DNA of 62,841 nt from Oscillospiraceae bacterium (GTDB lineage Bacteria; Bacillota; Clostridia; Oscillospirales; CAG-272), in NCBI GenBank assembly GCA_015065295.1, contig SVQN01000006.1, positions 1 to 62,841 of the forward strand, given 5' to 3'. Below the pieces are notes generated by a model. The model saw nothing but the letters and a program-made list of their open reading frames with translations, had not been told where the DNA came from and ran no database searches. Position numbers and translations under genes: made by a program. This document shows, piece after piece, positions 1 through 62,841 of this stretch (within the stretch, counting starts at the first letter, position 1; every line of letters begins with the position of its first letter).

Positions 1-434
1 CGATATAGTACGTCAATGTTGAATTCAGCTACGGTTTGTTGGGTTTCCGCGCGTCTTGGCTCGCCCGCCGTCCGCGCTTTTCGTTTGTTCGGTCGGCTGA
101 CATACAGTTTTCTTTGAAAAGCACGAACGGCGACAGCCAAGGAGTGCGGAGGATTCCTTTATGTAGCTGAATTTGATCGTGACGCACTTCATCAACGTAT
201 CTCTCTACGGCGTGGGAAGTCAGGGTCTTGGCGGAGCCTGACTTCCCCGTTATAATTTTCGTAGAATTTCAAACCAACGAAATGTCAGCGGATGGGATCA
301 ACGATATGGCTACGCAGGCACCCAAGAAAATCCCCCATAAAACAAAAAATCTGCTGTACCAAACCGGCTACAACAGATTAAAAAGGTTTTAGAAGGGGTT
401 TGGGGGAACCTTTTCCTCAAAAAGGTTCCCCCAA
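1..434. repeat. Family-1 long palindromic element, copy 1a (left part cut off)
   Basis: This non-coding stretch matches the right two thirds of the elements at 25293-25967 and 31097-31772, in the same orientation. It holds the central block (GAATTCAGCTAC at 21-32 facing GTAGCTGAATT near 163), the inner hairpin GGAAGTCAGGGTCTTGGCGG...GACTTCCCC near 205-248, and the terminal hairpin TTGGGGGAACC/GGTTCCCCCAA at about 399-433. The right end stops 17 bp before the clpX stop codon. No gene is seen in 1-450. Confidence 0.85.
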
Positions 435-450
435 GAACTCCAGTATTCCA

Positions 451-1758
451 TTAATTCTTCAGCCCCAGAACCGGTGCCGCATGGTCGACCACGCATTCCT
501 TGGTGATCGTGACTTTGGCCACATCCTTGCGGGAGGGGAGCTCGAACATGAGGTCGGTCATGGTTTCTTCGAGGATGGAGCGGAGACCGCGCGCACCGGT
601 GTTGCGTTCGATGGCACGTTCGGCGACCGCTTTCAGCGCATCGTCGGAGAATTCCAGCTCGATGTCGTCCATTTCGAACAGCTTGCGGTACTGCTTGACG
701 AGACTGTTCTTCGGTTCCGCCAGAATGCGGACGAGGGCGTCGCGGTCGAGGTTTTCCAGACCGACGATCACCGGGAGACGACCGACGAGTTCCGGGATGA
801 TCCCGTACTTTACGATGTCGTGCGCGGATACGTCCTTGAAGACGCCGTCGCGGAGCTTTTCTTCCTTCTTCTTGATGTCGCCGCCGAAGCCGATGGACGA
901 CTGACCCTTGCGCTGTTCGATGATCTGTTCCAGATTGTCAAACGCGCCGCCGCAGATGAAGAGAATGTTTTCGGTGTTTACCTGAATGAATTCCTGATTC
1001 GGATGCTTGCGGCCGCCCTGCGGGGGAACGTTTGCCGTCGTGCCTTCCAGAATCTTCAGGAGTGCCTGCTGTACGCCTTCGCCCGATACGTCGCGGGTGA
1101 TGGAGCGGTTTTCGCTCCGGCGGGAGATCTTGTCGATTTCGTCGATGTAGATGATGCCGCGTTCCGCCAGTTCGATGTCATAGTCCGCCGCCTGAACGAG
1201 ACGGAGCAGGATGTTTTCCACGTCTTCGCCGACGTAGCCGGCTTCGGTGAGCGTGGTCGCGTCCGCGATGGCAAAGGGAACGTCCAGCGTCTTTGCGAGC
1301 GTCTGCGCGAGGAACGTCTTGCCCACGCCGGTCGGCCCGATCAGCAGGACGTTGCTCTTCTGGATGTCTACATCGTCAGCGACGGTGGCGGTATCCTTCG
1401 CTTTCTTGGAATTTGCCAGCTTCTTCTTCGCGTCGCGGTAGATGAGACGCTTGTAGTGGTTGTAAACGGCCACGGAGAGCGCAACCTTCGCCTTGTCCTG
1501 CCCGATGATGTATTCGTCGAGCGTCGCCTTGATTTCGGCAGGGGACTTGAGGTTGTCGCGGTCGAGCGTGGGCGCGGTGGTTTCTTCGGAGAAATGGTCA
1601 AAAATGATGTCGTTGCAGGCGTCGATGCACTTGTCGCAGATGTAAATCCCGGTCGGCGACGGAATCAGGAACTCTACCTGATTCTCGTTCCGTCCGCAGA
1701 ACGCGCACGACCGTTCAATCTTCATCCGCCCGCCCCCGTTACGAGTAGTCTGAGCCAT
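451..1758 (-). CDS. clpX: ATP-dependent Clp protease ATP-binding subunit ClpX
   Basis: AAA+ unfoldase that recognises tagged substrates and feeds them into ClpP in the cytoplasm. The 435-residue protein has the N-terminal C4 zinc-binding domain (C18, C21, C41, C44), Walker A GPTGVGKT, Walker B with IDEIDK, and the IGF loop (SSIGFGGD) that docks on ClpP. The ATG at 1758 was chosen because it has an AGAAAGG ribosome site and starts directly before the zinc domain; the open frame extends upstream to 1908 but only through repeat sequence. It is the last gene of tig-clpP-clpX. The 269-bp gap to clpP is filled by a pair of hairpin repeats. Length and motifs are normal for the family. Confidence 0.97.
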
Positions 1759-1786
1759 ATTGGTACCTTTCTGAATGGTGTTTTTT

Positions 1787-2014
1787 CTCGGGGAAACCTT
1801 TTTTAAGGAAAAAGGTTTCCCCGAACCCCTTCCAAAAACCTTTAAACGATATGGGATGACAAAGTTCGTGCAGAGCGTTTGTTGCAGAAAATTTTGTAAG
1901 CTGTACAAAAGTAAGGTATTCCTAAATCTGCACCCAACCTTGTCAATCCATCTCGTTTGAAAGTTTTTGAGGTGGGGTTCGGGGAGGAACTTTTTTCAAA
2001 AAGTTCCTCCCCGA
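1787..2014. repeat. Facing pair of G/C-clamped hairpin repeats between clpP and clpX
   Basis: Two hairpins in mirror orientation bound this 228-bp segment: CTCGGGGAAACC...GGTTTCCCCGA at 1787-1824 and CGGGGAGGAAC...GTTCCTCCCCG at 1980-2013. Each is followed inward by a related tail (AACCCCTTCCAAAAACC on one side, its inverse on the other) and by GCAGAG/TCTGCACCC motifs seen at other copies. The stems have no U-run on the exit side, so they are not typical intrinsic terminators. The pair lies inside the clpP-clpX transcript. Confidence 0.8.
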
Positions 2015-2027
2015 TTATTTAATTTAT

Positions 2028-2612
2028 TCAAGGACGATGTTCAATGACCTTGTCGATGAGGCCGTACTGCATAGCGGCGTCGGCGGTCATGAAGTTGTCG
2101 CGCTCGGTGTCGGCGGCGATGATGTCGAGGGGCTTGCCGGTATTCTTGGCGAGGATGGTGTTGAGGCGGTCGCGGGTGCGGAGGATGTGTTCGGCGTGGA
2201 TTTTGATGTCCGTAGCCTGACCCTGTGCGCCGCCGAGGGGCTGATGGATCATGATTTCGCTGTTCGGGAGAGCGAAACGCTTGCCCTTTGCACCGGAGGA
2301 GAGAAGGAACGCGCCCATGGATGCTGCCATGCCGATGCAGATGGTGGAAACGTCGCACTTGATGAAGTTCATCGTATCGTAGATCGCCAGGCCTGCGGAA
2401 ACGGAGCCGCCGGGGCTGTTGATGTAGAGGCTGATGTCCTTGTCCGGGTCTTCGGCTTCAAGGAAGAGCATTTGTGCAACCACGAGAGACGCGGTCACGT
2501 CGTTGACTTCGTCCGCGAGGAAGATGATGCGGTCATTCAGAAGGCGGGAATAAATATCGTAGGAGCGTTCGCCGCGGTTGGTCTGCTGTACGACCATAGG
2601 AACTAATGCCAT
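2028..2612 (-). CDS. clpP: ATP-dependent Clp protease proteolytic subunit ClpP
   Basis: Serine protease that forms the tetradecameric Clp chamber. The 194-residue protein carries the full catalytic triad: S98 in [10 protein letters not shown]123 in [10 protein letters not shown] and D172 in TERDNF. The IN-SPGG oxyanion segment is at 64-69. The short N-terminus before the axial-loop region needs little or no processing. The start has a GGAGG site (ACGGAGGTACC). It lies between tig and clpX on the minus strand, an order widely conserved in bacteria. Hairpin repeats occupy the gaps on both sides. Confidence 0.97.
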
Positions 2613-2682
2613 AATGGTACCTCCGTTAAAATATAATGTGGAAAATCGTCGTAATTTGTTTAAAAAGGGTTTAAAGGGGGTT

Positions 2683-2715
2683 CGGGGGAGACTTTTCCTT
2701 AAAAAGTCTCCCCCG
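2683..2715. repeat. G/C-clamped hairpin repeat between tig and clpP
   Basis: Stem CGGGGGAGACTTTT / AAAAAGTCTCCCCCG with a short loop, preceded on the plus strand by the family tail TTTAAAAAGGGTTTAAAGGGGG. It begins 18 bp downstream of the tig stop, inside the probable tig-clpP transcript. The stem bases differ from the other copies, yet all pair. Confidence 0.8.
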
Positions 2716-2732
2716 AGATGATTGTTCTAAAA

Positions 2733-4034
2733 TTATTCAGCGTCGGTCTTTTCGACTTCGGTGATAACAGCCTTTTCACGAACGAGTTCGATCGCCTTCT
2801 TGACCTTGAGGTCTTCAGCGATTGCTTCGGCAGCAACAACTTCACGAACCTTGTCCGCTTCCATGTTGTACATTTCAGCAAGACGGCCGTATTCTGCTTC
2901 GGTTTCTTCTTCGGAAACAGCGATGTTTTCGAGAGCAGCGATCTTTTCGAGTGCGAGACGGGTCTTAACCTGACGTTCTGCGTCGGGTCTCATCTGTTCG
3001 CGGAGCTTGTCGAGATCGAGACCGGTGTACTTGAAGTAGGTCTGGAGATCAAGACCGTTCATGCGGAGACGGTTGTCGTAGTCGCGTACGAAGTTTTCAA
3101 CTTCGTTTTCGAACATAGCTTCCGGAATTTCAGCGTTGAGCTTTTCGATGAGAGCCTTGATGAGAGCTTCGTCAACCTGAGCGTCTGCCTGCTTGGTGTG
3201 CTGTTCGGTCAGTTTTGCCTGGATGTCTGCCTTGTATTCATCGAGAGTGTCGAATTCGGAAACGTCCTTTGCGAATTCGTCGTCAAGAACGGGGAGTTCG
3301 TTGAACTTGATGGAATTCAGCTTGCACTTGAAGGTAGCTTCCTTGCCGGCGAGGTTTTCTGCGTGATATTCGGTCGGGAAGGTAACAACAACGTCGAATT
3401 CTTCGCCGATGTTCTTGCCGACGATCTGTTCTTCGAAGCCGGGGATGAATGCGCCGGAACCGAGCTTGAGTTCGTGGCCTTCTGCCTTGCCGCCGTCGAA
3501 TGCAGCACCGTCAACGAAACCTTCGAAGTCGATGTTGGTGATGTCGTCCATCTGAGCCGCACGGTCGGTAACTTCGATCATACGGGAGTTGCGGGTCTGA
3601 ACCTTCTTCAGTTCTTCGGCAACTTCTTCTTCGGTAACCTTGACAACCGGGCGTTCAGCGGGGATGCCGAGGTAATCAGCGATTTCAACTTCGGGCTTTA
3701 CGAAGTAGGTAGCGGTGAGAACAACGCCGTTTTCGTCGATGGTTTCAACGTCGAATTCGGGACGGCTTACGATCTTGTCTTCGCAGCCTTCCATAGCAGC
3801 GGTGTATGCGTCGGGAATGATTTCGTTGATGGCGTCTTCGTAGAATACTTCCTTACCGTACATCTTTTCAACAAGCGCACGGGGAGCCTTGCCCTTACGG
3901 AAGCCGGGGATGGTGATGTTCTTTACAGCCTTCTTGTATACCTTGTTGATGGCGGTTTCAAAGGTTGCTTTGTCAACGCTGAAGGTAACCTTCTTCTGGT
4001 TTACAGCGATGGTTTCATTGGAAATGAGGCTCAT
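2733..4034 (-). CDS. tig: Trigger factor, ribosome-bound chaperone and prolyl isomerase
   Basis: First chaperone met by nascent chains at the ribosome exit tunnel. The 433-residue protein has the N-terminal ribosome-binding domain with the signature GFRKGKAPR (residues about 45-53), a central FKBP-like PPIase domain (about 150-245, with ELKLGSGAFIPGFEEQ), and a charged helical C-terminal domain. Start: ATG at 4034 behind AAGGAG. It heads the tig-clpP-clpX operon and has its own strong promoter. Length and domain order are typical. Confidence 0.97.
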   Translation of the reverse strand: MSLISNETIAVNQKKVTFSVDKATFETAINKVYKKAVKNITIPGFRKGKAPRALVEKMYGKEVFYEDAINEIIPDAYTAAMEGCEDKIVSRPEFDVETIDENGVVLTATYFVKPEVEIADYLGIPAERPVVKVTEEEVAEELKKVQTRNSRMIEVTDRAAQMDDITNIDFEGFVDGAAFDGGKAEGHELKLGSGAFIPGFEEQIVGKNIGEEFDVVVTFPTEYHAENLAGKEATFKCKLNSIKFNELPVLDDEFAKDVSEFDTLDEYKADIQAKLTEQHTKQADAQVDEALIKALIEKLNAEIPEAMFENEVENFVRDYDNRLRMNGLDLQTYFKYTGLDLDKLREQMRPDAERQVKTRLALEKIAALENIAVSEEETEAEYGRLAEMYNMEADKVREVVAAEAIAEDLKVKKAIELVREKAVITEVEKTDAE

Positions 4035-4091
4035 TTCTGCTATTCTCCTTGATTGTATCTACATATATTGATTGTTTACACAGCTTTTTAT

Positions 4092-4120
4092 ATTTTACAG
4101 TTTTTTTCTCATATTGTCAA
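4092..4120 (-). promoter_or_regulatory. Sigma-A promoter for tig-clpP-clpX
   Basis: On the minus strand, TTGACA (4115-4120) and TAAAAT (4092-4097) are separated by 17 bp, about 60 bp upstream of the tig start. Confidence 0.8.
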
Positions 4121-4220
4121 TGACAAATGCGGAAAAGAATTTGAATATTTTGTGAAATCTTATTGCACTTTGACAAGGGTGTACAAAACGGAGCGGAACG
4201 GCGGGGATTTGCTTGGGAAT

Positions 4221-4940
4221 TTACCCCACCTTTACCGGATAAAAATCCAGAAAATCCGCCGAGATCAGGTGCATCCGGATTCCCTCGTGCTCGAAATTCC
4301 CCGGAACGTTGTATACCCCGTGGATATGGCCGAAATAACAGTCGCGGATGCCGCGCGATTTCAGTACCTCAACGAGCGGTTCGCAGATAAAGTCGCCGAA
4401 AACGGGCGGAAAGTGCAGGAAAACGACCGTTTCCGCGTCCGGATTCGCCGCTTTCAGTTTGTCCGCTTCGTCGAGGGACATCCCCAGCCGCAGGCATTCC
4501 CGTGCGACGATCTTTTCGTAGTCTGTCGGCATCGGCGTATTCTGGAGCCGCTGCTCGATGTACCAGCCGCGCGAGCCGGCAAGAATGAGGTTTTCCACAG
4601 GATGTGCGCTGTTCTGCATGAATTCCAGCGTGGTGAAGCCTTCCGCTTCGCAGAGTGCGTGCATTTTTGCAAGCGATGCCCACCAGTAGTCGTGGTTGCC
4701 GCGCGAGAGCAGCTTTTTTCCCGGCAGACGTTCGATGAACGCGAGATCATTCCGCGCTTCGTCCAGCGTCATTCCCCACGAAATGTCGCCGGGGACGATG
4801 ACTGTGTCGCCGTTTTCCACCAGCGCACGCCAGCGGGTTTCGATTTTTTCCGTGTGACCTGTCCAGCGGCGGCCGAATTTGTTCATCGGTTTGTTGACCG
4901 TGTGCGCCAGATGCAGGTCGGCGATTGCCCAGACTGCCAT
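4221..4940 (-). CDS. Calcineurin-like metallophosphoesterase
   Basis: Predicted two-metal phosphohydrolase of 239 residues. The metal and active-site motifs are in order: ADLHLA (D-x-H, residues 8-10), PGDISWG, GNHDYWW, FLHFPP and GHIHG. The compact size fits small cytoplasmic phosphoesterases; the substrate cannot be read from the sequence. Its ATG overlaps the thrC stop by one base (TAATG), which implies translational coupling to thrC and puts it last in the seven-gene operon starting at apgM. No signal peptide is visible. Confidence 0.9.
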   Translation of the reverse strand: MAVWAIADLHLAHTVNKPMNKFGRRWTGHTEKIETRWRALVENGDTVIVPGDISWGMTLDEARNDLAFIERLPGKKLLSRGNHDYWWASLAKMHALCEAEGFTTLEFMQNSAHPVENLILAGSRGWYIEQRLQNTPMPTDYEKIVARECLRLGMSLDEADKLKAANPDAETVVFLHFPPVFGDFICEPLVEVLKSRGIRDCYFGHIHGVYNVPGNFEHEGIRMHLISADFLDFYPVKVG

Positions 4941-6448
4941 TATACGCGGAAGACCAGCGCGGGCATTTCCGACGGGTCGATCGTTTCCGTGAAGCGGACG
5001 GGCAGGGAAAGCGGTGCCGTCAGCGGGGAGGGAATTGCTGTGTCCGTATTCGCGGACAGGGTATTCAGGATGCCTTCGATATCGTCGCCGGTTTCCAGAC
5101 CGAGCGCGCCGCAGACATCCGCCGCGAACTTGTACGGGCTTGCCGTGGATGCGAGAATCACGGGCGTATTGTCGCCGGTTTCCGCACGGTACTTCTTCAC
5201 GCAGCCCATGCCGACCGCGGTGTGCGTGTCGATGAGGTAATGATGTGCGTCAAAGATTTCGCGGATGGTTTCGCGGGTTTCGTCTTCGCTCATGCAGCAG
5301 CCGGCGAAGGTTTCGCGGATTGCTGCCATCAGCGCGTCGGGAGCCGTATACTTACCGGTGGATTTGAGTTCCGCCATCAGTTTGCCGGTCAGTTCCGCGC
5401 CGCCGCAGACGGACAGGAGACGTTCCAGATTGCTGGAAATCAGAATGTCCATGGACGGGGAAATCGTCTTGTGGAATTCGCGGGTACGGTCGTACACGCC
5501 GGTGTTCAGGAAGTCCGTCAGGACGTTGTTGCTGTTGGAGGCGCAGATCAGCTTCGCCAGCGGAATGCCCATTTCACGCGCGATGTACGCCGCGAAAATG
5601 TTGCCGAAGTTGCCGGTCGGAACGCAGACGTTCACCGGTTCGCCGGACTTGATTTTTCCGCTGTTCACGAGATCGAGGTATGCGGAAACGTAGTACACGA
5701 TCTGCGGCGCGAGACGACCCCAGTTGATGGAGTTTGCACTGGAGAAGAAGAAACCGCTGTCGTTCGCCTTGTCCGCGAAAGACGCGTCGCCGAAGATGGC
5801 CTTCACGCCGTTCTGCGCGTCGTCGAAGTTGCCGTTGACCGCCGCGACATAGACGTTGCCGCCGAGCGTGGTCGTCATCTGGAGCTTCTGCATCCGGCTG
5901 ACCCCGTCCACGGGATAGAAAACGGTGATCTTCACGCCGTCCACGTCGGCATATCCTTCGAGAGCTGCCTTGCCGGTGTCGCCGGAGGTCGCTACGAGGA
6001 TGTGCGCGGTACGCGTCTCACCGGTCATTTTCAGTGCGCGGGAGAGAAGGCGGGGCATGATCTGGAGAGCCATGTCCTTGAATGCGGACGTGGGACCGTG
6101 CCAGAGTTCGAGAACATAGGTGCTGTCGTCGAGGTTATAAAGAGGAGCCGCGCCGCCGGAGAGATAATTTTCCCCGGAAACTTCGGCGAATTTTTCTTTG
6201 GAATACGCTGCGTGACAGTCGGAAACCAGGCCTTCGCGGTCGTAGTCGTCGAGGAATTTTGCGAGGATGTATGCCGCGCGGTCTTCGTAGGACATTGCCG
6301 CGAGAGCGGTCAGATCGTCTGCGGTCAGCGCGGGAATTTCACAGGGGATGTAGAGGCCGCCGTCCGGTGCAAGCCCTTCCTTGATGGCTTCGGCGGCGGA
6401 TACGGTGTGGGGGAGACTGCCAAAGTCTCTTGTGCTTCTGTAGTTCAT
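4940..6448 (-). CDS. thrC: Threonine synthase
   Basis: PLP enzyme that converts O-phosphohomoserine to threonine in the cytoplasm. The 502-residue protein is of the long, yeast/E. coli-like class. Signs are the N-terminal FGSLPHTVSAAEAI segment, the PLP lysine K124 in HGPTSAFKDMALQ, ATSGDTGKAAL (phosphate-binding serine/threonine loop), and PTGNFGN. ATG at 6448 has an AAAGGAAG site; longer in-frame readings run into yraN. No hom or thrB is adjacent; it sits in a housekeeping operon and is coupled to the following phosphoesterase. Confidence 0.95.
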   Translation of the reverse strand: MNYRSTRDFGSLPHTVSAAEAIKEGLAPDGGLYIPCEIPALTADDLTALAAMSYEDRAAYILAKFLDDYDREGLVSDCHAAYSKEKFAEVSGENYLSGGAAPLYNLDDSTYVLELWHGPTSAFKDMALQIMPRLLSRALKMTGETRTAHILVATSGDTGKAALEGYADVDGVKITVFYPVDGVSRMQKLQMTTTLGGNVYVAAVNGNFDDAQNGVKAIFGDASFADKANDSGFFFSSANSINWGRLAPQIVYYVSAYLDLVNSGKIKSGEPVNVCVPTGNFGNIFAAYIAREMGIPLAKLICASNSNNVLTDFLNTGVYDRTREFHKTISPSMDILISSNLERLLSVCGGAELTGKLMAELKSTGKYTAPDALMAAIRETFAGCCMSEDETRETIREIFDAHHYLIDTHTAVGMGCVKKYRAETGDNTPVILASTASPYKFAADVCGALGLETGDDIEGILNTLSANTDTAIPSPLTAPLSLPVRFTETIDPSEMPALVFRV

Positions 6449-6470
6449 GATATGCTTCCTTTGCGGAATT

Positions 6471-6890
6471 TCAGAGATTGTAGGTTGATTTTCTTGAGAA
6501 TTTTCCGGTTTTGCGGACGGCGTTCTCGAAATGCCGCACATCCAGAACGCGGTAATCCGGAACCTTCGGATCGGCGTAGACCTCGATCACGTCGATGCGG
6601 AAGAATTTATCCGGCGCGTGTTCGGCGAGGTACGCTTCCGCCGCACGGACGAGGATCGCCTGTTTTTTCGCATCCACGGCTTCCGCAGGGGTTCCGAACG
6701 GTGCGGACGAGCCGGGAATCTGCCGCCGGGTTTTGACTTCGGCGAACACGAGAAAAATGTCGGTTTCCGCGACGAGGTCGATCTCCGCGTGACCGATGTG
6801 CAGATTCCGGTGCAGAATGCGGAATCCGCGCGATTCCAGATACGCGGCGGCGGTCGTTTCACCGGAGATTCCGAGGGTTTTTGTGTCCAT
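6471..6890 (-). CDS. yraN: YraN/UPF0102 family endonuclease-like protein
   Basis: Small protein of 139 residues with the UPF0102 fold, related to Holliday-junction-resolvase-type nucleases. Seen: GETTAAAYLESRGF at the N-terminus, then H-AEIDLVAE and FVFAEVKTRR, which form the E-x(n)-D-x(n)-E-x-K nuclease-like core. It starts 7 bp after rnhB and is followed 22 bp later by thrC. rbgA-rnhB-yraN is a recurrent cluster in Firmicutes. The precise function of the family is not well established. Confidence 0.9.
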   Translation of the reverse strand: MDTKTLGISGETTAAAYLESRGFRILHRNLHIGHAEIDLVAETDIFLVFAEVKTRRQIPGSSAPFGTPAEAVDAKKQAILVRAAEAYLAEHAPDKFFRIDVIEVYADPKVPDYRVLDVRHFENAVRKTGKFSRKSTYNL

Positions 6891-6897
6891 TTATTTT

Positions 6898-7557
6898 TTA
6901 TTTCGGCTGTTTTTCGAGGAATTTCTGCTTCGCCGCTTCCAGCTTATCCTTGTCCCGTTCCAGAAACCGCAGGAACGACTTCCGGTGGATCGGACACGGC
7001 CCGTTCATGTAGACGGCGAGCTTGTGTTCCGGCGTGGGATAGCCCTTGTGCTTTGCAAAATTGTAGCCGGGATAGTCGGTTTCGTAGTCCGCGCACATCC
7101 GGTCACGGGTCACTTTCGCAAGGACGGACGCCGCCGCGATCGACTGCGACAGAGCATCCCCTTTGACCACCGGAATGCTCGGGATGCCGAAATCGGTGTT
7201 CCGGTTGCCGTCCACGAGGATCACGTCCGGTGTGACGGTTTCGCGGACGATTGTCACCGCGCGGCGCATCGCCATGAGGGACGCGGCGAGGATGTTCATT
7301 TCGTCGATTTCCTCATGCGTGGCGTGGGCAATGCCGTAAGCGACGGCTTTTTCGAGGATTTCGTCGTACAGTGCCTCGCGCTTTTTTTCGGTCAGTTTTT
7401 TCGAGTCGTTCAGTCCCTCGATGACCAGTCCCTCCGGAAGAACGACCGCCGCAGCAACGACAGGGCCCGCGAGAGGCCCCCGACCGGCTTCGTCCGTTCC
7501 GCAGACAATGCCGTACTGCGCGGCATACCCGGCGTCAAAAACGGCAAGTTCACTCAT
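6898..7557 (-). CDS. rnhB: Ribonuclease HII
   Basis: Removes ribonucleotides and RNA from RNA:DNA hybrids. The 219-residue form from ATG 7557 carries D22-E23 in GTDEAGRGPLAGPV, D116 in ILVDGN, and the conserved KGD-S-AAASVLAKVTRD segment. The open frame extends upstream through rbgA, but ATG 7557 gives the family's normal length and overlaps the rbgA stop by 8 bp, typical of coupled genes. The C-terminus has the HPPxH-like KGYPTPEHK segment. Confidence 0.95.
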   Translation of the reverse strand: MSELAVFDAGYAAQYGIVCGTDEAGRGPLAGPVVAAAVVLPEGLVIEGLNDSKKLTEKKREALYDEILEKAVAYGIAHATHEEIDEMNILAASLMAMRRAVTIVRETVTPDVILVDGNRNTDFGIPSIPVVKGDALSQSIAAASVLAKVTRDRMCADYETDYPGYNFAKHKGYPTPEHKLAVYMNGPCPIHRKSFLRFLERDKDKLEAAKQKFLEKQPK

Positions 7558-8512
7558 TGCTGTCACCGTTGTCCGTTGTTTCTGCGGGAACTTCCTGCTT
7601 CGGTTCGGGCTTTTTTGCGGGAGCCGGCTTTTTTTCGGGAAGTTCGAGCGTGATGCGTCCGATTTTTGCTTCGCGGAATTCATCGAGAACAATGTCGGAC
7701 GCGCGTTCGGTGTCGAGTTCGCCGCCGGAGATGAGGAATCCGCGCTTTTTCGCAACGGCGCAGAGAAGTTCGTACGGTGTGTATTCGGTCAGAGCCGCAC
7801 GGTCGAGCTTGTAGCGGGCGCAGAACAGATCGGGAACGGTCGTATACAGGCGCGCGCAGAGATTGGAGGCGAGTTCTTCGATATCAAGGATGTCATCCTT
7901 GATCGCGCCGGTGAACGCGAGGTTTTCACCGATGGTGCTGTCCTCGAATTTCGGCCAGAGAACGCCGGGCATATCGAGCAGTTCGATGCCGATAGAGGTT
8001 GTCACCCACTGCTTGGTGCGGGTCACGCCGGGACGGTCTTCCACGCGGGCGTGCTTGCCGCCGCTGAGACGGTTGATGAGGGAGGATTTTCCGACGTTCG
8101 GGATGCCGACCATCATCGCGCGGATCTTGCGGCCTTCCATACCTTTGTTCGCGTAGCGTTCGAGCTTTTCCGCGAGGACTTTGCGGATCATGGGAGCGAT
8201 TTCCTTGACGCCTTCGCCGGTGACGGTGTCCACGGCAAGAGCGGCGCAGGAGAACTTCTTTTCTGCGGCAAGAGCGGCGTAGTACGCCTCCCACTGTTTC
8301 GTCGCGGAAGCGTTGGCGAGGGAGGATTTGGTCAGCAGGATCAGGCGGGGTTTGGTATTGAGCAGTTTGTCAATTTCGGGATTCTTGGAGCTTTTGGGAA
8401 TACGCGCGTCGAGCAGTTCGATCACGATATCGACCTGCGACAGATTTTCCGTAATCAGACGGCGCGTTTTCGCCATGTGCCCCGGAAACCACTGAATCGT
8501 CTGTGAAGGCAT
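7550..8512 (-). CDS. rbgA: Ribosome biogenesis GTPase RbgA (YlqF)
   Basis: Circularly permuted GTPase needed for late 50S assembly. The 320-residue protein begins with the family segment QWFPGHMAKTRR, then the G4-like LTKSSLA, and only afterwards G1 GIPNVGKSS and G3 DMPG, the permuted order typical of YlqF. The usual NKxD motif is altered here to TKSS; a lysine is kept but the aspartate is not. The C-terminus has a Lys/Pro/Glu-rich tail (about 288-320). It lies between lepB and rnhB. Confidence 0.95.
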   Translation of the reverse strand: MPSQTIQWFPGHMAKTRRLITENLSQVDIVIELLDARIPKSSKNPEIDKLLNTKPRLILLTKSSLANASATKQWEAYYAALAAEKKFSCAALAVDTVTGEGVKEIAPMIRKVLAEKLERYANKGMEGRKIRAMMVGIPNVGKSSLINRLSGGKHARVEDRPGVTRTKQWVTTSIGIELLDMPGVLWPKFEDSTIGENLAFTGAIKDDILDIEELASNLCARLYTTVPDLFCARYKLDRAALTEYTPYELLCAVAKKRGFLISGGELDTERASDIVLDEFREAKIGRITLELPEKKPAPAKKPEPKQEVPAETTDNGDSNE

Positions 8513-8525
8513 AATATCTCCTTGG

Positions 8526-8634
8526 CTAAGGGGTAAGGACTAATGGTGAATGGCTGTCCGGATTTTCCGTCAGCAGACAAAGGGGAGGTTTGGACATAGT
8601 CATTCGTCATTCACCCTTAGTCCTTAGTCATTTC
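8526..8634. repeat. Imperfect inverted repeat between rbgA and lepB
   Basis: TAAGGGGTAAGGACTAATGG near 8526-8545 faces CACCCTTAGTCCTTAGTCA near 8611-8630. The arms also carry GGTGAATGG / CATTCGTCATTCAC. The right arm extends into the last codons of lepB (stop at 8624). It is unlike the other repeat families in the window. A long stem here could affect the mRNA between lepB and rbgA. Confidence 0.6.
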
Positions 8635-9250
8635 TCGGGTTTTCGAATACTTCAAATTTGTTCATGGGGAAGATGCGGACGTAGGCTTTGCCGATGACGC
8701 AGCGTTCGTCGATCATGCCGATCTCTTCGGTGCGGCTGTCGGCGGAATGGTTCCGGTTGTCTCCCATGACGAAAATTTCGTTTTCTCCGACCGTGACCGG
8801 GAACGTCCAGTCAGAGGTGAGGAGTACATCGTCGGACAGATAGCGGTACGGTTCGTCGATGACTTCGCCGTCCACGCGGAGCGTCCACGTCGAAAAGTCG
8901 ATATCCACGGTCTGGCCTTCCGTGGCGATGACGCGCTTGACGATCGGATTGTCGTACGGGTCGGCGTTGATCTTGTGGACGATTACGATATCGCCCGGGG
9001 TGGGCTCGTAGAACAGATCGGAAACGCCGAGGTATTCGCCGTGCGCGAGGGTCACATCCATGGAATGTCCATCCACGATGTTCAGGCGGAACACGAACGC
9101 AAACATAATCATGATGGTCGCCGAGACAACGCCGAGCATTTCCAGCAGTTCATAGATGTCGCCGAGATAATCACGGAGCGTGCGTTTTTCCTTCGGAGTT
9201 TCGTCCGGCGTTTCGGTTTGGGTATCGGGAGTTCTGGTTTCGTTGTCCAT
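8624..9250 (-). CDS. lepB: Signal peptidase I
   Basis: Membrane-anchored protease that removes signal peptides from exported preproteins. The 208-residue protein has a charged N-terminal tail (about 1-35), one transmembrane segment (about 38-58), the catalytic serine S63 in GHSM, the general-base lysine K105 in PIVKRVIA, and GDNRNHSADSR (box E). The single TM and size match Gram-positive SipS-type enzymes. Start ATG with AGGGGG upstream. It follows apgM by 10 bp and precedes rbgA, as in the lepB-rbgA-rnhB cluster of many Firmicutes. Confidence 0.95.
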   Translation of the reverse strand: MDNETRTPDTQTETPDETPKEKRTLRDYLGDIYELLEMLGVVSATIMIMFAFVFRLNIVDGHSMDVTLAHGEYLGVSDLFYEPTPGDIVIVHKINADPYDNPIVKRVIATEGQTVDIDFSTWTLRVDGEVIDEPYRYLSDDVLLTSDWTFPVTVGENEIFVMGDNRNHSADSRTEEIGMIDERCVIGKAYVRIFPMNKFEVFENPRND

Positions 9251-9260
9251 GATATCCCCC

Positions 9261-10481
9261 TTATTTTTCGATCATGTGAGAGAGCAGGGTACTTCCGTCG
9301 GGGATATACAGTTCCTTCGCCGCGCAGGAGGCTTCCGTGTAAACGTCCACACCGGTTTCGGTTTTTCCGGAATCGTACAGGAAGAACGGGACGGGTTCGG
9401 AGGAATGTGTGCGGGTGGCAATGGGCGTCGGATGGTCGGGAAGAACGAGGATCCGGAAGTCTTCGCCGGACGTTTCCAGATAGTCAAGAACCGGCGCGAG
9501 AATGAGGGAGTCGATCTTTTCGATCGCCGCAACCTTCACGTCCGCTTCGCCGCGGTGACCGCATTCGTCGGGGGCTTCCACATGGACGTAGACGAGGTCA
9601 CAGCCGTTTTTGAACGCGTCAATGGCGGCATTCGCCTTGCCGGTGTAGTTGGTCGCAAAGTTGCCGGTCGCGCCTTCCACGTCGATAACGTCGCAGTTCG
9701 CGCAGATGCCGATGCCCTTGATGAGGTCCACGGCGGAGATAATCGCCGCGCGTACGCCCCATTTTTCCGGGAACGACGGAAGAGCCGGCTTCTTTCCGGG
9801 ACTCCACAGCCACGGCGAGTTGGCGGGACGAAGTCCGCGCGCACGTCTGGCTTCGTTGACGGGATGATGTTCGAGAACCTTCGCGCCTTCCTTCATGTAC
9901 GCGAGAAATTCCGCGCCGCCGTTGTCCGCTTTCGGGAGATAATCGCCGATCACCTTGCCGAGAATGTCGTGCGGACGCATGAAATCGTAGGTTTCGCAGG
10001 CATTTTCCCAGAGGAGGCAGTGGCGGTAGCTGACGCCGGTGTGCAGGACACGTCCGGGCATCGGAAGGGCTTCATTGAGAGCTTTGACCAGTTCATCGGC
10101 TTCGGCGGTGGTGATTTCGTCGGAACTGTGGTCGAGGATCACGCGGTCTTCGTAAACGTCGGTTTCGGCGTCGCCGGAGAGGGTGACAAAATTGCAGCGG
10201 AGCGCGGTGTCGGCGGGGGACATTTCAAGTCCCTGGCTCATCGCTTCCAGAGGGGAACGTCCCTTGGAGTAAGTGCGGGGATCGTAGGAAAGAATGGCGA
10301 GGTTGGCGGTGTCGCTTTCGGGGACCATGCCGTCCGGCACGTTGAGAACGCGGCCGCAGAGGGATTTCGCGGCAAGAGCATCCATCGAAGGCTTGTGCGC
10401 CGCTTCCATGGGAGTACGGTTTCCGAGAGACGGGACGGGAGTGTCCGCCATGCCGTCGGGAATAAGAACGAAGTATTTCAA
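9261..10481 (-). CDS. apgM: Cofactor-independent phosphoglycerate mutase, archaeal-type (ApgM)
   Basis: Interconverts 3- and 2-phosphoglycerate in glycolysis. This 406-residue member of the alkaline-phosphatase superfamily has IPDGMAD (metal ligand D9), the phosphorylated serine S56 in PESDTAN, VEAPDECGHRGE and LPDHPTPI with further metal ligands. It resembles the archaeal-type rather than the GpmI-type enzyme. The start is TTG at 10481: an in-frame TAG lies two codons upstream, which rules out a longer form. First gene of the seven-gene operon. Confidence 0.93.
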   Translation of the reverse strand: MKYFVLIPDGMADTPVPSLGNRTPMEAAHKPSMDALAAKSLCGRVLNVPDGMVPESDTANLAILSYDPRTYSKGRSPLEAMSQGLEMSPADTALRCNFVTLSGDAETDVYEDRVILDHSSDEITTAEADELVKALNEALPMPGRVLHTGVSYRHCLLWENACETYDFMRPHDILGKVIGDYLPKADNGGAEFLAYMKEGAKVLEHHPVNEARRARGLRPANSPWLWSPGKKPALPSFPEKWGVRAAIISAVDLIKGIGICANCDVIDVEGATGNFATNYTGKANAAIDAFKNGCDLVYVHVEAPDECGHRGEADVKVAAIEKIDSLILAPVLDYLETSGEDFRILVLPDHPTPIATRTHSSEPVPFFLYDSGKTETGVDVYTEASCAAKELYIPDGSTLLSHMIEK

Positions 10482-10600
10482 AATCTATGCACGACCTTTC
10501 GCAGAAATGGCAGCGTTTTGAATGAATTATAAAATAAAACGATACCAAGTAATAGATATTTTTTATATCATCAGAAACACCAATTTCATGATAATATATT

Positions 10601-10629
10601 ATTATACCACACTTTGCTTCGCAGAACAA
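10601..10629 (-). promoter_or_regulatory. Probable promoter of the apgM operon
   Basis: Minus-strand TTGTTC (10624-10629), 17-bp spacer, TATAAT (10601-10606), about 120 bp before apgM. It faces the rpsT promoter across an AT-rich divergent region (10482-10856) with no other gene. Confidence 0.6.
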
Positions 10630-10726
10630 GCCAAACGGAAAAATCTGCGGAAAAAATATACCTAAAATTTCGGAAAAAGAACCGGAAATTTTCGCTGATT
10701 TTCCGGCGGAAATTTTTAGAAAAGAC

Positions 10727-10755
10727 TTGAATTTTTTCACGGACTGTGATAAAAT
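10727..10755 (+). promoter_or_regulatory. Promoter of rpsT
   Basis: TTGAAT (10727-10732), 17-bp spacer, TAAAAT (10750-10755). The leader to the rpsT ATG is about 95 nt. Confidence 0.75.
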
Positions 10756-10856
10756 ATCATACTGTATGATATTGTCCTGACTGCGCACCCTCTCAGGCGC
10801 AAGACGGATTGTTTCGGTAATCAAACCGTAAAAAAATTGAAAGGGAGACAAAATCC

Positions 10857-11120
10857 ATGCCTAACATTAAGTCCGCTAAGAAGCGCGTAAAGGTTATTTC
10901 CGCTAAGACCCTCCAGAACAAGATGTTCAAGAACAGCCTCCGTACCACCGTTAAGAAGTTCAACCTCGCTGTTGAATCCGGTGACAAGGCAGCAGCAGAA
11001 GCTGCATACAAGGATGCAGTCAAGAAGATCGACCAGGCAGCAGCTCGTGGTACTCTCCACAAGAACAACGCTGCTCACAAGAAGAGCCAGTTCACTCTCA
11101 AGCTGAACAACATGCAGTAA
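10857..11120 (+). CDS. rpsT: 30S ribosomal protein S20
   Basis: Small-subunit primary rRNA-binding protein. The 87-residue sequence is Lys/Ala-rich and helical, with the S20 features MPNIKSAKKRV at the start and RGTLHKNNAAHKKSQ near the end. AGGGAG lies 9 bp before the ATG. It is monocistronic: its own promoter is upstream and an intrinsic terminator follows. Confidence 0.97.
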   Translation: MPNIKSAKKRVKVISAKTLQNKMFKNSLRTTVKKFNLAVESGDKAAAEAAYKDAVKKIDQAAARGTLHKNNAAHKKSQFTLKLNNMQ

Positions 11121-11144
11121 TTTCGGATAATTCTATCCTCTGAA

Positions 11145-11181
11145 AACCTCGCAGGTCATGCTCCGACCCGCGAGGTTTTTT
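11145..11181 (+). terminator. Intrinsic terminator of rpsT
   Basis: AACCTCGC-GGTC / GACC-GCGAGGTT stem (11145-11177) with one internal mismatch, running into a T-run at 11176-11181. Confidence 0.85.
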
Positions 11182-11209
11182 GATTTTTCACGAAAAGAAA
11201 GCCGATGCC

Positions 11210-11239
11210 TTGACAAAGTACAAACCCATCTATTATAAT
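11210..11239 (+). promoter_or_regulatory. Promoter of the SGNH hydrolase gene
   Basis: TTGACA (11210-11215), 18-bp spacer, TATAAT (11234-11239). A hairpin repeat lies between this promoter and the gene, so it would be in the 5' leader. Confidence 0.75.
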
Positions 11240-11250
11240 AAAACCATCAG

Positions 11251-11344
11251 AACAAACGCTTTGCACACACTTTGTCAAACCATATAGTTTAAAGTTTTTT
11301 GAAAGGGGTTCGGGGAAAACTTTTTCGAAAAAAAGTTTTCCCCG
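11251..11344. repeat. G/C-clamped hairpin repeat with long tail, in the SGNH gene leader
   Basis: Hairpin CGGGGAAAAC...GTTTTCCCCG at 11311-11344 with the upstream tail ACAAACGCTTTGCACACACTT...CCATATAGTTTAAAG. The tail is the inverse of 1825-1885 in the clpP-clpX gap and matches it at most positions. The hairpin ends 16 bp before the SGNH start codon. Confidence 0.8.
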
Positions 11345-11359
11345 AGAAATCAAATCACC

Positions 11360-12016
11360 ATGAAAAACATCCTGATTTTCGGCGACTCCAATACATGGGG
11401 CTACGATATGGAACGCTATCTTCCCGAACTCGATACCGCGCAGCGCATGACGGCGGACGAACGCTGGTCGGGGCGCGTGCGGACGATCCTCGGGGAAGGG
11501 TATCACGTCATCGAGGACGCTCTCAACGCGCGTACGCTGATGTGGGACGATCCGTATTTCGAAAACCGCCACGGCCTGACCGGACTGAAGACTGCACTGG
11601 ATACGCACGCACCGCTCGATCTGGTCGTACTCCAGCTCGGCTGCAACGAACTGAAGCACATGTTCCACCTGACCGCCGGGATGATCGCGTGCGGGATGGA
11701 GAAGCTCGTCGCGGCGTGCGGAACGCAGTATTACGGCTATCCCGCGCCGAAGGTACTGCTGATCGCACCGCATCCGACCCATCCGAAGATCGGCGACCTG
11801 CTGTACGGCTTCAACTTCGGGCCGGAAGCGTATGAAAAGAGCGTACAGCTCGGGGAAAAGTACCGGGCGATTGCGGAAAAGTATGGCTGCGGCTTCCTCG
11901 ACTGCGCGGAACTTGGGTTCGAACTGAACGAAATCGACGGTCTGCACTATTCCAAGGCGGATCACGCGAAATTAGCGGACGCGGCAGCGGAGAAGATTCG
12001 GGAGATGCTGGGATAA
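11360..12016 (+). CDS. SGNH/GDSL-family hydrolase
   Basis: Predicted cytoplasmic esterase or deacylase of 218 residues. Block I is FGDSNTWGY (nucleophile S10), block III is LGCNEL in place of the usual GxND, and block V is DGLHYSKADH with the catalytic Asp-His pair. Members of this subfamily act as arylesterases, thioesterases or carbohydrate deacetylases; the substrate is not evident. There is no signal peptide. It is monocistronic. Confidence 0.88.
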   Translation: MKNILIFGDSNTWGYDMERYLPELDTAQRMTADERWSGRVRTILGEGYHVIEDALNARTLMWDDPYFENRHGLTGLKTALDTHAPLDLVVLQLGCNELKHMFHLTAGMIACGMEKLVAACGTQYYGYPAPKVLLIAPHPTHPKIGDLLYGFNFGPEAYEKSVQLGEKYRAIAEKYGCGFLDCAELGFELNEIDGLHYSKADHAKLADAAAEKIREMLG

Positions 12017-12025
12017 ATAACGTGA

Positions 12026-12410
12026 GTTCGACAGAGAAACTGTAAATTTCAGCTTCCCTTTGTCATTCCGAGGACTTATCACGAACAATTATAACTGAAG
12101 TTCTTGTCCGAGGAATCTTTGCACTCTCCTGTGTCAGCCGTAGGTGATGTCCGTGGTTATCGAACAATTTCAGCTTCAGAGGTTACACTTTGTCTTTACG
12201 AACACTTTGTACCAATAAAGGAATAGCAGATTATTCGTTATGTACAAAGTTGAACCTTTGAAGCTGAATAGAGGAGCGGCACACAGACATTCCTTACGGT
12301 TTACACAGGAGAGTGCAAAGATTCCTCGGACAAGAACTAACGCTGTAATTTCAAGAGATAAGTCCTCGGAATGACAACGGGAAGCCGGGGAATATGGAAA
12401 TCCGTCGAAC
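12026..12410. repeat. Family-2 long palindromic element, copy 2a
   Basis: A 385-bp imperfect palindrome bounded by GTTCGAC (12026-12032) and GTCGAAC (12404-12410). Left-arm blocks TGTCATTCCGAGGACTTATC and CTTGTCCGAGGAATCTTTGC face their complements on the right (GCAAAGATTCCTCGGACAAG, GATAAGTCCTCGGAATGACA). The centre contains TTCAGCTTCAGAGGTT / AACCTTTGAAGCTGAA. No coding frame is credible. Related copies are at 49361-49790 and 53460-53855. Confidence 0.88.
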
Positions 12411-12464
12411 AGATATTACTTCAAAATCCAATGCTCCGTTGGATTCCGGTATGAGTTGTATCGC

Positions 12465-12493
12465 TTTACATCTGAAAGAATTTCGGGTATACT
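12465..12493 (+). promoter_or_regulatory. Promoter of the first XRE/TPR regulator
   Basis: TTTACA (12465-12470), 17-bp spacer, TATACT (12488-12493). The -10 context resembles that of the next XRE gene (13732-13737). Confidence 0.65.
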
Positions 12494-12537
12494 GTGTACA
12501 ACGGTACCGGAATTTTTATTTTTCAAAGGAGACGATT

Positions 12538-13662
12538 ATGACAGTATCGATCGGACAGACGATCCGTCGTCTGAGAAAGGAACGGAATCTCACGCAGGAA
12601 GAACTTGCGCAACAGCTCAATATTACCTCGCAGGCGGTCAGCCGTTGGGAGAGCGAGGCGGGACTGCCAGATATTTCGCAGATCGTCCCGCTTGCGAACG
12701 TGTTTGGCGTATCCACGGATGTGTTGTTCGGCACATTCGGTGTGGATAATGACGCGGAGGTGGAGAAAATTATTGAGGAAGCCTTTTTACCGGTTCGAAC
12801 GGCATACACAAGAGAGCAGACGGAGGCGGCGTATGCAGTCCGTTGGGAACGGCTTCGGGAAGGACTGAAGACATACCCGAACAATCTTCGGCTTCTTTCG
12901 GAGGTTCTTTCCTGCGGGGTCTGTATGTTCAGGTATTCGGAGGACCCGGAAGAAAAACAGCGGTTTTATGAGATTTATTGTGAATGTAAACGTGCGGCGG
13001 ATGTAGTTCTTAACAGCAGCAGGGATGTGAATCAATTACAGGACGCTCACGGGTATCTTGTGATGCTGTATACAAAGGCAAAGGAATTTGAGAAAGCGGA
13101 GGAACAGACAGCATTTCTTCCGAAAAATCAGGGAGTAGCCACGATCATTCATCACAGTGATTTGGAGAAAGAGATACAGGCTCGGTGTGAAAATATCTAT
13201 GCGTATCTCCGGAATCTGGAATTTGAAATTGCATGGCTCAGTATCGCCTACCGGAAGCAGGGGAAGCTTGAGGATGCTTACTCCGTTTGTCACACTTTTT
13301 ATGATACCATTTGCAGTGTATACGGGGAATATTCCTATCGGATGCCGTTTTTTGTGGACGAACCGTATCAGGGTCGGTTGGCGGCATTTTCGCTTCAGCT
13401 CGGCAGAACGGACGAAGCAATGGACTGGCTTGAAAAAATGTACGATGATAAAGTCGCAATGGCGGAAAACTGGAGGAAAGGCATCCACTTTGACGTTCCG
13501 CTTCTGCGTGGTGTGAGCGGCGAGATGGCGAAGGATGCCTATAATGCCAGAGACGATTTGCTCCGAACCCTTGCACGACAGGAATTCGATTCTATCCGCA
13601 ATACCGACCGCTTCCGCAACATCCTCACCAAAGCGGATTCTCTTCCCGATATCACCGTATAA
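12538..13662 (+). CDS. XRE-family regulator with TPR-like C-terminal domain
   Basis: Predicted DNA-binding regulator of 374 residues. Residues about 5-60 form a Cro/CI-type helix-turn-helix (TIRRLRKERNLTQEELAQ, then SQAVSRWE). The remaining 300 residues are helical with recurring aromatic/alanine spacing like degenerate TPR repeats. ATG 12538 was chosen for its AAAGGAG site; the frame is open upstream to 12394, into a repeat. Three similar proteins are in this window (13788, 59338 and 60681). HTH-TPR architecture is shared with peptide-sensing RRNPP regulators, but no partner peptide gene was seen, so ligand sensing is inference. Confidence 0.87.
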   Translation: MTVSIGQTIRRLRKERNLTQEELAQQLNITSQAVSRWESEAGLPDISQIVPLANVFGVSTDVLFGTFGVDNDAEVEKIIEEAFLPVRTAYTREQTEAAYAVRWERLREGLKTYPNNLRLLSEVLSCGVCMFRYSEDPEEKQRFYEIYCECKRAADVVLNSSRDVNQLQDAHGYLVMLYTKAKEFEKAEEQTAFLPKNQGVATIIHHSDLEKEIQARCENIYAYLRNLEFEIAWLSIAYRKQGKLEDAYSVCHTFYDTICSVYGEYSYRMPFFVDEPYQGRLAAFSLQLGRTDEAMDWLEKMYDDKVAMAENWRKGIHFDVPLLRGVSGEMAKDAYNARDDLLRTLARQEFDSIRNTDRFRNILTKADSLPDITV

Positions 13663-13708
13663 CTTCATTTTTTTAACCCCTGATTAATCCCCGTTTCCTG
13701 CGTGTACC

Positions 13709-13737
13709 TTGCACATCTTCCCGGAATCCGGTATACT
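13709..13737 (+). promoter_or_regulatory. Promoter of the second XRE/TPR regulator
   Basis: TTGCAC (13709-13714), 17-bp spacer, TATACT (13732-13737), 50 bp before the start codon. Confidence 0.7.
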
Positions 13738-13787
13738 ATCCCCAGAACAACCGGTCGTTCCAATCCAACAGAAACGAGGTACACCTC

Positions 13788-14906
13788 ATGAACCTTACCA
13801 TCGGCGAAACCATCAAACGCCTGCGCCGCGAACGCGGCATCACGCAGGAGACCCTCGCGGAGTACATGAACGTCTCCACCCCCGCCGTTTCCAAATGGGA
13901 GCGCGGCGAAACGCTGCCCGACATCACGATGATTCTCCCGCTCGCGTCCTATTTCGGCGTGTCTGCGGACGAACTTCTCGGCTTCGATGCCGCAAAGAAT
14001 GAGCAGAAAATCCAATCCATCCTCGACGAATACCACCGTCTCGGTGCCATCGGGAAGAATCACGAAAAATTCGACCTCATGATGCAGGCGTACGCAGAGT
14101 TCCCCAACGACTGGCGCATCGTCGAGGAATATATGTGGCAGCTCAACTATGACCCGAACCACGAAGAACCTTACGGCAACGAAGTCCACAAGGACGAACT
14201 CTACCGCCTCTGCGACCGCGTGCTGAACGAATGTACCGCCGATTCGCCCCGGTATGCCGCACTGTCCATCCTCGGCGGACTGTATGTGGTGGACGGGCAG
14301 ATTGACAAGGCGGTCGAAACGGCAAAACGGTTCCCGCCGTCGTACCTGACGCAGGAATGGGAACTCGAAAACATCTGGGAACGCGGCTCGGACGAGTGGT
14401 GGAAGCAGGCACGGGACAACACATGGGAGATCATGCACGATCTGCAGGTCAAAATCCGCAATGCCGGATTGTACGCACCTGACCCTGCCGAACAGATACG
14501 TCTGCTGAAAAAAGCGGTTGCCGTGATTGAGCTGGTCTTCGACGACGGCGACTACGGCTTCTGTCACTACGACCTGTGTGAACTGCATCTCTGGATTGCC
14601 AACCGGTATGTGCAGCTTGACGATATCCCGTCCGCACTGGAACATTATGAAACGGGCTTTTATCATGCGAAGAAATACGATGATCTTCCGCGGATGAGTG
14701 TCCACACATCGTTCCTCGTACGCGGATATATGCAGGATATGTCAAAGACGACAAGCGGTTCGCAGGTGAACGAAGTGGCGCGGGAACTGGCGTACATCCG
14801 GGAAAGCGCGGTTTACGAAAAGGTGAAGGATCTGCCGAAAATGCAGGCGATTCTGGCAAAATACGAACTGTTCGCGGGCGAAAAACGGGACTATACAAAG
14901 GAATAA
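13788..14906 (+). CDS. XRE-family regulator with TPR-like C-terminal domain
   Basis: Paralogue of the preceding gene, 372 residues. The N-terminal HTH reads TIGETIKRLRRERGITQ with TPAVSKWERGETLPD. The C-terminal region begins with a linker (AAKNEQKIQSILDEY) and continues with helical TPR-like units (for example AYAEFPNDWRIVEEYMWQL and a later segment around residues 255-300). Start ATG behind GAGGT. It has its own promoter and ends at a bidirectional terminator shared with the convergent membrane XRE gene. Target genes are unknown. Confidence 0.87.
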   Translation: MNLTIGETIKRLRRERGITQETLAEYMNVSTPAVSKWERGETLPDITMILPLASYFGVSADELLGFDAAKNEQKIQSILDEYHRLGAIGKNHEKFDLMMQAYAEFPNDWRIVEEYMWQLNYDPNHEEPYGNEVHKDELYRLCDRVLNECTADSPRYAALSILGGLYVVDGQIDKAVETAKRFPPSYLTQEWELENIWERGSDEWWKQARDNTWEIMHDLQVKIRNAGLYAPDPAEQIRLLKKAVAVIELVFDDGDYGFCHYDLCELHLWIANRYVQLDDIPSALEHYETGFYHAKKYDDLPRMSVHTSFLVRGYMQDMSKTTSGSQVNEVARELAYIRESAVYEKVKDLPKMQAILAKYELFAGEKRDYTKE

Positions 14907-14919
14907 CGGACATACAAAA

Positions 14920-14949
14920 AGGTGCGGTTCCCGGATGGGTTCCGCACCT
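14920..14949. terminator. Bidirectional terminator between convergent XRE genes
   Basis: AGGTGCGG (14920-14927) pairs with CCGCACCT (14942-14949), with a T-rich stretch after it on the plus side and an A-run before it, so it can serve both strands. Confidence 0.75.
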
Positions 14950-14953
14950 GATT

Positions 14954-15619
14954 TTATTCGCTGTACCGTTTCAGCAGAACGGCAACGGCAATACCGGTGA
15001 GGATCATCACGATCCCGACGATCATGATGAATCCGCAGAGAATGCTGACGGGGTTGTTTTCCATGAATCCGGACATCATTCCGGAAAACGGGTCGGAATA
15101 TCCAAAGGAACCGCCGATTTCAGCCAGAATCGCGGCTTCCATATCGGGGGTCAGTGTCATTCCGTCTTCGACGGTGATTTGCAATTCGCCGTACGGGGCG
15201 GCGGTATTGAATGAGAACATCTGCTTCACAAGGAAACGCCCGAGCGCACCCATCCCCGTGAACATTGCGCCGATCACGGACACATACACCCCGACGATCC
15301 AGCCGTAGCGTTTCAGCATCCGGCTCAGAGACTGCGGGAGGTCGTCCACCCATGCGGGATAGGCGGGCGCGGAGGATTTCGAGGGTTCCGCCGGCTGTTC
15401 ATTGTCCGTACCGGGGTCCGGTTCGTCGTCGGTCAGCAGCCAGTCGGTCGTTACGCCGAAGACCTTCGCCAGTGCGACGATGTTGTCAAGGTCGGGCTGC
15501 GCGGAGCCGATTTCCCATTTGGAGACCGCCTGCCGGGACACGCCGATCTGTTCGGCAAGCGCGTCCTGGGAAAGTCCGGCTTTTTTCCGGCAGTCGTAGA
15601 TTTTTTCGTTCAGTTTCAT
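14954..15619 (-). CDS. Membrane-anchored XRE-family regulator
   Basis: A 221-residue protein with an N-terminal HTH (IYDCRKKAGLSQDALAEQ, SRQAVSKWE), a Pro/Glu/Ser-rich linker (about 64-95), and two hydrophobic segments, one near 105-125 and one at the C-terminus (about 190-215), ending in LLKRYSE. This architecture suggests a DNA-binding domain tethered to the inner face of the membrane. The region between the two segments (about 130-185) would be extracytoplasmic if both span. Its start lies 113 bp before the stop of the MATE gene, on the same strand and downstream of it. The signal sensed is unknown. Confidence 0.85.
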   Translation of the reverse strand: MKLNEKIYDCRKKAGLSQDALAEQIGVSRQAVSKWEIGSAQPDLDNIVALAKVFGVTTDWLLTDDEPDPGTDNEQPAEPSKSSAPAYPAWVDDLPQSLSRMLKRYGWIVGVYVSVIGAMFTGMGALGRFLVKQMFSFNTAAPYGELQITVEDGMTLTPDMEAAILAEIGGSFGYSDPFSGMMSGFMENNPVSILCGFIMIVGIVMILTGIAVAVLLKRYSE

Positions 15620-15732
15620 TGGAGAAACCTCGTTTCATGGAGAATGTTCTGCCTGTATTGTAACAGAAAACCGGTTGCGGGTCAAGCGACAAAGGCTGTC
15701 ACTTCCGCAACCGGCAGTAGCAGGGGCGAAAA

Positions 15733-17121
15733 TCAGATTTTCTTCATCCAGTTTCCGCTGTTGACCTTCACGACTGCCACAAAGCATTTCAGAATCTGGT
15801 CGGCTTTGAGGCATATGAAGATGAAGATCGGATGCAGTTCAAAGATGAACGCCGCCGCGAACGAAGACGGGAGAACGATCCCCCACATGAAAATGATATC
15901 GTTGAACAGGACGAATTTCGTATCGCCGCCGCCGCGCACGATCCCCGTCAGGCAGGGCATCTGGTACGACGAGCCGATGACCGTCACCGACAGCACCGTC
16001 ATGAACTGGACGGCGAGCGTGACCGTGTCCGGCGTAATGTTGTAGAACCCGATGATGAAGTCCTTGAACAGGAACAGCGTGATTCCCGTCGCTGTACCGA
16101 TGCACAGGAAGACGATCTGCAGAACGTGTGCGCGGTGCATGATTTCCTTTTTCAGTACGTCTGCACCCGCGTCCTTGCCTTCGCCGATCGTTTTGCCGAT
16201 CATGACGGATGCCGCCGTTGCGGAACCGTAGGAGAAGACGGAGATGATCTGGAACACCGTGGACGCGATGCTGTTCGCCGAGATGACCGGGTCGGTGAGA
16301 CGGCCGAGAATGGCGGTCTGCATCCCCATGGCGATCCCCCACGAGGTACCGGACAGGACGACGGGCAGGCTCACGCGGAGGAACTTGCCGACGGCTTCCT
16401 TCGATGTGCGGAACATTTCGACGGCTTTGACCCTGAGTTTTTTGTCAAAGAAGGCGAGGTAGCCGACGATGATGCCGGTTTCGACGATCCGGGAGACGAG
16501 CGTTGCGATGGCGGCACCGCGGATGCCGAGTTCCGGTGCGCCGAATTTCCCGAAAATAAGCATATAGTTCAGGACGAGGTTGACAAGCAGAGCCGCGCAG
16601 GAGCCGACAAAGCCGACCATAGCGGTTTCGACGCTTCGCAGCATCCCGAGCATAACCTGCGCTGCGGCGAAGAAGATGTAGGAGAAGCAGACGATACGGA
16701 GGTATTTGGTCGCTTCTTCAATGACGTAGGGTTTGTCCGTGAAGATGGACAGAAGGGCAGTTGGTGCTGCGAGGGCGGCGATCATCATGATGCCGGAGAG
16801 GGCAAGTCCGATCATCAGCGCACACGCGGCGGTTTTCTTGATGCCGTCGATGTTCTTTTCGCCCCAGTGACGGGAGGAAATGACGACCGTACCGTCGGCA
16901 ACGCCGTTCAGCATCATCTGGAGGAGGAACTGGAGCTGATTGACGATGAACACGCCGGACAGAGCAAGTTCGGAATACCGTCCGATCATAATGTTGTCGA
17001 GCAGGTTGACACCGTAGACGATGACGTTCTGGCACGCGATGGTCAGGAGAAGCCGTCCGTACCGCCGCCAGAAGTCGGAGCGGGCGGATTTGGAAGAAAG
17101 GTCGGGAAGGGAAGCGGTCAT
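15733..17121 (-). CDS. MATE-family multidrug/cation efflux transporter
   Basis: Polytopic membrane exporter of 462 residues with about 12 predicted hydrophobic segments. Family-like features include the N-terminal LLTIACQNVIVYGVNLLDNIMIG, split here by charged residues into TM1, and two symmetrical halves with a GSAT/GGGDT motif in the second. ATG 17121 is chosen because the protein then begins with a short cytosolic tail; the open frame extends to 17205 without a good ribosome site. The upstream site GGATGGTG is weak. The membrane XRE regulator lies directly downstream, so they may be co-transcribed. Substrate unknown. Confidence 0.9.
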   Translation of the reverse strand: MTASLPDLSSKSARSDFWRRYGRLLLTIACQNVIVYGVNLLDNIMIGRYSELALSGVFIVNQLQFLLQMMLNGVADGTVVISSRHWGEKNIDGIKKTAACALMIGLALSGIMMIAALAAPTALLSIFTDKPYVIEEATKYLRIVCFSYIFFAAAQVMLGMLRSVETAMVGFVGSCAALLVNLVLNYMLIFGKFGAPELGIRGAAIATLVSRIVETGIIVGYLAFFDKKLRVKAVEMFRTSKEAVGKFLRVSLPVVLSGTSWGIAMGMQTAILGRLTDPVISANSIASTVFQIISVFSYGSATAASVMIGKTIGEGKDAGADVLKKEIMHRAHVLQIVFLCIGTATGITLFLFKDFIIGFYNITPDTVTLAVQFMTVLSVTVIGSSYQMPCLTGIVRGGGDTKFVLFNDIIFMWGIVLPSSFAAAFIFELHPIFIFICLKADQILKCFVAVVKVNSGNWMKKI

Positions 17122-17202
17122 GATTTCACCATCCTTGATTAAAGTGGAAAAACGTCTGCGGAAAATTATCAGATAACTGTCACACAAACGCCTTTCAATG
17201 AA

Positions 17203-17402
17203 CATTTAGATTTTATAGAATTATGGAAAGTTTCTGGGGGACGCTTGCGCGTGGAGGGAAGAATACCTCGTTTTTTCAGATGCAGCTGAGGGATGAAGCG
17301 AACCCCTGTTGATATCCAGGGAGTTTCGCGGACTGCGGTCCGCGACCAAGGACGCTGTCCTTGGAACCTGCGACCTTTCGAGAAAGGTCGATCAAAGCTT
17401 TT
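17203..17402 (-). repeat. Family-4 element with three tandem hairpins, copy 4a
   Basis: Three consecutive stems: TCGCGGAC/GTCCGCGA (17326-17345), CCAAGGAC/GTCCTTGG (17346-17364) and GACCTTTC/GAAAGGTC (17372-17389). They adjoin a conserved block on the minus strand (CAGGGGTTCGCTTCATCCCT and ACGAGGTATTCTTCC). The same layout is at 34477-34660 with different but still paired stem bases. It fills the 305-bp gap between mreB and the MATE gene and has no coding frame. Confidence 0.8.
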
Positions 17403-17426
17403 CGGCGGACAAGGTGAAGCTGAAAT

Positions 17427-18443
17427 TTATGCGCGCGTCCGGCTGATATTGATGGAACCTTCGGGAATATGCGAGATATTGTCAAGGCTTTTGCCTGTTC
17501 CGATGGCAACGCACTGGATCGGATGATCCGCAACGCGTGTGCGGATGCCGGTTGCATACGAAATCAGCCGGTCAAGACCGTACAGCAGGCTTCCGCCGCC
17601 GGTCATGACAATGCCGTTCGAGAGAATATCGCCGATCAGTTCCGGCGGTGTCCGTTCAATGACGGAGCAGACCGCTTCGATCACGGACGTGATAGGTTCT
17701 TCGAGCGCGTCGGGGATTTCCTGCGAATGAATCCGTACCACGCGGGGCAGTCCCTGAATGAGACAGCGTCCCTTGACATCGAGATAGCGGGGTTCTTCGC
17801 GCGGCCACGCGGAGCCGATCTTGATCTTGATTTCTTCCGCCGTCCGTTCGCCGATGAGGATATTGTGCTTCCGGCGGACGTACCGGATGATGGCTTCATC
17901 GAACTTGTCGCCTGCCACCTTGATGGATTCGGCAACGACCACGCCGCCGAGAGACAGCACCGCGATGTCGGTCGTACCGCCGCCGATGTCCACGACCATG
18001 TGGCCGTTGGGAGCGGAGATGTCGATTCCGGCACCGATCGCGGCCGCCACGGGTTCTTCGATGAGGTAGGTACGCTTGGCACCCGCCTGAGTCGCGGCAT
18101 CCACGACGGAGCGTTCTTCGACTTCGGTGATCCCGGAGGGGACGCAGATAATGACGCGGGGCTTGAAGATGACGGAACCGCCGCAGGCACGTTTGATGAA
18201 GTGCTGGATCATGCGGAACGTAACTTCGTACTGACTGATAACGCCGTCACGGAGAGGGCGGATCGCGGTGATATTGCCGGGCGTACGGCCGAGCATCATC
18301 TGGGCTTCGCGCCCGAATTTGAGGATTTTATCGGTATTTTTATCAATTGCAACAACGGAGGGTTCGCGGATAACGATGCCCTTACCTTTGACATACACGA
18401 GAACGGAGGCCGTCCCGAGGTCAATGCCGATGTCTTTGCTCAT
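17427..18443 (-). CDS. mreB: MreB/Mbl-family rod-shape-determining actin homologue
   Basis: Bacterial actin that organises cell-wall synthesis along the cylinder. The 338-residue protein has phosphate-1 IGIDLGTASVLVYVKGKG, VDIGGGTTDIAV (phosphate-2), and the adenosine motif TGGGSLL near residue 290. It begins at ATG 18443; an in-frame upstream ATG at 18479 would add 12 residues that do not resemble the family. The ribosome site is weak (AGGT 12 bp upstream). No mreC/mreD neighbours are present, as for solitary Mbl or MreBH paralogues, so which paralogue it is stays open. Confidence 0.92.
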   Translation of the reverse strand: MSKDIGIDLGTASVLVYVKGKGIVIREPSVVAIDKNTDKILKFGREAQMMLGRTPGNITAIRPLRDGVISQYEVTFRMIQHFIKRACGGSVIFKPRVIICVPSGITEVEERSVVDAATQAGAKRTYLIEEPVAAAIGAGIDISAPNGHMVVDIGGGTTDIAVLSLGGVVVAESIKVAGDKFDEAIIRYVRRKHNILIGERTAEEIKIKIGSAWPREEPRYLDVKGRCLIQGLPRVVRIHSQEIPDALEEPITSVIEAVCSVIERTPPELIGDILSNGIVMTGGGSLLYGLDRLISYATGIRTRVADHPIQCVAIGTGKSLDNISHIPEGSINISRTRA

Positions 18444-18515
18444 TCTGTAATAACCTGTACCTTTCGCTTGGAACTTCAAGTGAAAACTTTGTCTTAAAAA
18501 TGGATATCACTTAAT

Positions 18516-18544
18516 ATTATACATCATGGGGATATAATTTGCAA
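18516..18544 (-). promoter_or_regulatory. Promoter of the mreB-family gene
   Basis: Minus-strand TTGCAA (18539-18544), 17-bp spacer, TATAAT (18516-18521). The -35 box abuts the left edge of the family-3 element. Confidence 0.75.
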
Positions 18545-18548
18545 TAGA

Positions 18549-19020
18549 AGGAAGAAAAATGTCCTTCGGACATTTTTCAAAATTAATCGCCTACGCGGCG
18601 GGCGCACAAATGGAGTTCACGTAGTGAACTCCGTCAGACGCCGCCCCTTTGTGAATTGCCGGCTTAGAAGGCGTTCGTGGGACTCGGCCTTAAGGCCTCG
18701 GACAGATAGCGGTTTGCCCGCATTCAAATTGTTAGGAAGAGACAAGGTTGGGTACAAATCTGTCCAAATTGTATGTTCAGTAGAAACAGCCGTGAGGGAA
18801 AACTGCAAATTTAGGTTCCACCTTTTTGATAAACTGTATTTCTGTTCTTCCGTGCGATTTGCTGAGTGCAAACCGCTGTATGTCTGAGCCCTCAAGGGCG
18901 AGTCCCACATACGTCAAGCCGGGAATTCATAAAGGGGCGGCGTCTGAGCCCCTTTATGCGCCGTCCCGCGCAGGGACATAAAATTGAAAAATGACCGGAA
19001 CGGTCATTTTTCTGCCTTCC
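18549..19020. repeat. Family-3 long palindromic element, copy 3a
   Basis: About 470 bp with terminal hairpins AAAAATGTCC/GGACATTTTT (18555-18577) and AAAAATGACCG/CGGTCATTTTT (18987-19011). The arms of about 180 bp are imperfect inverted repeats: left GACGCCGCCCCTTTGTGAATT and GTGGGACTCGGCCTTAAGGC face right GGGGCGGCGTC and GCCCTCAAGGGCGAGTCCCAC. The centre holds TTCAGTAGAAACAGCCGTGA. Copy 3b (39629-40077) is about 80-85% alike by eye. No gene lies in 18444-19140. Confidence 0.87.
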
Positions 19021-19077
19021 ACACCGAAGGTGTGCTTCTTTAAAAATTGTCAGTTTATTCAAGACTTTGTAAGCATA

Positions 19078-19089
19078 ACGTGATATAAT
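19078..19089 (+). promoter_or_regulatory. Probable extended -10 promoter of the Gld-like ABC operon
   Basis: ACGTGATATAAT: TATAAT at 19084-19089 preceded by TGA, an extended -10. No good -35 is seen at 17 bp. Confidence 0.5.
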
Positions 19090-19140
19090 ATAAAAACGTC
19101 AATATTAAATTTAACATATAATTACCGGAGGAATCCTGCT

Positions 19141-20259
19141 TTGATTGAAGTCAAAAACCTCGTCAAACGCTACGGCGACAATACCGCCGTGCGCGGCGTC
19201 AGCTTCACCGTCGAGAAAGGCCGCATCTACGGCTTCCTCGGCCCCAACGGCGCCGGAAAATCCACAACCATGAACATCATCACCGGCTGTCTCGCCGCAA
19301 CCGAAGGCGAAGTCACCATCGGCGGCTACGACATCTACGAAGACCCCGTCGAAGCCAAGGCGATGATCGGCTATCTCCCCGAACAGCCCCCGCTGTACAT
19401 GGATATGACCCCTTACGAATACCTCGAATTCGTCGGACGTGCCAAGGGTCTGCGCGGCGACAATCTCTACAAGGCGGTCGATGCCGCTGTCTCCAAGACC
19501 GGACTGACCGCGTACGCCGACCGGCTTATCAAGAATCTCTCCAAGGGGTACAAACAGCGTGTCGGCATTGCACAGGCGATCATCGGCGATCCCGAGGTCA
19601 TTATCCTCGACGAACCGACCGTCGGTCTTGACCCCCGTCAGATCATCGAGATCCGCGAACTGATCCGCGAACTCGGCGAAAATCACACGGTTATCCTGTC
19701 CAGCCATATCCTGACCGAAATTTCCGCAGTCTGCGATTACGTCATTATCATCGCCAAAGGGCGCATCGTTGCGAGCGACACCCTCGAAAATCTCACCAAA
19801 CTTTACGAAGGCAAGAACTACGTCGATCTCATCGCGCGCGGGGACGAGGACAAGATCCGCCGCCTCATCGAAGCGATTCCCGACGCGGAACTTGCGGAAC
19901 TGGAATCCGGCGAACTCGGACGGGTTCACGCGCGCATTGCGATGCAGAAGGAAGTGGATATCCGCGAAGACCTGTTCTTCCGCTTTGCCGACGCGAAGGT
20001 GTCGATCCTGTCGATGGAATTCGAAGAAGTCACCCTCGAAAAGGTCTTCCTCGAACTCACCGGCGATCACTTTGACCCGACCGCTGTCGAACCCGATGTG
20101 ACCGAAGAACTTCCTGCGGATGAAGCAAAGGCTCCTGCGGAAGAACCCGTTCCGGTTGAGGAAGAAGAACCCGCGGAAGCTGCGGAACCCGAAAAAACGG
20201 AAAAATCCGCGAAAAACGGGGACGACGATGACTACAAACCGCTGTTCGGCGGCAACTGA
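19141..20259 (+). CDS. ABC transporter ATP-binding protein (GldA/NosF-like)
   Basis: Nucleotide-binding subunit of an ABC-2 type transporter, 372 residues. Walker A GPNGAGKST (about 38-46), Q-loop in GYLPEQPPLY, signature LSKGYKQR, Walker B VIILDEPTVGLDP and the switch histidine in SSHIL are all intact. The start is TTG with GGAGGA seven bases upstream. The last 60 residues form an acidic Glu/Pro/Ala-rich tail (EEEEPAEAAEPEK) not typical of the core family. First gene of a four-gene operon (permease, GldG-like, DUF4340), the set called Gld-like in gliding Bacteroidetes but common in Clostridia, where the substrate is unknown. Confidence 0.92.
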   Translation: MIEVKNLVKRYGDNTAVRGVSFTVEKGRIYGFLGPNGAGKSTTMNIITGCLAATEGEVTIGGYDIYEDPVEAKAMIGYLPEQPPLYMDMTPYEYLEFVGRAKGLRGDNLYKAVDAAVSKTGLTAYADRLIKNLSKGYKQRVGIAQAIIGDPEVIILDEPTVGLDPRQIIEIRELIRELGENHTVILSSHILTEISAVCDYVIIIAKGRIVASDTLENLTKLYEGKNYVDLIARGDEDKIRRLIEAIPDAELAELESGELGRVHARIAMQKEVDIREDLFFRFADAKVSILSMEFEEVTLEKVFLELTGDHFDPTAVEPDVTEELPADEAKAPAEEPVPVEEEEPAEAAEPEKTEKSAKNGDDDDYKPLFGGN

Positions 20260-20270
20260 ACCGGAGGAAC

Positions 20271-21137
20271 ATGATGTCTGCTGTATACAAAAAGGAACTG
20301 AAAACCTATTTCACCGGGATGACCGGACCGGTGTTCATCTGCTTTATCCTGCTGATGGCCGGAATTTTTACCGTCGTGTACAACCTTCAGGGGCTGTATC
20401 CGAATTTTGAAGTGACCCTCAATCAGGTTGTCTTCGTTTACCTTCTTGCAATTCCCGTGCTGACCATGCGTTCCATCGCGGAAGAAAAGCACAGCCGTAC
20501 CGACCAGCTTCTCTATTCGCTTCCGATGAGCGTGACCTCCATCGTCATGGCAAAGTATCTTGCGATGGTGACGGTTCTGGCGATCCCCTGCGGCGTGCTG
20601 GCGTTCTATCCCCTTCTGCTCGCTGCGTTCGGCACCGTTCATCTCGCGTCCGCGTATTCGATGCTGCTGGCGTTCTTCCTTCTCGGCGCGTCGCTGATCG
20701 CCGTCGGAATGTTTATTTCCTCCCTGACCGAAAGCCAGGTCATTGCGGCGGTTGTCAGCCTTGCCGTAACCCTTCTGATCTACTTCATGCCCGGCATTGC
20801 CAACATGATTTCCACCGACGCTTCCGTTTCCCTGATCGGCTTCCTTGCCATTGCTGCCGTGATCGGTCTGATCGTCAACAGCATGATTAAGAACACGGTC
20901 GTGTCCCTCTGCGTGACCGGCGTACTGGCACTGGGTGTTGTCGGCGTTTACACGGTGGATTCCAGCCTGTTTGCCGGTGCGATTTCGGAAATTCTCACGG
21001 CTGTTTCTATGTTTGACCGTCTGACCACCTTCCAGAACGGGATGTTCGACCTGACGGCGATCATTTTCTTCCTGTCCGTCTGCGGCCTGTTCGTTTATCT
21101 GACGGTTCAGTCGATGGAAAAGAAACGCTGGAACTGA
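20271..21137 (+). CDS. ABC-2 type permease (GldF-like)
   Basis: Membrane subunit of 288 residues with about six hydrophobic segments. The first ones are TGPVFICFILLMAGIFTVVY and VFVYLLAIPVLTM, and KHSRTDQLLYSLP follows the second, a conserved feature of GldF-type permeases. It begins 11 bp after the ATPase stop; ATG 20271 and ATG 20274 are both possible behind GGAGG. It pairs with the upstream ATPase. Confidence 0.9.
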   Translation: MMSAVYKKELKTYFTGMTGPVFICFILLMAGIFTVVYNLQGLYPNFEVTLNQVVFVYLLAIPVLTMRSIAEEKHSRTDQLLYSLPMSVTSIVMAKYLAMVTVLAIPCGVLAFYPLLLAAFGTVHLASAYSMLLAFFLLGASLIAVGMFISSLTESQVIAAVVSLAVTLLIYFMPGIANMISTDASVSLIGFLAIAAVIGLIVNSMIKNTVVSLCVTGVLALGVVGVYTVDSSLFAGAISEILTAVSMFDRLTTFQNGMFDLTAIIFFLSVCGLFVYLTVQSMEKKRWN

Positions 21138-21156
21138 TGAAAGGAGGACATTCAAC

Positions 21157-22629
21157 ATGAACAACGAACCCAAGAAAACCAAAGTCAACAAGAAATATCT
21201 CAAAATCGGCTCGTTCAGCATGGTGATGACGGCAGTCGTTCTTGCGGCGGTCATTCTCCTGAATCTGTTTGTCGCCGAAATTCCGTCCACCTACACGAAG
21301 TATGACCTGTCGAGCCTCCAGCTTTATTCCATCAGCGAGGAGACCGAACAGATTCTCGCCGGTGTGGACGAGGACATCAATGTCTACATTCTCACCCAGC
21401 GCGGTGCGGAGCTTGCGAATACCGTGGAGCTTCTCGGACGTTATGAAGCCCTGAACTCCCACGTTCACGTTTCGACCGTAGACCCGCTGTCCAATCCGAA
21501 CTTTGTCTCGAACTACACGGACAAGTCCCTCAGCGACAACTCCGTGATCGTGGAAAGCGCGAAGCGTTCGATGGCGATTGACTACAGCGAAATTTATCCC
21601 CGCCAGTATTCCGAAGAGGAGCTGTATTACTACTATTACTACGGTCAGATGCCGACCGGTACGCCCTATTTCAACGGGGAACTGATGTTCACGACGGCGA
21701 TTGACTATGTCACCCGCGATGATCTGCCGACGATGTACAGCCTGACCGGTCACGGCGAGACGGCACTCGGTCCGACCTATTCCGAATACATTACCAGCGA
21801 AAACGTAGCGGCGGCGGAACTGAGTCTGCTGACCGTGGACGTGATTCCGGCGGACTGCTCGTCCATTCTCATCAACAACCCGACCTCCGACCTGTCCGTG
21901 ACCGATGTGGATATGCTGAAATCCTACCTGGATGAAGGCGGGAACATCATTCTCGTGACCGGCGCGGGCACCTACAGCGAAGCGGCGATGCCGAACCTCG
22001 CGGAACTGACCGCGTACATGGGCATGGAATCCGTGGACGGCATCGTTGTGGAAACGAACCGGAACAACTACATGGGCTATCCGCATTACCTGCTTCCGAA
22101 TGTGAACACCACGGCCATGGACGGCCCCGTCACGCTGATGTCCTCGACGGATCACCGTCTGCTGATGAATGCGGCGCACGGCATTCTTCCCGACGGTACG
22201 AAAGACGTGATTCCGCTTCTGGCGACCTCTGCGGATGCGTACGTCAAGGTGAATCTGACCTCCGATACGCTGGATAAGGCGGACGAAGACATTGAAGGTA
22301 TGGTGTATGTCGGCGCGGCGGTAGCCGGAGAAGCGAGCGGTGCCCGTTCGGATTCCTATAAGTTTGTATGGTATTCCTCTCCGGCGATTTCCGACGAAAA
22401 CGCGGATATGTACGTTTCCGGAGGCAACTCCGATCTGTTCATCTCCACGGTCAACTGGATGAGCGCGAACAAGACGAACCTGTCCATCATCGCCAAGCAG
22501 ATGCAGGTGGAAGCTCTCACCGTGACCGGTGCGGATGTGGCGATCTGGTCGCCCGTTGTGGTCTTCGTGATCCCGCTGGCGTTCCTCGTCTGGGGCTTCG
22601 TGATCTGGTTCAAGAGAAGAAAGAAGTAA
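21157..22629 (+). CDS. GldG-family ABC transporter auxiliary membrane protein
   Basis: A 490-residue protein with an N-terminal transmembrane segment (about 22-42), a large extracytoplasmic domain resembling GldG (YDLSSLQLYSISEETEQIL, then a Rossmann-like region with VDVIPADCSSILINNPTSDL and GGNIILVTGAG), and a C-terminal transmembrane segment ending in KRRKK. A tyrosine-rich run (EELYYYYYYGQ) near residue 158 is unusual. It sits between the permease and a DUF4340 gene with short gaps. Probably a substrate-handling partner of the transporter. Confidence 0.88.
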   Translation: MNNEPKKTKVNKKYLKIGSFSMVMTAVVLAAVILLNLFVAEIPSTYTKYDLSSLQLYSISEETEQILAGVDEDINVYILTQRGAELANTVELLGRYEALNSHVHVSTVDPLSNPNFVSNYTDKSLSDNSVIVESAKRSMAIDYSEIYPRQYSEEELYYYYYYGQMPTGTPYFNGELMFTTAIDYVTRDDLPTMYSLTGHGETALGPTYSEYITSENVAAAELSLLTVDVIPADCSSILINNPTSDLSVTDVDMLKSYLDEGGNIILVTGAGTYSEAAMPNLAELTAYMGMESVDGIVVETNRNNYMGYPHYLLPNVNTTAMDGPVTLMSSTDHRLLMNAAHGILPDGTKDVIPLLATSADAYVKVNLTSDTLDKADEDIEGMVYVGAAVAGEASGARSDSYKFVWYSSPAISDENADMYVSGGNSDLFISTVNWMSANKTNLSIIAKQMQVEALTVTGADVAIWSPVVVFVIPLAFLVWGFVIWFKRRKK

Positions 22630-22647
22630 TTTCCGGAGAATATACCC

Positions 22648-23613
22648 ATGAACAAACGTAAAAAGAAAAACAAATACCTCCCCCTGATTGTTCTGCTGAT
22701 TTTTGTTGTCGTTCTGGCGGCGGCGTACATGATGCTGTCGTCCGCGAACGATAAGAAAGAGGCGGAACAGGCGGCGGCTGATGCGGCGGCAAATGCCGTG
22801 GAAATGATCGCCGAATACGACTACACCACGACGGTCGGGCTGACCTACCGCCGTGCCGGTTCCGATCCGATTGAACTGGAGGTCGTGAACGGTCAGTGGA
22901 AGCTCACGGCGGATGACAGATTCCCTGTCAACCAGCAGATTGTCGCTTCCATGGCGAACGCAATTGCGACGATCGGGGTGCAGAACCACATTGACGAAGG
23001 CGATCCGGCGGATTACGGTCTTGCAGAACCCGCGTATACCATCGAAGTCACCTACGACGGCGGCGTTTCCCATCAGTACCGCATCGGGGATTACAACTCC
23101 TTCGGCGGCGGTATGTACTACTTCATGAAGGACGGTGCGATGTACACGATTTCCACCGGTCTGACGTCCTATTTCGACTACGATCTGGACGATCTGCTCC
23201 AGCTGGAAACGATGCCGACCGATATTGAGAAGGAATACATCAATTCCATCACCGTTACCAAGGACGGTACGGAAACAGTGATCGACGATGCCGACGGCAT
23301 TGCCGCGCTGTTTGATCTGTTCGGGAAGATTACGCTGACCGAATGCGCGGATTACTACACCGACGAAACCGAGCGTACGGGAACGTATGCGCTGGACGAC
23401 AGCGATAAGATCACGGTTTCCTACAAGCGCGCCGTGACCTCCACGGACGCGAACGGCAACGAAACGACGAACCGTCTGGACACGTCGTACACGTTCTTAT
23501 TCGGCGCGGATGCCGGTCACGACGAGGCATATTACGGCTCGCCGGAAAAATCGACCATCGCGTACCTTGTGAACGCCGAAACGGTCGAAGCGATTCTGGC
23601 GTACGTCAACTGA
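22648..23613 (+). CDS. DUF4340 domain-containing membrane-anchored protein
   Basis: 321 residues with a Lys-rich cytosolic N-terminus, one transmembrane segment (about 12-32) and an extracytoplasmic domain of beta-rich repeats. DUF4340 proteins routinely follow GldG-like genes. The conserved ELEVVNGQWKLTADDRFPV and the GLAEPAYTIEV segment fit the family. It is the last gene of the operon; a strong terminator follows 10 bp later. The molecular function of DUF4340 is not established. Confidence 0.85.
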   Translation: MNKRKKKNKYLPLIVLLIFVVVLAAAYMMLSSANDKKEAEQAAADAAANAVEMIAEYDYTTTVGLTYRRAGSDPIELEVVNGQWKLTADDRFPVNQQIVASMANAIATIGVQNHIDEGDPADYGLAEPAYTIEVTYDGGVSHQYRIGDYNSFGGGMYYFMKDGAMYTISTGLTSYFDYDLDDLLQLETMPTDIEKEYINSITVTKDGTETVIDDADGIAALFDLFGKITLTECADYYTDETERTGTYALDDSDKITVSYKRAVTSTDANGNETTNRLDTSYTFLFGADAGHDEAYYGSPEKSTIAYLVNAETVEAILAYVN

Positions 23614-23622
23614 ATCCAAATG

Positions 23623-23655
23623 AAAAACACCGTATCACGCTGATACGGTGTTTTT
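23623..23655. terminator. Bidirectional terminator after the Gld-like operon
   Basis: AAAAACACCGTATCA (23623-23637) pairs perfectly with TGATACGGTGTTTTT (23641-23655); A- and T-runs on both sides allow it to stop both this operon and the convergent lipoprotein gene. Confidence 0.92.
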
Positions 23656-23666
23656 TTGATGAAAGG

Positions 23667-25181
23667 TTAACCTTCCAGTTTTTCCATCCATTTTTCGACG
23701 GTCTTGTTGATGGGCTTCTTGCTGCTTGCAACCTTGGAGGCGAACTGGCCGCTGTTGCTGTTGATCGCGTCCGGGATCAGGCCGAAGACATTGCTGAACG
23801 AAGAGTTCATGATACGGCCGATATCGAAGATGAGGCTGCCGCGCACGATATCGAATACCTGCGACTGGAGCTGAGAGTCGGTGGTATTGTACTTGACCTT
23901 ATAGGAGGTTTCGAAAATCGCGGGGATGACGTTCAGGAAGCCTTCGTACGCCATATTTTCCATGATGGCCGCGCTCATGGCCGGATCCTTTGCGGAGAGC
24001 GGGATCGCCCAGAGGGAGTAGGCGTTGGAGGTGCAGACAACGTAGTCTTCCTGCTGTTCGTCGATCTTCGGGAAGGGAACAAATCCGAGGTCGAAGTCGA
24101 GGTCACGCAGTTCGGAGCTGATGATCGCCATCGGGAACGCATAGAAGACGGAGCGTCCTTCCTTGAAGATGGTGGTATCGTCGATTGCGGCGATGAAGGT
24201 GGTGTCGTTGGATGCGTGCATGAAGGCCGACCAGCGGTCGACCAGATTGACCGCGCGTTCGGAGATGTAGTTTTCGGAGAGGCAGAGCTTGCCGGTTTCA
24301 TCCGCTTCGAGGGAAACGAAGCCGGAGCAGAGGCCGATGGCCTGCACCTGAACGCCGTCGATGGCGAAGCCGAACTGGTCGGCCTTTTCGTCCGCCTGAC
24401 CGTTGGAGTTGAGGTCGACGTAGGTACCGGTACACATTTCGGTGAACTTATCGAAGGTCCAGTCGCCGCTTACAACGAGTTCGTAGGGATTTTCGAGGTT
24501 ATAGTCCTCGAGGAGCTTGCTGTTGAAGAACATCCCCTGGCTGCGTCCGATGGAACTGGGGGCGATATCGCCGGTAGCGAAGAAGAGGTTGCCCATAACG
24601 GTTGCCTTTTCGGTCAGGGCTTCACGCCACCACGGAGCGGCGAAGTCGAAGTGTTCCTGCTCGAGCATATTCTGGAACTGAATGGAGTACGTCAGGGAGC
24701 CGATATTGTTGCTGTGTCCCGCGACGAAGTCGTACGAGCCGTCGCCGGCAGAGTTTGCGTTGCGGATGAGAGCCATCCAGTTGGAGTCGCCGGAACGTCC
24801 GCCTTCTTCGAGGAAGGTGAGGGTCACGTTGAGGTTTTCCTCGACGTCGAGGTTTCTCTGGAAGATGGCGTCGTTGACGATTTCGCCGTTGAGTTCTTCG
24901 GTATCGAATTCTACGTCTTCGTAGTGCTGCCATCCGAGGACGGTCACAGCCGCGCCCTGATAATCGAGTTCGGGCAGTCCGAGGGCATACTGCGGTTCGG
25001 TTTCTTCGGGAACGGTTTCTTCCGCAGCGGTATCGCCGGAAGCGTCTGCGGCTGTGGTGACTTCGTTCGTGGGCACGGTTGTTTCGGAAGAGGAGCTGTC
25101 GCTGCACGCCGTAACCATGGACGACGCGAGCATGAGTGCCGCCAGCAGGGCGGTCATGAGTTTTCTGGAATACGTTTTCAT
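23667..25181 (-). CDS. Extracellular solute-binding lipoprotein (sugar-type ABC SBP)
   Basis: A 504-residue secreted lipoprotein. The signal peptide ends in a lipobox VTAC (C26), followed by a Ser/Thr/Glu-rich linker to about residue 65. The rest resembles family-1 carbohydrate-binding proteins, with EELNGEIVNDAIFQRN near 94-109 and a type-II SBP body (WTFDKFTEMCTGTYVD). No permease or ATPase gene is nearby, so it must use a transporter encoded elsewhere, or act otherwise. A paralogue lies at 29532-31034. It has its own TTGACA promoter. Confidence 0.88.
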   Translation of the reverse strand: MKTYSRKLMTALLAALMLASSMVTACSDSSSSETTVPTNEVTTAADASGDTAAEETVPEETEPQYALGLPELDYQGAAVTVLGWQHYEDVEFDTEELNGEIVNDAIFQRNLDVEENLNVTLTFLEEGGRSGDSNWMALIRNANSAGDGSYDFVAGHSNNIGSLTYSIQFQNMLEQEHFDFAAPWWREALTEKATVMGNLFFATGDIAPSSIGRSQGMFFNSKLLEDYNLENPYELVVSGDWTFDKFTEMCTGTYVDLNSNGQADEKADQFGFAIDGVQVQAIGLCSGFVSLEADETGKLCLSENYISERAVNLVDRWSAFMHASNDTTFIAAIDDTTIFKEGRSVFYAFPMAIISSELRDLDFDLGFVPFPKIDEQQEDYVVCTSNAYSLWAIPLSAKDPAMSAAIMENMAYEGFLNVIPAIFETSYKVKYNTTDSQLQSQVFDIVRGSLIFDIGRIMNSSFSNVFGLIPDAINSNSGQFASKVASSKKPINKTVEKWMEKLEG

Positions 25182-25223
25182 GTGTTTTTCCTGTTTCTAT
25201 ATAATGTGATTAATTACCTGCAA

Positions 25224-25252
25224 ATTATACCGTATTGCTGGTATTTTGTCAA
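25224..25252 (-). promoter_or_regulatory. Promoter of the first solute-binding lipoprotein
   Basis: Minus-strand TTGACA (25247-25252), 17-bp spacer, TATAAT (25224-25229), about 43 bp before the ATG. Confidence 0.85.
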
Positions 25253-25292
25253 GGGGGAATGATGGGTTACAAAATATCGTGGGGTACAAATT

Positions 25293-25967
25293 CTTGGGGA
25301 AACCTTTTTGAGGAAAAGGTTTCCCCAAACCCCTTCCCAAACCTTTTTAATCGGTTGTTGCCGGTTTGTTTGGCTGGTATGATGGGGAGGGGATTTTTTG
25401 AAATATTCCGTGGAGTACGGCTTAAGAGTGTTCGGCCCGTTGACGTGGGGCTGGTTTGAAATTCTTCGAAAATCGTTCTGGGGAAGTCAGGCTCCGCCAA
25501 GACCCTGACTTCCCACGCCATATTACGATTGCGTGATACAATACGTCACTTTTGAATTCAGCTACGGTTTGTTGGTTTTCCGCGCGTCTTGGCTCGCCCG
25601 CCGTCCGCGCTTTGCGTTCGTTTGGTTGGCTGACATACAGTTTTCTTTGAAAAGCACGAACGGCGTCAGCCAAGGAGTGCGGGGGATGACGGTATGTAGC
25701 TGAATTCAAACGTGACGCACTTCATCAACGTATCTCTTCCGGCGTGGGAAGTCAGGGTCTTGGCGGAGCCTGACTTCCCCGTTATAATTTTCGAAGAATT
25801 TCAAACCAACATCATGTCAGCGGATGGGATCAACGAAATGTCAGCGCAGGCACCCAAGAAAATCCCCCAGAAAAGAAAAAATCTGCAATAACCAAATGGC
25901 TACAACAGATTAAAAAGGTTTTAGAAGGGGTTTGGGGGAACCTTTTCCTCAAAAAGGTTCCCCCAAC
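25293..25967. repeat. Family-1 long palindromic element, copy 1b
   Basis: A complete copy, 675 bp. Terminal hairpins: TTGGGGAAACC/GGTTTCCCCAA (25294-25328) and TTGGGGGAACC/GGTTCCCCCAA (25932-25966). The arms of about 270 bp are inverted repeats sharing GGTTTGAAATTCTTCGAAAA and the inner hairpin GGGAAGTCAGGCTCCGCCAA. The centre begins and ends with GAATTCAGCTAC / GTAGCTGAATTC and includes TTGGCTGAC/GTCAGCCAA. It fills most of the 880-bp gap between the lipoprotein gene and recD2. No coding frame is credible. Confidence 0.9.
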
Positions 25968-25993
25968 GTTCCCCTCCCCCACTCAAGTTTTCG

Positions 25994-26022
25994 TTGACAA
26001 ACCCCCACAAAGCGGGTATAAT
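25994..26022 (+). promoter_or_regulatory. Promoter of recD2
   Basis: TTGACA (25994-25999), 17-bp spacer, TATAAT (26017-26022), 40 bp before the start codon and 27 bp after the end of element 1b. Confidence 0.85.
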
Positions 26023-26061
26023 ATAAGTACGATTTCAGAAAGTTACCGGAGACCAGACCGC

Positions 26062-28329
26062 TTGAAGAATTTTTACCCGCAGGAACCCCTGCCGAACAAT
26101 GCACCCGAAAAGGAACCCGAAGAGTTTGTTTCCGGGATCGTCGATTCGATTATTTATCAGAACGAAGAGAATGGATATACCGTCTGCGAGATCGAGGATT
26201 CCCTCGGCGAACCTGTGACCGTCGTCGGGATCATTCCCTATCTCACCGAGGGGGACAAGATTACCGCCTACGGAACGTGGACCAATCATCCGACCTACGG
26301 ACGGCAGTTCAAGGTCGATTCCTATGACAAAACGCTCCCCGCCGAGGAAGGCGATATCCTCCGCTACCTCGGTTCCGGGGCTGTCAAGGGGATCGGCCCA
26401 AAAACCGCGCAGAAAATCGTCGAGCAGTTCGGGACGGACAGCTTTTCCGTCATCGAAAATCACCCCGAATGGCTCAGCGAGATTCCCGGCATCACCAAGA
26501 AAAAGGCCGAGGCCATCAGTGAAAATTTCAAGTCCATCTCCGGCGCGCGCTCCGTCATGATGTTCTGCCGCGACTATTTTACGCCGCAGACCGCCATGAA
26601 AATCTATCAGCGATGGGGAGGTGCCGCCGTTGATCGCATCCGGAACAATCCCTACCGGCTGTGCGAGGACTTCCACGGCATCAGCTTCAGCCGCGCCGAC
26701 CGGATTGCCATGGGTATGGGACTTGCTGCCGATTCGGACGAACGTCTCATGCACGGGCTGGTATACGTTCTCCGGCAGGAAGCCGTGCGTTCCGGACATA
26801 CCTGCATCCCCGACCGGGAGCTTCTGCGGTGCGCCGTGGAGCTTCTGTTTGCCGGAGAGACGAATTATGCCGAAAAAGTCGCGGAGTGCATCGAAAAAGC
26901 GGTCGGCAAGCTCAAGCTCATCCCGCTGGAACTCGGCGGTACCCGCTATATTTTTGATCCGCTGATGTACCGCGCCGAGACCTATATCGCCAAAAAAATG
27001 AAGCAGATCCGCGAACGCTGTCCCAAAATGAACGCCCGCGACAGCGTCCGGATGATCGAATCGTCCGAAGCGAAAAGCGGCATCACCTACGCCCCCATGC
27101 AGAAAAAAGCTCTCACGCAGGCGATGGCCGACGGCGTGATGATCCTGACCGGCGGTCCCGGTACGGGGAAAACGACCATCATCAAGGGGCTGATTTCGAT
27201 TTTCGAGGCTCTCGATTTTGACGTTGCCCTTGCCGCGCCGACCGGACGTGCCGCAAAGCGTATGAGCGAAGCGACCTCGCATGAAGCGAAGACGATCCAC
27301 CGCCTTCTCGAAATGGATTTTTCCGACGAACACGGCTCCAAGTTCCTGCGCGACGAAAACAATACCCTCGACGCGGACGTTGTTATTATCGACGAAGCAT
27401 CCATGATCGACGTGCAGCTCATGGAATCCCTGCTGAAGGCGATCAAAAACGGCGCCAGACTGATTATCATCGGGGACAGCGACCAGCTTCCGTCCGTCGG
27501 GGCGGGGAATGTCCTCGGCGACCTGATCGAATCGGGCGCGTTTCCCGTCATCCGCCTGACCGACATTTTCCGGCAGTCCGAACAGAGCTTGATTATCACC
27601 AATGCCCACCGCATCAACGCCGGCGAACTGCCCGACACCAGCCGGAACGGGGCGGATTCCGACTTTTTCTATCTCCGCCGGGAAAGCGAAGAGGCGATTG
27701 CCGCGACCGTGATCGACCTCGTACAGAACCGTCTGCCGCGTTCCTACGGGGCGGATATCGTCCCGAAGATTCAGGTGCTGACCCCGTCGAGAAAGGGGCT
27801 GTCGGGGACGGATATCCTCAATGCGGGTCTGCAGGAGGCACTGAATCCGAAAATGCCCGGAAAGGCGGAAAAAAAGTCCCGCGACGTGATCTTCCGCGTC
27901 GGGGACCGGGTCATGCAGACGAAAAACAACTACGAAATCGAGTGGGAAACGGACGACGGCAAGACCGGCGTGGGCGTGTACAACGGCGACATCGGCGTGG
28001 TGACGGCCATCGACCGCGAGGACAACCTTGTGACCATTGCGTTTGACGAGCGCGTCTGCACGCTGGACGCGGCACAGCTCGACGAAGTCGATCATGCGTA
28101 CGCGATCACGGTGCATAAAAGCCAGGGAAGCGAGTATCCGGTGGTGATTATTCCGCTGTATTCGTGCGCGCCGATGCTTCTGTCCCGGAATCTGCTGTAT
28201 ACGGCGGTGACGCGTGCGGCGAAAATGGTGATTCTGGTCGGAAAACCGGGTGTTCTCCAGCAGATGATCGACAACAACCGCCACACCATCCGCTGTACGA
28301 TGCTGAAACATTTTCTGACGGAGGAATGA
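26062..28329 (+). CDS. recD2: RecD2-type superfamily 1B DNA helicase
   Basis: 5'-3' helicase of 755 residues acting in DNA repair outside RecBCD. Order of features: N-terminal OB-like domain (about 20-100), helix-hairpin-helix AVKGIGPKTAQKI with a second GITKKKAEAI, then the motor with Walker A GGPGTGKTT, VIIDEASMID (motif II), GDSDQLPSVG (motif III), and VHKSQGSEYPVV (motif VI). The SH3-like insertion expected near GDRVMQTKNNYE is present. The start is TTG with GGAG ten bases upstream; no ATG fits. A phosphoesterase follows 3 bp later. Confidence 0.95.
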   Translation: MKNFYPQEPLPNNAPEKEPEEFVSGIVDSIIYQNEENGYTVCEIEDSLGEPVTVVGIIPYLTEGDKITAYGTWTNHPTYGRQFKVDSYDKTLPAEEGDILRYLGSGAVKGIGPKTAQKIVEQFGTDSFSVIENHPEWLSEIPGITKKKAEAISENFKSISGARSVMMFCRDYFTPQTAMKIYQRWGGAAVDRIRNNPYRLCEDFHGISFSRADRIAMGMGLAADSDERLMHGLVYVLRQEAVRSGHTCIPDRELLRCAVELLFAGETNYAEKVAECIEKAVGKLKLIPLELGGTRYIFDPLMYRAETYIAKKMKQIRERCPKMNARDSVRMIESSEAKSGITYAPMQKKALTQAMADGVMILTGGPGTGKTTIIKGLISIFEALDFDVALAAPTGRAAKRMSEATSHEAKTIHRLLEMDFSDEHGSKFLRDENNTLDADVVIIDEASMIDVQLMESLLKAIKNGARLIIIGDSDQLPSVGAGNVLGDLIESGAFPVIRLTDIFRQSEQSLIITNAHRINAGELPDTSRNGADSDFFYLRRESEEAIAATVIDLVQNRLPRSYGADIVPKIQVLTPSRKGLSGTDILNAGLQEALNPKMPGKAEKKSRDVIFRVGDRVMQTKNNYEIEWETDDGKTGVGVYNGDIGVVTAIDREDNLVTIAFDERVCTLDAAQLDEVDHAYAITVHKSQGSEYPVVIIPLYSCAPMLLSRNLLYTAVTRAAKMVILVGKPGVLQQMIDNNRHTIRCTMLKHFLTEE

Positions 28330-28332
28330 TTT

Positions 28333-29313
28333 ATGGATTCGATGACCGAAAAACAGCGATATTTTTCCCAGCCTGTCGAGCGCATCACCGGCATGGACGA
28401 CACGCCCGAGCGCAGTCTGTTCCGCCTGACGGAATCGGGAGTATATTTCCGTGAACACCGGATTTCTGCCGGACATCCCGGTGATCCCGTGGAAATTGTG
28501 CAGATCACGGACGTACATTTCAATTACTGCGATGATATTGACCTGCAAAATCCCGAACTGGCGTATACGAAGGAATGCCGGAAATGGCTTGCGGACGGTG
28601 CGTCTGTCGGGGGGATCAAAAACGCCATGGGCTTTGCGAAGTTCGCCGATCAGATCGTAATTACCGGCGACACGCTCGATTATCTCTCCCACGGCGCGAT
28701 GGAAATGACAAAAACGTACATCTGGGACGTGGAGCCGACTGCAATTCTTGCCATCGGCGGACACGAACTGACCCGGCAGATGCAGACCGGCCGTCCGAAC
28801 GAAACGACGCTGGAATCCCGGTACGCCGATTTGCAGCGGGAATGGAAGCACGACGTATCGTATGTTTCCCGCGTGATCCGTGAACGGGTAATGGTGATTG
28901 CCATGGACAACGACTGCGGACGCTACCGTCCGGAGCAGTTCGAAAAACTGACCGCCGATCTTGCGGAGGCGCGGTCGAAAGGGTACGTTGTCCTGCTGTT
29001 CCAGCATGAACCGATCGACACCGGACGACCGGAGGACGCGTGCTGTCCGACCCTGTGGGAATGCGACGGTGCGTCGTACAATTTCCGGCACTGCATCGGT
29101 TCGCCCGAACGGAACGATTCCGAAACGGCGAAGGCGGTGTACCGGCTCATTACGTCCTCCGCTGATGTGATCCGGGGGATTTATTGCGGACATCTGCACA
29201 GCGCGTATTACACGGAAGTGATTGCGGGGGACACCGTGATCCCGCAGTATGTGCTGGAAGGAAATCCCTACAACGGTCAGGTGGGTCATGTAATGCGGAT
29301 TCTTGTGGAGTGA
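28333..29313 (+). CDS. Calcineurin-like metallophosphoesterase
   Basis: 326 residues with the metal-binding series QITDVHF, ITGDTLDYLSHG, GGHE (in place of GNHE), LLFQHEPID and CGHLHSAYY. The GGHE change replaces the usual asparagine that binds metal and phosphate, an odd feature that may alter activity. It lacks a signal peptide. It is 3 bp after recD2, so likely co-transcribed; a link to DNA repair is only positional. It is not closely similar to the phosphoesterase at 4221. Confidence 0.85.
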   Translation: MDSMTEKQRYFSQPVERITGMDDTPERSLFRLTESGVYFREHRISAGHPGDPVEIVQITDVHFNYCDDIDLQNPELAYTKECRKWLADGASVGGIKNAMGFAKFADQIVITGDTLDYLSHGAMEMTKTYIWDVEPTAILAIGGHELTRQMQTGRPNETTLESRYADLQREWKHDVSYVSRVIRERVMVIAMDNDCGRYRPEQFEKLTADLAEARSKGYVVLLFQHEPIDTGRPEDACCPTLWECDGASYNFRHCIGSPERNDSETAKAVYRLITSSADVIRGIYCGHLHSAYYTEVIAGDTVIPQYVLEGNPYNGQVGHVMRILVE

Positions 29314-29362
29314 TGAATATATAAATGGCGGCAAATCTGCGGGTTTGCTGCCATTCTCATAG

Positions 29363-29391
29363 TTGACAAAAGTTTGCGGATGTGATATAAT
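29363..29391 (+). promoter_or_regulatory. Promoter of the second solute-binding lipoprotein
   Basis: TTGACA (29363-29368), 17-bp spacer, TATAAT (29386-29391). The leader of about 135 nt has no obvious riboswitch. Just upstream an imperfect stem AATGGCGGCAAA/TTTGCTGCCATT (29324-29356) lacks a U-run. Confidence 0.85.
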
Positions 29392-29531
29392 TCATTTATA
29401 CATTTTGTACGGTATTTTGGCTGAATTTTGAAGGGATTTATAAATTCCTCTAAGAAATCTGTATACAGGATTTTTTCAGCTCTCACACAGAACCCAATTG
29501 GAACGAATTATATAACGAAAGGAATCTCATC

Positions 29532-31034
29532 ATGAAAAAACAGCGACTGATCTCCATGCTGCTGGTTCTGACGATGCTGTCGTCATCCACGGCACTGCTT
29601 TCCTGCTCGAGCGGCACGGAAAATGCGGACGAAATGGTATCCTCCGCAGAAAATCCCTCGGCCAGCGAAGAAATTGCGGTAGAAACGGAGGAAGCGAAGG
29701 ACTCTCTGGAAGCCCGCATGGACGTAGCGGACAATCTTCCGGACAAGAAATTTGACGGACGCACCTTTGCGGTCATCGGCGACGACGCCTGCACCGACCA
29801 CTATCTGTCCGAAGAACTGAACGGCGAACCGGTCAACGACGCGGTCTTTGAACGAAACTCTCTCATCAGCGAACGTTTTGACGTAGCTCTGGACGCAGTT
29901 GTTTACGCGGAAGACCAGATCACCGGTCAGGCGAAGAACGCGGTTGCGGCAGCCGATGACGCTTTCCAGATGATGGCGTGCCACATCATTTACCTCGGTA
30001 TGTCCGCGACGGGCGACTATATGTACAACTGGTATGATCTTCCGAATGTAAACTTCGATCAGCCGTGGTGGTCCGACAGTACCGTGACCGACCTGAAGTA
30101 CAAGGACAAGGCGTTTGTAGCGATCGGTGACTTTGCGCTGTCCGCACTCGGTTCGACCTACTGTATGTTCTACAACAAGGTCATGGCGGAAAACTACGGT
30201 CTGCCGGATATGTACGGTCTTGTTGAAGAAGGCGGCTGGACGATCGACAAGCAGTACGAATTCAGCAACGGCGTATACACCGACACGAACGGCGACGGTA
30301 TCCGCGACATCAACGATACTTACGCGCTGTCCACGGACTGCAAGAGCAACGCAAACGCATACCTGTGGGCATTCGGCAAGAAGATTGCGACCCAGCAGGA
30401 CGACGGTACCTACGTTCTGGACTACTACGACGAAAAGCTGGTATCTCTGGTAGAAAAGCTGTACAATCTCTACTACGAAACCGACTATGTATACTTTGAC
30501 ACGACGAGCCACGGTATCGGTCAGAACGTATTCCCGCTCGGCAACAACCTGTTCACGAACGGTGCGATCGGCTGGATGAACGGCGTTCTCCGCGACGTGG
30601 AATTCGACTACGGTATCATCCCGTACCCGAAGTGGGACGAAAAGCAGGCAGAATACTACACGAGCGTTGACGGCGGTCACGAAGGTCTGGCAATTCTGAA
30701 GACCATCACCGACCCGGAATTCGTCGGCATCATCAGCGAAGCACTGAACGCCGAAAGCTGGAAGCGCGTTGTTCCCGCATACTACGACGTCTCCCTGAAG
30801 TTCAAGGGAACCCGTGACGAACAGTCCATCGCCATGCTCGACCGCATCGTTGACTCCCGTATCTTCGACTTCGGCTACGTTTACGGCGGCTGGGGCTGTG
30901 TCTTCTGGATCCAGTACCTCCTCGAAGGCGCGTCCAAGGACATCACCTCCTACTACGAAAAGAACTTCAAGCCCTACAACAAGACCATGGAAAAGGTCTT
31001 CGAGACCTTCGACGAATACACCAAGGAACCGTAA
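29532..31034 (+). CDS. Extracellular solute-binding lipoprotein (paralogue)
   Basis: 500 residues with a signal peptide and lipobox LLSC (C25), an acidic linker, then an SBP body. It shares with the 23667 protein the block EELNGEPVNDAVFERN and the later GVYTDTNGDGIRDINDTYA region, which resembles the calcium-binding-like DxNxDG loop found in some SBPs. No transporter subunits are adjacent. Strong promoter and terminator make it monocistronic. Codon use is strongly biased towards favoured codons, suggesting high expression. Confidence 0.88.
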   Translation: MKKQRLISMLLVLTMLSSSTALLSCSSGTENADEMVSSAENPSASEEIAVETEEAKDSLEARMDVADNLPDKKFDGRTFAVIGDDACTDHYLSEELNGEPVNDAVFERNSLISERFDVALDAVVYAEDQITGQAKNAVAAADDAFQMMACHIIYLGMSATGDYMYNWYDLPNVNFDQPWWSDSTVTDLKYKDKAFVAIGDFALSALGSTYCMFYNKVMAENYGLPDMYGLVEEGGWTIDKQYEFSNGVYTDTNGDGIRDINDTYALSTDCKSNANAYLWAFGKKIATQQDDGTYVLDYYDEKLVSLVEKLYNLYYETDYVYFDTTSHGIGQNVFPLGNNLFTNGAIGWMNGVLRDVEFDYGIIPYPKWDEKQAEYYTSVDGGHEGLAILKTITDPEFVGIISEALNAESWKRVVPAYYDVSLKFKGTRDEQSIAMLDRIVDSRIFDFGYVYGGWGCVFWIQYLLEGASKDITSYYEKNFKPYNKTMEKVFETFDEYTKEP

Positions 31035-31049
31035 GGGGTTCCTGCACAG

Positions 31050-31076
31050 GCCGCTGGTTTTTCCGGCGGCTTTTTT
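31050..31076 (+). terminator. Intrinsic terminator of the second lipoprotein gene
   Basis: GCCGCTGG (31050-31057) pairs with CCGGCGGC (31063-31070), followed by TTTTTT. Confidence 0.85.
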
Positions 31077-31096
31077 CTATAGACGGGGCGTTTTTT

Positions 31097-31772
31097 CTTG
31101 GGGAAACCTTTTTGAGGAAAAGGTTTCCCCAAACCCCTTCCAAAACCTTTTTAGGCGGTGGTAGCCGGTTTGTTTTGGTTTATATGATGGGGAGGGGATT
31201 TTTTGAAAAATTCCGTGGAGTACGGCTGAAGAGTGTTCGGCCCGTTGACGTGGGGCTGGTTTGAATTTCTACGAAAATCGTTCTGGGGAAGTCAGGCTCC
31301 GCCAAGACCCTGACTTCCCGCGCCATTTTTCGACTGCAAAATACAGTACGCCACTTTTGAATTCAGCTACAGTTTGTTAGTTTTCCGCGCGTCTTGGCTC
31401 ACCCGCCGTCCGCGCTTTTCGTCAGTTCGGTCGGCTGACATACAGTCTTTTTTGAAAAGCACGAACGGCGACAGCCAAGGAGTGCGGGGGATAACTTACC
31501 GTAGCTGAATTCAAAAGTGGCGCACTATATCAACGTATCTTTTCCGGCAACGGAAGTCAGGGTCTTGGCGGAGCCTGACTTCCCCGTTATAATTTTCGTA
31601 GAATTTCAAACCAACATCCTGTCAGCGGATGGGATCAACGAAATGTCAGCGCAGGCACCCAAGAAAATCCCCCAGAAAAGAAAAAATCTGCAATAACCAA
31701 ATGGCTACAACAGATCAAAAAGGTTTTGGAAGGGGTTTGGGGGAACCTTTTCCTCAAAAAGGTTCCCCCAAG
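31097..31772. repeat. Family-1 long palindromic element, copy 1c
   Basis: A complete 676-bp copy in the same orientation as 1b, about 90% alike by eye. It begins 20 bp after the lipoprotein terminator and ends 12 bp before the metK stop codon. The same terminal hairpins, inner GGAAGTCAGG hairpins and central GAATTCAGCTAC / GTAGCTGAATTC are present. No gene lies in 31035-31783. Confidence 0.9.
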
Positions 31773-31783
31773 AAACCACACCA

Positions 31784-32968
<1,185 letters not shown>

Positions 32969-32987
32969 GATAGATCCTTTCTTTTTT

Positions 32988-33161
32988 CTTGGGGAAAACC
33001 TTTTGAGGAAAGGTTTTCCCCAAACCCCTTTCCAAACCTTTTTAAACAGGGAGGGGGATGGGTGGATACGCTGGATTTCGACTGTACTCTGTTTCCTTTT
33101 ATTTGAAAAGGTTTTTGGAAGGGTGCGGGAACCCTTTTTCCTTAAAAAAGGTTTCCCGCGA
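32988..33161. repeat. Facing pair of hairpin repeats in the metK leader
   Basis: Mirror hairpins CTTGGGGAAAACC/GGTTTTCCCCAA (32988-33023) and GCGGGAACC/GGTTTCCCGC (33125-33159), each with the AACCCCTTTCC-type tail pointing inwards. The segment separates the SAM-I terminator from the metK start codon and would be transcribed in every metK mRNA. Confidence 0.78.
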
Positions 33162-33176
33162 AAACTCCATTTCCGC

Positions 33177-33209
33177 AAAAAAAGTGTTCCTGCCGACAGA
33201 CAGGAACAC
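33177..33209 (-). terminator. SAM-I riboswitch terminator
   Basis: Minus-strand stem GTGTTCCTG / CAGGAACAC (33184-33209), then seven U (33177-33183). Its left arm overlaps the sequence that can pair with the 3' side of the aptamer (CTGTCTG with CAGATAAG), the expected switch. Confidence 0.88.
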
Positions 33210-33227
33210 AGAGATTTTCCGTATTTC

Positions 33228-33315
33228 CTTATCTGTCGGGAATTAGCACCTTGCCGTGTTTTCGCGGTAGGTTGCCGGGCGTCACAGAGCCAGTCTCTCA
33301 GCCACTCTTGATAAG
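33228..33315 (-). ncRNA. SAM-I (S-box) riboswitch aptamer
   Basis: Minus-strand RNA with P1 CTTATC/GATAAG, the conserved AAGAGTGGCTGAGAGACTGG, the GACGCCCGGCAACC block, and AAGGTGCTAATTCC before the 3' P1 strand. These are the S-box core elements. Binding SAM should favour the terminator just downstream and lower metK expression. Confidence 0.95.
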
Positions 33316-33337
33316 TCTTTTCTTAGTGTACGGGTAT

Positions 33338-33367
33338 ATTATAACACAAGTTGTCCGGTGCGCGCAA
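33338..33367 (-). promoter_or_regulatory. Promoter of the SAM-I/metK transcript
   Basis: TATAAT at 33338-33343 with TTGCGC at 33362-33367 (18-bp spacer), minus strand, about 22 bp before the aptamer. Confidence 0.7.
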
Positions 33368-33412
33368 TCTCAATTTTTCACAAAGATTGTCCGCTGCGGA
33401 CGACTTTTTTTA

Positions 33413-34111
33413 TCATCCGATTTCAAACGATCCGTGCAGGTACAGGAAGAAGAACAGCAGGGCTGCGGCCGCTACGACCAGCGGGATCGCCAGTGTGAGC
33501 GGGTTCATGCGGTATTTTGCGCGGACGGCGTTGTCTTCGCTCTTCAGGAATCCGGCGGATTTCAGGGCGGTGGAGATCGGCTTGTACAGCAGGAACACCA
33601 GCGACGCATTGAAGACCGCTTTTGTCAGGTTGAAGGGGAGGAGCAGGGGAACGATCAGGGCTTTGACTTCCTCGACGGTTACGCCCATGTAGAACGGCGT
33701 GATGAGGAGGTTCGCGCCGAGCATGACGGCGGTCATGCAGACGACGGAGAGACCCATGCCGAGCAGCGCGCCGAGCAGGTTGCGGCTGCGGGTGTAGACA
33801 AAGCTGCCGATGCAGACGAAGACCACGCTGGAGAGGATGTTCATGATGTAGCCGTAGATACCGGTACCGCTGATGGTCACCAGCTCGACCGTGGAGACGA
33901 TCAGGGACATGGAGAACCCGTATGCGGGCCCGAAGAACATGGCACCGATGGTCATGACGGCGTCTTTGAGGTCGAAGGAAAGGAAGGAAACCTTGAAATG
34001 GAAGAGAACACAGCAGATGTACGCGAGGGCGGAGAAGACACCGACCGCGGTAAGGGAACGGATTTTCTCATTGGAGAAGGCTTCTTTGGCCGATTTTTTG
34101 AAGTTGGACAT
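33413..34111 (-). CDS. ribU: Riboflavin ECF transporter S component RibU
   Basis: Substrate-binding membrane protein of an energy-coupling-factor transporter, 232 residues with about five or six hydrophobic helices. FKVSFLSFDLKDAVMTIGAM and FFGPAYGFSMSLIVS fit RibU. The upstream FMN riboswitch independently supports riboflavin/FMN uptake. The EcfA/EcfA'/EcfT module is not in the window and is presumably shared. It ends 45 bp from the metK promoter region, on the same strand. Confidence 0.93.
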   Translation of the reverse strand: MSNFKKSAKEAFSNEKIRSLTAVGVFSALAYICCVLFHFKVSFLSFDLKDAVMTIGAMFFGPAYGFSMSLIVSTVELVTISGTGIYGYIMNILSSVVFVCIGSFVYTRSRNLLGALLGMGLSVVCMTAVMLGANLLITPFYMGVTVEEVKALIVPLLLPFNLTKAVFNASLVFLLYKPISTALKSAGFLKSEDNAVRAKYRMNPLTLAIPLVVAAAALLFFFLYLHGSFEIG

Positions 34112-34150
34112 AATTCACCTCATCAGTTGATTGAAGGCGGAATTTGTAAA

Positions 34151-34178
34151 ATAAAAAATCCCGTCAGGTTTGACAGGA
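34151..34178 (-). terminator. FMN riboswitch terminator
   Basis: Minus-strand stem TCCTGTCA / TGACGGGA (34159-34178) with one G-U pair, then a U-rich run (34151-34158), 40 bp before ribU. Confidence 0.88.
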
Positions 34179-34223
34179 ATACGCATAACGGACAGGCATC
34201 GCTCATACGATGAACCGTCCCGC

Positions 34224-34336
34224 ATTTTCTCTCATCCGGACTTTGACCGTCGGTACGGGAATCACACCCGTTCGGCCTGTATGCACAGGTTCGTGGACTA
34301 TACCACCGGTAAGGAATTACGCCTATCCCTGAAAAT
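34224..34336 (-). ncRNA. FMN riboswitch (RFN element)
   Basis: Minus-strand P1 ATTTTC/GAAAAT encloses the RFN consensus blocks AGGCGTAATTCC, TACCGGTGGTATAGTCCACG, GTGTGATTCCCGTACCGACG, GGTCAAAGTCCGGATGAGAG. FMN binding should favour the downstream terminator and turn off ribU. Confidence 0.95.
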
Positions 34337-34350
34337 ATGTATTGGGTTTT

Positions 34351-34389
34351 CTCGGGGAAACCTTTTTTGAGGAAAAAGGTTTCCCCGAA
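34351..34389. repeat. G/C-clamped hairpin repeat upstream of the FMN riboswitch
   Basis: CTCGGGGAAACC...GGTTTCCCCGAA with tail AACCCCTTCCCAAAACC and the distal motif GACAAAATTTTGTGCAGATC shared with other copies. It lies only 15 bp before the aptamer, where a promoter would be expected; the ribU promoter was not located with confidence. Confidence 0.8.
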
Positions 34390-34476
34390 CCCCTTCCCAA
34401 AACCTTTTTAAATAAAAGGCGAGACAAAATTTTGTGCAGATCAGAATAAATTTCAACTGCACATTGTAACCGAAAA

Positions 34477-34660
34477 GTTTCGCTCAAGCCTTTTTAAAGG
34501 CTTGCAGGGTCAAGGGACAGAGTCCCTTGTCGCCGTCCGCAGACGGCGAAATTCTCCGGACACAAACAGGGGATCGCTCAACCCTCCAGCTTCATCTGAA
34601 AAAAGGAGGTATTCTCCACTACCCGCGCGAGCGTCCATGTCCGGCAAATCTTTATAAAAA
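34477..34660 (+). repeat. Family-4 element with three tandem hairpins, copy 4b
   Basis: Stems AAGCCTTT/AAAGGCTT (34486-34503), AAGGGAC/GTCCCTT (34512-34528) and CGCCGTC/GACGGCG (34531-34548), then a block ending in CAACCCTCCAGCTTCATCTG and AAAGGAGGTATTCTCC. Same layout as 17203-17402 on the other strand. It lies downstream of tuf, in a 626-bp gap that also holds the FMN riboswitch and a hairpin repeat. Confidence 0.8.
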
Positions 34661-34692
34661 CGTCAAAACGGGGAACCCTTGCGGATCCCCCG
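34660..34692 (-). terminator. Intrinsic terminator of tuf
   Basis: Minus-strand stem CGGGGGATCC / GGGTTCCCCG (34669-34692) with two G-U pairs and loop GCAA, then TTTTGACGTTTTT. Confidence 0.85.
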
Positions 34693-34737
34693 TCTGGACT
34701 GAGCGTACCAAGCGCAAATTAATTTATGAGAAATTAA

Positions 34738-35943
34738 TTACTTGTTGATATCGATAACAACGCCGGAACCAACGGTACGACCGCCTTCACGGATAGCGAA
34801 GCGGAGACCCTTTTCGATAGCGATGGGAGTGATGAGTTCAACGCCCATGTCTACGTTGTCACCAGGACGGCACATTTCGGTGCCTTCCGGAAGCTTGATG
34901 GTACCAGTAACGTCGGTAGTTCTGAAGTAGAACTGCGGTCTGTAGCCGGAGAAGAAGGGCTTCTGACGGCCGCCTTCCTTTTCGGTAAGAACGTAAACCT
35001 GACCGATGAAGTCGGTGTGAGGCTGGATGGAGCCGGGCTTGCAGAGAACCTGACCACGTTCGATAGCCTTCTTGTCAACACCACGGAGGAGGAGACCTAC
35101 GTTGTCACCAGCTTCAGCGGAGTCAAGGAGCTTACGGAACATTTCAACACCGGTGATAACGGTGGTCTTCTTTTCTTCGGTAAGACCAACGATTTCAACG
35201 GTATCAGACATCTTAACGGTACCACGTTCTACTCTACCAGTAGCAACAGTACCACGACCGGTGATGGAGAATACGTCTTCTACAGGCATCAGGAAGGGCA
35301 GGTCGCTCTTTCTTTCAGGAGTAGGAATGTATTCGTCAACAGCTGCCATGAGTTCGAGGATGGAAGCATATTCCGGATCATCAGCGTTGGTGCTTGCGGA
35401 TTCGAGAGCGTCACGAGCGGAACCACGAACGATCGGAATATCGTCGCCCGGGAATTCGTATTCGGTGAGAAGTTCACGGATTTCCATTTCAACGAGTTCG
35501 AGAAGTTCGTCGTCGTCTACGAGGTCGCACTTGTTCATATATACAACGATTGCCGGAACGCCTACCTGACGAGCAAGAAGGATGTGTTCACGGGTCTGCT
35601 GCATCGGACCGTCGGAAGCTGCAACTACGAGGATCGCGCCGTCCATCTGAGCCGCGCCGGTGATCATGTTCTTAACATAGTCGGCGTGACCGGGGCAGTC
35701 AACGTGTGCGTAGTGACGGGTTTCGGTTTCGTATTCAACGTGTCTGGTGTTGATTGTGATACCACGAGCCTTTTCTTCCGGTGCGTTGTCGATCTGGTCG
35801 TATGCCATGAATTCAACGTTACCGTTCTTGAGACCGAGAGTCTTGGTGATAGCTGCAGTGGTGGTAGTCTTACCGTGGTCAACGTGACCAATCGTACCAA
35901 TATTTACGTGGGGCTTGGTACGCTCAAAATGTGCCTTAGCCAT
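34738..35943 (-). CDS. tuf: Translation elongation factor Tu
   Basis: GTPase that delivers aminoacyl-tRNA to the ribosome. The 401-residue protein has G1 GHVDHGKTT, switch I with ARGITINT, G3 DCPGHADY and G4 NKCD, plus the domain II/III segments [13 protein letters not shown] and [13 protein letters not shown]. Start ATG behind AGGAGG. It has its own strong promoter downstream of fusA, so it can be expressed separately from the rest of the str cluster. Codon use is extremely biased. Confidence 0.98.
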
Positions 35944-35976
35944 TGGTGTAGTCCTCCTAAATTTAAGGTTGATACT

Positions 35977-36005
35977 ATTATATAATATTTTAGCGGGTTT
36001 GTAAA
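35977..36005 (-). promoter_or_regulatory. Promoter of tuf
   Basis: Minus-strand TTTACA (36000-36005), 17-bp spacer, TATAAT (35977-35982), 34 bp before the ATG. Confidence 0.82.
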
Positions 36006-36017
36006 GGGGATAAACAT

Positions 36018-36056
36018 AAATTTGAGAAAAGCATTTTGTAAACTTTTCTCAAATTT
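36018..36056. terminator. Stem-loop between fusA and tuf, possible terminator
   Basis: AAATTTGAGAAAAG (36018-36031) pairs perfectly with CTTTTCTCAAATTT (36043-36056). The exit U-run on the minus side is weak, so termination may be partial. Confidence 0.55.
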
Positions 36057-36090
36057 TTATGCAATACAACGATTTCCGGGAAAAAGCGGC

Positions 36091-38169
36091 TTAGTTGCCT
36101 GCCTTCTTGCCCTGGATGTTGTCACGGATGCTCTTCGGAACTTCTGCGAAGTGGTCGGGTTCCATGGAGTACTGACCGCGGCCCTGCGTGCAGGAACGGA
36201 GAGCAGTCGCATAGCCGAACATTTCGGACAGCGGAACAAATGCGTTGATCTGATATGCGCCGAATACCTGATCCATGGAGTTGACCTGGCCGCGTCTCTG
36301 GTTGATGCCGCCGATAACGTCGCCCATGTAGTCTTCGGGAGTGATAACAACGACCTTCATGATCGGTTCGGTGAGAACCGGGTCTGCCTTCTGCATAGCA
36401 TCCTTGAATGCCATGGAGCCGGCGATCTTGAACGCCATTTCGGAAGAGTCGACTTCGTGATAAGAACCGTCGTAGAGGTTGACCTTAACGTCAACAACAT
36501 TGTAGCCTGCTAGAACACCGTTGTTCATTGCGCTCTTGATACCGTCTTCGATTGCGGGGATATATTCCTTCGGAATTGCACCGCCGACAACGGTATTTTC
36601 GAATACGAAACCTGCACCGGGTTCGTTGGGTTCGATGTGGATCTTGACGTGACCGTACTGACCCTTACCACCGGACTGACGAGCATACTTGAGGTCGGAG
36701 TCTGCACCCTTGCGGATGGTTTCCTTGTAAGCAACGCGGGGCTGACCAACGTTTGCTTCGACCTTGAATTCGCGGAGGAGACGGTCAACGATGATTTCGA
36801 GGTGAAGTTCACCCATACCAGCGATGATGGTCTGACCGGTTTCTTCGTCGGTGGAGGTACGGAAGGTCGGGTCTTCTTCAGCGAGCTTCGCAAGAGCGAT
36901 GCCCATCTTTTCTTCGCCGGCCTTGGTCTTGGGTTCGATAGCAACACGGATAACCGGTTCCGGGAATTCCATGGATTCAAGAATGATGGGATTCTTTTCA
37001 TCACAGAAGGTGTCACCGGTGGTGGTGCTCTTGACGCTTACAACCGCAGCGATGTCACCGGCGTAGCATACGTCGATGTCCTTACGGTCGTTGGCGTGCA
37101 TCTGAAGGATACGGCCGAAACGTTCACGGGCGCGCTTAGCAGGGTTGTAAGCGGTTTCGCCGGTCTGAATCTTACCGGAGTAAACGCGGAAGAAGCAGAG
37201 CTTACCTACGAACGGGTCGGTCATGATCTTGAACGCGAGAGCGGAGAAGGGTTCGTCATCGGAAGCCGGACGTTCTTCTTCTTCTTCGGTCTGCGGGTTG
37301 ATACCCTTGATTGCGGGGATATCGAGCGGAGAAGGCATGTAGTCGATGATCGCGTCGAGGAGCTTCTGAACGCCCTTGTTCTTGTAGGAGGTACCGCAGA
37401 CAACAGGAACGATCTTGTTGTCGATGGTAGCCTTACGAAGAGCGGTCTTGAGTTCTTCGATGGAGATTTCTTCGCCTTCAAGGAACTTTTCGATGAGTTC
37501 GTCGTCGGTTTCAGCGATTGCTTCGACCATAGCGTCGTGGTATTCCTGAGCCCTTTCGAGCATATCTGCCGGAATGGGTTCAACACGCATATCCTTGCCG
37601 AGGTCATCGTAGTAGACATCGGCTTCCATGGTCATAAGGTCGATGATACCGCGGAAGGAATCTTCGGAACCGATCGGAAGCTGGATCGGCACAGCGTTTG
37701 CCTTCAGACGTTCCTTCATCATGTCGAGAACGTGGTAGAAGTTCGCGCCCATGATGTCCATCTTATTGACATAAGCCATTCTCGGAACGCCGTACTTGGT
37801 AGCCTGTCTCCATACGGTTTCGGACTGCGGTTCAACGCCGCCCTTTGCACAGAATACAGTGACAGAACCGTCAAGAACTCTGAGGGAACGTTCTACTTCT
37901 ACAGTGAAGTCAACGTGGCCGGGGGTGTCAATAATATTGATACGCGTATTATTCCAGAAGCAGGTAGTAGCAGCGGAGGTAATGGTGATACCTCTTTCCT
38001 GTTCCTGTTCCATCCAGTCCATAGTCGCGGAACCATCGTGGGTTTCGCCGAGCTTATGGGTCTTACCGGTATAGAAAAGAATACGCTCCGTCGTAGTAGT
38101 CTTACCGGCGTCGATGTGAGCCATGATGCCGATATTTCTCGTACGCTCAAGTGAATATTCTCTAGCCAT
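36091..38169 (-). CDS. fusA: Translation elongation factor G
   Basis: Ribosomal translocase, 692 residues. Motifs: [15 protein letters not shown] (G1), [11 protein letters not shown] (switch I), DTPGHVDF (G3), NKMD (G4), and domain IV/V segments such as [11 protein letters not shown] and [11 protein letters not shown]. Third gene of rpsL-rpsG-fusA, normal length. A short hairpin repeat lies in the 155-bp gap before it. Confidence 0.98.
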
Positions 38170-38256
38170 AGTATTATTCTAAACTCCTTAATTAATAACG
38201 GTACTGCTGTCGGGTTCGCGAGATAGCGGGGATTTGTGGGGTTTGGGGTAAAGGAT

Positions 38257-38286
38257 GGGGAAAACTTTTCTGAAAAAATTTTCCCC
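38257..38286. repeat. Hairpin repeat between rpsG and fusA
   Basis: GGGGAAAACTTTTC / GAAAAAATTTTCCCC (one imperfect position), with the inverse tail CCCCAAACCCC-like sequence at 38236-38256. It lies within the str operon. Confidence 0.7.
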
Positions 38287-38324
38287 GGAGAACCTGATAT
38301 TCGATTCTCAAAACTTCAAATAAA

Positions 38325-38795
38325 TTAATACTTGAAGTGTGCGAATGCCTTGTTGGCTTCTGCCATTCTGTGCATTTCTTCCTTACGCTTGAATGCACCG
38401 CCGGCATTGTTCTTCGCGTCCATGATTTCCGCAGCAAGGCGTTCTGCCATGGTGCGTTCGCCTCTGGTGCGTGCATAAGCAACGATCCAGCGGAGACCAA
38501 GGGTCTGACGGCGTTCGGGTCTAACTTCCATAGGAACCTGGTAGTTGGAACCGCCTACACGGCGAGCCTTGACTTCAAGAACGGGCATGATGTTTTCGAG
38601 AGCTTCGTTGAATACTTCGAGAGCATTCTGACCAACCTTAGCCTCTACTTCTGCAAATGCGTCGTAAACGATCTTCTGAGCAACGCCCTTCTTACCGTCG
38701 AGCATTACGTTGTTGACAAGCTTGGTAACGAGCTTGGAGTTGTAAAGCGGATCCGGCAGGACGTCTCTTTTCGAAATCTGACCTCTTCTAGACAC
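38325..38795 (-). CDS. rpsG: 30S ribosomal protein S7
   Basis: Primary assembly protein of the 30S head, 156 residues. Conserved stretches: [35 protein letters not shown], and [20 protein letters not shown]. Good ribosome site (GGAGGGAAG). Second gene of the str operon; the 191-bp gap to rpsL contains a perfect small stem CAAGTTAA/TTAACTTG near 38859-38881 that might play a part in autoregulation by S7, which is known in other bacteria but not shown here. Confidence 0.98.
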
Positions 38796-38986
38796 AGTAA
38801 CTTCCCTCCTTCATTAAATTTATGAATTCATAGGTACTCGAGAATGATTCCCGCTCGTGCCAAGTTAATAGGAATTAACTTGTTAAGTCGGTCATATAAA
38901 CATTTATTACTTTATATGGTGGACTTTACACAAACGATCGAGTGATGGATTAAAATTGCCTGGGGGCTGTACGGGGGAGTAAAGAA

Positions 38987-39400
38987 TTACTTCTTAGCTC
39001 TCTTTGCGCCGTACTTGGATCTGGACTGCTTGCGGTTAGCAACACCCTGAGCGTCGAGGGTACCACGGATGATGTGGTAACGTACACCAGGAAGGTCACG
39101 AACACGGCCGCCGCGGATAAGAACTACAGAGTGTTCCTGAAGGTTGTGGCCGATACCCGGAATGTAAGTGGTAGCTTCCATACCGTTGGTAAGTCTTACT
39201 CTGGCGATTTTACGGAGAGCGGAGTTCGGCTTCTTCGGACCCATCGTAGTAACCTTGGTGCAAACGCCGCGCTTCTGAGGAGAGCTCTGGTCGGTGGGAC
39301 GATTCTTAAGAGTGTTGAAGCCCTGCTGAAGAACCGGAGACTTGGATTTGTAAGTCTTGTCCTGTCTGCCCTGCTTAACGAGCTGGTTAAATGTAGGCAT
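38987..39400 (-). CDS. rpsL: 30S ribosomal protein S12
   Basis: Decoding-centre protein of 137 residues. It has [32 protein letters not shown] (the lysine whose change gives streptomycin resistance elsewhere is wild-type) and [20 protein letters not shown]-like sequence. ATG 39400 follows AAAGGAGG; the longer frame is not S12-like. First gene of the str operon with its own promoter. A Gly replaces the Thr usual before PKKPNS in Bacillus. Confidence 0.98.
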
Positions 39401-39519
39401 GATTGTCCTCCTTTTCTGAAGTAATAAATGTTTATATACAACCGGGGGAACCCGGATTGTAAGCGAAGAATCGTAGTGCGGGCGGCAGAACAAAGCTGCT
39501 GTTTGCCGCGCACGATGAT

Positions 39520-39548
39520 ATTATAGCATTGCCTTTCCCATTTGTCAA
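39520..39548 (-). promoter_or_regulatory. Promoter of the str operon (rpsL-rpsG-fusA)
   Basis: Minus-strand TTGACA (39543-39548), 17-bp spacer, TATAAT (39520-39525), about 120 bp before rpsL. Confidence 0.88.
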
Positions 39549-39628
39549 GCGGATATATTTGCTGCAATTCAGTTTCTCCCAGTTGCACAAGAATCATTCT
39601 GAAAATCGAGAATTATTAGGAATTTTAA

Positions 39629-40077
39629 AGGAAGAAAAATGACCGTTCCGGTCATTTTTCGATTTTATGTCCTACGCGGACGGCGCATAAAGGGGCTCAA
39701 TCGCCGCCCCTTTATGAATTCCTGGCTGACGTTCGTGGGACTCGCCCTTGAGGGCTCAGACAGACAGCGGTTTGCCCGCATTCAGATTTTTAGGAAGAGA
39801 CAAGGTGCAGTGCAAAGCTGTCTAAATTGTTCGTTCAGTAGAAACAGCCGTGAAGGAAAACTATATTGTCAGTTCCACCTTTCAGCAAAACGAAATCGCT
39901 GTTCTTCCGTGCAATCTGCTGAGTGAACACTGCTGTCTGTCTGAGGCCTTAAGGCCGAGTCCCACAAACGTCAGCCGGGAATTCACAAAGGGGCGGCGTC
40001 TGAGCCCCTTTGTGCGCCGTCCCGCGCAGGGACATAAAATTGAAAAAAGTACCCGTCAGGGTACTTTTTTCTTCCTT
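39629..40077. repeat. Family-3 long palindromic element, copy 3b
   Basis: About 450 bp between rpoC and the rpsL promoter. Terminal hairpins are AAAAATGACCG/CGGTCATTTTT (39635-39659) and AAAAAAGTACCC/GGGTACTTTTTT (40043-40070). The second lies 29 bp after the rpoC stop and has the form of an intrinsic terminator on that strand. Arms and centre match copy 3a, including TTCAGTAGAAACAGCCGTGA. Confidence 0.88.
40043..40070 (-). terminator. Terminator of rpoBC supplied by the edge of element 3b
   Basis: Twelve-pair stem AAAAAAGTACCC/GGGTACTTTTTT with U-run on the minus-strand exit side, directly downstream of rpoC. Confidence 0.75.
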
Positions 40078-40098
40078 ATAATTAACTATAAGTCTGAA

Positions 40099-43878
<3,780 letters not shown>

Positions 43879-43977
43879 TGACAGTATCCTTCTCTATATA
43901 TATTTAATTGTAAGGTTTGCACCTTACAGGAGCAGTTGTCGGGATTTCAAAAACCGCAGAGCAGGGAAGGAGAGCAG

Positions 43978-44072
43978 GAATCTGCACCCAACTCTGCCCG
44001 TCCATATCGTGGAAAAGTTTTTGAAGTGGGGGTGCGGGGGAGAAACTTTTTCCAAAAAGTTTCTTCCCCGCG
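43978..44072. repeat. Hairpin repeat with tail between rpoB and rpoC
   Basis: Hairpin GCGGGGGAGAAAC...GTTTCTTCCCCGC (44034-44072) with the upstream tail AATCTGCACCCAACTCTGCC and CCATATCGTGGAAAAG, matching the tails at 1926-1975 and 60938-60985. It is inside an operon whose two products are needed in equal amounts. A second tail-like sequence is not seen on the other side. Confidence 0.8.
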
Positions 44073-44083
44073 AAAACTCAATC

Positions 44084-47000
44084 TTATTCAAAATCGTCGT
44101 CGTCGAAGGAGCGTTCGCCGCTTTCGACTGCGAAGAACATGTTGTCGTCGGGTTCTTCGTCGAAGGTTTCGTCCTGGAAGGACTTGTACATATCGTCGGT
44201 TTCGACGGCGGTGCCGACGTCTTCTTCGGTGATGTCGTTGCCGTCGGAGACGATGTTCGGGCTCGGGATGTCTTCGTCGCCGATGGAGGCGAGTTCGATT
44301 TCTTCGCCGTCTTCACCGAGGACGCGGATGTCGAGCGCGAGGGACTGGAGTTCCTTGACAAGAACCTTGAACGCTTCCGGAACGCCCGGTGTCGGGATGT
44401 TCTGACCCTTGACGATTGCTTCGTAGGTCTTTACACGGCCGATCGTATCGTCGGACTTGACGGTGAGGATTTCCTGAAGGGTGTATGCCGCACCGTATGC
44501 TTCGAGTGCCCATACTTCCATTTCCCCGAATCGCTGACCGCCGAACTGTGCCTTACCGCCGAGAGGCTGCTGTGTAACGAGGGAGTAAGGACCGGTCGAA
44601 CGTGCGTGAATCTTATCGTCAACGAGGTGGTGGAGCTTCAGGTAGTACATGATACCGACCGTTACCGGGTTGTCGAAGGGAACGCCGGTACGTCCGTCGT
44701 AGAGGATGGTCTTGCCGTCAACGACACGGAGCTTGCCCGCCTGACGGAGTTCTTCGAGGTGAGCCGCATCTTCGCGTTCGTCGCCCGTGATCGGACGGAG
44801 ATCGCGCATACCGGTCGCTGCGTCGAAGGATTCTTCGAAGAGGTTCTTGCCGGTGACGTTTTCGTTCGGAAGGACGATACGGTCCATGCCGGCGAGCTTC
44901 ATACATTCGGAGATGTCCGCTTCGGTTGCGCCGTCGAATACGGGGGTCATGATCTTCCAGCCGAGCTTCTTTGCCGCGATGCCGAGGTGAACTTCCAGCA
45001 CCTGACCGATGTTCATTCGGGACGGAACGCCCAGCGGGTTGAGGACGATGTCGAGCGGAGTGCCGTCGGGCAGGAACGGCATATCTTCCGGCGGGAGGAT
45101 GCGGGATACGACACCCTTGTTCCCGTGACGGCCTGCCATCTTGTCGCCGACGGAAATCTTACGCTTCTGTGCGATATAAACGCGGACGACCTTGTTGACT
45201 CCCGGAGGAAGTTCGTCACCGGCTTCTCTTGTGAAGACCTTGACATCAACAATGGTGCCGTTTTCACCGTGCGGAACACGGAGGGAGGTGTCGCGGACTT
45301 CGCGTGCCTTTTCGCCGAAGATGGCGCGGAGCAGGCGTTCTTCCGCAGTCAGTTCGGTTTCACCCTTGGGCGTTACCTTACCGACGAGGATGTCGCCGGC
45401 ACGGACTTCGGTACCCTTCTTGATGATACCGTCTGCGTCGAGGTCCTTGAGTGCGTCGTCACCGACGTTCGGGATTTCGCGGGTGATTTCTTCCGGCCCG
45501 AGCTTGGTGTCGCGCGCTTCGTGAGCGTATTCTTCGATGTGGATGGAGGTGTAAACGTCGTCGCGTACGAGGCGTTCGTTCAGAAGAACGGCGTCTTCGT
45601 AGTTGTAGCCTTCCCAGGTCATGAAGCCGATGAGGGCATTCTTACCGAGGGCGATTTCACCGTCGGAGGTGGAAGGACCGTCGGCGATGATCTGACCGGC
45701 TTCGACGCGGTCACCCTGATTGATGATGGGTCTCTGGTTGACGCAGGTACCCTGGTTGGAACGCTTGAACTTGATGAGGTGGTAGGTGTCCTTGTGGCCG
45801 TCGTCGCAGTGAACCACGATTTCGTCGGCAGTGACGCTTTCCGCCCAGCCGCTGTTTTCGCAGACAACGACAACGCCGGAGTCCACAGCCGCCTTGTATT
45901 CCATACCGGTACCGACGATCGGAGAGTCGGTGGTGAGAAGCGGAACAGCCTGCTTCTGCATGTTGGAACCCATGAGTGCGCGCGAGTTGTCATCGTTTTC
46001 AAGGAAGGGGATCATTGCCGTAGCGACGGAAACGACCATCTTCGGGGAAACGTCCATGAGAGTGACCTTCGCAGGGTCAACTTCCATGATTTCGGCGCGG
46101 CTTCTTACGGTGACCTTGGCATTGATGAAGCATCCGTCTTCGTCGAGGGGTTCATTTGCCTGAGCGACGATGTGGGTGTCTTCGATGTCGGCGGTCATAT
46201 ATTCGATTTCGTTCGTGACGCGGTGACGGACGGTGCCGTCTTCCATCGTTTCGTGAACGACCTTGCGGTACGGAGCTTCAATGAAGCCGTACTTGGAAAT
46301 TTTTGCGTAGGTTGCGAGGTAGGAGATCAGACCGATGTTCGGACCTTCGGGGGTCTCGATCGGGCACATCCGGCCGTAGTGCGTATAGTGAACGTCTCGA
46401 ACGTCGAAGGACGCACGGTCACGGGACAGACCGCCGGGGCCGAGTGCGGAGAGACGGCGTTTGTGGGTCAGTTCCGCGAGGGGGTTGTTCTGGTCCATGA
46501 ACTGGGAAAGCGGAGAGCTTCCGAAGAATTCGCGGATCGCGGTAACAACGGGGCGGATGTTGATGAGGGTCTGGGGGGACAGGGATTCGTTGTCCTGAAT
46601 ATTCATTCTCTCCTTGACGATCTTGTCCATGCGGGCGAGACCGATACGGAGCTGGTTCTGAAGCAGTTCACCGACGGAACGGAGACGGCGGTTGCCGAGG
46701 TGGTCAATATCGTCCGTGGTGCCGATGTCGTGGGACAGAGCGAGCAGGTAGTTGATGGAGGAGAGGATATCTTCGCGGGTAATGTGCTTCGGGCAGAGCT
46801 CAGCGATGCGGCGTTTTGCTTCCTTGCGGATGGCATCTTCGTCACCGCCGCAGGAATTCATGATGTCGAGAAGGACATCGAGACGGCACTTTTCGGCAAC
46901 GCCGGAGGAGTGGAGGTCATAGCCGAGGATGTCCGCAGGGTCAACCGCGCCGTTGGAGAAGACCTTGACTTCGGTCGCGTCTTCCATTTCGAGGTAGACT

Positions 47001-48010
47001 TCGCAGACGCCGGCGCGTTCGATGGACATTGCTTCTTCCACGGTGAGGAGGCGGCCGTTTTCAAAGGCGTCTTCGCAGAGGATTTCGCCGGTGATGGGGC
47101 TGACAACGGGGCGGGAGAGCTTATGACCGCTGAGACGTGCGCCGAGAGCGAGCTTCTTGTCGTACTTATGGCGGCCGACGGGGTAGAGGTCGTAACGCTT
47201 GGGGTCGAAGAAGAGGCCGTTCATGAGGATTTCAGCGGACTCAACGATCGCCGGTTCGCCGGGACGGAGCTTGGTATAGATTTCCTTGAGGGCTTCGTCG
47301 CGGATGGAGGTCTTGTTTTCGAGAGCCTTGCCTTCGCAGATATCCTTTTCGAGGGTATTGGTCAGCTTGATTTCGTTGCCGAAGACTTCTTCGATTTCCT
47401 CGCGGGTCTGGATGCCGAGGGCACGGATGAGGATGGTGACGGGCAGCTTGCGGTTCTTGTCGATACGGACGTAGTACACATCGTTTGCGTCGGTTTCGTA
47501 TTCGAGCCATGCGCCGCGGTAGGGGATGACGGTCGCGGTGTAGAGACGCTTACCGGACTTGTCAATGGTGCTGTCGTAATAGATGCCGGGAGAACGGACG
47601 ATCTGGGAGACGATAACTCGTTCCGCACCGTTGATGACGAAGGTACCCTTTTCGGTCATGAGCGGGAAGTCGCCCATGAAGATGGAGGACTGTTTTACTT
47701 CACCGGTGAGCTTGTTGGTGAGACGGACGTCCACCTTGAGGGGAGCGGCGAAGTTTACGTCGCGTTCCTTGCATTCTTCGACGGGGTATTTCGGCTTGGA
47801 ATCAAGCGAATAACCGACAAAGTCGATAAACAGGTTGCCGGAGTAGTCCGTAATCGGGGAAACATCTTCAAGGACTTCCATAAGTCCCTTTTCAAGAAAC
47901 CAGTTGAATGACTCCTTCTGAATCTCGATGAGGTTGGGCATCTGCAGCGGCTCATCGATCTTGGAGAAACTCATTCGTATGTTCTTTCCTACTCTTTGAG
48001 GTTTAACCAT
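44084..48010 (-). CDS. rpoB: DNA-directed RNA polymerase subunit beta
   Basis: 1308 residues. The rifampicin region reads [14 protein letters not shown] and [13 protein letters not shown], with the residues that usually confer resistance when changed all in wild-type form. C-terminal [19 protein letters not shown] and [20 protein letters not shown] are typical. A Pro stands where E. coli has Gln just before LSQFMD. The C-terminal tail is acidic and ends in DDDDFE, like the end of beta'. The start has several upstream-downstream choices; MVKPQRV at 48010 is used, with MSFSKIDEP 12 codons later as the alternative. Confidence 0.98.
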
Positions 48011-48045
48011 CGAGCTATCACTCCATTCAATGTTAGTGGGGATTG

Positions 48046-48080
48046 CTGGGGAGGGACTTTTGCGAAAAGTCCCTCCCCAG
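48046..48080. repeat. Hairpin repeat in the rpoB leader
   Basis: CTGGGGAGGGACTTTT/AAAAGTCCCTCCCCAG with loop GCG and the tail ACCCCTCTTCAAAAACTTTTAA. It lies 36 bp before the rpoB start in the 212-nt leader. Confidence 0.8.
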
Positions 48081-48222
48081 ACCCCTCTTCAAAAACTTTT
48101 AATCTATAACAGGGATTTGGTTGGGTCTATGGTTTTTGGGAAAGAAAAATCCTGTGAAACCATATATAATAATGTATAAAAGCATAGCTTCCGCCGATAT
48201 GGCGAGGCTATATCAGTATACG

Positions 48223-48251
48223 ATTATATCACGAAAAGAAGGGGAAGTCAA
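48223..48251 (-). promoter_or_regulatory. Promoter of rpoB-rpoC
   Basis: Minus-strand TTGACT (48246-48251), 17-bp spacer, TATAAT (48223-48228). An imperfect stem (TATAGCCTCGCCATATCGGCGGAAGCTATG, given here as pairing arms AGCCTCGCC/GGCGGAAGCT) follows it in the leader. Confidence 0.83.
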
Positions 48252-48389
48252 GAAGAAATTCGGTTTCCGGGACGGATTCGGCGCAATTTACAAATTCCGG
48301 GGAATAAAGTTACAATAATTTTAAATGTAAACTAATTGTAAATTCTGCAGAGAATCAAAAAAGATTCGGAAAAATTTGTCGGAAAAGGC

Positions 48390-48418
48390 TTGCCAAACGG
48401 GGAAGGATGTGCTATAAT
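48390..48418 (+). promoter_or_regulatory. Promoter of rplS
   Basis: TTGCCA (48390-48395), 17-bp spacer, TATAAT (48413-48418), divergent from the rpoB promoter. The leader of about 105 nt contains GCACGGAGGAC/GTCC stems that could be a regulatory fold. Confidence 0.8.
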
Positions 48419-48532
48419 AACCTCTGCCTGTGCCGGAGAAAAAAGATGCCGCGCACGGAGGACGGTCCTCTGCGAAGCTCCGCACGAACGTCCGGAAATT
48501 CAGAAATCTTGAGAAATTGGAGAAACAACATC

Positions 48533-48880
48533 ATGAACAAGCTCGAAATTTTTGCAAATGAGCAGCTCGGCGAATGCCCCCATCAGTTCAACGTAGGTGA
48601 CACCATCCGCGTTCACAACAAGATCAAGGAAGGCTCCCGTGAAAGAATCCAGCTTTTTGAAGGCACTGTAATCGCAAGACACAACGGCGGCGTTGGCGCG
48701 ACCTTTACTGTTCGCCGCGTAGCATACGGTGTAGGCGTAGAAAAGACCTTCCCGCTCCACTCCCCGAACGTAGCTAAGGTTGAAGTTATCCGTCACGGTA
48801 AGGTTCGCCGTGCGAAGCTGTACTACCTCCGCGACAGAGTTGGTAAGAGCTCCAAGGTTAAGGAACTCATCGAAAAGTAA
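48533..48880 (+). CDS. rplS: 50S ribosomal protein L19
   Basis: 115-residue large-subunit protein near the 30S-50S interface. It has [50 protein letters not shown] and [14 protein letters not shown] 48533 with TTGGAG upstream was chosen over an upstream ATG at 48407 that would add an unrelated N-terminus. It usually stands next to lepB-rbgA-rnhB in Firmicutes; here it is 38 kb away, alone with its own promoter and terminator. Confidence 0.97.
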
Positions 48881-48906
48881 TTCATCCGAATACTGCAAAA
48901 CAAAGC

Positions 48907-48936
48907 ATCCCCGTGGGTTTTCCATGGGGATTTTTT
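48907..48936 (+). terminator. Intrinsic terminator of rplS
   Basis: ATCCCCGTGG (48907-48916) pairs with CCATGGGGAT (48922-48931), one G-U-like position, followed by TTTTTT. Confidence 0.88.
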
Positions 48937-48960
48937 GTTTTTCCCGGCGAAATCCAAATT

Positions 48961-49915
48961 GGTAAATACACCCATACAGCAAATACACCTGTTTCGGACA
49001 AGTCGTATATACCCCCACTGTGCGTGGGGACAGAGGGGAATTATGATATAATACAGAGTTTACTATAATTGATATATAGAAATTTGCTATAACAAAAATT
49101 TTCCGCCCTATGGATTTGATCGTTTTCTTATCAAATCTTATCTCATTGAACTCACGTTAAATACAACGTCCGATTCGGAGGGATTTCTTACAAAATTTTA
49201 TCTATCCAAACCCTTTAACGGACACGGCACGCCGTGTCCCTGCGAAAAGGGGGAAATTGTTTGCAATGTCGTTAATTTAAGGGAAAATCAGGTATTCCCA
49301 AGGCTCCCTCCGGGAGCAATGTCGTTAATTTAAGGGATAAACTAAATTCCGGTATACTGTAAATGAATAAATCCGAAAAACAGACAGAATTCTTTCGCTT
49401 TCAGCTTCACGTTGTCATTCCGAGGACTTATCACGAACAATTATAGCTTCAGTTCTTGTCCGAGGAATCTTTGCACGCCACTGTGTCAACCGTAAGGACT
49501 GTCCGTGGTTATGTTGGAATTTCGGCTTCCGAGGTTTACGAACGCCTATAACAAATGGTCTGCACAAATTAAGAGAAGATCAGATTACACGTTATGACAA
49601 AGTTGAACCTCTGAAGCTGAATAAGTGAGAATACCACAGACATCCCGAACGGCTGACACAGGAGAGTGCGAAGATTCCTCAGGCAGGTCGTGCAGCTTTG
49701 ATTTCCAGAGAGTTTCGCCTTCGGAATGACAGCGTTGGGTGCGAGGTTAACGTTTGGCTTATCGTTCGACAGATTTTACATTTGCTCATTTATAGTTTAT
49801 TCCCTAAATTAACGTCATTGAAATTGTTTGCCCCTTAAATTAACGATATTGCCGCGAACAGGGGTAGTACCGACTTGTCCGAAACAGGTGTATTTGCTGT
49901 ATGGGTGTATTTACC
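48961..49915. repeat. Nested inverted-repeat element before lacZ
   Basis: A perfect 45-bp inverted repeat bounds 955 bp: GGTAAATACACCCATACAGC... at 48961-49005 and its complement at 49871-49915. Inside, AATGTCGTTAATTTAAGGG occurs twice on the left (49265-49283, 49318-49336) and inverted on the right (49802-49819, 49831-49850). Innermost is a family-2 palindrome (49361-49790). Also inside: the perfect stem GGACACGGC/GCCGTGTCC (49219-49238) and GCTCCC/GGGAGC near 49302. No credible coding frame is present in 48937-50057. Confidence 0.88.
49361..49790. repeat. Family-2 long palindromic element, copy 2b (nested)
   Basis: Shares TTGTCATTCCGAGGACTTATC and TTGTCCGAGGAATCTTTGCA with copies 2a and 2c, and the right-arm form GATTCCTCAGGCAGG with 2c. 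It forms the core of the nested element at 48961-49915. Confidence 0.85.
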
Positions 49916-49993
49916 AGTTCCCGGAGGCAGATCGGTTCGATTCCCCCCGACCGCATGGTTTTGTGGAATTGCTGTAAATTTTCCTTCTCCCCC

Positions 49994-50022
49994 TTGTTCT
50001 CCTTATCAATTTATGCTATAAT
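49994..50022 (+). promoter_or_regulatory. Promoter of the beta-galactosidase gene
   Basis: TTGTTC (49994-49999), 17-bp spacer, TATAAT (50017-50022), 35 bp before the ATG. No obvious operator palindrome is seen apart from the element end at 49915. Confidence 0.75.
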
Positions 50023-50045
50023 GTATCATAGAAAAATTTCGTTAA

Positions 50046-53108
<3,063 letters not shown>

Positions 53109-53128
53109 GTTACGGCTCATGAATGACA

Positions 53129-53166
53129 ATCACCCGGAGTTTTTACGGCTCCGGGTGATTTTTTTT
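53129..53166. terminator. Terminator between lacZ and the DUF6809 gene
   Basis: ATCACCCGGAG (53129-53139) pairs with CTCCGGGTGAT (53149-53159), then a T-run overlapping the stop codon of the convergent DUF6809 gene. Its core is nearly the same as the terminator at 53925-53949. Confidence 0.9.
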
Positions 53167-53437
53167 ATTGTTCAGGGGTAAGGGCTTCCGCGAAAATCTG
53201 TGCTGCAAGGCGGAATCCGGTAAGGAAAGAATGGCGTTGTTCGATGCTGTTGCGCTGATTGAAAAGTTCTTCGGTTTTCTTGAACAGTTCTTGCTGGGAA
53301 TCGGACAGTCCATCGTAAAATTGATCGTAGAGAGGGCGGAGTTTCTTATCCACATCACGGATTTCCTGACGGCAGACCGCGGACAGGCGGGCATCGTATA
53401 AGTTTTCGTCAAGGTAAAGTTCTTCGAGTATTTTCAT
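53165..53437 (-). CDS. DUF6809 family small protein
   Basis: 90 residues, probably all-helical: MKILEELYLDENLYDARL at the start, then a charged helical stretch and a C-terminal TGFRLAAQIFAEAL. The pattern (start MKILEELY, end GFRLGA-like) matches what I recall for DUF6809, a family common in Clostridia and often next to mobile or regulatory genes. Good GGAGG site. The function is unknown. It is convergent with lacZ. Confidence 0.75.
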   Translation of the reverse strand: MKILEELYLDENLYDARLSAVCRQEIRDVDKKLRPLYDQFYDGLSDSQQELFKKTEELFNQRNSIEQRHSFLTGFRLAAQIFAEALTPEQ

Positions 53438-53459
53438 TTGTACCTCCGGTGTTTTTGGA

Positions 53460-53855
53460 CGAGAGTTCGGTGGATTTCTACGCCCTTCGGCTTTCCGTTG
53501 TCATTCCGAGGACTTATCACGAACAATTACAGCTTCCGTTCTTGTCCGAGGAATCTTCGCGCTCTCCTGTGTCAGCCGTCCGGAATGTCCGTGGATCGCT
53601 TGCCTATTCAGCTTCAGAGGTTTCACTTTGTCATAACGTACATTTTTCTGTTCCTATATTTGTGCAGACTGTTCGTTATAGACGTTCGTCAACCTCTGAA
53701 GCCGAAATTGTATGACAACCACGGACATTCCGGACGGCTGACACAGGAGAGCGCGAAGATTCCTCAGGCAGGACGTACAGCTTGGATTGTCAGAGAGTAT
53801 CGCCTTCGGAATGACAACGTGAAGCTGATAAATACAGAAATCTGTCGAACTCTCG
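53460..53855. repeat. Family-2 long palindromic element, copy 2c
   Basis: A 396-bp imperfect palindrome with perfect 10-bp ends CGAGAGTTCG / CGAACTCTCG. The same internal blocks as 2a and 2b are present, with the right arm closer to 2b (CAGGCAGGACGTACAGCTTG). Flanks TTTTTGGAC and TTTTTTGAC are similar but too low in complexity to be called a target duplication. Confidence 0.87.
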
Positions 53856-53916
53856 TTTTTTGACATTATAACACACTTTTTTCGGAATGTTGAAAAAATC
53901 ACCCAAATGGGAGATT

Positions 53917-53949
53917 AAGAAAAATACCCGGAGTTTTTAGCTCCGGGTA
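53917..53949 (-). terminator. Probable terminator of the ABC exporter operon
   Basis: Minus-strand stem TACCCGGAG/CTCCGGGTA (53925-53949) followed by UUUUUCUU, about 140 bp after the last ABC gene. 53950-54089 shows nothing recognisable. Confidence 0.75.
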
Positions 53950-54089
53950 AATTTTTGTGATGATTTTTTCTTCAAACGCAATTTTATTATCCAATATTTG
54001 GGTGTACTAAGAATCCAGAGTATCCGAAATACCGGATTTTTCATCTGTTCTTTTAAGGTTTGACGAAAACTCTTACTCATAATCCTCCA

Positions 54090-55898
54090 TCACGCAAACT
54101 GTGCAGAGTGCAGGGAATAATAGAACCCCTTCCGTTCCATCAGTTCATCGTGCGACCCATGCTCGATCACGCGGCCGTCCTTCAGGACAAAAATCACGTC
54201 CGCCGTCTTGACCGTCGATAACCGGTGCGCGATCACGAACGACGTGCGTCCTTCCATCAGCTCGCCCATCGCCGCCTGAATCCGCATTTCCGTCATGCTG
54301 TCCACGTTCGAGGTCGCTTCGTCCAGAATCAGCACCGGCGCGTTCGAGATCATCGCACGCGCAATCGTCAGAAGCTGCTTCTGTCCCTTCGAGATGTTCA
54401 CCCCTTCGTCCGTCAGAATCGTATCGTACCCGTGCGGAAGTCCCTCGATGAACGAATGAATCCCCGCCGCCCGCGCTGCCTTTTCGATTTCCTCACGGCT
54501 TACGTCTCTTGTAGAACCGTAGGCGATATTGTCCGCGATCGTTCCGCTGAACAGCCATGTGTCCTGCAGGACCATCGTGTACGACCGCCGTACCGACGCG
54601 CGCGCCGCATGACGGATGTCCGTGCCTTCCATTTTCACCGCGCCGCCGTCCACATCGTAGAACCGCATCAGCAGGTTGATGATCGTCGTCTTTCCCGCAC
54701 CCGTCGGGCCGACAATCGCCGCCGTCATCCCGGGTTTGATGTTCATCGACAGGTCGTGGATGATCTGCTTGTCCTTCGAGTAGCCGAAATCGACGTGCTC
54801 CGCGTCCACCTGACCCTTCACGGGAACCTGTACGCCGAGCTCGACCGCGTCCGCATCGTCCGGAAGCTCTTCTTCCTCGTCAAGGAGACGGAAGACACGT
54901 TCCGCAGCGGCCGCCGCCGACTGGAGTTCGTTGATGATGTTCGCCGTTTCGTTGATCGGACCGCTGAACTTGCGCGAGTAGAGGACGAACGACGACACGT
55001 TCCCGATGGAAATGCCGCCCGCCAGATACAGCAGGGAGCCGAACACCGACACAAGCGTCAGCGAAATGTTGTTGATGAAGTTGACCGTCGGGCCGACCAT
55101 CGTCCCGTAGTAGTCGGTCTTGAAGTAAGCGTCTGCGGCGGTCTTGTTGCGGAGCGCGAAGCGTCCGACCATCGTTTCCTCCGCACTGTACGCACGGACG
55201 GTCTTCTGCCCGGAGAGACATTCTTCCGCGTAGCCGTTCAGTTCGCCCAGCTTCCCCGAACGTGCGCGGAACAGGGGACGGAACGTGTTCGCCATTTTGG
55301 AACTGGTCAGGATCGACAGAGGAACCGTCACGGCGAAGACGAGACAGAGCGTCGGCGAGATCGACAGCATCATAATCAGCGATCCGATGATCGTGACAAG
55401 GCTCGCCGCAATCTGGACGAGGTCGTTTGAGAGGGTCGCGTTGATCGTGTCGATGTCGTAGGAAATGCGGGAGATAATGTCGCCCGTCTGGTTTTTGTCA
55501 AAATATTCCACCTTCATTTTCATGAGCTTGGAGAAGATATCCTCGCGCATCCGGCGGACAATGCCGCGCGAGAGGTTAATCATCACAAGCTGTAAGCCGT
55601 ACGCGGTCAGACTGGAGACCATGTAGGCGATGAGCATGAGGGTACAGTAAAAAAATACGGTGTCAAAATTGACCTTTCCCGCCTCGATGCCGATTGCGTC
55701 AATGGCATAGCCGGACAGCTTCGGCCCGATCAGGGAAAGAAGATTCGATAAAATCGAGAGTGCGAGCGCGGCGAGGTAGCCCCACTTCGCGTGAACCATG
55801 TATCTGCCGAGCCGCAGAAGGACTTTCAGTTTTTTCTTGCTGACGTTGCCGACCACTACGTCTTCGGGTCGTGCAACTCTCGGACCGCCTCTATTCAA
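54090..55898 (-). CDS. ABC exporter subunit B (TMD-NBD fusion, canonical site)
   Basis: 602 residues: six-helix exporter domain (about 25-320), then an ATPase domain with Walker A GPTGAGKTT, Walker B LILDEATSNVD with the catalytic glutamate, and the switch AHRLST. Its own signature is ISKGQKQ, a departure from LSGGQ. The start is TTG 55898 with GGGAGG eight bases upstream, overlapping the partner's stop by 8 bp; this fits better than the upstream open frame to 56006. With the partner gene it forms a heterodimeric exporter of the kind seen in TM287/288 and BmrCD. Confidence 0.9.
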   Translation of the reverse strand: MNRGGPRVARPEDVVVGNVSKKKLKVLLRLGRYMVHAKWGYLAALALSILSNLLSLIGPKLSGYAIDAIGIEAGKVNFDTVFFYCTLMLIAYMVSSLTAYGLQLVMINLSRGIVRRMREDIFSKLMKMKVEYFDKNQTGDIISRISYDIDTINATLSNDLVQIAASLVTIIGSLIMMLSISPTLCLVFAVTVPLSILTSSKMANTFRPLFRARSGKLGELNGYAEECLSGQKTVRAYSAEETMVGRFALRNKTAADAYFKTDYYGTMVGPTVNFINNISLTLVSVFGSLLYLAGGISIGNVSSFVLYSRKFSGPINETANIINELQSAAAAAERVFRLLDEEEELPDDADAVELGVQVPVKGQVDAEHVDFGYSKDKQIIHDLSMNIKPGMTAAIVGPTGAGKTTIINLLMRFYDVDGGAVKMEGTDIRHAARASVRRSYTMVLQDTWLFSGTIADNIAYGSTRDVSREEIEKAARAAGIHSFIEGLPHGYDTILTDEGVNISKGQKQLLTIARAMISNAPVLILDEATSNVDSMTEMRIQAAMGELMEGRTSFVIAHRLSTVKTADVIFVLKDGRVIEHGSHDELMERKGFYYSLHSAQFA

Positions 55899-57612
55899 GC
55901 AGAGCACCTCCCATCTGTGAATCGCTGATTTCGCGGTAGAGCGGGCAGTTTTCGAGGAGTTCCTCGTGCGTGCCGCTGCCGGTGATTCTGCCGTCCTCGA
56001 GTACAAGGATGAGGTCGGCGTGTTTGATCGACGATACGCGCTGCGCCACGATCACGGACGTGGTCTGACCGTCGTAATGGTCGCGGAGTGCCTGACGGAG
56101 TCTTGCGTCGGTCGCGTAGTCGAGCGCACTGGAGCTGTCGTCGAGAACGAGGATTTCGGGCATCCCCGCCAGCGCACGGCTGAGGATCACGCGCTGTTTC
56201 TGACCGCCGGAGAGATTCGCACCCTTGATGGTCAGTTCGTAGTCGAGACCGCCCTCTTTTTCATGAATAAACGCTTCCGCCTGCGCGTGCTTTGCAGCGG
56301 TCATGATCTGCTCGTCCGTCAGACCGCGTCCGAAGTCGATGTTGGAACGGATGGTGTCGGCGAACAGGAAGTCGTTCTGGAACGCCGCACCGAATTTTTT
56401 CGAGATATCCGCACGATCCATCGCCCGGACATCCACGCCGTCAATGCGGACGGAGCCTTCGGTCACATCGTACTGCCGCATGAGCAGGGCGATCAGCGTG
56501 GTCTTGCCCGCGCCGGTCGGCCCGATGATGCCGAGGGTCTGTCCCTTTTCGAGGGTGAAGCTGATGTCGGAGAGATTGTTCTTCACGCCGTTGTAGGAGA
56601 AATTGACATGGTCGAATTCGATCTTGTGACCGCCCTTTTTCCCGGCAAAGGATTCGTCCGCGGTCATATCCTGCGGCGTGTCGAGAACTTCGCCGATACG
56701 GTTCGCGGATGCAATCCCCTTGGATGCCATGATGAACATACGGGTAACGCTCATCATCGCGTTGAGAATGATCGTGAAGTAGGTCATGAACGCAATGATC
56801 GCACCTGCGCCGGACGCACCGGTATTGACGCGGTACGCGCCCACAAGAATCACGGCGACAAGCCCGAAGTTCATGAACAGATTCATGAGCGGGCTGGTCA
56901 GAGCCATATTGAACGCCGCTTTCTTTTCGGCGCGGTTGAGCGCGAGATTGGCTTCGTCAAACCGTTCTTTTTCCGCGTTTTCCTTGCAGAGAGCCTTGAT
57001 GATGCGGACACCCTGCGCGTTTTCGCGTACCACGCGGGTCATGTTGTCGGTTTCAAGCTGCTGATTGTTATACAGCGGAATCCCGCGTCGGGAAATGAAG
57101 TAGACGAAAAAGCTGATAAACGGCAGAATCGCCACGAGAACGAGCGTCAGCACCGGTTCAAGCGATGCCGCAACGATGATGCCGCCGATCAGGAGAAGCG
57201 GTGCGCGTACGCCGAGACGCTGGAACATCCCGACCATCTGGTGGATGTTGTAGGTGTCGGATGTCAGCCGGCTTTCCAGAGAGGGAACGGTGAATTCGTC
57301 GAGCTGGCGCGCGGAGAGGTAGGAAATGCGTCGGAAGAGATCGTTTCGTATCTTTTCCGTGGTGTCGCGGGCAACGCGTGCGGCCATGCGGTTTGCGCCG
57401 ATGTTGCCGAGGATGGCAATCACGGAGCAGACGATCATGAGACCGCCGCAGAAGAAGATCGCCCGCTTGTCGCCCGTCGGAACGATGTCGTCGAGGATGA
57501 TCGAGAGAAGCATCGGCAGGAACAAATCCATGATGGTACCGATGAACTTGATGGAGAACCCGATCATCATCTTTCCGACAAACGGACGGATGTAGGACAG
57601 GATATGCTTCAA
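55891..57612 (-). CDS. ABC exporter subunit A (TMD-NBD fusion, degenerate site)
   Basis: 573 residues with six membrane helices and an ATPase domain: Walker A GPTGAGKTT, signature LSGGQKQR, Walker B ILVLDDSSSALD, H-loop replaced (VAQRVSS, Gln for His). The Asp in place of the catalytic Glu and the missing switch His mark the degenerate ATP site typical of heterodimeric exporters. The start is TTG 57612 with GGAGG. It lies upstream of and overlaps its partner. Substrate is probably a drug, lipid or peptide; not determinable. Confidence 0.92.
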   Translation of the reverse strand: MKHILSYIRPFVGKMMIGFSIKFIGTIMDLFLPMLLSIILDDIVPTGDKRAIFFCGGLMIVCSVIAILGNIGANRMAARVARDTTEKIRNDLFRRISYLSARQLDEFTVPSLESRLTSDTYNIHQMVGMFQRLGVRAPLLLIGGIIVAASLEPVLTLVLVAILPFISFFVYFISRRGIPLYNNQQLETDNMTRVVRENAQGVRIIKALCKENAEKERFDEANLALNRAEKKAAFNMALTSPLMNLFMNFGLVAVILVGAYRVNTGASGAGAIIAFMTYFTIILNAMMSVTRMFIMASKGIASANRIGEVLDTPQDMTADESFAGKKGGHKIEFDHVNFSYNGVKNNLSDISFTLEKGQTLGIIGPTGAGKTTLIALLMRQYDVTEGSVRIDGVDVRAMDRADISKKFGAAFQNDFLFADTIRSNIDFGRGLTDEQIMTAAKHAQAEAFIHEKEGGLDYELTIKGANLSGGQKQRVILSRALAGMPEILVLDDSSSALDYATDARLRQALRDHYDGQTTSVIVAQRVSSIKHADLILVLEDGRITGSGTHEELLENCPLYREISDSQMGGALLE

Positions 57613-57657
57613 AGCAGTGCCTCCGGTGAATTATTACAAAAGAATAATGTTTTTTTA

Positions 57658-57686
57658 ATTATAGCATATTTTCGGGGATACTGCAA
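57658..57686 (-). promoter_or_regulatory. Promoter of the heterodimeric ABC exporter
   Basis: Minus-strand TTGCAG (57681-57686), 17-bp spacer, TATAAT (57658-57663), 45 bp before the start. Confidence 0.78.
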
Positions 57687-57800
57687 GAAAGCGGGGGAAT
57701 TTAAGAGGGGTTAGAAATGAAGAAATTTGAAAGAAAACGATACGGTACAGGACATAAATTTTATGCAGAAATAAATCCATATAAAATGTTTCACAAATGC

Positions 57801-57829
57801 TTGCGAATGTGCGTACAATATGATATAAT
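57801..57829 (+). promoter_or_regulatory. Promoter of the toxin-antitoxin pair
   Basis: TTGCGA (57801-57806), 17-bp spacer, TATAAT (57824-57829), 21 bp before the antitoxin start, leaving little leader, as expected for an autoregulated operon. Confidence 0.78.
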
Positions 57830-57850
57830 AAAACTGAGGTGATGATGAAC

Positions 57851-58150
57851 ATGGCAAAAACAGCGAATATCAATGTGCGGATGGACCCTGTCATCAAAGC
57901 AAATGCGGAGGAACTGTTTGCCTCCTTCGGGATGACGGTCACGGAAGCGATCAATATTTTTCTGCATCAGTCCCTGATGGTCGGCGGACTCCCGTTTGAA
58001 GTGCGCCAGCCGAAGTACAACGCGGAAACGCTGGCGGCGATGCAGGAAGCGCGGGAAATCGCAGCCGGAAAACGTCCGGCAAAGGTTTACTCTTCCGCAA
58101 AAGAACTGTTTGACGAACTGGACAGCGAGGACATAGATGCTGAACCTTGA
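57851..58150 (+). CDS. dinJ: RelB/DinJ-family antitoxin
   Basis: 99-residue antitoxin with an N-terminal ribbon-helix-helix domain (ANINVRMDPVIKANAEELF, then GMTVTEAINIFLHQSL) and a C-terminal toxin-binding tail (SSAKELFDELDSEDIDAEP). ATG 57851 is preferred because GAGGTGAT lies eight bases upstream; ATG/GTG codons at 57839-57844 would add three or four residues. It overlaps the toxin gene by 14 bp. By family, the dimer binds its own promoter and neutralises the toxin. Confidence 0.92.
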   Translation: MAKTANINVRMDPVIKANAEELFASFGMTVTEAINIFLHQSLMVGGLPFEVRQPKYNAETLAAMQEAREIAAGKRPAKVYSSAKELFDELDSEDIDAEP

Positions 58151-58409
58151 AACGACCGTCCAGTTCCGCAGGGACTACAAGCGAATGATGAAGCGGGGAT
58201 GCCGACGTGAGCTGATCGAGCAGGTCATTGACACGCTTCTTCGGGAACAGCCATTGGAGGCAAAGCACCGGGATCATGAACTGAAAGGCGATTATGCCGG
58301 ATTCCGGGAATGCCATATTCAGCCGGACTGGCTGCTTGTGTATAAAGTGGATAAGGGGAACCTTATTCTGACCGCATCCCGGACAGGTACCCATGCCGAT
58401 TTGTTTTGA
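58137..58409 (+). CDS. yafQ: YafQ-family mRNA interferase toxin
   Basis: 90-residue RelE-superfamily ribosome-dependent endoribonuclease. The YafQ active-site set is intact: H47, H60-x-x-P-D64-W65 (HIQPDW), H86 and F90 in TGTHADLF at the C-terminus. It starts within the antitoxin gene, the normal coupled order. An intrinsic terminator follows at once. Expected to be active if released from the antitoxin. Confidence 0.93.
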   Translation: MLNLETTVQFRRDYKRMMKRGCRRELIEQVIDTLLREQPLEAKHRDHELKGDYAGFRECHIQPDWLLVYKVDKGNLILTASRTGTHADLF

Positions 58410-58424
58410 TGAACAGTATCAAAG

Positions 58425-58454
58425 GTCACTCCCATGTGGAGAGTGACTTTTTTT
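58425..58454 (+). terminator. Terminator of the toxin-antitoxin operon
   Basis: GTCACTC (58425-58431) pairs with GAGTGAC (58441-58447), then TTTTTTTT. Confidence 0.88.
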
Positions 58455-58546
58455 TTGCGGAAATTTTTCTTTAGAAGCCGTTTGGTATTTCGAAAGGTGG
58501 AAAACTGACAATTTTGAGATACTAAACGGGTTCTAAGAATGCCTGT

Positions 58547-59338
58547 TCAGATATCCGAAGAAGGAACGCCGCTCCGTCCCTCGGAAAACAGCCGGTTCAT
58601 CGACTCCAGCCCGGCGGCGATTTCCGCGCGTTCTTCGGGAGAGAAACCGCCGTCTTCCCCGACCATGTGATCCAACGCACACCGGAACAGGTGAACGGCA
58701 TCGGCGGCGAGCGTGACGCAGGCTTCCCGCCGGTTCTTCGGATGATCGAGCGCGGCGATCTGACGGCTCTGCCAGAGGTCGGGCATCTGCCGGAGATATT
58801 CTTCCGCCGCGTCGTATTCCCCGGTGCGGACGAGCAGGTCGTACATACTGCGCTCCGCTGCGGCAAGAAGATGTTCGTCGGAGCAGTGGTCGAGAATGTA
58901 TTCGTACAGTCCCCGCGCTTCCCGCATCATGGCGGCACAGGTCTCCGGACGGCATTTCACGGACTGCCGGCGGTCGGCACGAACGTTCAGGGAATGGGCG
59001 AGATTGTACATGACCGTGTAGTCGTTCGGAAATTCCGCGAGTGCGTCGCGCCATGCACGGATCACACCGTCCGCATCGCCGTGCAGGGATGCTTTCCGGG
59101 CGAGGGACGAATAGTATTCGAGACGATCCTCTTTTTTGATGTGGTTCAGACCGAGAACCTCGTCCGCCGAGCAGTCGAAGATCCACGCCAGCCCGATCAG
59201 GGAATGAAGGTCGGGCGAGGTCAGATTGGTTTCCCAGCGGCTGACGGCCTGCGGGGTGATATGAAGCAGTTCCGCGAGCGTTCCCTGCGTAATGCCGCGG
59301 CTGCGGCGGATTTTCCGGATATTTTCACCGATGGTCAT
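58547..59338 (-). CDS. XRE-family regulator with TPR-like C-terminal domain
   Basis: 263 residues, the shortest of four HTH-TPR paralogues here. HTH: TIGENIRKIRRSRGITQGTL and TPQAVSRWETNLTSPDL. The tail has helical units with the family phrase AWRDALAEFPNDYTVMYNLA. ATG 59338 has AAAGGAG; the open frame to 59419 is not family-like. It lacks the last 70-100 residues of its paralogues. It is oriented like the next upstream paralogue, with which it shares a promoter-region motif. Confidence 0.86.
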   Translation of the reverse strand: MTIGENIRKIRRSRGITQGTLAELLHITPQAVSRWETNLTSPDLHSLIGLAWIFDCSADEVLGLNHIKKEDRLEYYSSLARKASLHGDADGVIRAWRDALAEFPNDYTVMYNLAHSLNVRADRRQSVKCRPETCAAMMREARGLYEYILDHCSDEHLLAAAERSMYDLLVRTGEYDAAEEYLRQMPDLWQSRQIAALDHPKNRREACVTLAADAVHLFRCALDHMVGEDGGFSPEERAEIAAGLESMNRLFSEGRSGVPSSDI

Positions 59339-59457
59339 GGTATGATCTCCTTTGGATAGGGTGAGATGGTTCTGTCTGTATAGTAGCGAACGGAGAGCGT
59401 CGGATTGGTAAATCGACAAAATTTTCTGAGGGATTTCTATTCTATTATTATACCATT

Positions 59458-59545
59458 ATTATACCTTCCCGCAGAAGAAATTTCCATGCCGGATTTGATG
59501 ACTGTCGGATAAACATTGAGTTGATCTGACCGCAGAACGGAATCC
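59458..59545 (-). promoter_or_regulatory. Promoter region with box conserved between tandem XRE genes
   Basis: Minus-strand TGGAAA (59481-59486), 17-bp spacer, TATAAT (59458-59463). Just upstream, ATGTTTAT, CATCAAATCCGG and CATGG match ATGTTTAT, CATCAAATCAGG and TATGG at the next gene (60735-60800). The conserved box is a candidate operator. 59546-59625 shows nothing more. Confidence 0.6.
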
Positions 59546-59625
59546 GCTGCACGGGATTATCATACCATGGGATTGCCGGAAATGCAATGGAGGCGCAGTT
59601 GAAGTCCCCTGCTCCTCGTTGAACC

Positions 59626-59659
59626 AAAACTCCCGCAGAGACACACGCCCCTGCGGGAG
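59626..59659 (-). terminator. Terminator of the upstream XRE/TPR gene
   Basis: Minus-strand stem CTCCCGCAG/CTGCGGGAG (59630-59659) followed by UUUUGG, just 9 bp after the stop codon. Confidence 0.72.
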
Positions 59660-59667
59660 AGATGAAT

Positions 59668-60681
59668 TTATTTTGCGATCATCCGGAGAATTTCCGCGAA
59701 TTCGGGGGTATCGCGGACGAAGTCGTAGCGGGAGTCGGTGAGAGCTTCGGCAACTTCGTCACGGTTGTCTTTTGGACTGTTCCGGATTACGGATTTTGCA
59801 TATTTGCTTTCCGGATCGTCCTGTTCCGTGGCAGCAAGTGCGGCACGGCGGAGATTGAACAGTGTTTTTTCTGCATCTCCGGTTCCCGCGTATGCCCATG
59901 CAAGCGGGGTATAAAGGGTATGTTCTCCCTTCAAGTCAAAAGCGTCGTAAAGTCCTTCCAGCTGATGCGCGATTTTAACCTGCTGCTTGGGAGACTTTTT
60001 CTTGTCATGAAGGCGCAGGGCATTGTAAAACCTGAGATTATATACAAGCTGAAAAATCAGGTTTTCTTCCTTCCAGGGATCCCCGACTTCAAATTGGATG
60101 ACTTCGCGGCTGTTACTGATTTCGGAAAAATAGCCGAGATATTTTTTTGCTTCCTCTTTTCTGCCGATCGCACAGAGATGATTGTGAAGCTGACGATAGG
60201 AGTCGGCAAGAATCATGTTATCCATACAATGTGTGGTAATGTATTCCAGAAGAGTGATGGATTCATCCATCATAGCGCGTTGTTTTTCCGGATTGCTGTC
60301 CTCATAGTAAGTGGAAAAATAGGACAGATCGCTTGAAAAACGCCGCATGATGTCATAATCATCCGGAATTTCCCTCAGAGCGTCCCGGTAGATGGCAATG
60401 ATGTCTGCACCATCCGGACGGTTGTTGCCATAGGTTTTTCCGAGAAGGTTTTTGTAATATTTGCTCCGTTCTTTTTTTTCCACATTATCCATTCCGAGCA
60501 GTTCGTCCGTTGTGCAGCCGAAAATGCGTGCAAGGGAAACGATGGCGGAAGCGTCGGGCGAGGTAGTGTCATTTTCCCAGCGACTGACCGCCTGCGGGGT
60601 AATATTGAGCAATTCCGCAAGGTCTTCCTGCGTGATCTCGCGTGCGCGTCTCATTTTGCGTATGGTTTCACCGAGAGTCAT
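59668..60681 (-). CDS. XRE-family regulator with TPR-like C-terminal domain
   Basis: 337 residues. HTH: TLGETIRKMRRAREITQEDL, then TPQAVSRWENDTTSPDASA. C-terminal TPR-like helices start at about residue 75 and include AIYRDALREIPDDYDIMRRF and ALRLHDKKKSPKQQVKIAHQL. AAGGAG before the ATG. Closest in this window to the 58547 gene, both in HTH sequence and in upstream DNA, so the two look like a tandem duplication. Targets unknown. Confidence 0.87.
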   Translation of the reverse strand: MTLGETIRKMRRAREITQEDLAELLNITPQAVSRWENDTTSPDASAIVSLARIFGCTTDELLGMDNVEKKERSKYYKNLLGKTYGNNRPDGADIIAIYRDALREIPDDYDIMRRFSSDLSYFSTYYEDSNPEKQRAMMDESITLLEYITTHCMDNMILADSYRQLHNHLCAIGRKEEAKKYLGYFSEISNSREVIQFEVGDPWKEENLIFQLVYNLRFYNALRLHDKKKSPKQQVKIAHQLEGLYDAFDLKGEHTLYTPLAWAYAGTGDAEKTLFNLRRAALAATEQDDPESKYAKSVIRNSPKDNRDEVAEALTDSRYDFVRDTPEFAEILRMIAK

Positions 60682-60734
60682 GGTAAATTCTCCTTGTAAA
60701 ATGAATTTTTATTCTTCAGCCGGCTTACGAGTAT

Positions 60735-60800
60735 ATTATAGCCGTTCGATAAGGAAGATACCATACCTGATTTGATGAGAAAAAATAAACATTTTGTTGA
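60735..60800 (-). promoter_or_regulatory. Promoter region with conserved box, second XRE gene of the pair
   Basis: Minus-strand TGGTAT (60758-60763), 17-bp spacer, TATAAT (60735-60740), with the CATCAAATC-GG box upstream that is also found at 59458-59545. Confidence 0.6.
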
Positions 60801-60937
60801 GTTCACGGGAAAGAAAAAAGCCCGACCCGTCCGCCGCGCAAAAAAATTATACCCAAAAATCCAAACCCAACATCCCACTGTGCCGAGGTAACGAGGTCGC
60901 TGAAAATTTTCTCGGAGTTTGTACCAACCATATTTGA

Positions 60938-61030
60938 TGCACCCGATCTGCACAGACTATATCCATCCCATTCCCAGATGAAAAGTTTTTGAAGGGGTTT
61001 GGGGGAACTTTTTCCAAAAAGTTCCCCCAA
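60938..61030. repeat. Hairpin repeat with tail downstream of the Rrf2 gene
   Basis: Hairpin TTGGGGGAACTTTTTCC/AAAAAGTTCCCCCAA (60999-61030) with the tail GATGCACCCGATCTGCACAG and CCCAGATGAAAAG seen in related form at 1926 and 43978. It ends 18 bp from the Rrf2 stop. The rest of 60801-60937 shows nothing recognisable. Confidence 0.8.
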
Positions 61031-61048
61031 GTAAGTCCGCATCCCCCG

Positions 61049-61468
61049 TCACTCCACGCCCCCGTCACACGCCATGTCGGCGAGGCTGACGCTGTCGAGG
61101 TAGTTGTCGATCAGTTCACCGAGCTTTTCCCAGACGGGAAGCGTGCGGCAGCAGGTGGAGCGTCCGCATTTCTGCGTGTTGTCGTCCACGAGGCACGCTA
61201 CCGGCGCGATCGAACCTTCCACGATCCGCAGAATGCTGCCGACCGTGTATTCTTCCGGCTTCCGGTTCAGGCGATAGCCGCCGCCCTTCCCGCGAAGTCC
61301 GTCCACAAAGCCCGCTTTCGACAGCGCGGCGATGATGCTTTCGAGGTATTTTTCCGAGATTCCCTGACTTTCCGCTACTACGGTCAGCGGGATATAGTCT
61401 CCTTCCGGATACTGCGCCAGTTCCAGCATGACCCGGAGCGCGTAGCGTCCTTTGGTTGAAATCAGCAT
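61049..61468 (-). CDS. Rrf2/IscR-family transcriptional regulator
   Basis: 139-residue winged-helix regulator. MLISTKGRYALRVMLELAQY is the classic Rrf2 start, ISEKYLESIIAALSKAGFV is the recognition helix, and RGKGGGYRLN the wing. Cysteines C92, C101, C106 and C107 lie where clostridial IscR-like proteins have Fe-S ligands, so it may sense an iron-sulfur cluster, iron or redox state; this is inference. ATG 61468 follows GGGAGGA. It has its own promoter and no isc or suf genes beside it. Confidence 0.9.
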   Translation of the reverse strand: MLISTKGRYALRVMLELAQYPEGDYIPLTVVAESQGISEKYLESIIAALSKAGFVDGLRGKGGGYRLNRKPEEYTVGSILRIVEGSIAPVACLVDDNTQKCGRSTCCRTLPVWEKLGELIDNYLDSVSLADMACDGGVE

Positions 61469-61501
61469 AGAGTTTCCTCCCTGTTCGTGAAATCTTAACC
61501 T

Positions 61502-61530
61502 ATTATACCACAATGTTAATGGGGAATCAA
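61502..61530 (-). promoter_or_regulatory. Promoter of the Rrf2-family gene
   Basis: Minus-strand TTGATT (61525-61530), 17-bp spacer, TATAAT (61502-61507), 34 bp before the ATG and overlapping AACCTATTATACC-like AT-rich DNA that may include the autoregulatory site. Confidence 0.72.
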
Positions 61531-61558
61531 GGGAAAACGAACAGTTTTTTTGAGGATT

Positions 61559-62326
61559 TTACAGCCGTTTCCGGAACGCAAGTCCCGCCGCGAACCAAAC
61601 AGCCGCCGCCCACACGCAGACCACTGCCGGATGTCCGCCGATTTCCGCAAAATCCCCCGCCATCGCCAGACGCGCCGCGTCCACGGCATGACGGAAGGGA
61701 AGAACATTGCATACCGCCGCAAATACGCCGTCCGGCGGCATTGTGTCAAGCTCCATCCACATCCCGCCGAGAAACGACGCGAGCGAAATCACCACCGAGC
61801 ACAGCGGCGGCGCGGATTTCGGATTGAACAATGCTCCGAACAGCAGCCCGAACCCGATAAACAGCAGAATTGCCGGAACCGAAACCGGAATCACGGTAAA
61901 AAGTCCCGCGAGGGACAGCGGAACGTCCGTGAAAAGAGCGATCATCACCGATACCGCCATCGTGAGAATTCCCTGAAGAACCGCAAGCAGAACGACCGGC
62001 AGGGCATACCCCGCCAGAAAATCCGCCCGCTGCATGGGCGAGATGTACAGCCGCACGAGAAATGCTTCCGAACGATCCCCCGAAACGAGAATCGCCGTGA
62101 ACAGCATCAGGAACGACAGCCCGAACACATACACCGCCGGTGCCAGACGGTCGATGCGGAAAATCGTCATTCCCGCTTCCGGAGGAATCGACTCGTTCAG
62201 AACCGTCATCGCCGCCAGCATAACCAGCGGAAACCCGACCGCGAACACATACGCCAGCGGATCGCGCACCAGCTCCAGAAAACACCGTCCCGCAAACGCG
62301 GAAATCCGGTATATCCGATTTTTCAT
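61559..62326 (-). CDS. ABC-2 type transporter permease
   Basis: 255 residues with about six hydrophobic segments, beginning MKNRIYRISAFAGRCFLELV and DPLAYVFAVGFPLVMLAAM, and the C-terminal LPFRHAVDAARLAMAGD, the pattern of ABC-2 drug or polysaccharide exporter permeases. Its ATG overlaps the ATPase stop by 4 bp (ATGA), so they are coupled. The Rrf2-like gene follows 90 bp later on the same strand. Confidence 0.9.
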   Translation of the reverse strand: MKNRIYRISAFAGRCFLELVRDPLAYVFAVGFPLVMLAAMTVLNESIPPEAGMTIFRIDRLAPAVYVFGLSFLMLFTAILVSGDRSEAFLVRLYISPMQRADFLAGYALPVVLLAVLQGILTMAVSVMIALFTDVPLSLAGLFTVIPVSVPAILLFIGFGLLFGALFNPKSAPPLCSVVISLASFLGGMWMELDTMPPDGVFAAVCNVLPFRHAVDAARLAMAGDFAEIGGHPAVVCVWAAAVWFAAGLAFRKRL

Positions 62327-62841
62327 ACCCGCTCACCGCCTTCCGCTGACTGACCGATGGTCAGTCGAATAAAAACCGTTTCAAGGGAAGCGTCCGGCGC
62401 ACATCCGCTGATTTCACGAAGTTCTGCCAGCGTTCCCGCCGCTTTCACCGATCCGTCCGCCATCACGGCAATTTTGTCCGACAGACGTTCCGCTTCTTCC
62501 ATGTAATGCGTGGTCAGGACGACCGTCATGGACTGCTTTAATTCTTCGATGAACCGCCACAGCTCCCGTCGGGCGAGAACGTCCAGTCCGAGCGTCGGTT
62601 CGTCGAGAAACAATACCTTCGGCTCTGTCACAATTCCCATCCCGATCGACAGCCGCCGCCGCAGACCGCCGGAAAGCAGCTTCGACCGCCGGTTCGCATA
62701 GTCGTTCAGCCCGAGCCGTTCGATGATCTCATCCGCACGACGTACTGCGTCGCGGAAGCCGTAAAGTTTCGCGGTCAGGATGAGGTTTTCCCGCACCGTC
62801 AGATTTCCTGCCGTGGACGTTTCCTGCGGCGATAATCCGAT
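62323..62841 (-). CDS. ABC transporter ATP-binding protein, partial (5' end beyond window)
   Basis: C-terminal 172 residues of an ABC-2 ATPase. The frame is open to the right edge; it enters with IGLSPQETST (Q-loop region), then LSGGLRRRLSIGMG (signature), VLFLDEPTLGLD (Walker B) and TTHYMEEAERL (switch His). Walker A lies outside the window. A GTG at 62796 is not the true start. Forms a transporter with the overlapping permease. Confidence 0.93.
   Translation of the reverse strand: MGLSPQETSTAGNLTVRENLILTAKLYGFRDAVRRADEIIERLGLNDYANRRSKLLSGGLRRRLSIGMGIVTEPKVLFLDEPTLGLDVLARRELWRFIEELKQSMTVVLTTHYMEEAERLSDKIAVMADGSVKAAGTLAELREISGCAPDASLETVFIRLTIGQSAEGGERV

Follow-up and report, generated by a model that had tools for sequence, protein, structure and literature searches.

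Large intergenic palindromes of gut bacteria appear to be homogenised within species by exchange of very short tracts

The palindromes described here appear to exist in species-specific versions whose genomic places are often kept, with very short pieces apparently swapped among copies. Our leading reading, held with about equal measures of confidence and doubt, is that the copies inside each genome constitute one recombining pool of a giant REPIN/BIME-like repeat, in which ectopic recombination over short tracts, probably provoked by breakage of the palindrome, homogenises the family. Intergenic palindromic repeats are usually viewed as mobile parasites of small size whose copies spread before decaying; here, a large repeat sits at a number of orthologous sites, is homogenised per species, and has nearly lost linkage within ~15 nt.

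Architecture and genomic context

As the first-pass annotation had proposed, the window (the whole stretch of 62,841 nucleotides analysed) carries three copies of nearly the same sequence in one orientation, copy 2 sharing ~92% identity with copy 1 and with copy 3. These copies, and the parts of copy 2, are:

1..435, + strand: copy 1, the right ~433 nt of the 675-bp palindrome, 92% identity over query positions 243-674
25293..25967, + strand: full-length copy 2, flanked by divergent gene starts
25293..25350, + strand: copy 2 left terminal hairpin unit, head outward
25480..25514, + strand: copy 2 left GGGGAAGTCAGG...CCTGACTTCCC hairpin, seen in the sequence
25554..25707, + strand: copy 2 asymmetric conserved central block, running from GAATTCAGCTAC to GTAGCTGAATTC
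25746..25780, + strand: copy 2 right GGGAAGTCAGG...CCTGACTTCCCC hairpin, seen in the sequence
25910..25967, - strand: copy 2 right terminal hairpin unit, head outward
31097..31772, + strand: full-length copy 3, flanked by convergent gene ends

Copy 1 starts on base 1 of its contig (C55), which leaves its left ~240 nt missing. Copy 2 is flanked by genes for a 504-aa protein without a Pfam match (- strand) and a RecD2-type helicase (+ strand), and copy 3 by genes for a 500-aa protein without a Pfam match and S-adenosylmethionine synthetase.

The full element of ~675 bp is comprised of two ~58-nt head-out hairpin units around a palindromic interior of ~560 nt, a composite architecture that is BIME/REPIN-like. 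The terminal hairpins, the GGAAGTCAGG hairpins and the centre with GAATTCAGCTAC and GTAGCTGAATTC as its borders were all found as described, and the central block is among the best-conserved parts of the element in the cross-species comparison. The large inverted arms are likewise present but are imperfect, with a mean of 227 Watson-Crick positions per copy (7721 over 34 copies of the window's genome). A conserved reading frame was looked for in the element copies and none was found, in keeping with the claim that they are non-coding. Copy 2 with short flanks has a predicted folding energy of -378 kcal/mol, as compared with -213 +/- 7 for 20 shuffles (z = -22). Outside the hairpin, the flanking bases are TTTC or similar, and TTGGGG lies near the boundary in 60 of the 77 ends away from contig edges in this genome when counted without motif choice; its invariance in our first end set arose because those ends were picked by a motif that included TTGGGG.

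The window's genome (G000) is a 2.9-Mb fragmented draft, 71% complete, and its two sister species, G012 (73% complete) and G022, are represented by draft MAGs from goat and water-buffalo cecum; all three genomes are MAGs of 71-74% completeness. The hosts are some uncultured gut bacteria, in which the palindromes sit between genes in dozens per genome. The stretches of G000 examined hold at least 42 element places longer than 150 nt, 34 of them longer than 560 nt; this is a lower bound because scoring covered 40 of the 260 candidates from a first look, and it counts copy L031 twice, as two halves, and takes in seven places cut off by a contig end. Dozens more copies are found in G012 and G022. 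The set A1 used 23 copies. Among the 25 genomes of the genus, with few candidates scored per genome, large copies were found in four (G000, G012, G022 and G015). The exact core-hairpin pattern had no match in genome and viral contig collections, which possibly do not include the window's own genome.

The copies had been described as lying just outside gene ends, which applies to copies 1 and 3 (at 3' ends) but not to copy 2, whose divergent neighbours start 112 and 95 nt away by our own gene calling. Across the family, median distances are 26.5 nt to gene 3' ends (n=70) and 95.5 nt to gene 5' ends (n=88). Gene-context labels were given where a gene was called within 1.5 kb on either side, which was the case for 59 of 99 elements; every gene orientation flanks the element, and 18 of these 59 copies lie between divergent genes. 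Seven of the 99 elements share more than 60 nt with a called frame, and such frames were taken as over-long calls.

The first-pass annotation had also considered a very large structured RNA. Such an RNA could be a trans-acting molecule or a module of 3' untranslated regions. The extreme predicted stability and the conserved asymmetry of the centre are consistent with an RNA, as is the excess of G.T over A.C mismatches across all positions in G000 (686 vs 547). However, no species has a G.T excess in helical context (A.C vs G.T: 357 vs 324 in G000, 131 vs 116 in G022 and 134 vs 107 in G012), and the sisters have none anywhere (221 vs 184 in G022 and 251 vs 216 in G012 over all mismatches). The + strand is the better-folding one in 21 of 34 G000 copies, the counts for the sisters being 6 of 14 and 7 of 14, and an Rfam scan of the window at gathering thresholds returned SAM and FMN riboswitches only, leaving the element unmatched. 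With no consistent one-strand selection in the mismatch or strand-folding counts, no Rfam match, and nearly a third of the labelled copies between divergent genes, the RNA reading is not supported, and we regard it as highly improbable.

The palindrome could instead be under selection as an insulator, a bidirectional transcription block or a binding site for nucleoid or recombination proteins, with homogenisation being secondary. The regular spacing from gene ends, the lower mean minor fraction at predicted-paired than at unpaired positions (0.095 vs 0.166) and the cross-species conservation of the asymmetric centre all point in this direction. Against this stand the restriction of large copies to a few of the sampled genomes, site occupancy that differs among sisters, the occurrence of any gene orientation at the copies, and, by reading, terminal hairpins without a T-run on their exit side; we therefore consider a selected chromosomal element improbable.

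Shared sites and allele shuffling

Element places with common flanking DNA form 24 cross-species pairs (two of which include the L031 halves). Nine of these were flagged as sharing both flanks, and eight remain after removal of L059-L087, in which a single flank was matched twice. Thirteen full-length pairs, 7 defined by both flanks and 6 by one, entered the orthologue test, with some copies recurring and the pairs not being independent. Identity between orthologues (0.718) does not differ from that between non-orthologous cross-species copies (0.719, p = 0.84), whereas paralogues are closer (0.839, p = 0.0002), relative to a shuffled baseline of 0.603. In 61 of 62 cases a copy has its nearest neighbour within its own genome, and the highest identity between any two copies is not above 0.932. 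Because a shared site does not make copies from different species any more similar, whereas a shared genome does, we conclude that the family undergoes concerted evolution. Independent re-insertion at preferred sites would also yield paralogues more alike than orthologues.

In a first species tree, with copies oriented by whole-element score, all three species were monophyletic. Re-orientation by the centre revealed that G012 centres are mixed relative to the arms, and the monophyly of G022 and G012 was lost; given this mixed orientation, we relied on an orientation-free comparison, in which monophyly holds for G000 and G012 but not for G022. By reading, the copy-3 and L013 sites of the sisters hold versions that are truncated or have lost the centre, suggesting that the element was present there in the common ancestor. 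In our leading reading, the element has been at quite a few sites ever since the three species shared an ancestor.

Linkage between variants was analysed in the 29 of 34 G000 copies with more than 80% identity to the consensus, and in 10 of 14 G022 and 12 of 14 G012 copies. In G000, r2 is 0.357 for variants 1-3 nt apart and falls to 0.044 for those at 15-39 nt, slightly over the permuted level of 0.036 (sd 0.0015), and variants more than ~15 nt apart in the 29 copies are close to linkage equilibrium. Transversions alone give the same decay (0.490 to 0.037), and the Hudson-Kaplan minimum is 100 exchanges in G000, assuming no recurrent mutation. Six multi-base blocks co-segregate internally, while all four combinations occur in 4 of 5 neighbouring block pairs. 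Decay lengths are not equal across species.

Such a mosaic pattern might be produced by assembly chimerism or strain mixing in a MAG, as the sisters are draft MAGs, G000 is fragmented, and many contigs stop inside a copy, with 7 such cases among 42 places in G000, 13 among 28 in G022 and 14 among 29 in G012. Linkage, however, is gone already below 21 nt, a distance that fits within single reads and ordinary assembly words; the decay lengths vary by species, and the architecture is found in three genomes, of which the two named ones derive from one project by their RGIG names. We accordingly hold chimerism to be highly improbable. The first-pass annotation had named two outcomes that would overturn its proposal, a conserved frame and an assembly artefact; no frame was found, and an artefact is unlikely because three MAGs have the same architecture and linkage is lost within 21 nt.

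Sequence sharing between arms differs among species: 377 of 534 variable left-arm 12-mers recur inverted in right arms in G022 (82 and 224 in other species' arms), sharing is weak in G000 (174 of 958 vs 74 and 109), and it is absent in G012 (11 of 438, under controls of 62 and 51), where arm and centre orientation is mixed. Arm-to-arm covariation was rejected as the driver of variation, as mirrored-position linkage in G000 is 0.022-0.054 against a background of 0.036; it is noisier in the sisters, reaching 0.154 in G022 and 0.167 in G012 vs 0.111 and 0.091.

In a recombining REPIN/BIME-like repeat, the palindrome may extrude or fold on the lagging strand, whereupon the folded form would be cleaved by an SbcCD-type nuclease or would stall the fork. 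The damaged copy would then be restored from another copy through very short conversion or template-switch tracts, homogenising the family within a species and shuffling short alleles, and such repair may sometimes remove the centre or rearrange neighbouring genes. The architecture, the shared sites, the greater closeness of paralogues than of orthologues, the near linkage equilibrium and the reduced versions at orthologous sites are established by the data; we infer the breakage and repair step, as well as an initial spreader of the units. A search for SbcD alone found it encoded in all three species and over the cut-off in 22 of the 25 genus genomes, whether the family is present or not, and SbcD therefore does not discriminate. 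Loss of SbcCD as a cause of palindrome persistence is not supported, given the presence of SbcD in this search. The family also suggests that long imperfect palindromes are tolerable in dozens of copies in SbcD-encoding cells.

Tracts of ~15 nt between ~85%-identical copies, as here, fall short of those of textbook RecA conversion, which counts against the recombination explanation. As a tentative extension, the ~700-bp palindromes may behave as a sexual-like population, kept near linkage equilibrium by frequent ~10-20-nt swaps through a dedicated, putative process that would copy short tracts and recognise both the hairpin ends and the asymmetric centre.

Terminal units, mini-elements and mobility

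The ~58-nt units are also found singly and in mini-elements of 170-241 bp with interiors of roughly 55-125 nt; all 12 of the 12 neighbouring unit pairs outside large elements are head-out. Those in the window are:

1788..2011, no strand assigned: mini-element, two head-out terminal units, ~224 bp
2660..2717, - strand: single terminal unit
32988..33157, no strand assigned: mini-element, two head-out terminal units, ~170 bp
34351..34411, + strand: single terminal unit, adjoining the FMN riboswitch at 34220-34340
60975..61030, - strand: single terminal unit

The ~170-bp mini-element lies below the SAM riboswitch (33226-33317) and inside a called frame (31784-33178), upstream of the start of the synthetase N-terminal domain; 6 of 72 outside units lie within called frames.

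These smaller forms bear on whether the family is a MITE-like or RAYT-driven non-autonomous transposable element amplified per species, re-entering preferred intergenic sites that are perhaps marked by solo units, with shuffling reflecting recombination during copying. The ends are defined, the intergenic copies are dispersed, solo units and mini-elements are possible targets, and the L005 site is occupied by a full element in G000 and by a solo unit in G012, with G022 lacking a unit there. RAYT-like proteins are present in G000 and G022, at 62.4 and 68.9 bits under the NCBIfam cut-off of 80. In contrast, no RAYT was found in G012 at its 73% completeness, and a terminal-unit profile gave 0 matches (E <= 1; positive control 6) at the RAYT loci (L117-L123), including the 3.1 and 3.3 kb stretches around the genes. 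As no terminal units lie in these stretches, a Y1/RAYT transposase was rejected as the cognate enzyme. The element lacks the GTAG or CGTC tag that accompanies a palindrome of 20-40 bp in RAYT-REP systems, and the searched GTAG palindrome occurred only within a RAYT-like gene (1 of 221 loci).

An autonomous partner with the same terminal repeats was not seen in the stretches examined, the whole-genome search covering Y1 transposases only. Among 19 copies anchored at both ends, no target site duplication was detected (z reached at most 1.5 across the offsets and lengths tried), although duplications may be lost with age, as in old MITEs. The ceiling on pairwise identity and the ancestral presence suggested by the reduced sister versions also argue against such a transposable element, which we consider unlikely, if far from negligible. 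Of the original MITE-like proposal, a dispersed, non-coding and sharply bounded repeat family stands, while the strict MITE features of duplication, size and short terminal repeats do not.

Comparison with known repeat families

Like the element, REPINs and BIMEs have two inverted end hairpin units, form a palindromic whole, are intergenic and also occur as singlets. In P. fluorescens SBW25, 93% of 430 REP doublets are inverted (PMC3116915), and REPIN populations last millions of years (PMC8049555). In a GI REPIN the two end motifs are separated by 71 bp, counted between their first residues (PMC3116915). The spacers of REP dimers mostly measure 20-100 bp (PMC3733652), a range that mini-element interiors fit or nearly fit, unlike the ~560-nt interior of the 675-bp element. 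The element further differs in lacking a GTAG/CGTC tag, in having candidate RAYTs only, in its large conserved interior and in the near linkage equilibrium between copies, and it falls outside the GTAG/CGTC REPs in the strict sense.

Prokaryotic MITEs are similarly non-coding, inverted-repeat, intergenic and multicopy, but typically stay below 500 bp, carry TIRs of ~4-30 bp and, in their younger copies, show direct repeats (PMC10969869), whereas the element is ~675 bp, is one palindrome throughout and has no target duplication that we found; strict MITE membership fails. BOX, RUP, Correia and NIME repeats are also composite and intergenic, but are typically <200 bp, and BOX and RUP, unlike the element, yield target duplications; in the pneumococcus, about half of the insertions are shared by every sequenced strain (PMC3049150).

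Structured repeats abound in bacterial genomes: in a survey of stem-loop families, 67 of 92 models span 31-200 bp and the remainder are larger, two exceeding 1 kb (PMC2267715), such that the size of the element alone is not new. Repeats of the present kind break draft assemblies, which calls for caution. In the excerpts of that survey we noted no between-species test of concerted evolution such as the present one; it cites a 1988 review whose title asks whether REPs evolve by gene conversion, and this old question about REP-like repeats is now directly testable.

Copies, anatomy and genomic setting of the large palindrome

The first-pass annotation described three direct copies of a giant non-coding palindrome in the window, and sequence inspection together with searches finds them to be real and nearly as first described:

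1 to 434/435, copy 1, cut
25293 to 25967, copy 2, adjoining a RecD2-type helicase gene (plus strand)
31097 to 31772, copy 3

The window spans bases 1-62841 of a contig (C55) in the draft host genome (G000; 2.9 Mb, 135 contigs, 71% complete). Here, searching with copy 2 and fetched stretches places the element at a minimum of 42 places, 34 of these longer than 560 nt; the 42, which include two halves of one copy and seven places that run off a contig end, are a lower bound, scoring having covered 40 of the 260 candidates from the first look. The folding of copy 2 is much stronger than that of its shuffles (z = -22), and the element is without a reading frame beyond chance, as had been proposed: in the 34 long copies the median longest open stretch is 85 codons (maximum 134), shuffled sequences give 81.5 (140), and the frame of this stretch varies from copy to copy.

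Each end is formed by a terminal unit of ~58 nt, comprising a ~34-nt hairpin and AAACCCCTTCC-AAAACCTTTTT. The two units are arranged head-out; since the hairpin in each is palindromic, they also align as direct repeats (medians, 35 nt and 80% identity). TTGGGG lies near the boundary at 60 of the 77 G000 ends situated away from contig edges, and TGAGGGG at the boundary in 5 of the other 17; with ends chosen by motif, a TTT/TTC stretch just outside is fairly conserved, beyond which conservation is near nil except for a weak GGG. In the scanned loci, 72 units lie outside large elements (E <= 0.01), and all 12 neighbouring pairs of these are head-out, giving mini-elements of 170-241 bp with related interiors. 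The interior of the large element combines arms that vary with two GGAAGTCAGG hairpins and an asymmetric centre that is conserved, with species-consensus identity of 0.69-0.86 at positions 271-405 and low values across much of the arms (the G012 copies being in mixed orientation in this comparison). One copy, at locus L034, has lost the centre. In another, at L031:2739-3956, ~557 bp that include a small helix-turn-helix gene replace the central loop; the best NCBIfam hit of this gene falls below cut-off, and the layout hints that the palindrome might carry cargo.

By our own frame-based gene calling, 59 of 99 elements have both neighbours called and lie between tandem (30), divergent (18) or convergent (11) genes; median distances are 26.5 nt to gene 3' ends (n=70) and 95.5 nt to 5' ends (n=88), and 7 of the 99 overlap a called frame. 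Other repeats and two riboswitches lie in the window:

33226 to 33317, minus strand, SAM riboswitch, close to terminal hairpin units
34220 to 34340, minus strand, FMN riboswitch, terminal hairpin units nearby
12040 to 12420, 49399 to 49735 and 53465 to 53850, further palindrome family (~345 bp), unrelated to the first
18672 to 19000 and 39678 to 40047, third repeated palindrome, 97% identical over one 75-nt stretch
17239 to 17405 and 34470 to 34636, inverted repeat pair (167 nt, 75% complementary) whose members lie in intergenic regions far apart

In G000 some two dozen places carry the ~345-bp family, with identities of roughly 74-85%, and no match to it was found in four other genomes (G012, G022, G015, G024).

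Turnover between sister species

By protein identity, the RecD2 gene next to copy 2 has its closest named relatives in two MAGs, RGIG1778 (goat cecum; 90%) and RGIG7288 (water buffalo cecum; 89%). These MAGs correspond to genomes G012 and G022, a 100-nt sample being identical in each case. A search of 24 congeners that scored few candidates per genome gave matches, mostly short, to the large element in seven; G015 has a partial copy (at least one) where a contig begins, and large copies are numerous in the sister species G012 and G022, which yielded at least 29 and at least 28 element places respectively, 14 of each exceeding 560 nt.

Flanking DNA is common to 24 cross-species pairs of element places (74-93% identity), two of which involve halves of one copy; both flanks match in 8, a ninth script-flagged pair being excluded as a single flank matched twice. 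In an orientation-free comparison of 13 full-length orthologous pairs (7 matched on both flanks and 6 on one, with some copies used more than once), mean identity is 0.718, versus 0.719 for non-orthologous cross-species pairs (Wilcoxon p = 0.84), 0.839 for paralogues (p = 0.0002) and 0.603 for the shuffled baseline. The nearest neighbour of 61 of 62 copies lies within its own genome, and in a neighbour-joining tree the copies of G000 and of G012 are each monophyletic, while the smallest clade holding those of G022 includes the G012 copies. Paralogues are thus more alike than orthologues, and the repeats have therefore turned over faster than the surrounding DNA, a pattern that would be expected both from conversion in place and from separate re-insertion at the same sites.

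Five G000 sites were traced in G012 and G022. Copies 2 and 3 were chosen for their position in the window and loci L005, L010 and L013 as partnerless in the flank comparison, so that the sample leans to absence. Of ten look-ups, four (copy 3 and L013, both sisters) are interpreted as large elements that are truncated or lack the centre, although the G022 version at copy 3 might also be classed as a mini-element; one is an element that reaches the end of its contig (L010, G022), one a solo unit (L005, G012), and four show no element (copy 2 in both sisters, L005 in G022, L010 in G012). At the copy-2 site the RecD2 block is re-ordered in both sisters, with a solo unit at RecD2's far end in G012. 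These states indicate that some sites probably carried the element ancestrally and that elsewhere it is reduced or missing. The segment between copies 2 and 3 (25976-31034, RecD2 and neighbours) is inverted or re-ordered in both sisters, with breaks near element sites.

Mosaic copies and a possible mechanism

Across 150 common variable columns in 29 of the 34 long G000 copies, mean r2 falls from 0.357 at 1-3 nt to 0.044 at 15-39 nt and 0.038 at 200-499 nt; set against a permuted value of 0.036 (sd 0.0015 and 0.0006), a small residue of linkage remains. The Hudson-Kaplan minimum, which assumes no recurrent mutation, is 100 exchanges over 676 nt. Recurrent transitions are disfavoured by transversions alone, for which r2 still falls from 0.490 to 0.037. 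Six short multi-base alleles (e.g. TATA/AACG, GCTA/TCAG) co-segregate internally, and all four combinations are seen in 4 of 5 neighbouring block pairs. Wrong read joining at shared assembly words would hardly yield linkage loss below 21 nt. Decay is slower in G022 (10 copies) and G012 (12 copies). Allele sharing between arms is strong in G022 (377/534), little above the cross-species control (74 and 109) in G000 (174/958) and absent in G012 (11/438).

The suggestion of a very large structured RNA predicts selection on one strand. Mismatches over all G000 positions include more G.T (686) than A.C (547); in helical context the two are balanced or shifted toward A.C in all three species, and one-strand selection is not supported. 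Predicted-paired positions are less variable than unpaired ones (0.095 vs 0.166), so either the folded form matters or the difference is a by-product of exchange. We propose that the palindrome may break or stall the fork and would then be restored from another copy by short tracts. In E. coli, rearrangement at an interrupted palindrome is reported to be controlled by SbcCD and RecA (PMC3315005), and all three species encode SbcD. The proposal is weakest on tract length: ordinary conversion would use tracts longer than ~15 nt, so there is scope for a dedicated process. RAYT-like proteins are present in G000 and G022, and no terminal units surround their genes in the stretches scanned. The G000 RAYT-like gene (L119:1357-1965) contains two GTAG palindromes within its reading frame, GTAGGGACACGGCGTGCCGTGTCC and its inverse.

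Comparison with known systems

The element departs from MITEs both in size and in target duplication, none being found in 19 copies. No Rfam family is matched. The leading literature matches on such repeats and their evolution describe no element of this kind, which is weak evidence of novelty, and large size alone has precedent (PMC2267715). The layout resembles that of REPINs/BIMEs, from which the element differs in the tag and the RAYT flanks, and its large form also in spacer length. The element is confirmed as an intergenic repeat that is ordinary at first sight and unusual in its size and population structure, and the mechanism proposed for it is testable.
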